DNA from: Diphasiastrum complanatum
Taxonomy: Eukaryota; Streptophyta; Lycopodiopsida; Lycopodiales; Lycopodiaceae
Direction of reading: 5' to 3'
Length of the DNA: 64,000 bases
Assembly (NCBI GenBank): GCA_029204225.1
Contig: CM055096.1
Coordinates: 45,537,346-45,601,345, forward strand
In this document: positions 1 to 64,000 of the stretch, piece by piece
Numbering within the stretch: position 1 is the stretch's first letter
Layout: every line of letters starts with the position of its first letter
Position numbers and translations under genes: made by a program
Notes under the pieces: model-generated
Seen by the model: only the letters and a program-made list of their open reading frames with translations
Databases searched by the model: none
What the model was told of the DNA's origin: nothing

Positions 1-2925
1 GATGAAATGCTGCTCCGGCTTGCCAATGCGATTTCTCTATTCCTTGTGATGACCAAATACTTAGACTGTCGTAAGCTTTTGCAAAAAATGATGCATGATG
101 TCGTAAAATGTGCTGCAATATCAGAGATACAAATATTGTCATATTAACCATTTTAAATTTAGCATATGTGCAATGAGATTATCAATCGAAGAGTTAGTTA
201 CATTGAAAAGATATTTACCATATAATGCGTAATATGATCTTCACCCCAGGCATCTTTAACTGCATCCACAAACTCAATTGTTGATTTCTCAATTAGTAGG
301 ACATCAGTATCAGACAGTTTATCTTTTCTGAGCAATTTGACCATGTTGTCAAGCTTTGTCCAGACTTTAACTTTTTTAATCCTCGTTGTTCCTTTTTCTT
401 CAAATCCTTTGTGGCATTGAGTACATCTATCCAAATTGAGTACTGGACTTTAGTTGGTTTTCCGGAATGATTTGATAAGAAACGACGAGCTTTGGATCCT
501 CCTATACTTGGTTTGCATGGGATGTCTTCCATTTTTCCTGAAAGCTTCTCGTCCTTTTGTATTTTAACGTGTCCTTTATGAAGTCCTGCTTTTGATAAAA
601 CTTCTTCCAATCGAGCTATTGCCTTTTTGGCTAATGACTCTGGCTTAGTATTCCAAGCAAACCAAATATGAAGGTATATCAATTTTTCGATAATTCTAAC
701 CTCTCCATGTAGTGTACAAATGTGAACATTTTTTAGCGGAATCGGTAATACTGGTTTCCAAGTCGGATCTTCTATATCCCTTGAAACTCTCGTGCTCTTC
801 GACATGTTATGTGTAGTTTCCATGCAATAGAGGCATGGATGTTTTGAATTTGCTCCATGTGAGACATTGAACATGCACTTCAACGACTTCAGGTCTCCAG
901 TCAAATGCCATTCCACCTTAAAATCACCTATTCCAGGAACATTGAGTGGTGTATCGCTCATATGATTCGTAATTATTTTTGGATATGCTGTTTCACTAAA
1001 AATCTAGAATAGAATGTCATGATCTTCTTTTAAAACCTGTTTGAAACACAAAATCATGAACTATTTTAGGAGAATTGAACTCAGACCTATAATAACAAAA
1101 CAATATTAGCTTAAAACACAAAACCATTAATTCTCAAAATGAATTAGTTGCTAGTACTCAATAGAATAGATTTAAACCTGGAACGCTGCCAACCACCAGA
1201 TATTATTTTTGGACTGCACACTGAAATCAAGACTCTCCGAGTTTATCATATTGCTTAATGCTCCATTCATAAGTGTAACACTAACCCTTTCCAGCTTTTG
1301 TCCCTTTATTACCTCTGATTCATCTAACTTGAGAACTAATATCATCCTTTCAACACTTTCATTTGTGATTCCATAAAACTTTACAATAAATCTCAGTAAA
1401 TGATTCATATCTACAAACATATTGTTGGTAGAATCATATGACAAAGTGCCATGTTTTGAGTTATAAATTTTATTTATATGGTAAGGAATACCAATGATGT
1501 TTTGCAAACCCCTGTTTAACACATCCCTCTCTAATTTGATTTGAAAGGGCTGGGGAATAGGAAATTTTTTATATGTACTTTTCCAAATGCCTCTTTGATA
1601 ATTTTAAACATTGTGTCATATGCATCCCTGCTAATACCAGAATAATCACATGCTCCTTGTATCAATTTTCGGTCAATGATCTTGCCGACTTCGTCCATAA
1701 GGGCCTCTACAATCTTGGACTTGATTCGAGAATATTGTTGATTTCCAAGTAGACTCATCGTTGACTTGGTTGTAAGTACTGCACTCAAAGACTTTCCAAT
1801 CATGTCCTTGTCTTTCATATTTTCATTGGTGACTAAAGCTGATCTGCAAAATAAAAATAAGATTTAGAAAAAAAAACATTTCACAACCATTGAGTGCTAG
1901 ATGAAACAAAACACATGAATAGTTTAAAACATAATCTTACTTGAAAGCATATATTCTTTTTTTCCGTTGACCCCCACTTGTTGAAAGCTCATCAATACTT
2001 TTTAAAATAACTCTTTTTCACTTATTGTTTAGTATTTTCTTCCGTAATGTGTTTACTTCTACACTTATTTGACAATATGAGGTATGCAATGTTTGTACAA
2101 TTAGTTTCATATTGTCAGTTTCTTGGTTAAGGTTTAATATAATATCTTGCAAACTAGAATTATCTATCTTCAAGATTTCATTCTCTTCTTTTGTTTGCAA
2201 AAAAAGATTTTATTTTTCTCGGTAGTCAGTAAGCAAACCATTCAACATATTTTCCAAACAATGGATTTTTTTCATTGAATTACTAATGCCATAACTTTTC
2301 AATCTTTCACAATAACCCAATAGACCATTGTGTCCTTCACACAAAAACAGTATGAGTTGTGTGACCGATCTAAAATTTGGATGTTGCATTGAGCTTGGAT
2401 CGATTGGATACAAACTTCCATCAACCCATAGATCACAATGTTTCATGTCTTCCGTCCTTTGGTGAGCTGGTAAGGTGGATCCTTTCAGATTGTTTCTCGA
2501 CAGTGGAGCACATTCTGTGGGAAGATCAATATGGAGATGATATTTAGACATCTTAATAATCGATAGATTAATCTAGTAGAAAACCAACTTGTTATATATC
2601 TTGTAAGCTATTAAAACTCGTCTCAATTAAAAAACAAAAATTTAATTGGAAAAGTTTGAAATGACCTTGGTGCTCTTCTTGATCCATCACACTCCATTTT
2701 CTTGCTTTATATGCAAAATCAAAGCTTTGCAGTTATCAACAAAATAAGCAATTTTTTTTTTCAATAGATGTGTGTTGAAATTGCAAATTTTTGAACTACA
2801 AAAGTTTGACATAACCTTGCCGCTCCATTTGATCCAACACACTCCGTATTTTCTGAATTGCAAAAAATTAGATTCACGTTGTTGCTCATTGTGATCCAAA
2901 ATATTCAAAGTTTCTTGCCATGATT
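1..2925 (-). pseudogene. RAG1/Transib-like (or CMC-like) DDE transposase relic, multi-exon, runs off window start
   Basis: Read on the minus strand, blocks join through short GT-AG introns that keep frame: exon to 1941, intron 1940-1844, exon 1843-1178, intron 1177-1037, exon 1036-219, intron 218-113, exon 112 to the window edge. The joined frame shows, in order, LKLDES (candidate first Asp), ED-D-L, TGDLK (second Asp), CLYC (zinc C2C), HICTLHG, then across the last intron THYM-HILRHH (zinc His pair) and WSSQGIEKSH (candidate catalytic Glu). The order and spacing match the RAG1/Transib core, where Asp-Asp-Glu is combined with C2C and H-x4-H; CACTA/Mirage/Chapaev transposases share the scheme. 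A coiled-coil-like stretch lies at 2200-2018. It is broken: in-frame stops near 2211, 2015 and 1005, and one-base shifts in A-runs near 1567 and 385. Exon 112-1 continues outside the window. Family assignment is an inference; gene structure and motifs are read directly. Confidence 0.68.
2651..2845. repeat. Diverged 150-bp tandem duplication at the 5' end of the transposase relic
   Basis: A block of about 45 bases at 2651 recurs at 2801 with several substitutions. On the minus strand both copies encode a GVxWIKxS-K peptide followed by a GT donor-like site (AAG-GTTATG and AAG-GTCATT). The copy nearer the next exon carries a TGA stop in place of Cys, the other keeps GVCWIK. It looks like a duplicated 5' exon. 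Confidence 0.5.
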
Positions 2926-5284
2926 TTCAGATCGATAAGACTGTTTTCCTTTGATGTGAACGCTTTGAGTAGATGGAAAGAAAAGTTTGATGTGAAATAC
3001 GGTTTGCATTTACATGAGAAGTTATGTTAGTTAATGGCAGAAAATATAATCTTGAAGTATGGACCCCACACGTTGCAGCCCAACTTCCAGTTAACTACAT
3101 ACGTTACTAGTGAGGTCAAGTCACCGGAGTTGTGTGGGCAGACCAAAAACTCGGTCGGAGTTTTAAAATCCGACGATTTTCTCTCTCTTACGTGGCATTT
3201 CTTAGACAGCCCTTTTGGGCCTTGGAACTCCTCTAATGAATCATAGCAAGAAAGAAACTCACAAAATGCCAAGGCCACATGTGTGCTCAAGGCTCAAAGT
3301 CCTTAAATCACATGTTGTTGCTTGCAATATGAACGATCATCACACAACAGGCCGGATACATGAGAAACCAAAGCAGATTAGCAGTTCAAGTGGCATCGGC
3401 AATGCTCAGCCTACATTGGAATACAACCTTTACATAGCTAGTGATAATGACTACACACAATATACAAACTACTAAAGCATTGGCTTTCAAGAAATTCAAA
3501 AGCTTAAGAAAGTGGAAATACATGTTCATTGATAGGACACACCGCTACAATTATTAATGAGTGCATGATGCACCTTCGCAGACTACAAATGGTTGCTTCA
3601 TCCACCTTTCCACTTTCCACTTTCCAATTGTGTTGCTATGCAATGAATGAGGTTCTGAACAACATTTGTTGACTCTTAAATTACCCCGCCCACTTCAAAA
3701 TAGGCACCAAACTCTAAATCCAGCATTGCTATGTCTAATTCCCAATTCAAGCTCCAAATTAAGCATCGCCATGAATCTCAATTTGCATGCAAAGTATGAC
3801 ATGACATGTCTAACCCTGTACACAAATTTCTAACCAACATAAGGCATTTGCAAGTGCAAAGCATGCAAATTTCTAATCAAGCATCACCATTTCCAATTCC
3901 CAATCAAGATTTCAATTAAGGGATTGATTTTCTTTGCATGTGGATTTCTAACCCAGCAAGTATAACACATACATATTCTAACTCATGAAGCCATTTGCAA
4001 ATGCACACTACCCGCAAAACATGTGAAGAAAACTAAGAAATACAAAATTGCATATTCCAAACATTAAAAAAAATAGCAAAAACAACATTATGCTATAGAT
4101 TGTTGTGAGCAGGCCACATCGGCTTTTTTCAAACGATTGTGACTCTTGCTTTTGGAGTAGGGCCAAAAACATAAATGAAATAATTATGTGCATTGTGAAT
4201 GCAAATAGATAATCTTCACTAAACTATTGGTGTTAGCAATGATGTTGGTGCATCATGCATGTTGAGAGCCTAGGGATGCATGCAAGAACAAGATAAGGAC
4301 TCAAATTTCGTGTTATTTATGACTGGCATATTAAGGTGCATTTAAAGGGTGGGGCGCGCATGCGATAAAAAGAGAGGGACATGCATTTTTGCTATTAATG
4401 ACTTAAATATAGAGGTTCATGAGACATCTAAAGAATCTAGTTCTTGGCATAAAGTCTTTATCAATGTGACAAAGCTTTTTTTGGGCACATAGCCATACAA
4501 TTTAAGCTTTAACTTTAATGGTGACTTCCGCACAAACTCCATTGACCAGCTTGAGCACATAGTTTTGCTTTTTTGCAAGGCAATGCCCAAAAAGAGCTTG
4601 AGCACAAGTTACAAGTGACAAGTGACGAAGGGCCGAGGCAATGCTCAGGGAAATCGGCAAAGCATATTGAAACTGGCATGTTTTCTTAGAAACCAATATT
4701 ATAAGATTTCTAACGATTTTATGTGCCAGCATAACCCTTTTCTCTGCAATACTCTTCAAAAAATTGAGAAATTTTAAAAAATGCATGTGTTTTTAGGATA
4801 ATGGCAAGGCCTAAAGCACCAATGCCCATGTGCAAAAATCCAAGCACACCCCGTGCAAATTGCAATCATCCAAAATACCCCGGAAATCGAAATTATGAGT
4901 TGCACGTTGGAGGGGAGTGGGCATGCCAGGCCCTGGCCCCGGCCCCAGGGCAAGCACGGTGGGAAGTGCTGATTCCATCCTGCCCAGTGATGGATCGTTG
5001 ATTGGGAGGAAAACAGAAGAATGCAGTTGCTTGGTTGGTTGCTAAATAACGGAGACAATCATTCACCATCACGCTCCTCAGTCATCATGCTTCTTCGTCT
5101 TCTTCTCCCACAATCCATACCATACTTTATGATCAATAATCAGCCCAGATAATCTACAGAAGAAACGGCAGGCCGCTTGGCGCAGCGTTCGAGGAGTGGG
5201 AACTTATACCACTAATTCTAGAAAAAAGAAATTTAGTTTCTAAGCACCTACTATCCTTCAAACCTCTTCCGTAAAAGGTCATAC
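2926..5284. other. No gene recognised
   Basis: This AT-rich stretch has only short open frames with no motif I recognise. The segment 3030-3250 is open on both strands but looks compositional. A somewhat GC-richer patch at 4801-5000 gives a Cys/Pro-rich 66-residue frame, also without a recognisable domain. I see no tRNA, terminal repeats or primer site here. Confidence 0.5.
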
Positions 5285-5391
5285 TACAAAATTTGTAGAG
5301 TCACCTTTCTAGCTTTTCTTTCTGATTTTTACATAGCGTACAAAATTTGTAGAGTCACCTTTCTAGTTTTTCTTTCTGATTTTTACATAGC
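5285..5391. repeat. 54-bp unit in two tandem copies
   Basis: The unit beginning TACAAAATTTGTAGAG at 5285 repeats at 5339 with one visible substitution (GC versus GT in the middle). Near identity suggests a recent local duplication. The first bases of each unit form a short palindrome (ACAAAATTTTGT-like). Confidence 0.9.
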
Positions 5392-5477
5392 TTACTCCAT
5401 GCAACATGAACCGCATTGCAATATGCACAAAATCATTGCCTTTCAATTTATATTTGTACATGGCTTACTCACATTTG

Positions 5478-5478
<1 letters not shown>

Positions 5479-5529
<51 letters not shown>
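5479..5529 (+). repeat. (CT)n microsatellite, no adjacent LINE
   Basis: About 25 perfect CT dinucleotides. Unlike most CT/GA tracts in this window it has no LINE 3' end upstream and no LINE 5' end downstream. It may be an unoccupied tract of the kind the LINE family appears to use. Confidence 0.9.
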
Positions 5530-5530
<1 letters not shown>

Positions 5531-6609
5531 ATGTGGATTCCTAGATGCAATATGAACCCAAATTTTGGACTCACCTTTAGGAAGGTTTGTGCAAAAACAA
5601 AATTCATCGAAGAAATAAAAAAACTTCAAAAGAACCTTTCGAAATGTTTGTCTAGAAACAAAACTCATCCAAAAAAGAATCTAAAAGAAGACTTTGAAAG
5701 ATCTCACGTGAAGGGAGGAGGGCCTTTCCTTTTAACCCTTTCGTCGAATGAGGTGAACAACCTCGGGTGATTACCCTTGAACCTTTGAACTCACTAGGCA
5801 AGAGGATTTGAGAACATCACCACCTCATCTTCTCCCCGTAAAAAGAAAAAATGCCAAATGTTTTTTTCCCCTATATCTTGGAAAAACATATAGAAACAAA
5901 ATTTATGCATTGCTTTGCAACCATTTACACCGGGCACCAAAACTCTCATGTGGACAACCAATTGACTCCTTAGCATGAAACTTCTGAAAATGTGTTCATG
6001 GGGACACCCATTGAATGGTTGCAACATAGCATGCACCCTCCCATGACTCGTCACCACATAATACATCTGAAGGGGTGTCACTGGTTGTCGACAATAATAT
6101 TTTGCCGATTTCAAATATAAGATAAATAAAAAAGTAATCACAAAAAACCTCACACTTAAGGCATTAATACATAGAGAGAAGGTGTGTCCCTTCAACCCCT
6201 CAAGTTTGCCACCTTGGGAAGGGCATCATTCTAAATGTTCCTAAAGGTCAGCTTCTACAAAATTCATGTAGTTTCTATACTTCCTTAACTATTTAATAGT
6301 TTGTTATTTTGCATGACCCTTAAATTTTCACTCTACAGGGGTATTTAATCATGCTAATATTTGTGTGGCCTTTAACTTCCTTAAACTATTTAATAATTTC
6401 TTATTTTACATGATTCTAAATTTTCACTCTTGAGGTGTATTTAATCATGCTAATTTCTATGATGTAGGCCAGATCTGAAGGCCAACAGGCACACTGTGGA
6501 AAATGTAAATTTGATATGACACTTAGGGAGAGCTTGGACCTTCAATAGGAATAGTCGACTGAGGAACTGGAAAGTTCAAAGCGTCAAGAGAATTTGATAG
6601 GTCGGCTAC
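5530..6609. other. No gene recognised
   Basis: Several open frames of up to 133 codons occur on the minus strand (5794-6195), but none shows a domain I recognise. The pair at 6241-6340 and 6341-6450 contains a loosely repeated phrase (ttaaactatttaataatttnttattttacatgat-like, in two diverged copies), so part of it may be a degenerate duplicate. Confidence 0.4.
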
Positions 6610-6839
6610 CGTTGGGGGTATTCCCAACACAACGTGAGTAAAGGGATAAATTTGATAATAAATGTGTTGCGAGGGCATGGCTTCCTACACGTATAAGTTA
6701 TGGCCCAATGAGCACGCGAGCTAATTGTAAATAGAAATAATAGACTTGGGCCCTATGTAATTAAAATAAAACTTGAGGCCCAAAGTCATTTTAAACTTGG
6801 AAGTTTACTTTTCTAGAGTTGGGTCCAACTTTGCACTCA
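6610..6839 (+). repeat. Left LTR of the 6.6-9.2 kb element
   Basis: Matches 8924-9154 with scattered substitutions. Its start, TTGGGGGTATTCCCAA, is nearly self-complementary, and both copies end in GGGTCCAA then ACTCA. Confidence 0.85.
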
Positions 6840-6871
6840 CATGAATCTTGTCAATACTAATGTACGCAGCT

Positions 6872-7055
6872 AGAAGTACCCAAGCCCAATATATAATCAT
6901 GGCCACCGACTACCTCACCAAGTGGGTCGAAACCAAGGCAGTGAGAGTGGCTGATGCTAGGACCACTGCCAAGTTTCTTTATGAAAATATCATTGTGCAC
7001 TTTGGACGTCCAGTGGAGATAGTTAGTGATTGCGGGAGTCATTTTAACAACTCTC
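6872..7055 (+). pseudogene. Ty3/gypsy integrase core fragment
   Basis: The frame reads YIIMATDYLTKWVE, then FLYENII-HFGRP, then IVSDCGSHF. These are the first two catalytic-Asp blocks of a gypsy-type DDE integrase, in normal order and spacing. The frame ends soon after the second Asp and the third (Glu) block is absent. Usual gypsy integrases run several hundred residues, so this is a short captured scrap. It lies just inside the left LTR, which is not where integrase normally sits. Confidence 0.8.
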
Positions 7056-7600
7056 ACACCACCCACTTCTCCATCAAAGGCTATCGAGGGTGACAAACCA
7101 TTGCCTGATGACGCATTTGTACAAACTGTTTTTATTCCATTGTCAGATTGTGCAAACCCCACCGCACCCAATGACAAAAGATCACCGGAGCAACTCATCG
7201 AGGATGGCGACGATGATAATGTATAGGTCATCGGGGCCACTATTTCACAAGCCCCAGCAAGACTACTCCAACGGACCTAATGATGGCCTACCAAGCCTTT
7301 GGGGACATTCATCTAGGATGTGGTAGCAGCTCGAGCCTCTCTAGATAGCCGGGTACTAAAATTAGCCACAAGCAACCCACAACTGCAAGCTGAGATTCAG
7401 AAGCTGCAGCAGGAACTGCAAGTAGCTCAAGTTGAGTGAGCAACAGGAGATCCTGATGCTGCAAGCAAAGGAAGAGGGCTTATATAAGCACATCCAAAGC
7501 CTCTTCTAGGCACTAACGGACGCCTCCAGAAAAGTGCAAAACCTGCAATCAAAAGCTGCACAAAGACTTGTTCCCCTCCAAGCACAATTGTTAATCTACG

Positions 7601-7732
7601 AAACTGAAAACACATGCTTGGGAGCGGAGTGCAGAGTCTCCAACAAGAAAAACTCGCCTGGCTAGCTCAAACAGTACCTGATTCAAGGCCACTCTCTCAA
7701 ACTGAAAACACATGCTTGGGAGCGGAGTGCAG
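7601..7732. repeat. 34-bp direct repeat, 98 bp apart
   Basis: An identical 34-base block starting AAACTGAAAACACATG occurs at 7601 and 7699 inside the interior of the LTR-bounded element. The offset of 98 is not a multiple of three, so the duplication shifts any reading frame through it. Confidence 0.85.
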
Positions 7733-8400
7733 GTCTACAGTCAAACTCTGAACAACTACCAGACAGAGTTCAACAAAAACCGGGCCAATGCAACTCAGGA
7801 GCTTGCCTAGGCCAACAAACAAGCCCTCAAGGCTTGTCAGAAATTTATGGGGTAGAAGGCTCAGCCAACTCCGGTGGTAATTCCAAAGCCACCTTTCTTT
7901 GATGCTGCCCAGACAAGCACGAGCCAAGATCAAGGCCAGCAGACAGCAAGGGACACAAGCCAGGATCAGAGGTCAGGCAGGTAAGACCAAGGGCCTCCCG
8001 ATTGGAGTTGAGATGCAAGACCAAGGCCAAGACACGGTACCTAGCCATAGCCAAGGGGAAGGACAAGCCTCCTCATCAAGAGGCTCGTGGTCTATATCTG
8101 CCAGCCGGGCTTTCAGACGTCCAAAGTCCATGGAGGAGAAAATCAACGAATTCTTATTCAAATATCTCCACGAGTCTTCAGGAGGCGGCTGGCCGATGTC
8201 CTTTTCAGTGCAAACTATCAAGGAAAATGAGTTGCAGGCACTCCCCCCCCCTCTTACCACAACCAGAGTGGCGTCAGCAGCTATTCGAACGTGACTCTAC
8301 GGCCATCAGGGCTTATGTGACAAGTCCTTAGCAACTTTGGGTAAACGCCCATTTCCTACCATGCCTACGGCGAACCAAATGAGCAGAATGCGACAACCCA

Positions 8401-8748
8401 ATGGACAAAATCATGCTCAACAACTACAATTGGCCAAAAATCAACTCAGAGCACGGCTGGACAGCTGTTGTAGACACCCAAAGGCCTCTTAGCAAATTTT
8501 CCACTAAGTATTTCAATTGTCTAGATCCAACAGTCTGCGCGGCAGCAACTTACGTCCGGGACTTGGAATATCTGATGGGTATAGAGACCAAATGGGATAA
8601 TTTCCTCCCACCCATCTGTTTTGATCCTAATAAGGCATTGGCCTCAAATCGCATGGAGGATCAACTGCCAATCTCTCGTGTGTATTACCGAGTCGGCGTT
8701 CTGGGCCACCCCTGGACGAGCCGTTTTCAAGCTTGGATTGTTCAATGA
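8401..8748 (+). pseudogene. Unrecognised 115-codon frame inside LTR-bounded element
   Basis: The frame holds aromatic-rich peptides such as STKYFNCLDPTVCAAATYV and ETKWDNFLPPICFDP. I recognise no family. Composition is protein-like rather than simple, so it may descend from a coding sequence captured by the element, or from a gag-like protein. No start context or upstream domain supports it as a functional gene. Confidence 0.3.
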
Positions 8749-8923
8749 TGGATCACCGGCGTCCACAAGTCCCTGCACACAAATAAAGACTTGAAAAATA
8801 TTGGCCGAATCACCTTCATGGAAGATTTAACGACGAACCTGATCAACCAGCAGCGAGCCAAGCGCTCTCTTTACTAAACCGACAGAGTGCAGAGGGACCG
8901 ACACTACTTCAGGCCGTGGGTCC

Positions 8924-9154
8924 TGTTGGGGGTATTCCCAACACAACGTGAGTAAAGGGATAAATTTGATAATAAATGTGCTGTGAGGGCATGGCTTCTT
9001 GTGCGTATAAGTCCATGGCCCAATGAGCACACGAGCTAATTGTAAATATAAATAATAGACTTGGGCCCTATGTAATTTAAATAAAACTTGAGGCCCAAAG
9101 TCATTTTAAACTTAGAAGTTTACTTTTTTAGAGTTGGGTCCAAGTTTGGACTCA
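8924..9154 (+). repeat. Right LTR of the 6.6-9.2 kb element
   Basis: Direct copy of 6610-6839, offset 2314 bp, with intact TG and CA ends. Immediately to the right a minus-strand copia protease reading frame is cut off after GDNST, so this boundary is an insertion or recombination point. Confidence 0.85.
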
Positions 9155-9850
9155 CGAGTACTATTGTCACCAAGATGAACAAATTTCTTCGTGTTGTAAG
9201 GCGAGTTGGAGTTGAAGATCTCATGTTGATTGGTCATATTTTGAGTTGTTCCAGAATCTAGAAACCATGAATCATCCAATAATGCGCTTTGATCTTTGAC
9301 CATGAATACGCCTTTGTCCACTTTGACCTGGGGAGATGATGAAACTACGTTTGTTGATCAGGTTGCTTGGCTGCATTCTTCACTTGGAGAATTCGGCAAT
9401 CCTTGATCTCATGATTGTTGCGCTTGCAATACCTACAAAACATCTTCTTCTTCGATTGTGGATTCGATGAGTGTTCTTGACCTTGAGTCAGCTTCTGATT
9501 CAGCTTTTCTGCTTTTGTTGCTTCGAGCCTTTGTTGACATATAGAGCATGAGAGGAGGAAGTAGACGAAATGTCTTGACTTCTTCCATTATCTTCTTGCA
9601 GCAACATAGTGATAAGTCTAGTAAGAGCTAAATATGAGTGTGTAGATATGATCATCACCTAGTTCTCATATGTAGAGGGCAAGCTTGAAAGCAATGTCAT
9701 AATTGCATCTTGATCGTCTATGACTGATCCAACAACGGCCATTTGTTGCAAGAGATTCTTAAATTGGTTAATATGACTTTGAAGAGCATCACCAGCAGAC
9801 ATTTTGAATGTGAAAAATTTCCTTCGTAGATGTAAGGTAATTAATCATTC
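9155..9850 (-). pseudogene. Ty1/copia gag C-terminus, zinc knuckle and protease start
   Basis: On the minus strand the order is: UBN2-type gag peptide (SAGDALQSHINQFKNLL, then DDQDAIMTLLSSLPSTYEN followed by a TAG stop) at 9800-9640; a CX2CX4HX4C zinc knuckle (FCRYCKRNNHEIKDC) near 9390-9430; then WFLDSGTTQNMTN, the copia protease active-site block, and VHLGDNST. The reading stops at the right LTR of the neighbouring element at 9155. The missing gag start and protease end resemble the pieces at 12470-12682 and 10876-11540. Confidence 0.85.
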
Positions 9851-10489
9851 AATACATATGCAACATGATAGAAAATAGCGAATCTGTATAAAAATGTTGT
9901 AGTAACAACAATCAGATCACAAGATAGTTGCACTGAGTGTGTGATCCTACTTACAAAAATAAGTAATTGTTATATTTCAAAATACTTGTACTCTCTCTAT
10001 GATCTCTAACTCTGAGGAGTCAGATACTGAGTTTCGATCTCTCTGCTCGGTAATGTTCTTATCTCTTTGTATATTTTATCTCTAATCGCTCATCTCCTTA
10101 TATAGTTGTTTGATTATCTGATGTTATTCTAATTTTACAATTACAAGATCATTAATAGTTCTGTAGTTAATCCGTAGATCGGTTATTTACTGGAGCGTGA
10201 AGATGTTGACAGGTCTTGTACGCAGACCCATGCAATTTTGTAGTATTTCGCATTTCTTGCATTCCTTGGTTGTCTGAAATGTTGAGTAGAATACTTTTGT
10301 CGCATTCCTCGCCTGTTGAAGTTTGCATGTAAAATTGCAAACTGTGTGAGAAACAGTTCATTTCTACAGTTTGTTGTAAGAGAGTGATTTCCTTGAATTA
10401 ATTGGAGGGCTGTTAGAGTGAGGAGTACGATTAACTCCAACAAAGAGGACAACCTTGTCTGATGCCGCAAGAAATAGGAAACGAGGAAG

Positions 10490-10875
10490 AAAGGACTCCC
10501 TAAAAAAGAATAGAAGATGAGGCAGAGAAAAAAAGAGCACGAATACATTTGATCAGGTAATCTATAAACCCAAAAGCAGAACAACAAGTGAGGAGGTAGT
10601 GCCAACTAATGCGGTCAAAAGCTTTGTCGAAATTTATTTTAGTAACCAAAGTCGGGTAGTTGAACCAAAGAGAGGAGTCGACGGTAGACCAAACATTCAA
10701 AATATATTATATAAAAAAGAGATCTGCCTTTAATAAAACCATATTGGCTCTTGGAGAGATGGGAAGGAAGGATCGGGGCATTAAGATTTTATAGGAGGTA
10801 TTGAGCATTGTAGGACCAGCTCTGTAATCAGTAAGTGTGGAAGGAGACTCAATTTTAGGGATACGTTTTATGAGA
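10490..10875 (-). pseudogene. Reverse transcriptase fragment of a second, L1-like plant LINE type
   Basis: Minus-strand peptides LIKRIPKIESPSTLTDYRAG and, in another frame, TKINFDKAFDRISWHYLL match RT blocks 1-3 of plant L1-like elements (LIPK-DYRPI and KAFDRxxW). The frame shifts between them and the usual PISL is degraded. It differs clearly from the dominant LINE family here, whose corresponding block is VDFRKAFDSVPR. It sits directly against the copia integrase fragment at 10876, so one was inserted into the other. Confidence 0.75.
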
Positions 10876-11540
10876 CCCTAAGAGAAGGAGGAAGGGAAGG
10901 AGTCTAAAGACAACTCAAAATTAGTGGCAAGGAGGAGACTTTTCGAGGTGTGTCGCTCTGCAAATGCTACGAACTTCTTGAAGGAATCAAATACTTCGGA
11001 TTTCTTCTTTAAGTAGTAGATCGTGGTCATCCGGTTGTAATCATCTATGAACGTCAAAAAGTACCTCGAATTTGAGAGCGAATCCATCTTCATCGGTCCA
11101 CAAACATCAGAGTGGACGAGCTCAAGAATTTTCTTGGCTCTTCTTTTCTCATGCGTGAATGGATTGCAATGTTGCTTGCCTTTTTGACAAGCTTTGCAGA
11201 ACTCAGTTTCGGCCCTTGAAATCTTGAGAACTGTGACTATGTCTTTCTTGTACATGTCATGCAGGCTCCGCATGTTCAGATGATACATTCTCCTATGCCA
11301 GAACTGATTTTAATTTTCTGATGCATTTAATATGCTATCAGATCTGCTGATTATCTTGGTCTGGTAGAGGTTTTCTTCTCTGCATCCGACCGTCAACAAC
11401 TTGTTTGTTGTTTTCTCGATTGTGTTGCCGTCAAACAAAACTCGAATGCCAAGATTTGCCATCTTTGAGACAGATAGCTGAACTTTTCTAAGTGAGGGCA
11501 CATAGAGTGCTCCTGGCAGCTCTGCTTGGCCTGACAATGT
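10876..11540 (-). pseudogene. Ty1/copia protease end, GAG-pre-integrase and integrase start
   Basis: From 11537 downwards: GALYVPSLRK and SVSKMANLGIRVLFD (end of protease/linker), a break near 11300, then MRSLHDMYKK, CKACQKGKQH (zinc Cys pair of integrase), LELVHSDVCGPMK (first catalytic Asp) and FLTFIDDYNRMT. The frame ends at 10878, before the second Asp block. It begins almost where the 9155-9850 piece stops, as if one element had been cut and reordered. Confidence 0.85.
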
Positions 11541-12469
11541 TTGCAGTTGTAGAGTGCCGATGCCTGTCGTGCTATACCGATAGGCTTAATATAGATTTTG
11601 TAGTGAAAAGTATCGTTCCCACAGAGGATAGCATTAGAAAGTTATATTTTTGGTGTAATTATGGCAGGTGGTTTTGAATGTTATTCTAGTTGTCGACAGA
11701 CATTAAAAAGTAACCAGTATTACTCATATTTGGAATGGGTAATGTTAATGAATTCAGAACAACAATCTGGCCTCTATCAAATTGAAGGAAGTGCATTCTA
11801 CAAATGAAATGTTATTAGAGTAGTACAGCAGACTACACTCTGGCTGACTAAGGTGTCAACAGAGAATCGAGAATTGTTTGATGTATTCGCGACTGCGCAG
11901 ACAATTAATTAATCGAGTTTGTGAACTATTGAACAAGAGCATCTGTCTGATCAGAGAGTAATTCATGAAATGCGTTAGAGATTGTTAGCAGACTCAAGAT
12001 CACTCACACTCAGCAGTGCGGAGAATAGAGATAAGGGAGAATAACTCACAGAACTCTATTCACTTCTTCAATCTCTTACATAAGCATAAACTCTTCTCTC
12101 TCGATGATTGAGACTGAAGTGTGAGATCAATATATGTCCTACGGGGCGAACAAACACACCTCTTAAACAATAGGTGCGTCGCTCCCGCGAAAGGGTCTAG
12201 TTAAGAATTAAACTGAAAATACATTCAACTATACCATAAGAGGTATACTTAACTATGAATTAAAGTTACTCTAATTTAACATGTCTTTTCATAACTAGTC
12301 GTTTCGTATGGACGACCTAGTTAAGGGTTATCCAAGGCAATGTCTTTTCCTATTAAAGGTCTAGCCCTTAATTTATAAGGCAAGTACCTAGGAGATATAT
12401 TCTCGAAAAATGACTTAGGCCTTTTTATGATTTATACTTAACCAACTCATATCTTCATTTTCGAGTATA
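11541..12469. other. Non-coding insertion between copia fragments
   Basis: About 930 AT-rich bases interrupt the copia gag-to-protease interval. There is no long frame. The phrase AGTATCGTTCCCACAGAGG near 11608 resembles sequence I associate with plant LTR-element flanks, but I saw no second copy or bounding repeats, so this stays unassigned. Confidence 0.4.
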
Positions 12470-12682
12470 TTATGCCATATTTATGTTGATATTCAATTTT
12501 TGACATTTGCATGGCATCACAATGCCTTTGACATCGTGTCTGCTCCCATCACCTAGAATCACTGCTCTGTTATTTTCCCAGATGCCTTCGCCCTTCAGAA
12601 GCGTTTTGATTTTGAATTTCCAGATTCTGTAATTTGTGTCATCAAGACTGATTGCTACTCTTGTCTGGGTTGTTGTAGCCAT
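12470..12682 (-). pseudogene. Ty1/copia gag N-terminus
   Basis: The peptide ISLDDTNYRIWKFKIKTLLK is the typical start of copia gag, where an NYxxWK block follows the first codons. The start ATG at 12682 lies 52 bases inside a canonical primer-binding site, the normal leader position. The frame decays after about 50 residues. Confidence 0.75.
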
Positions 12683-12734
12683 ATTGTGTTGTCTAGAAAA
12701 TCACTGCTTAGATATTAGTAGTGACAACATGTGG

Positions 12735-12746
12735 GCTCTGATACCA
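12735..12746 (-). other. Primer-binding site for initiator tRNA-Met
   Basis: Plus-strand GCTCTGATACCA is the complement of TGGTATCAGAGC, the canonical plant LTR-element primer site. It lies between the gag start on one side and TGTCGTGAAAGC on the other, so an LTR should begin at 12747 and extend to higher coordinates. Confidence 0.85.
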
Positions 12747-13589
12747 TGTCGTGAAAGCAAAACTGTTTCTTTTTCGATTTCATATTCGTGAACAATTCCG
12801 TGTCTTTGAATTTTCTTTTGCGCGGAAGCTTCATAGGAACCTAGACACACGACTGCACATCACAGAACACATTCTATTCTAGCAATCAAGACAAATGACG
12901 CAAGATATGGAGATGCACAAAAATAGAGCAACTGTATTGCCACTCGTTTTAGCTGGGCGTGAAGTCTACGACTCCAAGCCTGTTGAGCTGCCAGCTGGCA
13001 GCGCGAAAGATTCCCTTTCATTTGTTTCGTTTCCTTCGTTTCCTTTTGTTCTTTTCATTTCTTTTGTAACCTTTCATTTTGCGTCCCTTTGCGGTTGCGG
13101 TCCTGGAGGTATGTTTACGATTCACGAATGATTCGACATTTGTAGGGGTATGTCCAGAATTTAGTGTATTTCTACCAACTGTATCAAATCCCCATAGTTA
13201 TGCAAATTGTGTCAAAGTTTGTGCTAGAAAAATAGAGTATTCTTGCCTATTTGACAAGTCCTCATTAAGCAAAATTTAGGTGAGAACTCTAAAATCTCCC
13301 TTAATGAGAATTCTTGTAACTTCCTTATCCTTGATGTGAGTATCTCGAAACATCTATTACTACTGTCTGAATTTAGAGCCTTGGTATTGTGTTTTGCGAA
13401 AAATCAAACAGACTTCTCTATTTAAAACTTTCTAGCGTTATGATATTCAATCTCAATATATGTATTCCTACAAAATTTGATCTCAATTGAGTTGGACTAT
13501 TTTAAAATAGACCAATATAAGAGAGTAATTGTCTAAGCCAAATACATTCTTTTGTTGCATATATTGCAAAGATATATCTACTTCAATAG
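12747..13589 (-). repeat. Probable 5' LTR of the minus-strand copia element, far end undefined
   Basis: Sequence begins TGTCGTG directly after the primer site, as an LTR should. I did not find a matching second copy in the window, so the outer end and length are unknown. No gene is evident; frames at 12895-13279 lack recognisable domains. Confidence 0.4.
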
Positions 13590-14140
13590 AAGGTAAGACT
13601 ATAATTGAATTTTGTTTTCTATTGTTCCACAATATAGGACCATTGTTGAGTAGGAATACATAACCAAATGTGGAGTTTTCTTGTATCTACATTTTTTGTC
13701 CAATTTGCATTTGTGTATCCTTGCAAAACACGATTGTCTTCTACATTAGGTTTGATGTAGTAGATGCACTAGTCCTTGGTGGCTTGTAAATATCTGAGCA
13801 CTTTGATAAGTGTTTTCCAACGTGTTATTCCAAGGTTTTACATGAAATGACTCAGTGTGTTGACTACAAAAGCAATGTTAGGCCTGATACATGTCATGAC
13901 ATACATGAGAGATCTAATGACTGTGTGAAATGAGTACTCCTTCATTTGCTCTCTTTCTGCATCTGTATGAGGGCAATGGCTTTTAGATAGTTTAATGCTA
14001 GATTCAATGAAAAATTTAAAGGTATACGATTTTGAAAATCATAATCATGCAATAGACTATCAATGTATTTTTGCTTACTTATATGAAACAATTGGATTAA
14101 TGCAATGCAAGTAGAGTATGATGCTTTGAAGAGAATCATA
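13590..14140 (-). pseudogene. Ty1/copia reverse transcriptase end and RNase H linker
   Basis: Minus-strand peptides in order: ISKQKYIDSLLHDYDFQN, then RSLMYVMTCIRPNIAFVVN, then WKTLIKVLRYLQATKD. These are the conserved steps between RT and RNase H in copia (SQ-KYI, GSLMY-RPDIA, KRVLRYLxGT). Stops and frame changes break it. It meets the plus-strand copia fragment tail to head near 14120, an inverted arrangement. Confidence 0.8.
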
Positions 14141-15200
14141 CTTGGTATTTTGTAGATCTTCCTCATGGGAAGAAGACACTTGATTGCAAGTGGGTCTATA
14201 GATTGAAATACAATCAAGATGGGTCAATTAGTAAATACAAGGCAAGACTTGTGGCAAAGAGATATTTTCAAGCCAAAGTAGTAGATTACGATGAAACTTT
14301 TGCTCCAGGTGATAAACTTGTCACCATTCGATTGCTAATTTATCTTGCTACTACATTTCATTGGGATCTCTTCCAACTTCATGTGAGTAATGCTTTTCGT
14401 AATGAATATTTGGAAGAGGAGATCTTCATGAGGCAATCTGAGGGCTACATCAAAAAGGGCAAGAAGGGAAAGTGCATTTTATGAAAAAGAGCCTTTATGG
14501 ACTCAAGCAAGCACCTAGAGCATGGTACTCTAGTCTTAATGACTTTCTAAACTCAATAAATTTAACCTTAGCTCTTATGATCCTTCATTTTATATTAGAT
14601 TGAATGATAGCTCCATCATCATTCTTGTTTTATATGGAGATGATATCACATTGAGTGGCAATAATTTTGATGGAATTAGAGATGTTTAGTTTGCCTTATC
14701 AAAAGAGTTTAGAATGGTAGATCTAGACCTATGCATCTACCATCCTTGAAAGATTTGGAATGAAAAATTGTAAAAGGCATAGATACACCAATGGAGCAAA
14801 ATGCAAAAGTTTATACAAGTGATGATGAAAGATCCTTCAACAACATCACACTATATAGAAAGATAATAAGCTCCTTGATCTATCTAACTGTATCTAGGCC
14901 TCATCTTAGCTATAGCATAGGTAGATTGAGCAATTTATAAAAGATCCTCTTATTCTACACTGAAAAATGGCCAAAAGGGTGCTAAGATATTTCTCGAACA
15001 CCAAGAATGTTGGCATACTTTATAGAAGTGCTAACATTGACTTGAGAGATTTATCAGATTTTGACTTTGCAGGTGAGAAAGTGGATCGAAAGTCCATAAG
15101 TGCATTTGCAACATTCTTATGTAATGGGGTGGTGTCTTGGCTTTCCAAAAAACAAGATACAATCTCACTATCTTCAAATCCGAATATTGACCTCCACAAC
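14110..15200 (+). pseudogene. Ty1/copia RT-RNase H relic
   Basis: Order on the plus strand: LDCKWVYRLKYNQDG, YKARLVAKRYFQ, DYDETFAP (catalytic-region start), LEEEIFM, then after a frame change LYGLKQAPRAWYS, then LYGDDITLSG (normally YVDD), PMEQN, RPHLSYSIG, MAKRVLRYFSNTKNVG and VSWLSKKQDTISLSS. All are copia RT/RNase H signatures. At least three frameshifts and several stops are present. PMEQN-K and DERSF also occur in the copia element at 41.1-45.5 kb, so the two are related. Confidence 0.85.
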
Positions 15201-18200
15201 AAAGGAGGTTTTGTGGCAATTTTCCACAAAATTGGCATAAGAATTGAAAACAATAATTTCACTGACAACCAATATTTCTTTTCTCATTAAAACTATATGC
15301 GTCAATTTATGCATATGATAATAATCAATAATACTTGTAGTGAAATAAAGAGAACTTTTTCCATTCCCATCATTACCTTCACTTTTATATGGATTTTCAT
15401 ATGTCATATAGTCAACATTATCGTCTTTATTATGATTGAAATATCATTCTACACCACAATAATGATGATGTTTGATTTTTCAAGATCATAGTATTGTTCC
15501 ATAGGCTCGTGTTGTATCATATTAAAATTGACTTTTGGCCTTGAGATATCCATAATCATTGGTCCATGGTTCATTTTGACCAAATTGTTCAGCTAAACCA
15601 TCTTCAACCCAATCACTAATGAGCTTTTTTCTTTTGGTTGAAAATTCAAAATGACTCTTGTGACAAAAATTTGCTTTACACTATAATCTCAAAATTTTAG
15701 AATTGAAAGTCATTTTTCCCACTTTCTCAAAAAAACATTAAAATTTTCAACAAAATTGACAATAGTAAGGAACTTCATAACTTTGTCAAATCTCAGCAAA
15801 TTAAGTGAAAATTGATTCAAATTCAAGCTAAGACAAAGATTTACTAATCTAAAAATTTACAATAAAAAAAGTCAATAAAAAACACAACAAAAAATAATAA
15901 TAATAAAAAAAAAAACCAGAGCTACAAAAATTTGGAATAATTAACTAGAAGTGTCATAACTTTCTTATTGTAGCTTTTAATAAAACATATAAGTGCCACT
16001 CAAAAGCTAAGAGAAAGGACTACTAATCTAAAAATAAAAATCACACAAAAACAAAGATTAATATAAACAAAAAAATGGAATGAAAACAATTTGGAAATTA
16101 AAAAATAAAAGAACTATCTAACTAATTAATGGAAACTCTACCAAACTTTAAGAAAACCACCAAATTCAATAAAAAAAAGTTTGCTGCTTTGATACCAAAA
16201 TTGTCATGTGCTAATCATAGCATCATAACATTAAAATCATTCAAATACATCAAATTAGCATGGTGAAACAAGAAATAAAGATACAAGGAAAAATCTGAAA
16301 AAGCTTTACCAAATTAGACAGAGTAAAACATGAATCTTCATTATCAATAATCATTCAATACATAAAACTGTAAGCTAGAGCATGATCAAGCTCTCATGTG
16401 ATAATAAGCACATGAACCAAGATATCCAAGAAAGCTATCAAAAAAATGTTTCAAAACACAAAACAACTTCCAAATTAACACAATCTTTTGTACCTCTAAT
16501 ATGAAAATGAAACTTTATTATGTTGATTTGGACCTTACAACCATTATCACAAATCCCACTACTTACAAATATGGCACAATTGTTCAAGCCATATCGTTAG
16601 CGATCATATGACTAATTCTATTCTAATTTACATTTATCGATGATTTTTTCCGACGACGAACTATTGTCATGTTCATCAAGATCAAATTAGAAGCGTGTTT
16701 GTGTTTTCGACAATTTAGATGACTATTTGAAACCCAAACAACCCAGACAGGAAGGAAGAATGAAGCTCTACACAGATGGAGGAGGAGAGTTCATTTCGAA
16801 TGTTAACATGACAATGAGGGAAAACCGTTATGAGCAACAAATGCATTGATAAATTTGCATGGAGAATTGCTTCAATTTTTTAAATTGTTATTTCAATTTT
16901 TGTAGATGCTAGAAAATGCTTTTTATTAGAATACCAATGTCTTAGATTTCAAAACATAGAACTATTTGAAAATGAGAAAACAAATTAGAACAAGAAAAGA
17001 CTTGCAATAATTCGCAAAGGCATAGCCGTAATCAATTGTGAACTTTCATTTGTTTCACAAACACAACTAGATTCAAGAGTTGTGATATCAAATCTTGAGT
17101 GCAATTTTGTAACAAATATTCAAAGATCCATGTAGATGTCAATGACTCAACAAACATACTTCTCCTTCACGTCATATTTATCAAAAAGTCCCCACGTACA
17201 AAGAGATAGTGTTGATCATCATCCATCATGATAATTCATAGAGAGGAGAAACTGCTGTTACAAATATTTGTTCTCCTTATAATGAGTGTGAAGACCAATA
17301 CAAATTTGATATGGAAGCAAGATTTCACCGTTTTGCTCCAATGTCTATTTATTCAACCATTATTAAAGTTCTGAGCACCAAAACTCGGTCGTAAAATGAT
17401 ATAACATAAAAATATTAACGCTATTTGTCAAATGTCAATGCATAGGTCACGTTATGGGTTTCTAATTTAGCGCAATAAGCACATGTGGCTCTTTCTACCA
17501 TTTTTTCACACTCCTTAAAAAGTAGAATGTGCAAAATCCTATTTTTTTTTAAATTCGTTTTGGAGATAGATAATTCCGTTTCATAATGGTTGTAAAAAAT
17601 AAAGCCAATGTGCTTACACAATGGAAGTAGTCCAAGCATATGATATTCTGCCCGATAAGGAGTCATGGACAAGGCCCAGAGTTCTGTCCGCCGGCAAGGA
17701 GTCGTAGGTTCAGTCCCTCTTGGCCTCGCATATGACTCCTTACAAGGCAAATGCCATTTGCTCGGATCCTTCCATAAAACATTATATTTTCTAATGTGGC
17801 TCTCACATGAAGACGTAGAGATGAGCGAGTTTCAAATCCACGTCTTCATGTAGTTGTAAGAAACTATTAACTCGAGCCATTGTATAACAGGAGACTGAAT
17901 GCTACCTCAAAATGGAAAAATAACCACAAGGCTCAACAATTACTCAAGTTAAAAAATCTAAGAAATGAAGAATCTTCAAAAAAGCTGGTTAGTGACAATA
18001 CCCAGAAGGGTATAAATAATCTGAATGTGCAATATGCCTTATTGATAAAGTGCACACTTCCAGACCTTCCAGTCACTAGGAAAGCCAGGTTGAAGAACTA
18101 GGAGCATACCCTTAAGATGGCGACATAAACCAAGGCAATATTTCAGATGTATCTAGCATCTATCCGGAGCGTTAATATAGGTTGCTAACCAGAAAAATTC

Positions 18201-18847
18201 TTTTTGATTATCCAATGGAGTGTGAAAACAACAGAACCAGCTCAAACTGAAGTGTTTGTGAATCGTGATGATGATGACTACTAAGAAGCATGGAGGGGTA
18301 CTACTGGACCTAATCATTTTAAGATTTTATTTCCAAAGTGATATTTGTACTAACCAAGAACACTCTTGATATCCCAATGAGGTTGATTTTCCACAAGAGT
18401 TAGAAACTTTTTTACAATCAACTTCACCATCGAAACTTGAATTCATACATGAATAAACACTTCACTCTTTCTGTATGCACTTGAGCTTCTACTCTGAAAT
18501 TAACATGTAGAATACAATGCCTTAGTTGAGGAAATTTGTTCTGCAACCTTGATCAACAACTCATATATAGTGGAAGCAGGAGAACACCAGATTACATTAT
18601 TACCTCAGCTTCCAGATATTTTCATCTAATAAACATGAAGCTAGAAAATAATACAAGTCTATTTCAAAAGCCTTTCAGTTGTTAGCAACACATTAAAATT
18701 TGAGGAGCCACATTCAACAATGGGCATAGTAGTAACTTCTGCTCCCAAAAAATAGCATGAGAGTCACATTTGAGGCGTGGCACTTTATTTGCTGTTAGTG
18801 GAAGGCACTCTGCTGATCATTGCAAGTGCACTTTACTAGATCATGTT
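15201..18847. other. AT-rich intergenic stretch; one possible degraded primer site at 16186
   Basis: I see no gene in this 3.6 kb. At 16186-16197 GCTTTGATACCA differs by one base from the tRNA-iMet primer complement and is followed by TGTCATGTGC at 16202, which could be a decayed minus-strand LTR start. No partner repeat was found. The part next to 18848 is the expected downstream flank of POLL. Confidence 0.4.
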
Positions 18848-18968
18848 TTAAAGGTTGCGTTCATGAGGCTCAAGATATGGGAAACCAAGAAACTCAAACA
18901 CTTGTTTTTCAGTCTTGCATGGCACAGCTTCAGCCCTGCTTAAAATCTGAAAGAAAGCAACACGATAA

Positions 18969-19041
<73 letters not shown>

Positions 19042-22000
19042 CAGTGGTACACACAAGCCCACATTGATGTAACATGGAAAAGCTCAATACAATAGATAAA
19101 CCTTGTTTCCTTGTGTATCACGAATCATGGGATAAAGTCCTGTATCATCAAGTCGATATCCTTTGGAATCTGCAAGTTGCCTTAACCTACAAAAGAAGTC
19201 GAACATCTAAGACACTTAATACACATTCACCTACCGTATAATGAACAGTTTGGAATAAGAGTAGACTTCTCCCATAGTGCGGGCATGATCATCAACCATA
19301 ATCATTTTGCTCCCGTAGCATGTAGCAACCTATCAGAATTCGCTATTTACAAAAATTCAACTTGAAAAATACACAGAAACTTCCCTATAATTAGCTCACA
19401 CAAGGATGCTATGACTGAACTGCGCCAGTCCTATGTACTGCTACTACTGCAGCTCAACTTAGCATCAAACATATCTTTTACCTTCTGTTCAGAACATCAT
19501 TGCCAGTCCATGCTATAAGGCCGAAAGGATACTGTGCTGCAGAATACACCTGCATAAGGTTTCCATAGATTCAAACCGATGCTCTAGAATTTGCCAACAA
19601 AGTTCTTTCAAGTCAATCTGCAAAAATGATGTTAGCCGTGAAGTGTTACAAAATAGATGTAACTTGCTTTTTCTAGAAGGAAGATTGATGAGTGACATGG
19701 CAACAGTTGAGGGATTTACCTACTTACAAACGTAACTTATCTTTTCTAGAATTTCCATCTAATCAACCATTTCTTTAAAATTATATTTTATCCTCACGAT
19801 TGTGCATAGACATGCCAACCCAGGCCCTGTGAAGAACATAAGAAACTTTAAGGCACCATAATCGATCGACCTTAATTGGGAAATTTTTGGAGCAAACTAT
19901 TAGGCATTGCTGTAGGGATGTTTCCTGTTATCTTGTATGTCTCTACCGGTGACAACATGTGGAATTGAACTCCAAATGTGGGGCCCAGGAAAGTTATCAA
20001 CCCCTAGGCCACCTTTGGAGGTCAAGCCCATAAGGATATTATCAGATACAACTAGGAACTAACCACAACATTTGAGAAAAGTGGGAATTTTTCACAATCT
20101 AGCTGAGAAATAAGAATAAAGAATCCTGGCAAAAATAAAGAGAATGTTTCAGTTTGTCGGAATTACCAAAAAGTAGCTTGAGCGCGTACTTGATACTTTA
20201 CTAGGAACTAGAACTCGATTTTCCATTTACAAAAAGATTTTCAGTAGTCCAAAATCTTGAATAATAAAATGGACGTGTTTGCACGGTCAATAAGAGAAGT
20301 AAAAATAGACATTCTTGGTCAATGCAAGGTGGCTTTCATTGCAACATCCATCACAAGTACAGAATCCCAATGTACTCTCAAGTGTGAATATCAGTTGTCA
20401 TGGTTTGAGCTACTATATCAAAAGTTTGAACGACCAAGAAAAATGTGATAGCATTCTATAGACCTTGAAGTCAATTCGATGACGCTGTTGCCTTCCAGGA
20501 TATTTACAAAGCCCAAAGTAAGTGTCTACACCTTCCACACTTCCCTGTTCATCAATTTGCATTCATCAATACATACAGCAAAGTTTCCGAGTCCCAAGAG
20601 ATTAATTCAGCAAAAGAAACATTTGATATGCTGATCTGCAAAAGCATCAGCTTATAATAAAATTTTGAAGAATTTTTCTCAATAATTCTACGAAGAAAAC
20701 CAAGATCAACAATGGTCATAAGATTTTTCATGTACCAAATGACATTAATTAGTTTCTGCTTCATTCATAAAAAGCTGACCTCAGAGGCATGATCTACGCT
20801 AACCAATAGATCCTCTGTGAGAAAATTCATTTCCTTCAATCTTTGCACAAGAGATCGAAGAAGTCCTTTGTGGCTGTCAAATAAATAAGAAGTTGCATCA
20901 AGGACGTGCGTAATGTGCATATTCATTGCTGTACATAATCAAACATACAAACATTTTTCTACTTATGTGTGGATTCTTTAACACAACTTTGACTCTGTAC
21001 ATGGCTCGTAGAATTTGTTGAGGTTTTAGCCCACCCAAGACGTGGGTCATAGAACTTCAAAAAACCTATGTTTGGGTCTGCAGGACCCTTTATTTACATC
21101 TGAAAAACGTCTTCCCCCAAGTGTTCCAAGGGTGTTTCTGGGGCTACCAGAAGATCCCTAGACATGTGAACATTCGCAAGCTTAGTCTAACCTAGGTAGA
21201 TCAGAGATGGACTGAAATAGCTGGATTTAGAATTTGTCCATTTGAAATATCATAAATAGATCTACTGAAAGATTCCTTGCATTCCTTGGATTGAAAAATT
21301 CTCTCTCAAAACTAGATCTATTGCAAGATCTCTTGCACACTATGGATAAATACAAATCTCTTTTTCACTCTCTCTACACTAAATATTATCAAGGCTGTCC
21401 TAAGGAGAATGCTGAAACTATTAATGTAAGCTGGCTTAAACTGTTAGAAGACCTGCCTTCTATGTCATTCTAGCTCTCAACCAAAATTGCAAAAATCACT
21501 TGTTGATATTTGGATTCACAAGGGAGATCTAACCCAAATAATTACCTACATTCAGATCAGTTGCCGTGTGTTTGCGACTTAGTTAATCAGTAGGTTTCCT
21601 GGCTTCACAGCTACCATTAAGGCAGCAAGTCCAGACTCCACTAGCACATTGTGATTGTGATGAACATATAGAGACCCAGAAGCATCAAGCAGTTCAACAA
21701 ATCACTTCTTGTTATTGTAATTCACAAGGTCTAACCGAAATAACTCTCTACATTCAGATCAGTTGCCTTAGGTCATCAGTAGGTTTCCTGGCTTTGCAGC
21801 ATAAATGCGCTCCGTTCCGGGAGTGTTCCGTAACGAGAGTTCCGGAAAGTTCTGGAATTTAGCAGCCTTCTGGATCGGAACGCTGCAAATTATTATTTTT
21901 TTAACCATGTGTTGGGGGTGGGGAAAAACATGTAGGGATGCAAAAAAATTCAAACACAACTACTAATTGACAACGGTAAGTACTTACTACTAGTCTACTA

Positions 22001-25000
22001 GGAACTAAACAAAGCATATTACATTGAAGTGCAGTCACTAACCAAACAAAGCTTTTAGGCTTCAGCATGCTGCATACCAAAACTGAAACTTGACAGCAAT
22101 CACATAGAGCAGACTACAGTGCTTAGTGTCTATGATACAAGAACATGGTGACTGATCCACATTCTAGACATGCCTCATGAGGATGATCAATATGTTTGAT
22201 GTCATAAATGATAATGCTCTAATGTATACAATGAGTGGGCCAATGGCCAAGTACATGAGTATGATAGATGTACAATGGACAAAAAGCTCATACACAACGA
22301 TGAATCTCTAAAGGTGGAGACATCATGATCAGATAGGGATTCCTCCTCATCACTACCATTGGTAGATGAGTAGGAAGATAAGGAATCCTCCTCGAGTATG
22401 TAACTATGTCCCTCAGAGGCATCATGATCAGATGGGGATTCCTCCTCATCACTATCATTGGTAGACAAGTAGGAAGATAAGGAATCTTCCTCGAGTATGT
22501 GCGGCTGAGTCCTTGAACCTCTGCCTCTACCTCTACCCTTGTCGCTGCCTCTAAGTCTACTAGGGCCTCGCCGGGCCAACGCTCCCTCTGCCTGTGATGC
22601 TGCCGTCTCTGGCTCAACATGCAATCCATCAGGTGTATCCTACGCCTACCACCCACCCCACATCATCTCCAATGTCCTCTCCATCTCATAGTCCAAGGCC
22701 TCATCCTCATCATCATCCAAACCCTCCTTAGCCTCATCCCCACCCTCCTGCATCCTCTGCATCGGCCCTGGCCATGGATCTAGTGGTCCTACACTACCTC
22801 CTATCATGACGTGCCAACTCCCAATGATACTCCGAAAAGATCTCATGAGTCATTAGCAACACCCTCTGTGTGTGCATGGCCTGCTGTAGTGTCCATGGAT
22901 CTAAGGCACTCCTCAGGATCCACCTGCCTAGTTATACCATCTCTCTGCATGTGCTAGGACTAGCCTCAGGTTGGTGGTGCAACAAACTATTGCGTCTCTT
23001 TCTGTGTAGAAGAGACCAAGTGCTCCAATTCCGCTCACAAGCCAAAGCAGAACAATCTTAAGCAAGGATGCGAGTGGCAAGAGCAGTAATATCAGGGGCG
23101 GATTTGCCCACCACACACCACCATGTGAGCGGCTTTGGCAAAAACTTGTCACACTCACCATGGGATCCAGTGAAACATTCCTATTTGCGCTCAAAATATA
23201 ACATTTGTCTCTTGATACTGCGCAACAAGGGGCCATGACCTGCACAAAGATGGAATATTATCTCTCAAAATGAACGAGTCATCAAAAGGCACAAACAAAC
23301 AATTGACAATTCAATGAGTGCTTGGGAGACAACCTTGACCTGGATACACATTCTATGTGTATGTCCTCTAGCCGTCCAAAAGCTCGGCATTTGTGCGTAT
23401 GGCTCCAGTAGCCCACATAGGGTGAAACAAATGAGCAACTGCGCGTATGGGCTTGTGGAAGAAATTCCACTTGCTAAGCCACTTCTCTAGGATAGCTAAC
23501 ATCCTACATAAACCAAAAAAGTAATCATTGCATTGTAGGAAAAACAACTCAATGATACTAAAAGCTTTTACAAAACAAATGCACCAAACAGATTACAAAA
23601 GAATTACACATGTGCTCATCAAAAAGTGGTCGCTGATGGGTCTCCCCAATCCTATCCATAAACTCGTAAATGAGGCCAAGTGTAGAACCCTCTCGATCCA
23701 CCAACCTCAGCACACGGTACACTGGTCAACTGCTCAGTCTGTCACCAGAAATCATCTCCAAAAACAATCCTCTAGAACCTAAGTCCAGTCGGCTTGCTGC
23801 TACGATGCCACTGTGTGAACTTAGGGATGGCTGCCTCTGGCGATGCAGGTTGAACCCGAAGCAACCTCTCCAACATGACCAAGTGGTAGGCAAATTGTGT
23901 GGGTGCTGGCTTCTTTAGATCCAGCAGGCTATATGTCCTGAATATGGCAAGGGCCCTCTTCTTCTTGGTTACAAATGTCACCAGAAAGATGGCATTGGAT
24001 GTGATGGTGGAAACCCAGGAGAGGCCTCCTTTGTGCATCAAAAGATCAATGTAGTGTGCTTCACACGAGGTCCATACAATAGTAGGGTAGTCCCTCTCCA
24101 AAAGCTCACCCATAGCCACGAAGTTGCTAGCATTGTTGGTGACCACCTACACCACATGATGTACCCCCACCTCGATGATTGATGCACGTATATGGTCATA
24201 GATAAACCGACTCAACAATGCCATCTCGGGAAGCATTCACGCCCCTAAGAAATACAGTGCCCAACATAAATAAAACCAAGATGATAATTTGCCTGCGCCT
24301 AATATCAGTCTAGCCATTTGATAGAATAGAGCAACCATATGTGGTCCAGGCATCTCGTATTGGGCTGAGCTCTCTCGTGATGCATGCATGCTCCTCTCTC
24401 AAATGGCGAGTACGAAGAGCCTCATGTGTGGGGGGGGGGGGGGGACCTCCAAGTGGCATCACAAGCTGCAATCTCCCTCATCATGTCATGGAGATAGTGG
24501 TGTTGGCCAAGGAAAATGCAAGGTAGCCAGCATGTATAAGTCTAGCGGATGCCTCATGGTGTGTCCGCTACCACCCTGCAAGCACTGTGGCTTATCAATA
24601 TTTGCCTACCTTGTCCTGTGTATGTGCATGTGATAGTGGCTTGACTCTAGGGCGTGCATGTGCTCCAGCCTATGCTCTCTCCCTAGCACCTCCCATAGGT
24701 GTCATAGGAACTACCGTCTCTACTAAACCTAGGCCACTACCCTTAGTAGGCCCTCCCCCAATTGACTCCCCTAATGGAAAAGCCTCTCCTATAGATGATG
24801 GCCCTACTGATGCTGCCAATGAAGTGCGTGATGCCCTTCTACTAATGGACTAGGCCATGATGGCACTACTACTGCTGCCGATGGAGGCCGTGATGGGCCT
24901 GTTGCTGATGAACTAGGCCATGATGGCCTAGCGCTGCTACTGCCAGCCCTTGATCCTGTGCCAATAGAACCTGACTACCCACCAATCTATACCATGGGCC

Positions 25001-27287
25001 TAGTTGCTGCTACTGCTACTCCATATGTGCCTAGTAGGCGCTCTCACTCAGGTGCAAGAATTACCATGCATGGGGCAATGCCCATGGTCCGTCCATCTGG
25101 CTTGGTCAAACTAAGCAAGTATGCTCTGATCCTCATTGTTGTGCTGCAAAAGGTGGCACCGGAAAACAAGCAACATCATTTGCGTGCACCTAAACCTGTA
25201 AAAACTACGGTGTCTCCCTCCAAGAGATCCACCTTTGACCACACGCCTCGTCCCGCCACAGGCATGGCTATAGAAACCCTCAAGATGCTATAAAAAAGGT
25301 CAAAAACTCAATGGAAAGTGGATAGGTGGAGAAAGGGAGCTAAAACAAGCGTAGAGCCACCCAAGACCTAAACCGTAATGCCAATGGACGCCTATGACGT
25401 ACCCTAAATCCCTAAACCCTAACCCCAAAACCTTGAAAAAGAATAACGCCAAATGCCTCATGCACACCAACCACATGAATGCTAATGATAAAGTTGCTTT
25501 CCTTGAAAATTCCCACGTAATCATTGTTGCCCTCCTTTGAGTGCTACATTCACCTTGCCCTCATCATGGCCTCCACATAGAGTGCTCACACTACCCATTT
25601 GGCCACCTATTCCTCTCTCCACAGTGTTTTTGCCTCCAACAATAGTGTGCTGGAAATGGCCCTTTGCAGCTGTAGAAAAAAAAATTTACAGTTTTTTTCA
25701 GAACAGCATTCCGGAACATAGGGTCCCAGAACGCCGTTCCAAGGCAACTTAGCTTTGTAGTTAACATTAAAAATCCAGACTCCACTAGCACACCATGATT
25801 GTGTTCATCATGAAACTCAAAATAAACCGTAAGGTATCAAAGGAGCCAAGAGCTTATATTAACAGCATGTTTTAAGGAAGATCATTGACATGAATGGAAC
25901 ACAATAGACCCAAAAGAATTGAAATCCTTGGGTGTAACTTCAGCCTTATAGATCTGTTGCATATTCAGTTTATATTCCCTTTCTGAGCTGTAAGAGACCT
26001 ACAAGAGATATAACTAATGTTTGATAGCACTTATAAGACCCAGAGGCAGTCATTGAAGAGTCTCTTTAAACTACATGATGATATGAATCGGGTCTATGAT
26101 TCAAGCAAAGTTGTTTGCTAATGCAAGAATCTAGACAATCGTGCAACTTAGTAAACCATTTTTGCAAGTTTTCTAGCACAATAGCACATCTGAACGAAAA
26201 ATGTTTTCCTGATCATTGTAATCTCAAGTTGTTGAGCAAGCACAATTTATACTACCTATCATTACATGAATCGATCTGCAATCTTTTATTGGTCTACTTT
26301 TCTGGTTACCTTAACATATGTGTTATGTAATAGTTCTCTTCCGACATAGACGATGGGGTGCACGGTCTCTATTTTTCATATTGTCCTAGGCAACAGCTCA
26401 CCATTTTCTGTTGACAGTTCCTCAATTCTCAGGTGCAAGCAAACCATTGACAGCTCCTCAATTGTTGGTGCAAAATTTTCACTATCCACTAGGAATTTTT
26501 TGGTTAGAACTTAGAACTGGAACATACAACACATTTTGAATGTGTTTGATACATATTTCCATACAGAACAAAATGGGTACATATGGAAACTTGCTGCATA
26601 CAAATCTCGAAAAAACTGTTCCGGATGATTCTTTTGGAACATTAAAATAGATGAAAATAAAAATTCCAGGAAAATGATTTACGTAATGGCTTGATTTTAC
26701 CATCTGGCATCAACATAGGAAATCACTTCTAGTGCCCAAAGACTTAGCTCAAAATAAAGAAACTATAAAATTCACTTCCTATTTGGTCTCGTGGCAAAGG
26801 AATCATCTAGAGCCTATTTTACACCCTCAGATAAGTCTCTGATAATTTTAAGAGCCTGTTAATATATCATTTTCTGGCTCTTTCAAAGTATTTCTGATTT
26901 AGCAACTACTTAAAATATTCCATTTGATTCATAAAAGGTTGATATTTTCAGGTTCTATTTTATGTTCTGATGTCACCAAGTCACATGAAAGTTCAAATAG
27001 CAGGATACCAAGAGGATAGTGAATTGAACCTGCATGCTGCAGCAATGTATGAATGTGTGGTGCAGCATTGTGTTGGTAGCCTCTTTGATAATCAAAGCTA
27101 ACTCATAAATGATAATAAATAGGAAGAGCAGAATTCTTTTAACTCAAACATAACAAGCTCACAAGAAAAATAGCTCAGTAGAAGAATTTAGAGTGCACCT
27201 GTGTCCATTGGGGTGTGTAATAACCATATCCATGTCCCCACTGAAAGCTTTTCCTCGTCTATATGAGCCCCCACATACAACCACTGT
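18848..27287 (-). CDS. POLL: DNA polymerase lambda (family X), 3' part, six exons
   Basis: Family X repair polymerase that fills gaps in base excision repair and end joining in the nucleus. Exons on the minus strand: 27287-27199, 20873-20780, 20544-20464, 19549-19482, 19186-19102, 18946-18848 (516 nt, 171 residues plus TAA, no internal stop). Joined frame shows GGSYRRGK (nucleotide binding), SGDMDMVITHP (two catalytic Asp), HKGL-LVQRLKEMNF, VDTYFGLCKYPG, RIDFK (third catalytic Asp), YPFGLIAWTGNDVLNRR, DDTGLYP and the C-terminus FLGFPYLEPHERNL, which is characteristic of plants. Intron phases match at every join. The upstream exons (BRCT, 8-kDa and finger regions) were not found in the window. 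The 6.3-kb intron 27198-20874 holds a hAT element. The donor at 20463 (GTCTAT) is weak. Very sure of identity. Confidence 0.95.
18973..19038. repeat. (TC)33 microsatellite inside the last POLL intron
   Basis: An uninterrupted TC tract fills much of the 155-bp last intron (19101-18947). On the transcribed strand it is (GA)n, beginning only about 26 bases upstream of the acceptor. It has no LINE attached. Confidence 0.95.
21491..21799. repeat. Tandem duplication in POLL intron; second copy split by hAT
   Basis: A unit of about 200 bp at 21491-21692 recurs from 21693. The second copy runs to 21799, is interrupted by the hAT element, and resumes at 25753 up to about 25830 (shared TCCAGACTCCACTAGCACA block at 21630 and 25786). 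The intact first copy shows what the target looked like before insertion. Confidence 0.85.
21800..25752 (-). mobile_element. hAT DNA transposon inserted in POLL intron
   Basis: Bounded by CTTTGCAG (21792-21799) and CTTTGTAG (25753-25760), an 8-bp duplication with one change, the length typical of hAT. The undisturbed copy of the target (CTTCACAG, near 21620) occurs once. Ends are loosely inverted: CATAAATGC-CGTTCCGGGA on the left, CTAAGTTGC-CGTTCTGGGA on the right read inward. The interior carries transposase remnants on the minus strand. A run of 16 G near 24430 and the many stops show it is old and inactive. Confidence 0.85.
22200..25270 (-). pseudogene. hAT transposase relic (BED, DUF659, dimerisation domain, acidic tail)
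   Basis: From the N-terminal side: a BED-finger-like stretch near 25270-25090 alignable at DNA level with the other hAT copy at 29200; VVTNNASNFVAMGELL and YPTIVWTSCEAHYIDLL at 24146-24030 (DUF659/RNase H-like core, with a TAG just before); ALATRILA then DCSALACERNWSTWS and RKRRNSLLHH at 23080-22980 (hAT dimerisation region, with one stop); then a Glu/Asp/Ser-rich tail at 22560-22300 in which an EEDSLSSY-STN-SDEEES unit occurs twice. Frameshifts separate the blocks. Confidence 0.85.
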
Positions 27288-27407
27288 CTACAAAGTAAAA
27301 GGGGGCTGAAGGTTAGCACATCAACCTTTTCAAAATGAATTATGCAAAAAATTACAGCATGGAGAAAATGATTGTACATAGTAAACATATATTATTATTA
27401 TATATAT

Positions 27408-28843
27408 AGTTGCCCATTTTGAAAAGGATGGCGTTCCATTCCGAAACAGACCCTGAAAAAGAGAAAATTATAGCACGTACTGATTTTTTTGGTTTGTTTT
27501 TGTAAAACTCCAGATCAAGAAAGCTCAAAAATGCTCTGCAATAAATGCAACGATACTCTTTGCGATGCGATGAAGGCAATGATACTCTCTGCAATAAAGG
27601 CCATCCTCTATGTATCTATTTCTCTATATGGCTAAACAACACATGATCCTATGATCCTTATATCCCCAAAGTCTCTTATAGGTGGAATGCTAAATAGTCT
27701 AAATGCCAAATGTAGTGTTGAAAAATTGACCTTTTCCTTGATGCAGGAACTAACAACCGTCTAAGGAGAGTTTAGTCTTCAGTGATTGCGCTTGATTGAT
27801 GATATTGATGATAATCTAACTTCACCTTTTTACTCGCTGACTTTTGTTCAGCTGAAGTGATTATACAATTGGGACTTGCTTTTGCAGGATCAATTTTAAA
27901 CATTGATTCCCATTCCCTTTTGCGAAGACAGTGCTTTTAGTAGAAATATGTATGTATATATGTATCTTAGTTGCCTGTTCCGACCGTACTGGGTTGGAAT
28001 GTAGTCTAAATGAAAAAAAAAAGTATTTACTTACCTTTGGCACTTCCTTCCATCCTTTTGGATAAGCTAAATCATGCAAGAGCATTAGTAATGAGTTATT
28101 TGTTCTTGATTTTTTCATTTTGGTAGCTTTTTGTAAAAGGAATTTAATTGTTTTGGTGGAAAAATGTATCCTAGAGACTCACTCATGTGAACTCAATTTT
28201 ACATCTCGTGGTTATAATTTAAATTTTTTGGATCTTTCATAAGCTGGACTAGGTTGAGTATTTTACTTGATACTTTTGATAAAAGATAGAAACCAGACTA
28301 TGGTAACATTAACATAATTCACATATTTCACCTTCTATTGAGTATGACAATAATGGCTTTTGAATTCTACAAATTTATGGTCTTTGTACCAGTAGACGCT
28401 TTTGCAGATTAGTCATGTGATTTACCTGCTTTTGTTACTTTCTTTTAAAACAATCATGAAAAAAAAATAACTTTTTTAAATACCCATGGTTTTGTTGTTG
28501 GTACTTTAGCTTTTGCTCTCTTCAAGATGATTAATCATAAAATTCTCAAAAGAGGAGTTATGGAGCCCTTTGCTGCCAACTTTCTGTATAATGTCTATTT
28601 CTTGTTAGTATTAGTTTTTATAGTTCTTGGTCTTATTTGGTATTTCTCTTTGTTTTGTTGAAAGAGTATATTTGTTGATTGCCATTTACTTCTTGGCCAG
28701 TACTTGCTCTACCTAAGAGAATCATGATTCTTTCGAAATTCAAATAGCTACTTATGCTTGGGTACTGGGTACAAATTTTTCCTTGTTAAATGAATAAGAA
28801 TTTTTTTTAAATTTTTTTTGGCCACGTTCCGGAACGGGCAACT
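27408..28843. mobile_element. Candidate non-autonomous terminal-inverted-repeat element
   Basis: The interval starts AGTTGCCCATT and ends with GGAACGGGCAACT, giving an 8-base exact inverted end that extends imperfectly. Both ends continue into GTTCC-type sequence like the hAT element ends. I could not find a convincing target duplication, because the flanks are AT-rich (ATATATAT versus ATGATATG). One exon-like frame with a perfect GTAAGT donor lies at 28118-28036 on the minus strand, unrecognised. Confidence 0.35.
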
Positions 28844-28879
28844 ATGATATGTATAGTTATTCTGCTGGCCTGGTGTTCT

Positions 28880-30036
28880 TGAATGCTCATGCCAGAACAT
28901 GAAAAAATTTTCAAATTTTTGAATGTCATGCTTGCTTTTTCACATCATTATTAGCCTTAATTTATAAAATGAGTTGTAGAGTTCCGATTGACGTCCCGTA
29001 AGATGCTACATTGTTTTTCTTAATGCCTAATGCCAATGGCCATGAATGTCTATTTTCCCTTATATGATGTAATGTTTTGAATGTCATGCTCGCCTTTGGA
29101 TGGTTTGTGTATGTTTTGTAGGGCTTTGAGCAGTTGAGTGCCTATAGTTGATAGGTCACATCGACACGAGCCAGTTGCTGGTAGGGGCATGTGGGCAGAG
29201 GTTGATATTGTATAGGGGGTTGTGGCTACGTACCATGGTGTAAGTGCCTACAGATGGAGATTCTGCCACTGCGGTTTCGAGTTCACAATGTCACTAGGGT
29301 CAGAGCACACTTGTTGCGATTGACCATGCTAGATAGGTGGGCATGGGTATCGCAATGTGCAAAGCCATTTTAGATGTTGAGGTAGATGGGCTATGAGAGA
29401 CACATGGACATGATGGGTCATCCAACCAGCCACTGAGACCAACTTAGAGCTTTTTCTAACAGCCAGGGTGCAGCGCCTAGCGTTAGAGGGAAATAGGTGC
29501 AAGGCCTAGCTATAGAGGGGCAACTACCCATGATGTTCACATAGTTCCTAGCACACATGCAGGGGTACCTGGGCCTTCTACCACTCCATTAGTTGCTAGT
29601 GTATCACCTTCATCAGCAGATCCTAGCATGGGTTGGGAGATGCCATGCCATCATCAAATACACCCCCCACTGGGCCATCTCATACCACCACATGGCATGT
29701 TAGACCTCGGCCGGTGACACACTCACGGCAGAGACATGTTATAGCAGACTACACTGGATAGAGGGTGGAAGAGGCACCAACATGAGAGTGGTGGACCAAT
29801 TTTTTTACAAGGCTATCGTTCCTTTTGCCATTGTTGACACGCATGTCTTCAGTTCAACAATTTATGATTTCAAATGATTCATTATGGTTTTTTATAATTG
29901 CAATATGATTTGCTATGGTTCAGTATGGCTCCTCGTGTTTTCGAATGCTTTAGAGAGAGAAAGATTCAATAGGGTTAATGATAATTTGTTGTGGTTCCTT
30001 GTAGCTCTAATACAGTTTGTTGTGATTTTGGATGGA
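28880..30036 (+). pseudogene. hAT relic, N-terminal half (BED finger), internally deleted
   Basis: Around 29220-29370 the plus strand encodes a degraded BED zinc finger (HLLRLT-, VSQCAKP). After a low-complexity linker, 29790-29850 gives FFYKAIVPFAIVDTHVFS, the start of the DUF659 region. Directly after this comes a stretch (29860-30036) that matches 34530-34612, the 3' end of the other hAT relic, so the catalytic centre has been lost. It ends at a (GA)n tract bearing a LINE. Confidence 0.65.
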
Positions 30037-30039
30037 TTG

Positions 30040-30100
<61 letters not shown>

Positions 30101-30964
30101 GAAGAAAAAGAAGAAGAAGAAGGTTTATTAACGTCTTTAGCATGCCAAAGGCATATAAGGTGAAACAGTACATGCAAAACAGATGAAACTATGTCGTCAA
30201 CAAAACTAGAAAGGTCTACCTAAGAAGAGAATAATGGCCAGGATTATATGGTACGAAGACCATTTACAAGTTCAACTGCACACCTCCTCAATTCTAACAA
30301 AAGCTCTAACTTTGATCAATCTCAGATAGCAAACTTTTATTAACTATAGGCTTACGATCTACAAATCTAATATACCATAACGGTAGATGAGTCACTTGCC
30401 AATAGATAGACCTTCTTGTTTTACTTTTTTGCATTCTTGGACATGGATGAAGGTCAAATCTTCGTCCAAATCTTTTTTGGTATTCTGTAATTTAGATCCT
30501 TTTCCCAGGACTTCACGTCGGCGAGATAATGAGGTGAAGCGGATAACAAAAGTATGTGAGTCCTTTAAGAGGAGGGGAAGGTAGATCTTGTTGTGAGGAA
30601 GATGTGGAAACGATTCTGGAAACAGAATTTGGTGTAGAAGCAACAGCTTCATTTTGACGAGGCATTTTCACATATGAGAAAAGAAAAACCTAAAAAGATT
30701 GCGTTCAATTGTGGTTCCACTAGCAAATCAGATGGAGAGGCCAGCGCCCATCATGCAAGCGAAAATCCGCTGGAATGAGGTATGCTGGAGCAGTCTGTTG
30801 GACTGGAAGATCCGTTGGTGAAAGGTAGGATCGCTGGTGGGTTCCATTGGAGCAGGCAGGAAGAAGGTAGGATCGTTGGGACAGGCAGGTCCGTTGCTAC
30901 GGTAGGCAGTTGTCATTGCTAGAGCACCATTAGGAAGGCATATGTTGAGGAGGAACTGCTGTTG

Positions 30965-30965
<1 letters not shown>
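30037..30965 (-). mobile_element. LINE copy B: both ends kept, middle deleted
   Basis: Minus-strand LINE of the dominant family. The (TC)n tail is at 30039-30094 (read as GA), then the TTAATAAACC-type end and the hairpin ATGCC-TTT-GGCAT at 30142-30154. Near 30664 an ATG opens a Met-Pro-Arg-Gln-start frame resembling the ORF1 start of copy J. GC-richer, internally repetitive sequence at 30720-30960 looks like a 5' leader. ORF2 is absent, so this is an internal deletion product. Its 5' end abuts the (GA)n tail of copy A. Confidence 0.6.
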
Positions 30966-31016
<51 letters not shown>

Positions 31017-32265
31017 AAGAAAGAAAGATTTTATTAATGTCCTTGAATACCCTAAGGTACATATAGGACTCAAACAAGGTACATGTCAAGTGTGCACATA
31101 GATTAGGAGCTTAAAGCTCAGTCATCTATAAAACAATAACTGCAAATACAATGCATAAAGACGGCTGTCCCAGTTAGGGTCCAACAGCCTGGAATCATAT
31201 ATCATGATCCCTATCAGCCTAGAAGAAATGGTGAATGGTATGCTGTGAAGGTGTCACTGGATGTGCCATGGACCTTTGTTGCCGGATAGGCTGTCGGTGT
31301 CGTCTCTGCTGTCGTGTCGCTCTAGGCTGTGGCCTAATAGCTGACTGTCTCTCTGGCCGTCGACAGCCGATGTATGAAGGAATCTGGAATCTCAACCTCT
31401 CCATCTGAATCGTAGCCTATGGGTACCTTGGATCTCTGTCTCCGACGGGATATGCACTCACTGATGCTCAACTGTATCAGGGAATGTGTATCGATATCGA
31501 GTCTCCTCCTCCTCAAGTCTAACATCTCCCAAATAATCAATGCGACACATCTTGGGTCCTCATAAGATATCAGGGCAAAAAGTGTAGTTGGGTGCTCTCT
31601 GAACAGCTACAAAGCCGGTCCTCTCGTGGGGTGCCAATGTATCTGCCGGTCTCAATGGCCAGCTGACGTGAGGAAACCCGAAACTGACCCATCTCTATCT
31701 GCAACCTGTGTGATATACTCCTCAGCAAGTAACCAGATACTATGGGGCAACCAGCTGGATCAAGAGATAGAAAGTGTGTACGATAAAACTCACTCTTGGT
31801 CCCCAATGGACCCTGCCAAGTGATATGAAGATGTGATCCGTAGAGGAGGCCTCTGATGTACTGGTGGGTGCCCGCAGGTAGGTCAGTGATCTGGATACCC
31901 AATGCGGAGAGGAGACGACAAGCCTGGGAATACCATGAGAAAAGGTGTCCCTTTGAGTGTAGGCGCCGGGATGAGGATAGAGCTGCAACAACATAGTGTG
32001 TACCCCCCTCCTGAAGATCATCCAACCTCTGTATAAAAGTCACAATATGAAATAAGGCCTCAATCTGAATGGGAGGGACCGTGGACTCCGCCAATATAAT
32101 TTGGTGTGGTACTGAGGGCTTAGCTTGTATCATCCTGGAGAGTAAACGAATTTGGAGTCGGGAGATATATGACCAATCAGTAGCTGTCAGCAGACCAGTG
32201 CTCCATGTCTCGGAGGCATACATAGCTTGGAGTTCTATAAACTCAATCGCAATGCTTTTGTGAGG
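30966..32265 (-). mobile_element. LINE copy A: C-terminal ORF2 part and 3' end, 5' truncated
   Basis: The tail (GA)n-(GAAA)n is at 30966-31030, followed by the hairpin TACC-TTAG-GGTA at 31048-31059. From 32223 downward the protein reads YASETWSTGL, SRMIQAKPSVPHQIILAE, PPIQIEALFHI, LPAGTHQYIRGLLYG, SLDPAGCPI, QLAIETGRYIGTP, which corresponds residue for residue to copy H at 49.9-50.6 kb. A one-base shift breaks the zinc-finger region near 31570. It begins mid-ORF2, the usual 5' truncation. Confidence 0.85.
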
Positions 32266-32699
32266 GCCCTATTTCATCGAGATCAAATTTTCACTATAGA
32301 CATTAAACATTCTTCCCACAATTAAGTTAAATTGGGCTTCCATGTCAACAACATCCTTGTCAAGAACATCATGCACTATATATTCTTTCCATAGTCAGCT
32401 GCAACCAACTATGAAGCGCTGTCATACATAGTATTTGTATCTTTTGGCTAAATACTAAAGTGTCATACATTCTAATATCCCCTTGTTGAGAAGTATGCTA
32501 TCCATTTTTAGGAATCAGTGAATCAACAATACAATATATAGCATTTGCAAAAAGTAGGCTCGTACAATGCATAAATTTTTTTGAAAAAATCACTATCAAA
32601 TTCCACATAAAAAACGGAAAATTTGGAATCCCATATTGCCAAAAATAAAAAAGTAAACAAAAAATTAAAATAAAGATGTGTTCCGAGGCAGTTATATTT
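32266..32699. other. No gene recognised
   Basis: AT-rich sequence between the truncated LINE copy A and the hAT relic. I see no frame or repeat to report. Confidence 0.4.
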
Positions 32700-34609
32700 C
32701 CAGGCGGCTGTATATGGAGATGGGTTCAGGACACGGGCATCAAATTTGATTGATGTGCTGAGGCCTTTTTTTGTGTGTTGTGCCTAGTAGACCGAGAGGG
32801 GCGCGCTCTCGGTCTCATATATGAGTTCATGGACCGCATTGGGGAGGCGCTGACCAAATCCCACTTGGACGAGGCCAGGTAAAATTCTTTCCCTGTCTGT
32901 GCTATGTTCCCATTTCATCTTATAATTTCGCATGAGGAACAACTCATGACTGTAATATGTCTTGCGTTGTTGGGTGTTGCAGGAGACAGGAGCTGATAGA
33001 CATTTGGCAGCAGAGGTGGGACTATTTCCACAAGCCCATCCACGCGGTAGCCCAAATGTTCCACCACTTGTCACGCACCCCAGACGAGTGGGGGACCCAG
33101 AGTTCCATAGAGGATGGTTGGAGTACACAGATCGAGGGCTAGGTCTAACATTAATCTTCTGAGGTTTTAGGGTTCATGCCTGCACGATCTTGCTTGGATA
33201 GACACTGACTAGTGGAATCGTTATTTTGCCATCAAGTGGGGCTGAGCGCCTCAACATCAATGAGGGAGACTTGTTGATGTTCGAGACATGGATCAGAGTA
33301 TTCGGACATGAGCGGGTCCACCAACAGAGGGAGGACCAACTTCGTCCAATGACATGGTGAGGTTGTTATGGTCGCTCCGCGCCAGAGCTCCAACGCTTGG
33401 CGAAGAGAGTGTTGTCTCAGGATTGTTCAGCTTCCGCTTGTGAGCGGCACTGGAGTAGCTGGTCCATGCAGCACACGAAGAAGAGGAATCGGCTATCAAT
33501 TGAACAGTGCAGCCGGTTGGTTTATGTGTCAAGCAATGCGCAGATGCTACGACGATACGGCAAAGGCGGAGGCCTGCTTGAGGTTCGTTTTCTCCACCCT
33601 TTCTTGCCTTGCATATGCTTCTCATCATTACTAGTTTTCTGGTATTTTCTAGGCTCTGCAATGAAACTTGTATGGTGACTCAATGTCTATCATGGTTGCA
33701 GGTGAACCCTGCCTCTTGCATGCTCGACACGGATGCCACCATTTTACGAGTACCCCAAACGCAATCCGATGTTGGCGAGGAGATCCTTCAAGAGCTACAC
33801 AAACATATGGATGTCAAGGCCTGCTCTACACAACGCCAGTGGAGAGCAGTTGAGAGGCGGCGGCGGGTGAGGGAGGGGATGAGGAGGATTCACCGGAGGG
33901 GGGTAGGGAGTTTCAAGTTGACTACGAGGAGTGGGTGGATGAGTAGGAGGAGGCTATGGGGGTGGGTATGGAAGGAGCTGAGGGAGATGATCCGTGGGAT
34001 TTTGACATGGAGCAGTTGCTAGTGGACCCCGCTGCGGAGACACATGCATAGCCATTTTCACCTTCAGTTAGGCCTAGGGGGCGCCTCAAAGGCAAAGCGA
34101 GAGGGACATCACAGGCAGCTGCAGGCTAGGCATCATCCAAGTTCGTAGGGCCTTCGCAGGGTGTGGGACTTGTTGGGACCTTAGACACGCAGACACAATG
34201 GGATAGGGGGCGGCCTAGAGGCAGCTGCAGGAGTGGGGGGATCCAAGGGGGAGGGGCGGGGTAGAAGCAGAGGGGCAGGAGCAGCGGCACACACAGACGT
34301 AGAGCAGAGCCAATGCATCACCGCCACCAACATCACCCTCGTCATCAGACAGAGAGTCCCTGTTTCATTCTAGCATAGAGTCGGATGACTCTGACTACCA
34401 GAGGAGACAATGTCTAGATGATTTTGTATCATATTAATGTTATCATTCCTTTGTACTGGACTAGCTCGTTGCCTTGCGGCACGAGATTATATATATTCAA
34501 ATTTTTGCACGTGTCTTATCTCTCCAATGTGATTCATTTTGGTTTCAGCCATGATTCAGTATGGTTCAGTATGGTTCCTTGTTATTTCAGTTCGTTTGTT
34601 GTGATCTTA

Positions 34610-34612
<3 letters not shown>
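32700..34612 (+). pseudogene. hAT transposase relic, C-terminal half with introns
   Basis: VYEFMDRIGEALTKSHLDEA ends at a GT donor (32879), and an acceptor at 32980 restores the frame as RQELIDIWQQRWDYFHKPIH, a recognisable hAT block before the dimerisation domain. Further on, LLMFETWIRVFG, AKRVLSQDCSASACERHWSS and HTKKRNRLS (33330-33500) form the hAT dimerisation domain. A second intron-like join lies at about 33580-33702. Frames break in several places. The 3' part is GC- and Gly/Arg-rich. The element stops at (GA)n at 34613. Confidence 0.8.
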
Positions 34613-34691
<79 letters not shown>

Positions 34692-35040
34692 AAGCTTTAT
34701 AAATGTCTTTTCCATGCCAAAGGATCACTGAATAAAACACCCAGATAAGTATAAGATGAAACAATTTCCAAAGGTTGACCATCAAGGAAGATCTCCTAGT
34801 ACTAAATGAAAGCTCTGGAAGTATTGAAGACCATCACTTCGCTCTTCAAAATATTCACCCTCAATCCCCATTGGGTACAAAAAGTATGTAGACTGTCCAA
34901 ATGCCTCTGGAGTCCCTCTCTAGTCGGTGAGACTAGAGCCACGTCATCAACATATAACAATATAGCAATAAGTATTTCACCTAGGCTACAACCGATCCCC
35001 CCATCCTGCCTGATAACTGCCTCAAGCTCATCAATATATA
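34613..35040 (-). mobile_element. LINE copy C: RT scrap joined to 3' end
   Basis: (GA)n at 34613-34686, then AAAGCTTTATAAATG and an imperfect hairpin at 34714-34725. From about 34780 to 35040 the minus strand encodes the RT segment after the active site (ILLYVDDVALVSPTREGLQ, LDSLHTFCTQWGL), so ORF2 C-terminus is deleted. The 5' end at 35040 is the (GA)n tail of copy D. Confidence 0.85.
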
Positions 35041-35041
35041 A

Positions 35042-35130
<89 letters not shown>

Positions 35131-35394
35131 TTTATTAATGTCTTTTCCATGCCAAAAGGCATATAAGACCAAATGGAGTACATGCCAAGTATGTGAAAAC
35201 CATGGGAGCGTATATAAACATCTTCAAGAAAAAACTATGCATAAAAGAGAAATGAACAACATAACTATAAACTACAAATTGCCAATTGTCCATATAGCTG
35301 CCAAGAGTAGAGTAATATCATGTAGTGCTACTGCTGAAGAAAGATGTGATACGAGCTGCAACATGAGGTAACATGGACCGTCGCTGACGTCGTC
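35041..35394 (-). mobile_element. LINE copy D: 3' UTR only
   Basis: (GA)n at 35043-35126, the conserved AAAGCTTTATTAATGTC end, and a perfect hairpin ATGCC-TTTT-GGCAT at 35149-35162. The remaining 230 bp match the 3' UTR of copy L. Heavily 5' truncated; its 5' end lies against another (GA)n tract. Confidence 0.9.

Positions 35395-35459
<65 letters not shown>
35395..35459. repeat. (GA)n microsatellite
   Basis: About 32 perfect GA units between the 5' end of LINE copy D and the interior of an LTR element. No LINE 3' end follows it, so it is either the original insertion site or generated during insertion of copy D. Confidence 0.9.
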
Positions 35460-35461
<2 letters not shown>

Positions 35462-36262
35462 GAAGATGGCGTTTTTGTTGACGAAGATTTTGCAAAAAAA
35501 ATATCAGCTGATAGGAAAGTGCTCTGATACCATGTTATGAGCATATTCACAAATGTTAGTATCAATGAAGCATGGAAAGCAACAAAAGGCATTCACAAAG
35601 CATTCTCCAACTAAGAAACTGTATGAATATCAATGGTAGCCGATAGCTCAGGCAGATCTCTAACTAAGATCTCCAAAACAGTGCAACTCCCCTACAAGAA
35701 TCCCTAGACTCAAATGATCAAAATGAAGAGATGTGCATCAATGTATGTATGGAATGTTTTTATTGTCAGGACAATTGCATACTCATATGTTGCTCCATTT
35801 TGCCATATATTAGCCACAAGCCCCTTATTATTCATGTGCATGCCTAAAGGCCTCTTCTTTTCATTTATACTTAGGATTGGCCAGTGGCCCAAACTATTTA
35901 TTGGAAATACTACAATGGGGTCCTTTTGGAGGGTGCAAACCCTACAAGAGGGTGCACTATTTTCCCTTGCTAAGCCCTAGTTTTAAGGATAAGAGTCTCT
36001 AGAAACTTCCAACATCAATTTTAGGGCATTAGGTATAGATAAAGACTAGCATTATTCAGCAATCTATTTGGTAATGCTTGAGCTCTTCATGGGAGAAATC
36101 CTTGTTATTGCTTGTAGGGCCTTAGCCATTGATCATAGGTGATGTAATTCAGCCTTCTCTATAGGGTGAGGCTATTGTCACTTCATTATGTATGGTCTTT
36201 TATGCTTCATTAATATCAAAATCTGTAAAATGTGTTTATAACTATGAGATACTACATCAACA
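35460..36262 (-). mobile_element. LTR-element remnant: primer site and one LTR
   Basis: At 35521-35532 GCTCTGATACCA is the exact complement of the tRNA-iMet primer site. Directly after it TGTTATGAGC starts a block that may close with ACATCAACA at 36262; TGTT and AACA would be matching LTR ends, giving about 730 bp. No second LTR copy was noticed, and only some 60 bp of interior remain before the (GA)n tract. Confidence 0.6.
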
Positions 36263-37867
36263 ACTAGGTTTTTATTATCTTTATATTGTGGGATTTTTAC
36301 ATTATTAAACTCATGTTAGCTTGACACACAACGTAACATTCTCTCAATTTTGGCTCATTGCAAGTACCTTGACATATGAAACATAATTATTCAACATACA
36401 AATCATGCCACCACACCTTGAGCACATGCACTATCTCACAATGACTCTAGCTTGCATGATGTATAGGAGGCAAGTGTATTGATATTTTCACAATCCAAAA
36501 ATAAAATATATGCTCATCAGTTTGCAACACAAATACTTAGGAACTACTAACTTAATGCATAGTTGAGATAAAAGAACATTGTGATGACCCCTTCCCTCCC
36601 CCCTTTCTCAACAACCAACCACCAAGACATCCTCATACGAAAAACTATCGAATGTTGAAACACACAGTAATCGTGGCTCCATAGCTACATGATAACACTT
36701 ATCGGACTAATTGTTTAGAAGCACTAACTAGCATGAAGGCATTCACATCTTCTTTTCCTAATGGACTCAAGTTTTTTTTAGAACAATAGACCCAAACAAG
36801 TTTGACAACGAAATGATTCTTTGTGATTCTTTCTTTTAACAAACAAGCCGACTACAAGAAGATGATGTTATGAAGTAAGAAGTAAAAAAATTGTTCCATA
36901 GCAATGTAAATCTAACATCACAACTATTGTTTTGAATCATAATAGGATTTAGTAAAAAACTTAATACCCTTCACCAGTCCTTGGTCATAAGGAGGCAGCA
37001 TCATGAAGACAAAAGTGCTTAAATGTTATTTTTCTTAGCTTCATGGTCTAGTATTTTGATTTCTACGCAAGTGCTTCCAAAGTGGAGCAATGGCTTTTCC
37101 AATCAACTACATTGGAATACCTTACCTACTTTTCTTCATTTTGATCGTTAGTTAACTTGTGTGTGAATTCAATTATGAGCATCGCAATGGACACATCTTG
37201 AAGTGGAAACATACAAACTTCATGTATCAACATTCTACCTTAGGTTGGATGGCTTGGGTTGTTTTTTGCACGATAGCCTCCATTTCTCTTGCCTGCTAGT
37301 AAAACAATAATTTTCACATCATTGAACATTCTCTAATAGACAATTACATTCTAAAAGAGACATTCATTGTGTTCATCTAATAACGAGGAGTGATATTGAA
37401 GAATGCAACGTAATACATCCATCAACTCAAGATTTAAAAAAACAACCTAAAGATCAAATTCAAATATGAAATGGTCATGAATGAACATATTGACGTGACC
37501 AAGGGTACATAATAACATAATGACAAATGGCACAATGAATCACTATACTCAACTTAGCATGGCTCCTAGCAACAGTCTTACTCTTGAGTTGGAGTACCAC
37601 TTCGTGGTGATTTTGCATCAGCTTGGCATTGCCTTATCCAGCCACTTTGACTTGAGTGCCATGACTTTTTCCAACAACAATCTCGAGAGAGCATATCAAT
37701 TACTAGATGAAAATTATAAATTTCTTTTTACCTTGGCTGTTTGTAAAAAAATTTCTGTTTCTGATTTTTCTTGCTTTTGCGAAGTTTTTGCTTGCCTGCT
37801 TGTGCACATTTTTTTCCTAGTTTTTACTCCTTTCAATTTTGAACGCACTCTAGAATTCCTTTCTGCT
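36263..37867. other. No gene recognised
   Basis: AT-rich sequence without domain-bearing frames. The frame at 37520-37984 (plus) overlaps the LINE boundary and shows no motif I recognise. Confidence 0.4.
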
Positions 37868-38845
37868 ACATCTACCTCAAGTGGATGCTCCTCCCATAAA
37901 AGCACCTGTCGCATCATGAAGGATCTAGAGGTGTTAAATACCATAACTTTGGTTTTGGCCACATTCACTGATAATCCCCACTGAGTACAAAAAGAGTGAA
38001 GCGCGTCAAGATGCCGCTGCAAACCTTCCCTCGTCCTCGAAAGCAAAACCACATCATCAACATATGATAGGATAGCGATAACGAGGTCACCCAATGTGCA
38101 TCCCTCACCTCCCTCTGTCTGTATAACCTGCTCAAGCTCTATATATAAACCAAAGAGTGTAGGAGAGAGAGGACATCCCTGCTTAACCCCAATGGTACTC
38201 TCTATCTCTGGTGATACAACTCCTGGTACTCGGATACGACCAGTAACTCGTCTGTACAATGCCACAATTGCCTGTATGCTCTCTCCTGGCCTTAGCTTCC
38301 TCAATGATGGATCTCAGGGTGAAAATATGATCTGCTGTGGTATATCCTGGTCTGAAACCTGCCTGACCTATGGCATGCAGTGCTCGGGTATCCATCTCTG
38401 TACTGATCTCTGACTGGAGAATAGAACCATAAACCTTGGCAAAGAGGTGACTGATCATGATGGTACGATAGTTGTCGGCTTTCATGGGATCACCGCCTTT
38501 ATGGATAGGATGGATAAGTTTTGTGGACCAAGGTGGGGGGAAACCAGATGTGATAGAGCGGTTAAAGAGGAGAGAGAGGAAGGGTGAGAGAATGTCAGCA
38601 GCTTGCTTCAAAAGTTCAGCTTCTAGATCATCAATATCCTTGGCCTTATGTAGATTTAATGGGTCAATGGCCTCTTCTACTATGGCTGGAGAGAATATAT
38701 CAGAAGTACAGAGAGAGAGAGAAGATGTTTGGATCCCAAAGCCTCCAATCCAAATTTGGCACAATATCCTTGAGCCAAAGCTTCAAACTTCTTCTCCAAA
38801 GCACCTATACACAAAAACAAACAAAAGGAAAGAGCTAGGATGCAA
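37868..38845 (-). mobile_element. LINE copy E: reverse transcriptase segment
   Basis: Minus strand, in order: HKAKDIDDLEAELLKQA, TSGFPPPWSTKLIHPIHKG, DNYRTIMISHLFAKVYGSIL, IGQAGFRPGYTTADHIFTL, then after an internal loss VKQGCPLSPTLFGLYIELE, ILSYVDDVVLLSRTREGLQ and QWGLSVNVAKTKVMVF. The KAFDSVPR block is missing between EEAKARRE and ALYRRV. The element stops at 37868, so the 3' end and tail are absent. Copy F lies head to head with it on the other strand. Confidence 0.85.
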
Positions 38846-38869
38846 AATGATGGAATCCCCTTGGTAGGG

Positions 38870-41087
38870 GGGCGCACCTTACACACACGCAATGGCAAGC
38901 CAGAAAACAAATTATTCATGATGCAGATGCAAGAAATCAGCGGGTTGTTTTCATTGAAGGCAAGCCAAAATTTTTTGATAAGATTTCTCAATAGGGATTC
39001 GGGCCTCCCGGCCAAAGGAGCAGCCCGAGTTCCCCTAAGCCTTTACGTATTGGTTTTGGAATTGTAATGGCATACTATCATCTTGTTCTGTAGGCGATTT
39101 CCATTCTTTTATGATGAAATGTGATATCCTTTTGTTAGCAAAGACTCATAAATCATTATATAGACCACTCCCATCCATACACGATTGCACTTGGCACTCA
39201 GCGCATCAGCCCTTCTTGCGTGGGAAGATCTCTCGTGGTTCAAGTGGTGTTGAATGTCTCACCAAAGATGTTTTCAGTTCTCATTTTAAACTGGTCAAAA
39301 GTGATCCATTTGCGCGGTTTATTTGGTTTCAGTTCTTTGGTCACTTTTCTCAGGGACCTCTTTCTTGCAGTTTGTTACTTTGCACCGCAGACATCATCTT
39401 TTGCAGATTTTGGTGGTGATCCTTTCCAGGCTCTCTCAGATGATATACTCAGCTTTGCACAACGAGGCCTTATTCTTTTAGCAAGGGATTTTAACGCTCG
39501 CACGAGCATCAGGCAGGCAGAGTTTCATGTAGAGAGTTACTTTCCTATGGGATTTGACAGGACCTCACAGGATGCAGATAGTCCGGCTACCCACTTTGGA
39601 GAGCAGCTGATTGGCTTAGCAGAGGCCCATTCCTTAGCTATTTTGAATGGCCTTCCTTGCTGGCCTTCATCATCTAATTTTACCTGTCACCCACATGGAG
39701 GAGGACATAGTGTTGTTGACTACTTCATTGGGTCACCGGCTTTGATCCCATTCCTTCATACCTTCCACATTATACCTCCTACCATCTCTGCTCACTCCCT
39801 CCTACTTCTATCCCTTGGACATCATATTACCACGATCAAGACACACCGTCCCATTCATCACCATCGCCCGGTTTTGTATTGATCTCGTCTTCCCTTTTAC
39901 ACCGCGTCCCTAACCACTTTCTCCATGACTTTCCCTTCACCTCCTCAGCAGACCAACAAGCTATCTTTTTATCTCAATCTCTTTTGCAATCTGCCAATAC
40001 TGCCTATCCTTCGAAAACTTTCTCATCCCATAAATGCACCCACAATAGATGGTATGATACAGAATGCTTCTCACTGCATAAACAAGTTGTTTACGCTAGA
40101 TACCACTCTCCTCACACCTTAGCCTTGATACAAAAGGAATATCACAAAGTGACTTTGAAAAAAAAGACAGCCTATCTACAGTCCTTGTTTGGGATAAAAA
40201 CTTGTTGATGCTATTGCCTCCCCATCCTCCTCTTTCTTTTGGCGGATGTTCTCTAAAAACCCTTATAAACCCGCTCCTATTGCCCTTTAGAATTCACCCT
40301 CTTCACCCCGTCCATGGTTGAAAACGCCATTCAAAATGGTCAAAAACCCATAAAGCCACTGATGTTGACCTCTTAAGCATGGACTTCCTAAAACCAGTTG
40401 CTCACATTATTGCGCCATACATTTCCCATATCTTTAACTAATCCGTCATCTTCGGTCTCCCCATATCTTGGTGCACCAACCTTTTACACCCTATCCTCCA
40501 AGCCGGGGATCCTTTGAATGTAGACAACTACCGCACTATTATGATCAGTCATACTATGGCCAAGCTATATGGATTAGTTTTGCAGTCTATTATCAGCTCT
40601 CAGGCAGAGACAAAGGGGTTACATGATATGGGACAGGCAGGTTTTCGCACTGGCTACTCCACGGCTGACCAAAGATTCATCTTGAGATGTATTATTGAGG
40701 AGGCTAAGTTCAGGAAGCAGAAGGTTTATTGTTGCTTTGTGGACTTCCACAAAGCCTTTGATTTTGTTCCGAGACACCTTTTACTCTAGCGCCTAGCATC
40801 ACTTGGCTTTTCTCAAAAGATCATTGCTGCTATCATCACATTGTACGAGAGAGTGTTGGCTCGTTATTGAGCTGGTAATGGATGGTCCTCTTATATTCAT
40901 AGTACAGTGAGAGTTAAGCAGGGATGTCCTTTGTCCCCTACTCTCTTTGCTCTATACATTAATGATCTTGAGCGGATTATTGGGGAAGAGGGTGGAGATG
41001 GTTGTCCGTTAGCAGATATGATTATCCCTATTCTACTATATGTGGATGACGTGATACTACTATCGAGATTAGCATCGGGGCTTTAGG
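38870..41087 (+). mobile_element. LINE copy F: endonuclease and RT, 3' end lost at copia junction
   Basis: Starts near the ORF1-ORF2 junction (TCCCGGCCAAAGGAGC at 39007 corresponds to copy J at 54548). Endonuclease blocks: FWNCNG-type start, KCDILLLAKTH, LILLARDFNARTS, HGGGHSVVDYF, then IDGMIQNAS-frame shifts. RT at 40514-40789: NVDNYRTIMISHTMAKLYG, GQAGFRTGYSTADQ, VYCCFVDFHKAFDFVPRHL; then KQGCPLSPTLFALYINDLE and LLYVDDVILLSR. Multiple stops. Ends at 41087 where a 5' truncated copia element begins. Confidence 0.85.
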
Positions 41088-42179
41088 CTAAAATTCCTAA
41101 GTATAGGAAGAGAGCTAGAATGGCTCTACATTTCATTAAGATGAATGTATCTAATGAAATTTTGAGAGAGATGGGATCTTGCACTACAGCCAAAGAAGCT
41201 TGGGATGCACTTAAGTCCATCTATGAAGCAAAGAATACTTTTAGAATACTCACTCTTAGGAATCAGATTTTCCAAAGTTTCCAAAGAAGTGATGAGAGTG
41301 CATCAAACTATGTTCTAAGAGTTAAAGATTTACATAGAGAGCTTTCCTGTGTTGGTGTTACTATTAACCAAGATGAGCTAGTTCAAGTCATTTTCAATGG
41401 CTTGAAAGATGACTATGATAATCTTGTTCAGTCTTTTTGCCATTAAGGAGGAGTTGCCTAATCTAGAAACTCTCCAAGGAATTCTTATTTCTGAAGAATC
41501 TAGGCAAAGCTATAAACTTTCCAGGATGAACAAACTCGAGCATGGTGGAAGTGACAAAGCCCTCTTTGTCAAAGACAAGCATAAAGGAAGGAGTAAGAAC
41601 TAGTTCTCTCCAGCATCCAACAAAGATAAAGCCAAAGATCGAGACAAAGATGGTGAAGAAGATGATTCATCTCATCCCTCTACTTCAAAGACCAAGAAGA
41701 AGAAAGTGAAGTGTTTCTTCTGTGGCAAGAAGGGAAACTATGCCTCTAATTGCTTTAAGAAGAAAAACCAACTCAAGCAAGCTAATCTCTCCAAAGAGAT
41801 TGAAGAAGATTCAGTTGCAAGTGATGGAGAAGGATCACTCATGGTGTCCAGTTTTTCTTCATCACATTTTAAGAAAGATGGAGCTTGGTACATAGATAGT
41901 GGAGCTTCTTCACATATGTGCTGTTCAAAGAAGTCATTTGACTCAATTGTACCTTACAAAGGACTTAAGAGATCTATTTACACTGCTAATGATCATGAGT
42001 GCTCTATAGAAGGAATTGGCAGCATTCCATTGAAACTTGCTTCTTCAAAAGTTCTTGCACTTTCTAGTGTTCTTTTCATTCCAAAACTTACAAAGAACTT
42101 GATTAGTGTAAGCAAGTTGCTTGATAATGGTTGTGATGTAAAGTTCAACTCCATATCAAAAAAAATGATGAGATCCTAG
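41088..42179 (+). pseudogene. copia gag, zinc knuckle and protease
   Basis: UBN2-type gag (TAKEAWDALKSIYEAKNT, RVKDLHRELSCVGV, LVQVIFNGLKDDYDN) is followed after frame changes by CFFCGKKGNYASNCF, a zinc knuckle in which the usual His is Tyr. WYIDSGASSHMC is the intact protease active-site motif at about 41887. PKLTKNLISVSKLLDNG ends the protease region; the frame stops at 42179. Confidence 0.88.
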
Positions 42180-42211
42180 CTGATGGATCTAGATGTGGTG
42201 GAATTTTTAAG

Positions 42212-43380
42212 TTGAATTCTTATGAGAATGCAAATCTTTGTGAAGTTGCTTTGTTATCTAAGGAGGAGTTGTGGCATAGAAGGTTGGGGCATCCTAACTT
42301 TAAATCTATGTCTTCTATGGTCAAGAAAGTGAAGGCAATTGGTCTTCAAAAATCTCTTTCCAAAGATTTCAAGCCTTGTGAGGCTTGTGCTATTGCAAAA
42401 TCACACAGAAAGCCATATCAGAAGTCTTTTATAAAGACTACTCATCCTTTGGAGCTTATACACTCGGATGTACATTTTTCCTCTTCTAAAAGTATTGGTG
42501 GTGCAACATGTTTTGTCACCTTTATTGATGACTTTACTAGATATACTTGGTTGTATCTACTTTCTTCAAAGGCTATGGTTTTTGATCACTTCCTAATCTT
42601 CAAAGCTTATGTTGAGAAACAATTTTCTTTCAAAGTTAAAGCTTTAAGATGTGATGGAGGAGGTGAATACTATCCAACAAGTTTCGTGAATACTGTGAAG
42701 GTGAAGGAATAAAGAGAGAGTTTTCTTGTGCTTATTCTCCATCTCAAAATGGAGTTGATGAGAGGAAAAACGGATCTTTATGTGAATATGCTAAAGCAAT
42801 TCGAGTTGAAGCTTCTTTGCCCATTGAATATTGGGGTGAAGCTATAAATTGTGCAAACTATTTGTACAATAGATTACCTCACAATGCACTTGCTGGAAAA
42901 TCACCTTTTGAAGTCTTGTTTAAGAAGAAACCTAAGGTAGATCACCTTAGAGTTTTTGGTTGTGCTTGCTTTGTTCATGTGCCCTTGGAAACAAGGAAAA
43001 GAGATGATCCTAATTCTATTAAAGGGATCATGGTTGGATATGCATCCAACAAGAAAGCTTACAGAATCTATGTTCCCTCTACCTCAACTACAATTGAGAG
43101 TAGGGATGTTATATTCCATGAGGATCAAAAATACATTCTTGAGGAGGCCGAGTTCAAAAATTCTCACATAGATACTCCAATCATCACCCTTGAAGACTAT
43201 CATGGAGAGATGGGGCCGAGAATTGAGGAGGAGTCACCTCGAATCATTTCACCAAGGAGATCTCAAAGAGAAAGATCCGAGCCTAGGAGGCTTACCTATG
43301 AAGATAGAGGCAAGCAAGTGGAAATCAACTCCACTAATTGTGCTTATTTTCTTTCTCATGAGGAGCCAAAGGATGTATAG
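42212..43380 (+). pseudogene. copia integrase
   Basis: LWHRRLGHPNFKSM and CEACAIAKSHR form the HHCC zinc domain; LELIHSDV, LRCDGGGEY and, after a one-base shift at about 42700, QNGVDERKN supply the three acidic catalytic residues. EYWGEAINCANYLYNRLPHN, LRVFGCACFVHVP and GIMVGYASNKKAYRIY follow in the usual order. Two segments (42212-42712 and 42817-43380) are open. Confidence 0.88.
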
Positions 43381-44737
43381 GATGCACTCAACTCAAAGGA
43401 ATGGTACCTTGCCATGAAGGAGGAATATGATGCTTTGACGACCAACAAGACATGGGAGCTTGTGGATCTTCCATCCAACAAGCACACTATTGGTTGCAAG
43501 TGGGTTTTTCGAGTCAAGTATAATCAAGGTGACACAATCAACAAGTACAAGGCTAGACTTTGTGCTAAAGGTTTTGCTCAAGTTTATGGAATTGATTATG
43601 AGGAGACTTTTGCTCCAGTTGCAAAGATGGTATCAATTAGAATCATAATTTCTGTTGCTTGTTTTTTTAATTGGCAAGTTCTTCAACTAGATATCTCTAA
43701 TGCATTTTTAAATGGATATCTAGAAGAAGAGATTTATATGGATCAGCCTATTGCGTTCATTCATGCTTGCTCTTCAAAAGTTTATATGGGCTAAAGCAAG
43801 CTCCAAGGTCATGGTATTCTCGACTTAACACCTTTCTTGAGTCACTAGGATTTAATCTTAGTAACTATGATCCTTCCTTATATGTCAAGTTTTTTGATAA
43901 AGATATTGTCATCCTTCTTATTTATGTTGATGATATCATTCTAACAGGAAGTTGTATCAAGTTAGTTGAGGAAACTAAGATTGCACTTGGAAAAGGATTC
44001 AAGATGCAAGATCTTGAAAAAATTCACTACATTCTAGGATTAGAGATTGACTTTCTTAAAGATAAAGCTTTTGTATGTCAATCCAAGTATGCTCTTTCAG
44101 TGTTAAAAAAGTTCAATATGTTAGATTGTAAGAGTATAGAAACTCCTATGGAGCAAAATGTAAAAGACCCTAACAAAGGTGATGAAAGATCCTTCGTGGA
44201 CTGAGCCAGGCTATGCAAAATCCTAAATATCATTGGAAAATGGCCAAGAGAGTGCTTAGATATATATCTTCAACTTTTGATTAGGGTTTATTGTATAAAA
44301 ATGAAGATCTTTCTATTGTTGGTTATTCTGACTCGGATTTTGCAAGTGATAGAGCAGATCGAAAATCTACAAGTGCTTATGTCATAGAAGCTGAGTACAA
44401 GGCACTCACTACAACAACAAAGGAAGTGCTTTGGATCAAGAGGTTACTAGTGGAGCTAAAGATAATCATGGAAGAGGATCTACCTATGATCATGCGCGAC
44501 AATATGTCAGCCCAAGCCCTTGCCAACAACCCGATATTCCATGCAAGGAGCAAGCATATCGAAGTTGCACACCACTTCGTGAGAGAGAAGCTCATTGGAG
44601 GGGAAATCTACTTGGAGCACATCGATACATCATCTTGTATTGCTGATATGCTCACCAAACCTTTGAGCAAAAGTTCCTTCATCAAGCATAGAGCCAATCT
44701 TGGAGTAATACCAAGATCCACGTTCAAGTCAATATAG
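43381..44737 (+). pseudogene. copia reverse transcriptase and RNase H
   Basis: GCKWVFRVKYNQGD, ARLCAKGFAQ, DYEETFAPVAKM, FLNGYLEEEIYM; a frame change; LYGLKQAPRSWYS, LLIYVDDIILTGS (intact YVDD), YILGLEIDF, PMEQN; then GYSDSDFASDRADRKSTSAY joined directly to IEAEYKAL. The segment normally between these two (about 20-25 residues around the SKKQ block) is deleted. CIADMLTKPL ends RNase H. Confidence 0.88.
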
Positions 44738-44754
44738 ATTGTTTTTAGGAGGAG

Positions 44755-45510
44755 TGTTGAAATGGAAGAATAATCCATCTTGACTTTGGGCTTGCTACAA
44801 AAATTGTACATGTTCAAAAATGCAAAATGCCAAGTTTGGCCTAGATAGAACTCGAGCTACATGGATATGTCATATCTAGAATGATGAGTACAACAGCCAT
44901 ATAGTTTGTAGACATAGAATTAGCAAAATTATGCTTGTAGAAACTCGTGGCAATTCACATGCATTAATTGTAAGTGATCCATAGTGACATGCAAGGCATG
45001 CACAAAGTGTAATGGACACATGCATGATCATTTGTACATTTCTAGTTAGAACTAGCACACTTGGAAAAAGTTGGTAGAGTTTCATGCATGAGAAGTGACA
45101 AATGTCACGTAGACTCTAGTTTTCACTTTAGATGTCATTAAATGATGGATGGATGTGGTTCTACCTCGAGCTACCTCAAACTTCATAAATATGTGTAGCT
45201 CTCCTCATATTTTGTGATGAAGAACTAAAGCTTTGTAGCTATCTCATGCCATTTTGGATCCACACAATTTTTCGCTTGTTATCTCTCTATCTTTCTCTCT
45301 CTAACTTGTGTTGAGGCTAATGCTAATACATTGATATCTTGTACTTTTGCTCATTATTGATTTATTGCTATCATATTCTGATGCTTAGCATGCTAGATTG
45401 TGGTTAAGCCATATCTTCTGAACTAGATTTTGTTAATCAATCTAGAATCAGGTTACTGTGCTAATCACAAAGCTTAATTAGATCCATCATACTTGTGGAC
45501 ATTCCCCACA
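44755..45510 (+). repeat. 3' LTR of the 41-45 kb copia element (right end approximate)
   Basis: Starts TGTTGAAATGG immediately after the polypurine tract. The right end is set by the restart of LINE endonuclease sequence near 45520; no 5' LTR remains in the window to fix it exactly. Confidence 0.65.
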
Positions 45511-48138
45511 CGTGTGAATTCTGGAAATTTTGTCAGTATGGAACTGTGATGGTATACACTCATCGTCCAGAGCTAGAGACCTGATTGATTTCATCACTGG
45601 TAGAAATTTATTGCTTTTCATGGAAACTCACAAGAGTCAAGAGAGGGGACTACCTACTTTCCCAAGATACAGATGGATTCCGTGTATAGACCTGAGACCA
45701 GCTAGTGGTCGGGGATCTGGAGGTGTTGCATGCCTTTACAAGGAGTCTCTTCACTCAAGCATCGAGTTCATCAAACATGACGAGCATGCATGTTATATTT
45801 GGATTTAGACGAGATATTGGTTTGAACAGGAACATCTTTGTGGCGGCATGTTATTTTCCTCCAGAGTCATCTTTTGCACCCTACCTTGATCTATCGTTGG
45901 ATATAGTCAGATTCTCAAACTGGGGGCATATTTTCCTCACCGGGGATTTTAATGCCCGGACTTCCTCACGACAATCAAAGTTTTATGACACCACCGACCA
46001 GCTCCATGTTCATGCCCTTGACAGTGATGAGATGAGAGTTACCAGGATTCAAAGGACAACTTGGGACCTATAACCCCCTATGGTGAGCATTTACTGCAGT
46101 TTGGAGAGGCCCATGAGTTAGCCATTTATAATGGCCTAACTTGCTGGCCAAATTCAGGTAGTTATACCTGTCATCCTCACAGTGGCGGCATAGTGTCGTG
46201 GATTATCTCATGGGGTCACCATCCTCCATCCCTATCATCTCTGATTTTCATATCTCTCCCATCACCCTCTCTGATCATTCCTTTCTCTCCTTTGTTATTG
46301 GCCGCCTCCCACCTCCCCAGTCATCCTCCTCCCATCCCATGCTTACCTATGCACCCAGATATACGTTCAGCTCTCTATATATGCTAGTCTACCAAGAGCC
46401 TCCCTACTCCACTCCTTTCCCCATGACATTATAGTCGAGACACAAGCTACTTTCCTTACCACCTCTCTTCATATTGCCGCTTCTCTAGCCTTTCTGTCTC
46501 AGCCCCATAAAGGCAAACACACACATTCCTCACCGCTTCGTCCACCGTGGTATGATGCCGAATGTCATTCTCTTCATCAACTTGTCCCCCATCCATGTAC
46601 TCATGCTCCCCACTTTCCCCGCTCCGCCCAACACTCTTACCACCGCACACTACGCCGTAAAAAGCGTGCTTATGATGACTCTGAAAGAAAGCGGCTTGTT
46701 GACCTTCTCTTCCGTTCTTCTTTGGGCGCTTTTTGGCGTGAGTTTATCCCTCGTGCTCCACCACCTCTCCTAGACGACCTCCGCATGTGGGCCAATTATG
46801 CTACCAGCCTATATACCATACCCACTAACACACCCATCTCTATCTCTCCACGCCCTTCTGAGTTCACCTTCTTCAACTCTAACATGGTACTTGCGGCCAT
46901 CAAGAGAATGAAGTCCCATAAAGCAAGAACATCGAAGACCTCGAATCTGAACTCCTAGCTCATGCTGACGACCTCCTTGCTCCCACACTAGCCACTCTCC
47001 TCAATTCCGCAGTTGTCTCTGGCTTCCCATCATCCTGGTGCACCAACATCATCCACCCTATTCATAAAAATGTTGACCCCATGATCCTAGGTAACTACCG
47101 CACTATCATGATTGGGGCATGTTCTTGCAAAGCTATATGGTACCATACTTCAATCTACAGTGAACTCAGAGGTGGAATCCAGGAGATTACATGCGTTGGG
47201 ATAGGTAGGTTTGACCATATCTTCACACTTCGAGCTTTGATTGAGGAAGCTAAGTACAAGAAAGAAAAGGTTTACTGTTGTTTTGTGGACTTCAAGAAAG
47301 CGTTTGATTCTGTACCATGCTCCCTGCTCATTCAGAGACTTCGTGACCTTGGCTTCTCCATCGATATGATCCTGGCAGTGATGGGTTTTGGGATGTTTTA
47401 GACATGGTAATGGCATTTCTTAGCCCATTTGGAGCACCATTGGGGTGAAGAAGGGTTGTTCTCTTTCACCAGTTCTTTTTAATTGTACATTTTAGTGTGC
47501 TTGAGCTAGTTGCAGACTTGGCGATACTCTGATTGCCATCCTTTTATGCAGATGATGTGGTACTAGTATCTCCGACCAGAGAGGGGTTACAGAGGCAGCT
47601 GGATTGTTTACAGGGCTTTTATACTAGATGGGGATTGGGGGTGACATTGCGAAGACCAAGGTTATCGTCTTCAACACTTCTCGAGCTTTCATGCAGCGTC
47701 AGGAGCTCACTCTCGATGGACAGACCTTAGAGGTAGTTTCTTCTTACACTTATTTAGGGATACTTTTCTCTAGTCCTACCTTCAGCATGTAATAGGCAGC
47801 TACCACTTGACTTGGGAAGGGACATTCCTCCCTTGTTCAGCTAGAGTGGTTTTGCTTCAGGAAGTCCATTCCAAATGCTCGTAATAAGTGTAAACTTTTT
47901 GATACTATTGTCACCACCACAGCCTTGTATGCAGTACAGACATGGTGTACCCGTATTCCCTAATCACACTGGGCCAACATCTCACGATTACAGACCACCA
48001 TGTTAGCTCGTACGTTTCGGGCAAAGCCCTCTATTCCACACGAGATCCTTCTTGCAGAGTTTGTCGTCCCACCCATTCAGATAGATGCAACTTTCCAACT
48101 TATTCCCTATATTTAGATAGATGCAACTTTCCAGCTTT

Positions 48139-48178
<40 letters not shown>
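45511..48178 (+). mobile_element. LINE copy G: endonuclease, RT and part of C-terminal domain
   Basis: Starts with VWNCDGIHSSSRARDLIDF, LLLFMETHKS, GSGGVACLYKES, IFLTGDFNARTSS, EAHELAIYNGLTCWP (endonuclease). RT follows: NYRTIMIG, FDHIFTLRALIEEAKY, VYCCFVDFKKAFDSVP, FYADDVVLVSPTREGLQRQLD. C-terminal part reads NISRLQTTMLAR and PHEILLAEFVVPPIQID up to 48130. The last segment, zinc finger and 3' UTR are missing; instead a local duplication (GATGCAACTTTCCA twice) is followed by (TC)n at 48139-48178. Confidence 0.88.
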
Positions 48179-48182
<4 letters not shown>

Positions 48183-48953
48183 GAGGATTTCAGAGATTTT
48201 TGTGCAGATGGTGATATCTTACTACTCACTAAGACACATGAGAGTCCTGAGAGGGGACTATCGGCCATTGAGGGTTTTTGTTGGTACTCTGCGCATCAAA
48301 GGGCTACGAGAGCATTGACCGATCGAGGTTCAGGTGGAATGGCCTGCTTAGTCCGAGACTTCCTTCAGCCTTGGGTCGAGTTGGTACATACTGATGAGCG
48401 GGCTCACTGTATTTGGATTCGGGTGGATCGGAGTTTGATGAGCCTGGATCGAGACCTCTTTATGGCAATTTGCTATTTTCCACCGGATACATCAGTTTCC
48501 ACATCAGATGAGGAGTCACCTTACATGGATATCTCTTCGGACATTATCAAATATGAGCAGCGGAATTATATTCTTCTAGCTAGAGACTTCAATGCCCGAA
48601 CTGGGTCCAAGCAGACAAAGTTCCATAGCGCAAAGGATGATCCACAACGAATACATGCTATAGACTGGGATGATCTTGGCCTCCAACGACGATCGACAGA
48701 CGCAGAGGATCCACTTACTGCATATGGAGAGCAGATGCTCCAGTTGGGCGAGGCTCATGGATTGGCCATTTATAATGGCCTACTGCAATGGCCCGATTCA
48801 GGTGACTATACTTGTTTTCCACACATCGGAGGGCATAGTGTTGTTGACTATTTCATGGAATCGTCGTCTCTCCTTCCCTCCATTTCATCCTTCTTGGTTC
48901 ACCGCACCACCCTCTTTGACCATTCATACCTCTCTCTCTATTGGCCTTCTTAG
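48183..48953 (+). pseudogene. LINE APE-type endonuclease domain (copy H)
   Basis: ILLLTKTHESPERGL, then RGSGGMACLVRDFLQP, LFMAICYFPPDTS, YILLARDFNARTGS, EAHGLAIYNGLLQWPDSG, HSVVDYFMES and DHSYLSL. The N-terminal FWNCNG block is lost by truncation, GDFNAR is changed to RDFNAR (catalytic Asp kept in -DFNAR) and the final SDH is FDH. Such APE-type endonucleases nick the target to prime reverse transcription. Confidence 0.88.
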
Positions 48954-49159
48954 CACCTCACACACTCGTATATTAACCCTCAGCGGGAAGACTGTAAATC
49001 GCTATACCCCTCAAAACATTCCTTTGTACAGGGAAGCCTTATCTAAACTTCTAACTCACTTTCCATACGAGCATGCTTTAGCGGACCAGTCTCATTTTCT
49101 TGTCCGGACCATCCATACCACTGCATCCCTTGCTTTTGCATCCCCACGGCACTAAGCTT

Positions 49160-51045
49160 TATGGCACCATACTCCAGTCTGCAGTAAGTTCAGAGGCGGA
49201 ATCCAGGAGATTTCATGCATTGGGACAGGCAGGTTTCCGAGCTCATTACTCTACCACTGACCATATTTTCACACTTCGAGCTTTGATTGAGGAAGCCAAG
49301 CACGGGAAAGAAAAGGTTTACTGCTCTTTTGTGGACTTCAGGAAAGCCTTTGACTCTGTACCACGCTCCCTGCTCATTCAGCGACTTCGAGATCTTGGTT
49401 TCTCCATGGATATTGTTCTGGCAGTGATGGCTCTTTACGAAAAAGTCCTGGGATGTTTCCGACATGGTAGTGGCATCTCTGATCATATTTGGAGCACCAT
49501 TGGGGTCAAATAGGGTTGCTCTCTTTCGTCGGTCCTTTTTGGATTGTACATTGATGAGTTGGAGCGAGCCATCGCACAGTGTGGCGGAGCTGGATGTAGA
49601 CTTGGCAACATCTTGATTGCTATTCTCTTGTATGCGGATGATGTGGTACTAGTATCCCCGACCAGAGAGGGATTACAGAGGCAGCTGGATTGTCTAGAGG
49701 TTTTTTGTACCAGATGGGGCTTGGGCGTGAACACTGCGAAGACTAAGGTTATGGTCTCAACACTTCTCGAGCCTTCATGCAGCGCCAGGAGCTCATGCTT
49801 GATGGATGGGCTTTAGAGGTAGTTTCCTCGTATACCTATCTGGGAATACTCTTCTCTGGTCCTACTTTCAGCATGCGACAGGCAGCCACCACCCGACTTG
49901 GGAAGGGACATTCCTCCCTTGTTCAGCTTGAGCGGTTCTGCTTCAGGAAGTCCATCCGAGATGCTCGCAGTAAGTGCAGACTTTTTGACACTATTGTCAC
50001 TCCCACGGCCTTGCATGCAGCAGAGATATGGTGTACAGGTCTCCCGTCATCACATTGGGCCAGCATTTCACGATTACAGACCACCATGCTAGCTCATATG
50101 ATTCGGGCGAAGTCCTCGGTCCCACACGAGATTCTTCTTGCAGAGTTTGCTGTTCCACCCATTCAGATAGCTGCAGCATCCCAGCTCATCGCTTATATTC
50201 AGAGAGTTTGGGATTTACTAGATACAGACACGAGATATACGCGGGCCTCACTTGCCTCCTCACACTCCCTTCATGACCAGGGCTATCGACTGTCGTGGTT
50301 CTCACAGGCGTCCCATTTCCTCCTTGATTCATTTGGCATATCCATCACAAAGCTCCCTTCGGGTGCCCACCAGTATATCAGGCGCTTCTTATATAGAGCG
50401 TATCTCGACCGCACTTGGAGGTGACAGCTTGGGGCTAAACCCGCCTATTACTGGACTCATTTCATTGAGCTTGACACAGCAGGGTTCCCTATTTTGCCAC
50501 ACTATTTGGACTCGGGATTATCACATAGCCTCAGATTTACCTTGGGACAGCTCCACATATCATCACATCAGCTGGCTATTGAGACTGGGAGATTCCAGGG
50601 CACCCCGAGAGAGGAGCGGATTTGTCAGTTTTGTTCCCTGGATGAGGTGGAGTCGGAGGATCACTTTATCTTTAGATGCCCTGTGTATTACGAGATCAGA
50701 GGGAGATATCACTGTTTGTTTCGTGACACACCTGTCACACTACGATCCCTCCTAGCCTATGAGGACTCCAGATGTGTCACACTCATGTTACGAGAGATGT
50801 TTATTCTACGGCAGGACCTATGTCAGACAGCCCAGCGGAGTCATATTTCTCAGCAGCAGATCACCTCTTTCTTTTCCAGGAGACGAGGACGAGACTTTGT
50901 ATCTGATGAGGATGAGACAAATGACGACTTACATGCCCACAGAGATCAGAGACAATGTCCCACTCATACTCATGTTGTTGCACGAGTTACCCGACCTATC
51001 AGGAGGAGCCTCATCTCCCCAGACGACGTCATCGACCACCAGTAG
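49160..51045 (+). pseudogene. LINE reverse transcriptase and CCHC-like C-terminal domain (copy H)
   Basis: RT blocks: FVDFRKAFDSVPRSLLIQRL, GVK-stop-GCSLSSVLFGLYIDELE, ILLYADDVVLVSPTREGLQ (active-site ADD intact), WGLGVNTAKTKVMV, then a one-base shift to VVSSYTYLGILFSG. C-terminal region: IRAKSSVPHEILLAEFAVPP, LPSGAHQYIRRFLY, a stop at 50422, then QLAIETGRFQGTPREERICQFCSLDEVESEDHFIFRCPVYY, a C-x2-C ... H-x4-C finger common at the end of LINE ORF2. Ends at TAG 51045. Confidence 0.9.
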
Positions 51046-51349
51046 TTCCTTATGCTGCAGCCCATATTACATCCTTTTTTAGCATCAGCGGGACAGGATT
51101 GGGTGATAGTGTCATACCAGATTCGTGACAGGTAGACAATTAGCATTATATATGCTCTCATATGTTTCATATATCATTGCATCCTTTTCAGTTTCAGTTT
51201 TCAGTTCAGTTTATAGTAGTTAGATTTGTATTTCTGTTATCTTGGAGACGTTTCATACGCTCCTACAGTTACCACATACTTGACATGTACTTTGACTAGT
51301 CTTATATGCCTTTTGGCATGGAAAAGACATTAATAAAGCTTTCTTTCTT

Positions 51350-51386
<37 letters not shown>

Positions 51387-51387
<1 letters not shown>

Positions 51388-52104
51388 GGTAGCCATCTTC
51401 ATCTCACTACTTCCATCTCCATGCAAGTCTCACTTCTTTCTAGCTTTCTATGTGGCTAGATCTACCTTTTATGTGCATGACACTTTCTTGCATCACTTTT
51501 AGCTACTCTAAGCTTGTTTCTGAAGATTTTATTGTTGCTATCCTTTTACAATAGATCCTCAACAGTTTGGGTTTTGAAAATTTGATTTTTCTTGATCTCA
51601 AAATTTTTGCAATCTATAAAATCCGTGTAGATACGTACCGTACTACAAGTACAGGCTGACGATTGCATAATGCTCTGTCTTACCTTCGATTTGAATCAAT
51701 TTTTGGGTCAATCGGACTTCGTATGAAAAAGTTACGCTCCTTTCCCTAAAACTGCTTGATTAGGATTTGCTTGTGTATGCACGTTCTTGTCATAGATTTT
51801 CCAACACACCCTCTCACACTCCACTACCCCCTCTCAGCCATCGCTGATCCATCTGATGTGCTGAGTGCCTTGCTACTGTTCTTGCTGCCTCTCTGATCTA
51901 TCTCCTGCAAATCATCCTACGGCTTCGTTTCGCTTGCCTCCAAGCTTTGTCTTACGCACAAAGCCTGCTAAGAAGTTTATGTCTATAGGCTCTCGCAAAC
52001 GTCTTCGTACTTTGGATAATGCGTCCAGCAAACCTACCGATTCTATCAACGCTCGACCGCCACAGCCACAGGTCATTGCAATTTGCCGCTTTTCTTTCAC
52101 AACT
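51387..52104. other. Unassigned sequence after the tail of LINE H
   Basis: No domain recognised. The phrase near 51680-51750 reads like a leader of an LTR element but has no primer site or repeat partner. The following LINE fragment begins abruptly near 52105. Confidence 0.35.
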
Positions 52105-53152
52105 CAATGAAAGAAAAGCGGGACTGGGCAGACATTTCCCGCATTTAAGCCACTATCTTGGGTCGCATGATACGTGCCAAGACTACCACCCCTCATGATA
52201 TCCTATGTGCTGAGTTTGCTACTCCTCCGATCATCCTTGAGGGCTTTTTCCAACTTATTCTTTTTCTTTAGCGGATTCAGGAGATTCGTGCATCTCACCC
52301 GAAAGATACATAGTTGCTGTAGATACTTCTTCACGTGTCCAAGGTGATTCTCATACCAAGCTCTCCAGGTATTAGCAAGCGTCTAATCTCTTACGACATC
52401 TGGGCATCTCTATCATGGATCTTCCTCATGGTACACATTCATATATCCGAGGCTATTTATTTTGTCGACATATGCAGAAGACTTGGAGCTCTCTCCCACC
52501 TCCCCGCACTCGACTGAGCTATTACCAAACACACTTCCTCTCTCTGGATCCTTCTGGTTTGCCATTGTTGCCGCTCTATATCTCACAGCCCCTATCACAC
52601 GGCCTACGCTATCGTCTTGGGCAATTGCGCATTTCCTCTAATCAGCTTGCTATTGTGCATGGGATATCCCCCGGAAGCGTCGTCTATGTCACTTGTGCTC
52701 ATTGCAGGAGGTGGAAGATGAAGCCCATTTCCTCCTCAGATGTCCATTGTATTATGAGATACGAGGGAGGTATTATTGTCTCTTTCGCGATGGCCCACAT
52801 ACCCTTCGCAGTTTTGTCTCCTATCTTGATGCTCGTTGCTTGGACTTCTTGTCTGTGAGATGCTTACTCTCCGTCAGTCTCATCTGCGTGTACCAGATCA
52901 CCTGGGGTTAGACTCCGAGCAGCTGCTTCTCACTGGCTTCTTTCGGACTCGAGTACATGCTCATGACTCCAACTATGAGATTCCTATCCCTGTGCCACTG
53001 CGGAAAAAGCCCAGATGTAGTCACCACTTGCCTCCATCAGGGCCCACTGTACACTCCACTCAGCGGACACTTCACACTTACTTTCGCTGATATGTATACT
53101 CCCGCTTTTGCTTGTACATATTTTCTTTTTGGTCAAGACGTTAATAAAGCTT

Positions 53153-53193
<41 letters not shown>
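52105..53193 (+). mobile_element. LINE copy I: C-terminal ORF2 part and 3' end
   Basis: WADISRI, RMIRAKTTTPHDILCAEFATPP, LPHGTHSYIRGYLF, SLDPSGLPLLP, RYRLGQLRISSNQLAI, then in another frame CSLQEVEDEAHFLLRCPLYYEIRGRYYCLFRDGP (finger) match copy H. 3' end: GACGTTAATAAAGCTTGC then (TC)n at 53157-53193. The tail hairpin is not conserved here. Directly followed by the 5' end of copy J. Confidence 0.9.
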
Positions 53194-53197
<4 letters not shown>

Positions 53198-55860
53198 GAT
53201 GGTCTGAGCAGGATCTGGAGCGCTGATCTGAAAAGCGCTGCTCAGAACTGGACCTAGGAGCGGGACCTGGGCTCTGATCTGAGCTGGGCACAGAAGTTGC
53301 GATGGTCTGAGCAGGTAGCGCTGCTCAAGTGCACGCTGACTGATGCTGCCCGGACCCTGGTTGACCCCTGCACCAGATGCTAGCGTCTACTAGCCCGTTG
53401 ATCTCTTGATTGCAGGAGCCTGACTGGCCCCCTCTGACCAGGTGCTGCCTTGCCCTGAGGTACTGACTGCAGACACGCTGACCTTCTGACCAGGTGTTGC
53501 TCTGTTGTCCTTGGTGTTCTCTTTACATTTCCTGTCCTTTCTACATCCTGCCTTCACACATGGCACCTAAGAAAAAGGGGAGTACCCCGACACCCCCCCC
53601 CCCTCTATCCATCTCTTCTCCTCCCCCACCTTCTACAATGGCCGGGGATGTTATTTCACCTACAGCAATGAAGGAAGCACTCGGAGGCTCCATTTTCACC
53701 GACACTATACTTGATGTCACAGAAACGGCAAAGCAAGCCACAGTTGATTACGCTCCTTCCAAGCCTATTGAGAGTCTTTATGCCTATGATATTGGTTTCA
53801 TCCGAAACGAAATCATCAGCCTTAAGAAACAACTACACTTTTTTGAAATTGCGAATGGCAAGTTGGTTATGGATCTCATAAGTGTCAAAGAGGGTGGAGC
53901 AGCTTGAGCAAGAAAATGTTTATCTTAAGCAACGGATTGCCGAACATGTATAGCCTTCGGACGAAACTTCCAACAAAATATCTTGCTTGGAAAAACAGGT
54001 CGAAGAGACAAAGACATGGGCAGCACTCTTCAAACCGGATGATATGGGTAGCAAACTCTCATCACTTGCAAAACAGGTTGAAGAAACGACATCGATCCTC
54101 AAACAAGGTAATCACCCCCATATCTCAGCCTCTATGATGGATAACAATTTGGAGACAGTTTTGGATGAACAAGCTAGAAGAGCTAAAAAGGCTCTCAATA
54201 TTAGGGTAAGAGGCATTGCCAACGGCAGTAAACCAATAGACAAAGCTACAGATTTACTCGTTTTCAAGTTATCTCATGTTGTTGATGGTTTTGATACGGC
54301 ATGGCATAGTAAATTTGATGACAACGTTCTTTTTGTCAAATTTCGCTCTCTTCAACACCGCAATGCAGCCCTTCGGCTTAGAACAAAACTCAAGGGCACT
54401 TTCATTTATATGGATGATGATTTGACAAATACCCAACGGTTGGCAAGGAAAAAGATTATTCACGAAGCAAAAGAAAAAGGGCAAAGGGTCATTTAAATCG
54501 ACGGCAAACCAAGATATTTCGACCTCCTCTCACGCTAGGAACTTGGGGCTCCCGAGTTTAGGAGCTGCCCGAGATCCCCTACCATTTTGAGACTTGGCTT
54601 CTGGAATTGCAATGGTTTTTTATCATCATCATCGGCAAGAGATTTTGCTGATTTTATAAGCAAATGTGACATTTTGTTGTTGGCTGAAACCCATGAGTCC
54701 TTATATCATCCTCTTCCACATATACAGAATTACTCTTGGCATTCTATTTTTCGCCCATTTGTGAGGGGTAAAACTTGTCGTGGATCTGGTGGAGTAGCTT
54801 GTTTATACAGAGCCACGACAGTTAAGATGGTTAAGCAAGATCCGTATGCTCGATATATATGGATACATACTATTGGTTCATTATTGGGATTACCGCAGGA
54901 CATTTATATGGCTGTATGTTACTTCGCTCCACAGACTTTGGCGTTTGCTGAATTTGGTGGGGACCCATTTCAGGCACTCTCAGATGATATTGCTGTTTTT
55001 TCTCAACAGGGCTACATTTTTCTAGCAGGAGATTTCAACGCCCGTACTAGCTCCAGACAGACAGAATTACATGCAGATAATGACGTTCTTCGGCTTCATC
55101 CTCTAGATATGGGATTTGATCGAGTATCACAGGATGCACACACTTCAGTTACATCTTTTGGAGAGCAGTTGATTACTCTTGCGGAGACACATTCTCTGGC
55201 CATCTTGAATGGCCTCACACAGTGGCCTTCCTCATCAGCGTTTACATGTTATCCTCATGGTGGAGGACATAGTGTAGTTGACTACTTTATTGGATCACCT
55301 GCTTTGATCCCCCACATCTCTGATTTCTCCATTACACCTCCTACCATCTCTGATCACTCACTCCTACGCCTCTCACTGGGTCACATAACCCCGTCTTCTA
55401 AAGTTCCACGCTTCTCTTCTACTAATAAACGTGTTCCTTTTACTCACTCTGGACTCGCCAACTACACCACAACCCTATCCCAACTACTTACTCACTTCCC
55501 TTTCACGGCATCAGTTGAGCAACAAGCCACTTTTCTCTCTAAATCCCTCTTATCTGCAGCGTCCCCATCTTTCCCCACCAAGACGATATCATCTCATAGA
55601 CGTGTTCACAACCGCTGGTATGATGCAGAATGTCGTTCTCTTCACAAACATGTGGCAAATGCCAGATTACACTCCCCTACAACACTCAAACGACACCAGA
55701 AAAAATATCGTAAAGCCACAAAAACAAAGAAGATAACATACCTACGATTACTCTTGCCAAAGGTTGATCGATTCTTTAGCTTCCTCTTCCTCCTCCTTTT
55801 TCTGGAAACATTTCACCAGATCCTCCTCGACTTTGGCCCCCATCGCAACCGAATTTTGGG
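53194..55860 (+). mobile_element. LINE copy J: 5' leader, ORF1 and intact endonuclease ORF
   Basis: The only copy showing the complete 5' half. A GC-rich leader (53194-53559) with reiterated GATCTGAGC/GGTCTGAGCAGG phrases leads to ORF1 (53560) and ORF2 (54587). The leader starts exactly after the (TC)n tail of copy I. The element is cut at about 55860 by a minus-strand copia element, so RT is missing. Confidence 0.88.
53560..54496 (+). pseudogene. LINE ORF1 (RNA-binding chaperone-like), broken
   Basis: Starts ATGGCACCTAAGAAAAAG with a basic, Pro/Ser-rich N-terminus, then heptad-like stretches (LKKQLHFFEIANGKL, LEQENVYLKQRI, LAKQVEETTSILKQ) that look coiled-coil. The C-terminal part has KALNIRVRGI, VLFVKFRSLQHRNAALRL and YMDDDLTNTQRLARKKII, like the RRM plus C-terminal domains of L1-type ORF1 proteins, which package the element RNA. 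Frame shifts near 53895 and 53985 and a stop near 53950 break it. Confidence 0.75.
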
Positions 55861-55870
55861 TCGAATATGA
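54587..55870 (+). CDS. LINE ORF2 N-terminal part, intact APE endonuclease, truncated before RT
   Basis: 427 open codons. Endonuclease signatures in order: FWNCNGFLSS (residues about 5-14), CDILLLAETHES (Glu, about 30-41), GSGGVACLYRA, DIYMAVCYFAPQT, YIFLAGDFNARTSS (Asp/Asn, about 145), ETHSLAILNGLTQWPSS, GGGHSVVDYFIGSPALIP and ISDHSLLRLSLG (Asp-His, about 263). A basic linker follows (RWYDAECRSLHKHVA, KKYRKATKTKK). The last residues read into the copia junction. All catalytic positions I can place are kept, but with no RT it cannot act alone. Confidence 0.88.
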   Translation: MRLGFWNCNGFLSSSSARDFADFISKCDILLLAETHESLYHPLPHIQNYSWHSIFRPFVRGKTCRGSGGVACLYRATTVKMVKQDPYARYIWIHTIGSLLGLPQDIYMAVCYFAPQTLAFAEFGGDPFQALSDDIAVFSQQGYIFLAGDFNARTSSRQTELHADNDVLRLHPLDMGFDRVSQDAHTSVTSFGEQLITLAETHSLAILNGLTQWPSSSAFTCYPHGGGHSVVDYFIGSPALIPHISDFSITPPTISDHSLLRLSLGHITPSSKVPRFSSTNKRVPFTHSGLANYTTTLSQLLTHFPFTASVEQQATFLSKSLLSAASPSFPTKTISSHRRVHNRWYDAECRSLHKHVANARLHSPTTLKRHQKKYRKATKTKKITYLRLLLPKVDRFFSFLFLLLFLETFHQILLDFGPHRNRILGRI

Positions 55871-56215
55871 AGATTTACAAGACCTAGCTATGGAGTATCT
55901 TAACTCAAATGCTAGATCAACTATGAAAGCTTGAGAAACTTGGCTATGGAAAATATCACACACAAGGAGAATTGCATGAGCACCTCACAAACTCAAAAGT
56001 CTCAAGAAGAAATGAATTGCTAGAGAGAGAGAGGAGGGCGTGGGTCCTCCAAATCCCTTGTGAGGCAAGCACCTCCTTTACATTCATGGAAAGTCTAGGT
56101 GTCAACCATAGGAGTGAGCTACTTGGCCAAGTGGGCCACTTGCACTAATTTACATAACTTACAAAAGGGGGTCTCATGCATTTAATTAAAACATGCCCCA
56201 TGAGTTATGTACAAC

Positions 56216-57547
56216 TTAACTAATGCTCAGCCAAAAGGGGTAAATACTAAGTGGTTTAGTAAAAATATCAGTTGTCTGGTCGTTGGTGTCACAATAAACT
56301 AGCTCGATCTCCCCACTGTGCACTTTCTCTCGTATAAAATGCTGGTCCACCTCTATGTGTTTCGTCCGTTCATGATAGACTGGATTCCTCGCAAGCTGAA
56401 TGCAACTTTGGTTATCACAATGTAACAATGTAGGTCTTACTTGAGCAAACTGCATGTCCTCAAGTAGACGACGTAACCAAATGGCTTCACAGGCGGACCT
56501 CGTAGTCGCCCTGTACTCAGCTTCGATAGATGATAGAGCAATAGTAGGCTGCTTCTTACTGCACCATGATATAGCCCCTGAACCTAGGCTGAAACAATAG
56601 CCTGTCGTCGATCTCCGATCGTCTCTATCACCTGCCCAATCAGAATCTGAATAACCCTCCAGCTGAAGGTTCCCGTCATCTGTGTATCCAATCCCATAAG
56701 TCACTGTCCCTCTCACGTATCGTAGGATCCGCTTGGCTGCCTTCCAATGTGCTTTGGTAGGCTTACTCATGAATTGACTTGCAATTCCAACCGCATAAGC
56801 AATATCTGGCCTGGTGGTAGTAAGGTAAATCAGGCTGCCCACTAACTGACGATAGAGCGTCTCATTTGCAAATGCTGGACCATCATCTTTCGATGGCTTG
56901 TTGCTTGCATCCATGGGTGTGCTGATTGGTTTGCTTTCTTGCATGTTAAACCTCTTCAATAATTTCTGTGCATACTTTGCCTGTGAGATAAAAAGACAAT
57001 GCTTCCCTTTCCAAACTTCAACTCCTAGGCAATAGTGTAGCAAACCCAAATCTTTCATCTCAAACTCATTAGAAAGATTATTCTTAACACAAGCAATAAG
57101 CTTCTTATTGCTTCCCGTGATGAGTAGATCATCCACATAGAGCACAACAACCACAAAGTCTTCTCCTTCCCTGAAGACATAAAGATTGCAATCAGACTTA
57201 CTCTTCTCAAACCCTTGCCTTGCAAAGTACTCATCAATTCGGCTATACCCAGCCCTTGGCGCCTGTTTGAGCCCATACAAGGCTTTTCTAAGCCTGCAAA
57301 CCAGATTCTCCTTGCCTGTTATTTCAAATCCCTGCGGTTGTTCCATGTAAACCTCCTCCTGTAGGTGCCCATTAAGAAAGGCACTCTTGACATCCATTTG
57401 ATGGACATCCCAACCAAAATATGAGGCTATAGCCAAAACGGTCCTGATAGATGTCATCATAGCAACAGGTGTGAATGTCTCATCGTAGTCTAGCCCCTCT
57501 TGCTGTGCATAGCCTTTAGCCACCAACTTTGCCTTGTACTTGTCCAC
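56216..57547 (-). pseudogene. copia reverse transcriptase and RNase H (443 open codons)
   Basis: AKLVAKGYAQQEGLDYDETF, MDVKSAFLNGHLQEEVYM, LYGLKQAPRAGYSRID (Trp of APRAW changed to Gly), VVLYVDDLLITGSN (intact YVDD), YCLGVEVW, RPDIAYAVGIASQFM, RILRYVRGTVTYGIGY, GYSDSDWAGDRDDRRSTTGY, ISWCSKKQPTIALSSIEAEY, HCDNQSC and KHIEVDQHFIREKV. Complete RNase H with its Asp-Glu-Asp set. The longest intact copia frame in the window. Confidence 0.92.
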
Positions 57548-57743
57548 TGTTCCATTGGCATGAAACTTGGCCTTATAGACACTTGCAACCTATTGGTTGC
57601 TGCAATGTAGTGAGCTCCCATGTGTCATTCTTGACAATGGAGTCGTACTCCTCCTGCATGGCATGTTGCCATACCTTTTCTCTCACGGTTCGTGAAAGAA
57701 CTGTGGCTCATCTGCATTCAAAATAGTGGACATAAGAGCAAAG

Positions 57744-59324
57744 TTAGTCTCTTAGCTTCTTCCTAGCAGTAGGTGATGTGGATGGTGACCATGTATCCCA
57801 TGTTACCGTCTTAGTCTTCCGTTTGTCCCCAACTTCGGCTTCTGGTACTTGGCCAAAAAGAGGTCTCGAACTAGTAGGTTCGATTTCCTGTTGTTGCTCC
57901 TGCACTTGAGGCTTACAGGACTCTTGACTGGGATCCTCATCCGTGGAATCAATCAAGGGTATGAACTCAGTAGTTCCTTCCTTCTCCTGCTCCTGTATCT
58001 TGGGTGCATGCTCTTCATCAAAGATGACATCTCGACTTAAGAACTTCCTCCTGTTTTCGAGATCATATAGCACATAAGCTTTCTCACCTTCACTATACCC
58101 AAGAAAGACACACTTTACAGATATTGCATCAAGTATCTTCCGCAAGTCCTTTGGTATATGTGCATATGCAGTACACCCAAATACTCGAAGGCTGCCCACT
58201 TTGGGCTTGTTGCCACTATATGCCTCTTCTGGCGTGATTCCTTCAACTGCTTTGGTTGGACTTCTATTCAATATAAAAACAGCAGTTGCTACCGCTTCCG
58301 CCCAAAAGGAATTTGGCAACCCCTTTGCCTTGAGCATGCTCCTCGCACACTCAACTATAGACCTGTTTTTCCGCTCAGCCACGCCGTTCTGCTACGGTGT
58401 ATGTGGAGCAGTAAACTGTCTCTTTATCCCACATGCTTTGCAAAGATCTTTGAACTCATCAGAAATATACTCACCACCCTTATCTGACCTGAGAGTCTTT
58501 AATCTCTTTCCTGTGTGGTTTTCCACCACAGCTTTCCACTGTTTGAAGTATTTGAACGCTTCAGATTTCAGTTTCAGAAAATAGACCCATACCTTCCGAG
58601 AGAAATCATCTACGAAGGCCATGAGATAGTATGCCCCCCCTGCTGATTTGACCTGCATGGGACCACATAAATCTGAATACACAAGTTCAAGAATGCCCTT
58701 GGCCCTGGTAGCTTTCTCCTTTGGAAACTTTTTCCTCTGTTGCTTCCCTAATGCACAAGCCTCACATGTATCTGAAGAAGACTTAATGCTAGGAAGATCT
58801 ACTACCATTTTGTGCCTGTTCAAGAATTGCAAACTTCTATAACTCAAATGACCATATCTCTCATGCCAAAGCTTGTCCCGATTAGTATCCCTTGCAGACA
58901 AGGCCTCTTGGCTAGGAATGGTTGTGAAAAGCTTGTAAAGACCTCCTCCTTGCATTCCCTTGGCTACCACCTTGAAGTTCTGATCTTTGTCTTTTACCAA
59001 ACATTTAGAATCATTAAACTCTACCACCATGTTCTGTTTGGTAATGGCACCAACAGATAGCAAGTTCTTAGCCAACCCTGGTACATGCAACACACTTTCA
59101 ATTTCCTTCACCTCACCTGATGACAGCTGTATTGCAACTGTGCCTTTGCCCCTCACCATATGTGTAGAATTATCTCCAAGGCAAACATGCTGACCATCTT
59201 CTGTCTCCTCATAGGTGCTGAACCAATCTCTATGAGGTGTCATGTGCTTTGAGGCTCCAGAATCAATGTACCATCCACCAAATGTGGATTCAGATGATAG
59301 GGCTGTGGTGAATAGCTCAAGCAC
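57744..59324 (-). pseudogene. copia protease and integrase
   Basis: WYIDSGASKHMTPH (protease active site, about 59260), LHVPGLAKNLLSVGAIT, then LWHERYGHLSYRSLQ and CEACALGKQQRK (HHCC), LELVYSDLCGPMQ (first Asp), LRSDKGGEY (second Asp), and after a single TAG the frame resumes as QNGVAERKNRS (Glu). FWAEAVATAVFILNRSPTKA, LRVFGCTAYAHIPK and FLGYSEGEKAYVLYD follow. One nucleotide change would explain the only stop. Confidence 0.92.
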
Positions 59325-59399
59325 ACCAGATTGCTCCTCCTCTGCAACTTTGTCAACAAAGTGACCCTGCTGGTTCTTTTCTTCTTCTGATCACTTTGC

Positions 59400-59775
59400 T
59401 TCTTCCTGCATTCAAGGCAAAATGCCCATACTTACCACAATAGTTGCAGTTGCCCTTCCTCTTGGGTGTAGATGAGGAATTGGTGCTTCACTCCTCTCCA
59501 ACTTGTAACTTGGACACCTGCTGCTCCAAGCTTTGCTTTGAGCTCTTCTTTTTGCTTTTGCCTTTCTTCTGAAAGTTTTGCTTCTTCTTAGAAGCAAATG
59601 CAAGCTCTGGATTATCTTCCCTTTCAGGAAGATTCTTTCTTCTCATCTCCTCCTGTAAAAGAAGACCACATAACTCCCCAAAGGTTGGGAGTTTCTCCCT
59701 GGCAGAAAGGGACATCACATAGTCTTGAGAGTTAAATGATATGAAGACAATGCTCCTCACCTTTTGTACTCTCTT
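59400..59775 (-). pseudogene. copia gag C-terminal part and zinc knuckle
   Basis: FISFNSQDYVMSLSAREKLP, GELCGLLLQEEMRRKNLPE and a Lys-rich stretch lead to CNYCGKYGHFAL; the final knuckle Cys is reached only after a one-base shift. The N-terminal half of gag and the 5' LTR are absent. Confidence 0.8.
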
Positions 59776-60250
59776 TTGTCTTATGAACCTTTGGGTACCA
59801 AAAGACGTTAATAATAATAATTCTAATTCTAATTCTCTCTCTCTCTCTTTAGATGCCCCATATATTATGAGACTAGAGGGAGAGATCACTGTCTATTCCG
59901 TGACATGCCTACTACACTCAGAGCACTGATTGGATATGAGGACTCTCGCTGTGTTGCACTTATGCTACGAGAGATGGTCTTGCTGCGCGAGGATATGTAC
60001 CAGTCAGTTCACCAGCCACATCCTAGCCGCAGGCTTAGATTACGTCTTTCTTCACCAGGAGACGGACACGATCTGATGACGATGATGACGACATACCACC
60101 TCACCAATGTCAGAGACAGTGTATCACTCACAGTCATACAGCAGTTCGCACTTCCCGCCTTGTTACGAGAGCACACAGTTTTCACCCTCCTTAGCGACGG
60201 TCCATACCTCCTTGTACAGCTCGTATTACGTCTTTTTTCAGCAGCAGTAG
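59776..60250 (+). mobile_element. LINE 3' end followed by a LINE C-terminal fragment
   Basis: 59776-59848 is a diverged LINE 3' end: CTTATGAACC-TTTG-GGTACC-type hairpin, AAAAGACGTTAATAATAATAA, then TCTAAT repeats and (TC)n. Immediately at 59849 a second LINE starts inside the ORF2 finger (RCPIYYETRGRDHCLFRDMP, LRALIGYEDSRCVALMLREM, equivalent to copy H at 50680) and continues to about 60250. A LINE 5' end again sits on a (TC)n tract. Confidence 0.85.
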
Positions 60251-60490
60251 TTAGAATGAAGCCACAATTGATCTAGAGCTAAGTTATGAAAGCATCACAT
60301 AAGCAAGACCCTACTTATAGCGTAGAGGAAGCCCTAAAAGGAAGCTTAGGGCACAACTAGGAGGGATAATAGTGCGCCCTCCAAGAAGGCCCCTACTCTC
60401 CAGTAATATGTGCAAATGTCCAAATAATGAATAATAAGGCCCAAGGCCAATCATATAGTCTAACTGTCAATAATGAATAAAAAAGGGCCT
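60251..60490 (-). repeat. 3' LTR (left copy, shortened) of the 60-63 kb element
   Basis: Matches 62850-63190 apart from an 86-bp and a short second deletion. The copies stop matching after AATAAAAAAGGGCC. Confidence 0.8.
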
Positions 60491-60584
60491 TATTATGACC
60501 ACATGTACTCATAAGGGCCCCAATTCCTTTATAGTCACAATTAACTTACGGGTTGTTGGTCTACCGGTTCCTAGCGTGGACACG

Positions 60585-61646
60585 CTACCCGAGGCCAGTC
60601 ATGGGCATGACAAGAGGAGTAGCCAAAGCATCTGAAAGAGCAACCATAGACCCATGAATAATATTGAAATAAGGAGTGTAGGCGACAACATCTATAGCAT
60701 GGCACACAGGAACATGAGTAGCATCAAGGTACTCAACAACAATATCAAAGCATGCAACAACATCGGCAATAGTAGCAAGGCATATTATATCATCAAAAGT
60801 AGTAGCAAGGCATACTATATCAATATCAAAGCATGGAACAATATCAAAGCATGCAACGGCATCAGCAATAGTATCATAGCATGTTATATCAGTATCAAGA
60901 ACCATATCAGCCGCAACCTGTATATGTGAATCAGCATCAATAGAAACCTGTATATGTGACTCTGACTCACTATGGGATACAATCACGAGCTCAGGTAGAT
61001 CAATAACTATCTCAAGCAAATCAGGCAACTCGCTCACACTGTGTGATATAGAATCATCCTCATGTATATCGCTAGCAATGTGTGAATCAACCTCATGTGA
61101 ATCGCTAGAAATGTGTGACTCTATCTCTATTTGTCCTGCACAAGAAAATGGAACCTCGCATATAGAAGAATGCTCACGAGGGGAATCAGAAAGAGTAGAA
61201 CTCTCAAGACCTATAATACCACTCGTAAGAGCGAGAGGAGGAACAAATACAGAATCATCATCGGAAAATATAAGAAGGTGAAGTACAGGTAGAAAGTGAT
61301 ACCACTCAGAGATAGGAGGATAAGAATGGACATAGTCAAACCGCTTTGACCTAGCAGAACCCTTTAAGAGAAAAATTGCATCAAGAATCTTGAGGACCTG
61401 GACAAGTGGAGAAGTATCAAAGAAATACTGAAAATGTGTGATCCATTTGTCGAACATATGTTCAGACGATATATCACTATTAAAAATAAAAAGATAATCT
61501 AAAGGGGATAGAGACCAAAAATCAGAAGTCATGATAAAAAATAAAATCAAAAGTAACTGAAAAGAACACGTAACCCAATGATCCAAATAATTTGGGTGGT
61601 TTTTTTTTAATATATATATATAATGGAGCGTAGAAAACGAAGACAA
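60585..61646 (-). pseudogene. 353-codon open frame, acidic and repetitive, unrecognised
   Basis: The N-terminal third is hydrophobic/aromatic (FQLLLILFFIMTSDFW), the middle is Ser/His/Asp/Glu rich (SHISSDSHEVDSHIASD), and the C-terminal third consists of diverged short repeats of the type IADVVACFDIV. The DNA at 60740-60900 shows the matching loose tandem units (ATATCAAAGCATG, AGTAGCAAGGCAT). The length without stops is notable in an otherwise decayed element, but I recognise no family and a repeat-derived open frame is possible. Confidence 0.35.
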
Positions 61647-62394
61647 ACGAAAAAGCGTAACAAAATCGATGATGAAAATGAACTATGGAATCAAAACGCA
61701 AATGGAACGGAAACTAATAACAAATAACGAAAGACAAACTGAAAAATGCGATGGAAAACACAAACTACAAAATGGAATGGAAATGACAAAACAACAGCCA
61801 TAGGCAAAAAGTTAAGCCAGGCAAGACGCTAATCAAGTGGACGAACTGAAGAAGAGGACAAAAGTCGTCACAACAGGTATGCCAATGAAAAGACGTGACA
61901 AAGCTTGTTAAAGAAAAAAAGAGGGTAGTGTAAGTAGTACCTCGCAACTGCAATCGAAAGCATGCTGAAAACGGTGGTAAAATGGAGAGATAACGGGCAA
62001 CTACAAAATAGAGATAAGAAGGGCCTGCAAAAGCAACCAAATAATGAGAGAAAGAAGTAGCAAGTGGAGTATATGGCTGGAAAATGGACAGCAAAGTGAG
62101 GAAGGGGAGTGCCAAAAAGAGAGGGTTAGGCAACCAGCAAGCAAAGCTAAAAAATCAGTACAAAGAAGGTGGAGACAATGCAAGGAGGTGTGGGCTAATA
62201 GGTTGAGTTGTGGACAGCAAGTGGAAAGTAGAGTACTGGAAGTAGGTGATGGTGGGCTGGAAAATGGGCAGTACGTGGGCAGCAGTAGAGCGCCAGTCCT
62301 TCTCCAAACGATAGTGATAATCTGTAAAACAAGTGGAGAGAGAGAGAGCTAAAGATCCAAGCTGAAAAATAATGAAGATCCAATCTGAAAATGG

Positions 62395-62850
62395 GTGCTA
62401 GGCAACAGCTAGTAAGATCCAAAAATGTCCTGCAAAATGATGGAAAAATTGCAGAAAATGGTGATGAAGTAGGGTGCTGGACAGCCTCCAAACAATCAGC
62501 AAAATGGACAGCAAATTGGTGGAGAAATCCATCGAAGATGGCAAGGTAGTAGCGCGCTGGGCAGGAGCTACCAAAATCAGCACATAACTTGAAAAAAAAT
62601 GGAGAAAATCGTTGAAAATGGTGATGAAGTAGGGCGCAAGACAGCCTCCAATCAATCCACGAAATGGGCAGCAAATCGGTGGAGAAAATCGACGAAAGTG
62701 ACAAGGTAGTAGGGCGCTGGCCAGCCTCTCCAAATCTAGAAAAACAATGGAAATCTGATGAAAAGATCGACAAAAGTGATTGGTTAGTAGGGCGCCGGAC
62801 AACCTCTACTAAATCTGAAAAAGTGGTGCAAAGGAAAGTGCTCTGATAAA
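62395..62850. repeat. ~80-bp tandem repeat, about five units, in LTR-element leader
   Basis: The marker GTAGGGCGC (with variants) occurs at 62469, 62549, 62629, 62709 and 62787, spacings 80, 80, 80 and 78. Units share GGACAGC-style and ATGGAGAAAATCG-style phrases with much divergence. The minus-strand frame 62869-62195 runs through it, but 80 is not a multiple of three, so the frame is unlikely to be a protein. Confidence 0.8.
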
Positions 62851-63190
62851 AAGTTACGAATGAAGCCACAATTGATCTAGAGCTAAGCTATGAAAGCATC
62901 ACATAAGCAAGACTTAACCCTAGAAAGCAGGAAAGAGAGATTAAGGAGACTAAAGAGAGAGATCAATATCATCAACTGAGTAACAAATGACACAGATTCC
63001 CTACTTATAGCCTAGAGGAAGCCCTAAAAGGAAGCTTCCAGTGGTAAGGGCCCAACTGGGAGGGATAATAGTGCGCCCTCCAAGAAGGCCCCCACTCTCC
63101 AGTAATATGTCCAAATGTCCAAATAATGAATAATAAGGCCCACGGCCAACCATATAGTCTAAGTGTCAATAATGAATAAAAAAGGGCCCA
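62850..63190 (-). repeat. 5' LTR (right copy) of the 60-63 kb element
   Basis: Longer of the two copies. Lies beside the degraded primer site at 62838-62849. Contains an A/G-rich stretch at 62925-62975 missing from the other LTR. Confidence 0.8.
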
Positions 63191-63261
63191 AGACCTGCTT
63201 ATGCATAAAGTAAAGTAAATGTAAATGGACGTGGCGAATGTAATAAGCCGAGTCCATAACT

Positions 63262-63479
63262 GCAGCACTATTTATATGATACTACTCCACTCCTGGCAGC
63301 TATTCTTGCTCCCACTTATGGACAGTTGGCATTTTGTAGTTTACAGTTATATTACTCATTTCCCTTTTATGCATAGTTTTTTCTCTTGGAGACGTTTATA
63401 TACGCTCCCATGGTTTTCACATGACATGTACTCCATTTGGTCTTATATGCCTTTTGGCATGGAAAAGATATTAATAAAG

Positions 63480-63543
<64 letters not shown>
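63262..63543 (+). mobile_element. LINE copy L: 3' UTR and tail only
   Basis: About 210 bp matching the 3' UTR of copy D, perfect hairpin ATGCC-TTTT-GGCAT at 63447-63460, AAAGATATTAATAAAGC, then (TC)n with one GC interruption to 63543. Heavily 5' truncated. Confidence 0.92.
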
Positions 63544-63546
<3 letters not shown>

Positions 63547-64000
63547 GTGGCGCTTCCTCGCTCCACTGCTGCCCGTCGGCCATCACTCTCTCCTCCTACC
63601 CTCGCTACCACCTCCCCCCTCCCCCTCGTTGATCACACACCCCCCACACCACCTACCCCACCCCTCTTGGATTTGCCTACCTCCCTCGCTACCTCTCATC
63701 CACCCACCTCCCTCACTACCTGTTACAATCTTATTTACTGCAAACCTCCAGGTGCCAGTTAACCACAACAGACCGAACGATTCACGTTCCACCCCACCAT
63801 AGGACCTAATCCGGGTCCACCCTCCGTGCCCTGGCCTGTGACCGTATCAAGTTGGATCCGACCTCCATCTCAGACGGCGTCCCATACCACCGCCTAGGCT
63901 CTCAGCCATCTCCTGCCTCACGCTAGCAATACATCCTGGCCGTGCACATGCTCTCCATCCACCTCCTCCTAGGTAGACAGAATGCCCCTCCTCCCCTTGT
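63544..64000. other. GC-rich sequence starting at a (TC)n tail; possible LINE leader
   Basis: Pyrimidine- and CCC-rich sequence begins exactly at the end of the copy L tail. By analogy with copies H and J it may be the 5' leader of another LINE, but it does not visibly match the leader of copy J and runs off the window. Confidence 0.35.

Follow-up and report, generated by a model that had tools for sequence, protein, structure and literature searches.

LINE 5' ends inside the window

Why do so many LINE 5' ends in a single stretch of Diphasiastrum complanatum DNA (the window, 64,000 nucleotides analysed as a whole) begin exactly at a (TC)n tract? The initial annotation of the window had placed (TC)n junctions at six positions, and on rereading the window sequence we found that all six exist, with small corrections of coordinate and context. 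At the junction given as 53193/53194, which is real, the tract extends to 53195 and the first base of the LINE is 53196 (ACGATGG...). The tracts had been described as usually the tail of another LINE, but tract 35397-35458 lies behind the leader of an LTR element, marked by TGGTATCAGAGC at 35532-35521 (presumably a plant LTR primer site), and is not itself a LINE tail; tract 48139-48178 does follow a LINE, but one whose similarity to the next copy ends mid-ORF2 (48120), with no ordinary 3' end. We also noted a seventh junction, 63544/63545, that was absent from the annotation, where the 5' part of a LINE starts at 63545 behind a tail at 63481-63544. All seven window 5' ends that could be placed thus lie at (TC)n (30966, 35041, 35394, 48179, 53196, 59849 and 63545, the first called by eye from an ORF1-like start), a count that leaves out LINE pieces A (near 32227), D (near 45520) and G (between 51386 and 52122), whose 5' ends could not be placed and at which no (TC)n was seen. 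The features are as follows.

29992-30042, minus: copy of repeat H, a non-LINE repeat, directly behind a LINE tail (29992-30151 matches 34572-34723, 83%)
30043-30096, minus: (TC)n between a LINE 3' end and repeat H (from the sequence)
30097-30966, minus: LINE with 5'UTR, ORF1-like start, large internal deletion and (TTC)n-type tail (by eye)
30967-31012, minus: (TC)n tail of LINE A, then the next LINE piece in the sense direction
31029-32227, minus: LINE A, 3' part of ORF2 (similarity to 50008-50901)
34494-34613, minus: repeat H, following the LINE B tail
34614-34691, minus: (TC)n, tail of LINE B or target tract of repeat H
34692-35041, minus: LINE B, starting within ORF2 (reverse transcriptase) next to the LINE C tail, with an internal deletion that reaches its 3' end
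35042-35126, minus: (TC)n tail of LINE C
35127-35394, minus: LINE C, 5'-truncated 3' end (35065-35324 matches 63273-63544, 87%; remainder to 35394 compared by reading against copy L056)
35397-35458, minus: (TC)n behind the LTR-element leader, 5' flank of LINE C
45530-48120, plus: LINE D (endonuclease, reverse transcriptase), running into (TC)n mid-ORF2
48139-48178, plus: (TC)n between LINE D and LINE E
48179-51341, plus: LINE E, 5'-truncated inside the endonuclease domain exactly at (TC)n
51342-51385, plus: LINE E tail, (TTTC)n running into (TC)n
52122-53156, plus: LINE G, 3' part of ORF2 and 3' end
53157-53195, plus: (TC)n tail of LINE G
53196-55870, plus: LINE F, family 5' start (further copies of the same 5' end in the genome)
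53482-54493, plus: ORF1 region of LINE F
54539-55867, plus: ORF2 endonuclease of LINE F (Pfam Exo_endo_phos, 9.9e-15)
56216-59390, minus: LTR element of Copia type with integrase and RVT_2 domains, separate from the LINE
59803-59848, plus: LINE 3' end, TAATTC-type tail and (TC)7
59849-60248, plus: LINE H, 5'-truncated in ORF2 at (TC)n (similarity), apparently broken by another element at about 60249-63188
63273-63480, plus: LINE 3' end that served as genome query
63481-63544, plus: (TC)n tail before LINE I
63545-64000, plus: 5' portion of LINE I, close to the start of ORF1

LINE I extends past the window end behind an LTR insertion, and its endonuclease and reverse transcriptase were found in L010. 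Judged from its protein domains, the lineage is an APE-type, two-ORF LINE. The ORF2 endonuclease matched PF03372 (Exo_endo_phos, 9.9e-15), and its profile matched human L1 endonuclease structures (E 3e-4, profile positions 4-263); a single-sequence search of structures with the endonuclease gave no match at 0.01. For the reverse transcriptase, PF00078 matched broken pieces at scores below the curated cut-off, and profiles matched the R2 and L1 ORF2 structures. No match was found in the broken ORF2 3' pieces scanned to RNase H, a domain that an excerpt of PMC4640811 gives for the I group including R1.

LINE 5' ends elsewhere in the genome

To the window we added 38 genome copies of two LINE 5' ends, those of the F and I families, fetched from lists of best-scoring copies and not as a random draw (F, 18 of the 19 listed non-window loci, one partial match being left out; I, 20 of the 39 listed non-window places). 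A majority of non-(TC)n 5' flanks had been named at the outset as the outcome that would speak against a (TC)n target, and the fetched copies gave the opposite: a sense-strand (TC)n start was present at 27 of 29 resolved family 5' ends, or 24 of 26 when duplicate pairs were merged, the other nine of the 38 being I-family copies with (TC)n inside the 5'UTR. In the F family 17 of 18 loci start at (TC)n, which becomes 15/16 when L073/L074 and L079/L080 are merged and 14/15 if L065/L075 are also one event. Among the 20 I-family places, 7 start at (TC)n, 1 (L051) does not, and 12 have (TC)n within the 5'UTR; three of these 12 (L053-L055), followed 1 kb further, had their true starts at (TC)n in every case (3/3). 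We dropped the raw I-family figure of 19/20, since the internal 5'UTR (TC)n of those 12 copies inflates it. The non-TC junctions among family 5' ends are L068 (F) and L051 (I).

Copies truncated at the 5' end follow the (TC)n rule less strictly than the family 5' ends do: window copies B, C, E and H and also L060 have a TC junction, L015, L056 and L064 (the last rearranged) have a non-TC one, and L101 meets the tract at its left edge without retaining any TC. Upstream of the tract, a check of the 24 merged ends (L067, L076 and L082 among others) found similarity to a LINE 3' part in 10, one of them L069, whose upstream LINE breaks off before its end; L070 was recognised as LINE by eye only, L079 gave a weak LINE match, and the remaining 12 of the 24 gave no LINE match, L081 showing no upstream sequence.

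That random insertion would not place so many 5' ends at such tracts, as the initial annotation had argued, was borne out by the background. A 200-kb sample of random genome sequence held 26 (TC)n tracts of at least 12 bp, about one per 8 kb, one of them recognisably a LINE tail, and 0.54% of its positions fell inside a sense-strand tract of at least 10 bp or in the 5 bp that follow one. Against this 0.54%, 15/16 F-family ends at (TC)n corresponds to a binomial P of about 2e-33, and chance was rejected as the main cause.

LINE-free sites carrying (TC)n

A target tract should be visible where no LINE is present, and two repeats offered such sites. In the first, repeat R, 11 of 14 fetched loci are LINE-free and show (TC)n (10-101 bp) ahead of the right flank, and in L064 and L114 the same flank is preceded by a LINE tail. 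For the left flank, L103 serves as the LINE-free counterpart of both L071 (an F 5' end) and L112 (a LINE truncated in ORF2); the left arm differs somewhat in the remaining 10 empty copies. The units of repeat H mostly carry their own (TC)n. Its 20 fetched loci comprised 8 with the order unit-(TC)n-unit, 7 (6 merged) with a LINE 3' end by similarity and 5 others, besides which two LINE-repeat H junctions lie inside the window; in L087 the position usually occupied by (TC)n is without it. A further LINE-free paralogue, L117, corresponds to L072 and has (TC)n. The LINE-free paralogue of L068, L118, is without (TC)n, like the L068 junction itself, and off-target insertion therefore occurs. The empty (TC)n sites sought were thus found as paralogues in the same genome, but no allelic one was found; a DNA search with a query of tail plus R flank gave no match, probably because simple repeat makes up nearly all of the query.

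These sites bear on two accounts in which no tract needs to precede the LINE. Were insertion random, with (TC)n grown later at both ends by slippage, the pyrimidine-rich tails could indeed seed slippage at 3' ends, but this leaves unexplained why 5' ends that fall at arbitrary points in ORF2 are preceded by (TC)n, and R and H copies that have no LINE possess (TC)n already. On both grounds slippage after insertion was ruled out as the main cause, and we give the account next to no credence. Alternatively the 5' (TC)n may be carried by the element, either because transcription starts in an upstream (TC)n or because its own first bases are (TC)n, an idea encouraged by the internal 5'UTR (TC)n of one subfamily (12/20 copies). 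Copies truncated in ORF2 also begin at (TC)n (35041, 48179, 59849, L060 and L112), and the LINE-free R and H sites carry (TC)n at the position of the LINE, which rules out a fixed 5' (TC)n of the element as the main cause and makes it very improbable as the sole one.

A third account holds that ectopic recombination among the many (TC)n tracts shuffled LINE pieces into false junctions. The abundance of (TC)n, the copies that are rearranged or internally deleted (L058, L062 and L064), the meeting of LINE D with (TC)n mid-ORF2 and the unrelated left side of repeat R copy L113 all favour it. In the filled/empty comparison of L101 with L090/L096, however, the insertion is clean with both flanks kept, and the same family 5' start stands beside (TC)n at different loci; we consider this account improbable.

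Target duplications would be masked by the (TC)n on both sides of a copy; L015 continues into another LINE.

Tails and chains

The 3'-end query (63273-63480) gave 2172 first-look candidates, of which the best 40 were scored, and 9 of the 39 listed non-window places were fetched. All nine have a pyrimidine tail ending in (TC)n, and not the poly(A) typical of L1 LINEs in flowering plants. Ahead of the (TC)n, the tails of different families carry (TTTC)n, (TTC)n or (TTCTA)n, as seen in 34 compared tails picked by a scan that required (TC)n. LINE chains through (TC)n tails, first described in the window, were found again outside it: among 10 tails picked regardless of what lay downstream, four (L015, L057, L058 and L060) lead into a LINE by similarity and probably a fifth, L059, does so by an ORF1-like start read by eye. 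L119, which was deliberately sought, also runs from a tail into a LINE, and the stretch toward the far flank of the L112 chain is LTR-element sequence (by eye).

Chains at 4 to 5 of 10 tails, with members often 5'-truncated exactly at the tail (window B, E and H), are also what template jumping would give, in which the reverse transcriptase switches from one LINE RNA to the (UC)n tail of another during a single event, producing LINE-(TC)n-LINE in one step with no need for a microsatellite target. Template jumping may be responsible for part of the chains. It does not account for (TC)n before 5' ends that have no LINE sequence upstream (L053, L066, L071, L072, L076, L077 and others) or for repeats that carry (TC)n at the equivalent position but no LINE, and as a general explanation we regard it as unlikely, if less so than the preceding ones.

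Proposed mechanism

The reading we favour, on the sequence comparisons above, is that an APE-type two-ORF LINE lineage very likely inserts into pre-existing (TC)n, probably priming reverse transcription from the nicked (GA)n strand. The ORF2 endonuclease would nick the (GA)n strand of the tract, and the free (GA)n 3' end would pair with the pyrimidine-rich tail of the LINE RNA, predicted to be (UUUC)n, (UUC)n or (UUCUA)n followed by (UC)n, and prime its reverse transcription. The 5' end would then be joined to the TC strand within the tract or at its left edge, giving the product flank-(TC)n-LINE-(TC)n-flank, in which the sense strand reads TC. Strand orientation fits this annealing model, being sense TC and never GA ((GA)n was absent from all 41 stretches examined, 0/41). 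Chains would lengthen by successive insertion, with later copies landing behind earlier tails because the (TC)n tail of each copy is a fresh, correctly oriented target.

More tentatively, a land-plant LINE lineage might have made its own tail its target, so that chains grow by themselves, and fusions across (TC)n might make new sources; we hold this broader reading to be possible but doubtful. In such a fusion a truncated copy would gain the 5'UTR of the copy in front and become a new source element, and the (TC)n within the I-subfamily 5'UTR would represent its scar.

Comparison with known systems

LINEs directed to microsatellites are familiar from animals: Kibi and Koshi of fish (Tx1 clade) target (TC)n, the same dinucleotide as the present LINE, and Mino/Waldo of insects (R1 clade) target (AC)n, both clades having been described from animals. 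The (TC)n address of the present LINE belongs to a type that until now has been seen mainly in LINEs of animals. Togen ((TG)n, fish) and some HERO families are also listed as microsatellite LINEs in the excerpt of PMC4640811, and most reported target-specific APE LINEs belong to Tx1 and R1 (excerpts of PMC4640811 and PMC13295347). The present LINE resembles the animal ones in sitting at one dinucleotide repeat. It differs in its host genome, which contains LTR elements of plant type and genes for dynein heavy chains, in an endonuclease profile nearest to human L1 among solved structures, in tails made of distinct pyrimidine repeats that run into (TC)n, and in its multi-member chains. The dynein heavy chains speak against a flowering plant, a group not known to have them; a search for chlL gave no match above the cut-off, which says little if the assembly lacks the plastid.

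If true, a (TC)n-directed plant LINE would mean that dinucleotide targeting arose, or persisted, more widely. One genome then offers both empty and filled sites for comparison, and, since one type of tract appears to be shared by families whose pyrimidine tails differ, it would provide a natural test of RNA-tail annealing versus endonuclease specificity in setting LINE targets. In titles and the beginnings of abstracts we found no microsatellite-specific LINE of a land plant.

Among plants and algae, Zepp/ZeppL LINEs of green algae likewise form nested, clustered copies, but according to the excerpts of PMC3446292 and PMC8226300 Zepp has one cluster per chromosome, at putative centromeres, whereas copies of the present LINE occur on many contigs with (TC)n junctions. 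Plant L1-clade and RTE-clade LINEs share the APE endonuclease and reverse transcriptase. In the excerpt of PMC3747384, L1 LINEs of flowering plants are almost all poly(A)-ended and RTE LINEs end in (TTG)n or (TTGATG)n, and the microsatellite-like 3' repeats of RTE LINEs are thought to influence the nick or priming (excerpt of PMC13295347); RTE insertions are marked by a run of T plus TA and by target duplications, and not by a microsatellite target. Transposable elements in general have also been described as lying beside microsatellites, the 'landing pads' (Kejnovsky 2013, as cited in an excerpt of PMC12477314). That is a matter of statistical neighbourhood, whereas the present LINE has base-exact junctions with (TC)n and empty sites that carry the tract.

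LINE fragments and (TC)n junctions in the window

By translated self-comparison and Pfam searches, the window holds LINE fragments in which an AP-like endonuclease and a reverse transcriptase of LINE type are recognised; Copia-type elements lie among them. The parts of the window discussed individually here are as follows:

30966, LINE 5' end at (TC)n, judged by eye
34494-34613, copy of the non-LINE repeat H
38782 to 37717, minus strand, LINE piece
38875 to 41083, plus strand, LINE piece
45530-48178, LINE body turning into (TC)n
53196, plus strand, start of LINE F
60249-60489 and 62852-63188, similar stretches
63544/63545, plus strand, junction of (TC)n and LINE I

The initial annotation had named six LINE 5' ends lying at (TC)n, and all six were found in the sequence with small corrections; a seventh such junction lies at 63544/63545. 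All resolvable 5' ends in the window (7/7, the end at 30966 among them) lie at (TC)n; the 5' ends of pieces A (near 32227), D (near 45520) and G (between 51386 and 52122) could not be placed and no (TC)n was seen there.

Three other arrangements were observed. The two pieces within 37717-41083 lie head to head, as a 5' inversion (twin priming) would leave them. The stretches 60249-60489 and 62852-63188 are alike at 91-97% and may mark the two ends of an LTR element that lies inside LINE H. The LINE bodies at 45530-48178 and at the genomic loci L037 and L069 give way to (TC)n before the usual 3' end is reached, as would be expected if RNAs lacking part of their 3' end were likewise inserted at (TC)n.

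5' ends across the genome

We searched the genome with the 5'-most 200 bases each of LINE I and LINE F, leaving out the TC. For the F family we fetched 18 of the 19 non-window loci among the matches listed, and all of these but L068 start at (TC)n (17 of 18). For the I family 20 of the 39 non-window places among the matches listed were fetched: seven start at (TC)n, one (L051) starts elsewhere, and 12 have an internal (TC)n between the minisatellite 5'UTR and the ORF1 start. When three of these 12 were extended by one further kilobase, the true start was at (TC)n in each (3/3). Pooled, (TC)n stands at 27 of 29 resolved 5' ends (38 copies fetched, nine with the start not reached), or at 24 of 26 once the duplicate pairs L073/L074, L079/L080 and L047/L048 are merged; the lists hold the best-scoring copies, and the sample is therefore no random draw. 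The case that would have spoken against the initial annotation, most copies having non-(TC)n 5' flanks, is therefore the opposite of what the fetched sample holds. (GA)n was found in none of the 41 stretches examined.

In the I subfamily, the internal (TC)n has a CTGCTGACG-type minisatellite on one side and the start codon of ORF1 on the other (L034-L036, L038-L040, L042-L046, L052). It may be the scar of a former chain junction; counting these copies as junctions would have inflated the count.

Twenty random 10-kb stretches of the genome served as background. They hold 26 tracts of ≥12 bp in 200 kb, one of them recognisable as a LINE tail, and 0.54% of positions fall within a sense tract of ≥10 bp or no more than 5 bp behind one, so that (TC)n is frequent enough to be a useful target and far too rare to account for the junctions.

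Separately, dynein heavy-chain exons at G000:C1:34125294 and C1:77273775 are mirror-image copies that score equally and share a contig, either a segmental duplication or an assembly artefact. The dynein genes speak against a flowering plant; the reading of the genome as that of a plant comes from the plant-type LTR primer site and from the initial annotation.

Tails and chains

A similarity check of the DNA in front of the tract at the 24 merged (TC)n ends found LINE 3' sequence at 10, including L069, where the upstream LINE breaks off before its normal end. At L070 a LINE was recognised by eye only, L079 gave a weak LINE match, and the remaining 12 had no LINE match before the tract (L081 among them shows no upstream sequence).

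From the other side, a 3'-end query gave 2172 first-look candidates, of which 40 were scored and listed. We fetched 9 of the 39 non-window places among the matches listed with their flanks, and the tail ends in (TC)n in all nine. With L015, from the random sample, these make 10 tails chosen regardless of the following DNA. A LINE follows by similarity in four (L015, L057, L058, L060), and the truncated 5' end of L060 lies in turn at a (TC)n of >100 bp; at L059 an ORF1-like start follows by eye, without a similarity match, and at L056 and L061-L064 other DNA follows. L119, sought on purpose, has the tail of the L112 LINE followed by an ORF1 start. The proposed head-to-tail chaining through (TC)n tails is thus borne out in four of ten tails, with a fifth by eye. 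Template jumping may lie behind part of the chains.

Thirty-four tails were tabulated with a motif scan in which a (TC)n tract was obligatory; depending on the family, a (TTTC)n, (TTC)n or (TTCTA)n-like repeat precedes the (TC)n. This change of repeat reads as the RNA tail meeting the target (TC)n, and it may also come from slippage during reverse transcription. At L085 a (TTCTA)n tail directly adjoins repeat H.

LINE-free sites

In a search with 14 flank pieces joined together, the 5' flank of L071 and the 3' flank of L064 proved to be adjacent parts of a single repeat family, R. We fetched 14 R loci (L103-L116); 11 of them have no LINE and carry (TC)n of 10 to 101 bp ahead of the right flank. 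Among the others, L112 has a LINE cut within ORF2 directly after (TC)4, L114 carries the tail of a LINE ahead of the right flank (98% to another tail, over 45 bp), and L113 differs from other R loci on its left side. The left arm of L071 and L112 was found, among the empty copies, in L103 only, identical up to the tract over 30 aligned bases; the other ten have a somewhat different arm. (TC)3 plus the R right flank, at most one mismatch being allowed, occurs at 535 genome places, so R is large: several hundred copies with a central (TC)n and at least two left arms.

The units of repeat H measure roughly 150 bp, often stand in tandem and mostly carry their own (TC)n, e.g., L086, L088, L091, L092, L094, L096, L097, L100 and window 34494-34613; several copies share GTGCAAAAATATGAATATATACAATCTCG as following sequence. 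It adjoins two LINE tails in the window. The 20 H loci fetched comprised eight with unit-(TC)n-unit, seven with LINE 3' sequence in front (six after merging L089/L102; a similarity match for each) and five with other sequence in front (L087, L090, L093, L095, L098), L087 lacking (TC)n. At L049 an H unit is followed by (TC)n, and this by the 5' end of a LINE. At L101, which keeps both flanks, a short LINE 3' end is inserted at the left edge of a tract that L090 and L096 show empty.

L117, a LINE-free paralogue of L072, carries (TC)n. Empty (TC)n sites, which the initial annotation suggested seeking as alleles in related accessions, were found as paralogues within the same genome (R, H, L117). 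No (TC)n is present in L118, which is the LINE-free counterpart, again a paralogue, of the off-target copy L068; all of these comparisons, L101 included, are paralogous, not allelic.

A candidate mechanism and known LINEs

The orientation, exact tract edges and empty sites fit target-primed reverse transcription at (TC)n. The (GA)n strand of the tract would be nicked and would pair with the pyrimidine tail of the LINE RNA to prime reverse transcription, and the LINE 5' end would be joined inside that tract or at its edge; either the endonuclease or the tail would set the choice of site. Against strict (TC)n targeting stand the non-TC 5' junctions at L068 and L051, the truncated copies L015, L056 and L064 without TC, the absence of TC on the left of L101, and L118 and L087 without (TC)n.

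Profiles of the endonuclease match L1 endonuclease structures, whereas as a single sequence it had no match to structures at 0.01; the reverse transcriptase profiles match R2 and L1. Among animal LINEs that target microsatellites, those named for comparison are Kibi, Koshi, Mino and Waldo. A literature search that reached few subscription journals found no microsatellite-specific LINE of a land plant. In excerpts of PMC4640811, the majority of the families reported as target-specific are early-branched, Tx1 or R1 elements. Excerpts of PMC13295347 confine site-specific LINEs, among the APE clades, to Tx1 and R1, and describe a T-stretch signature for plant RTE LINEs. Flowering-plant LINE tails are given as poly(A) and (TTG)n in part of PMC3747384, and Zepp in algae forms nested clusters according to passages of PMC3446292 and PMC8226300.
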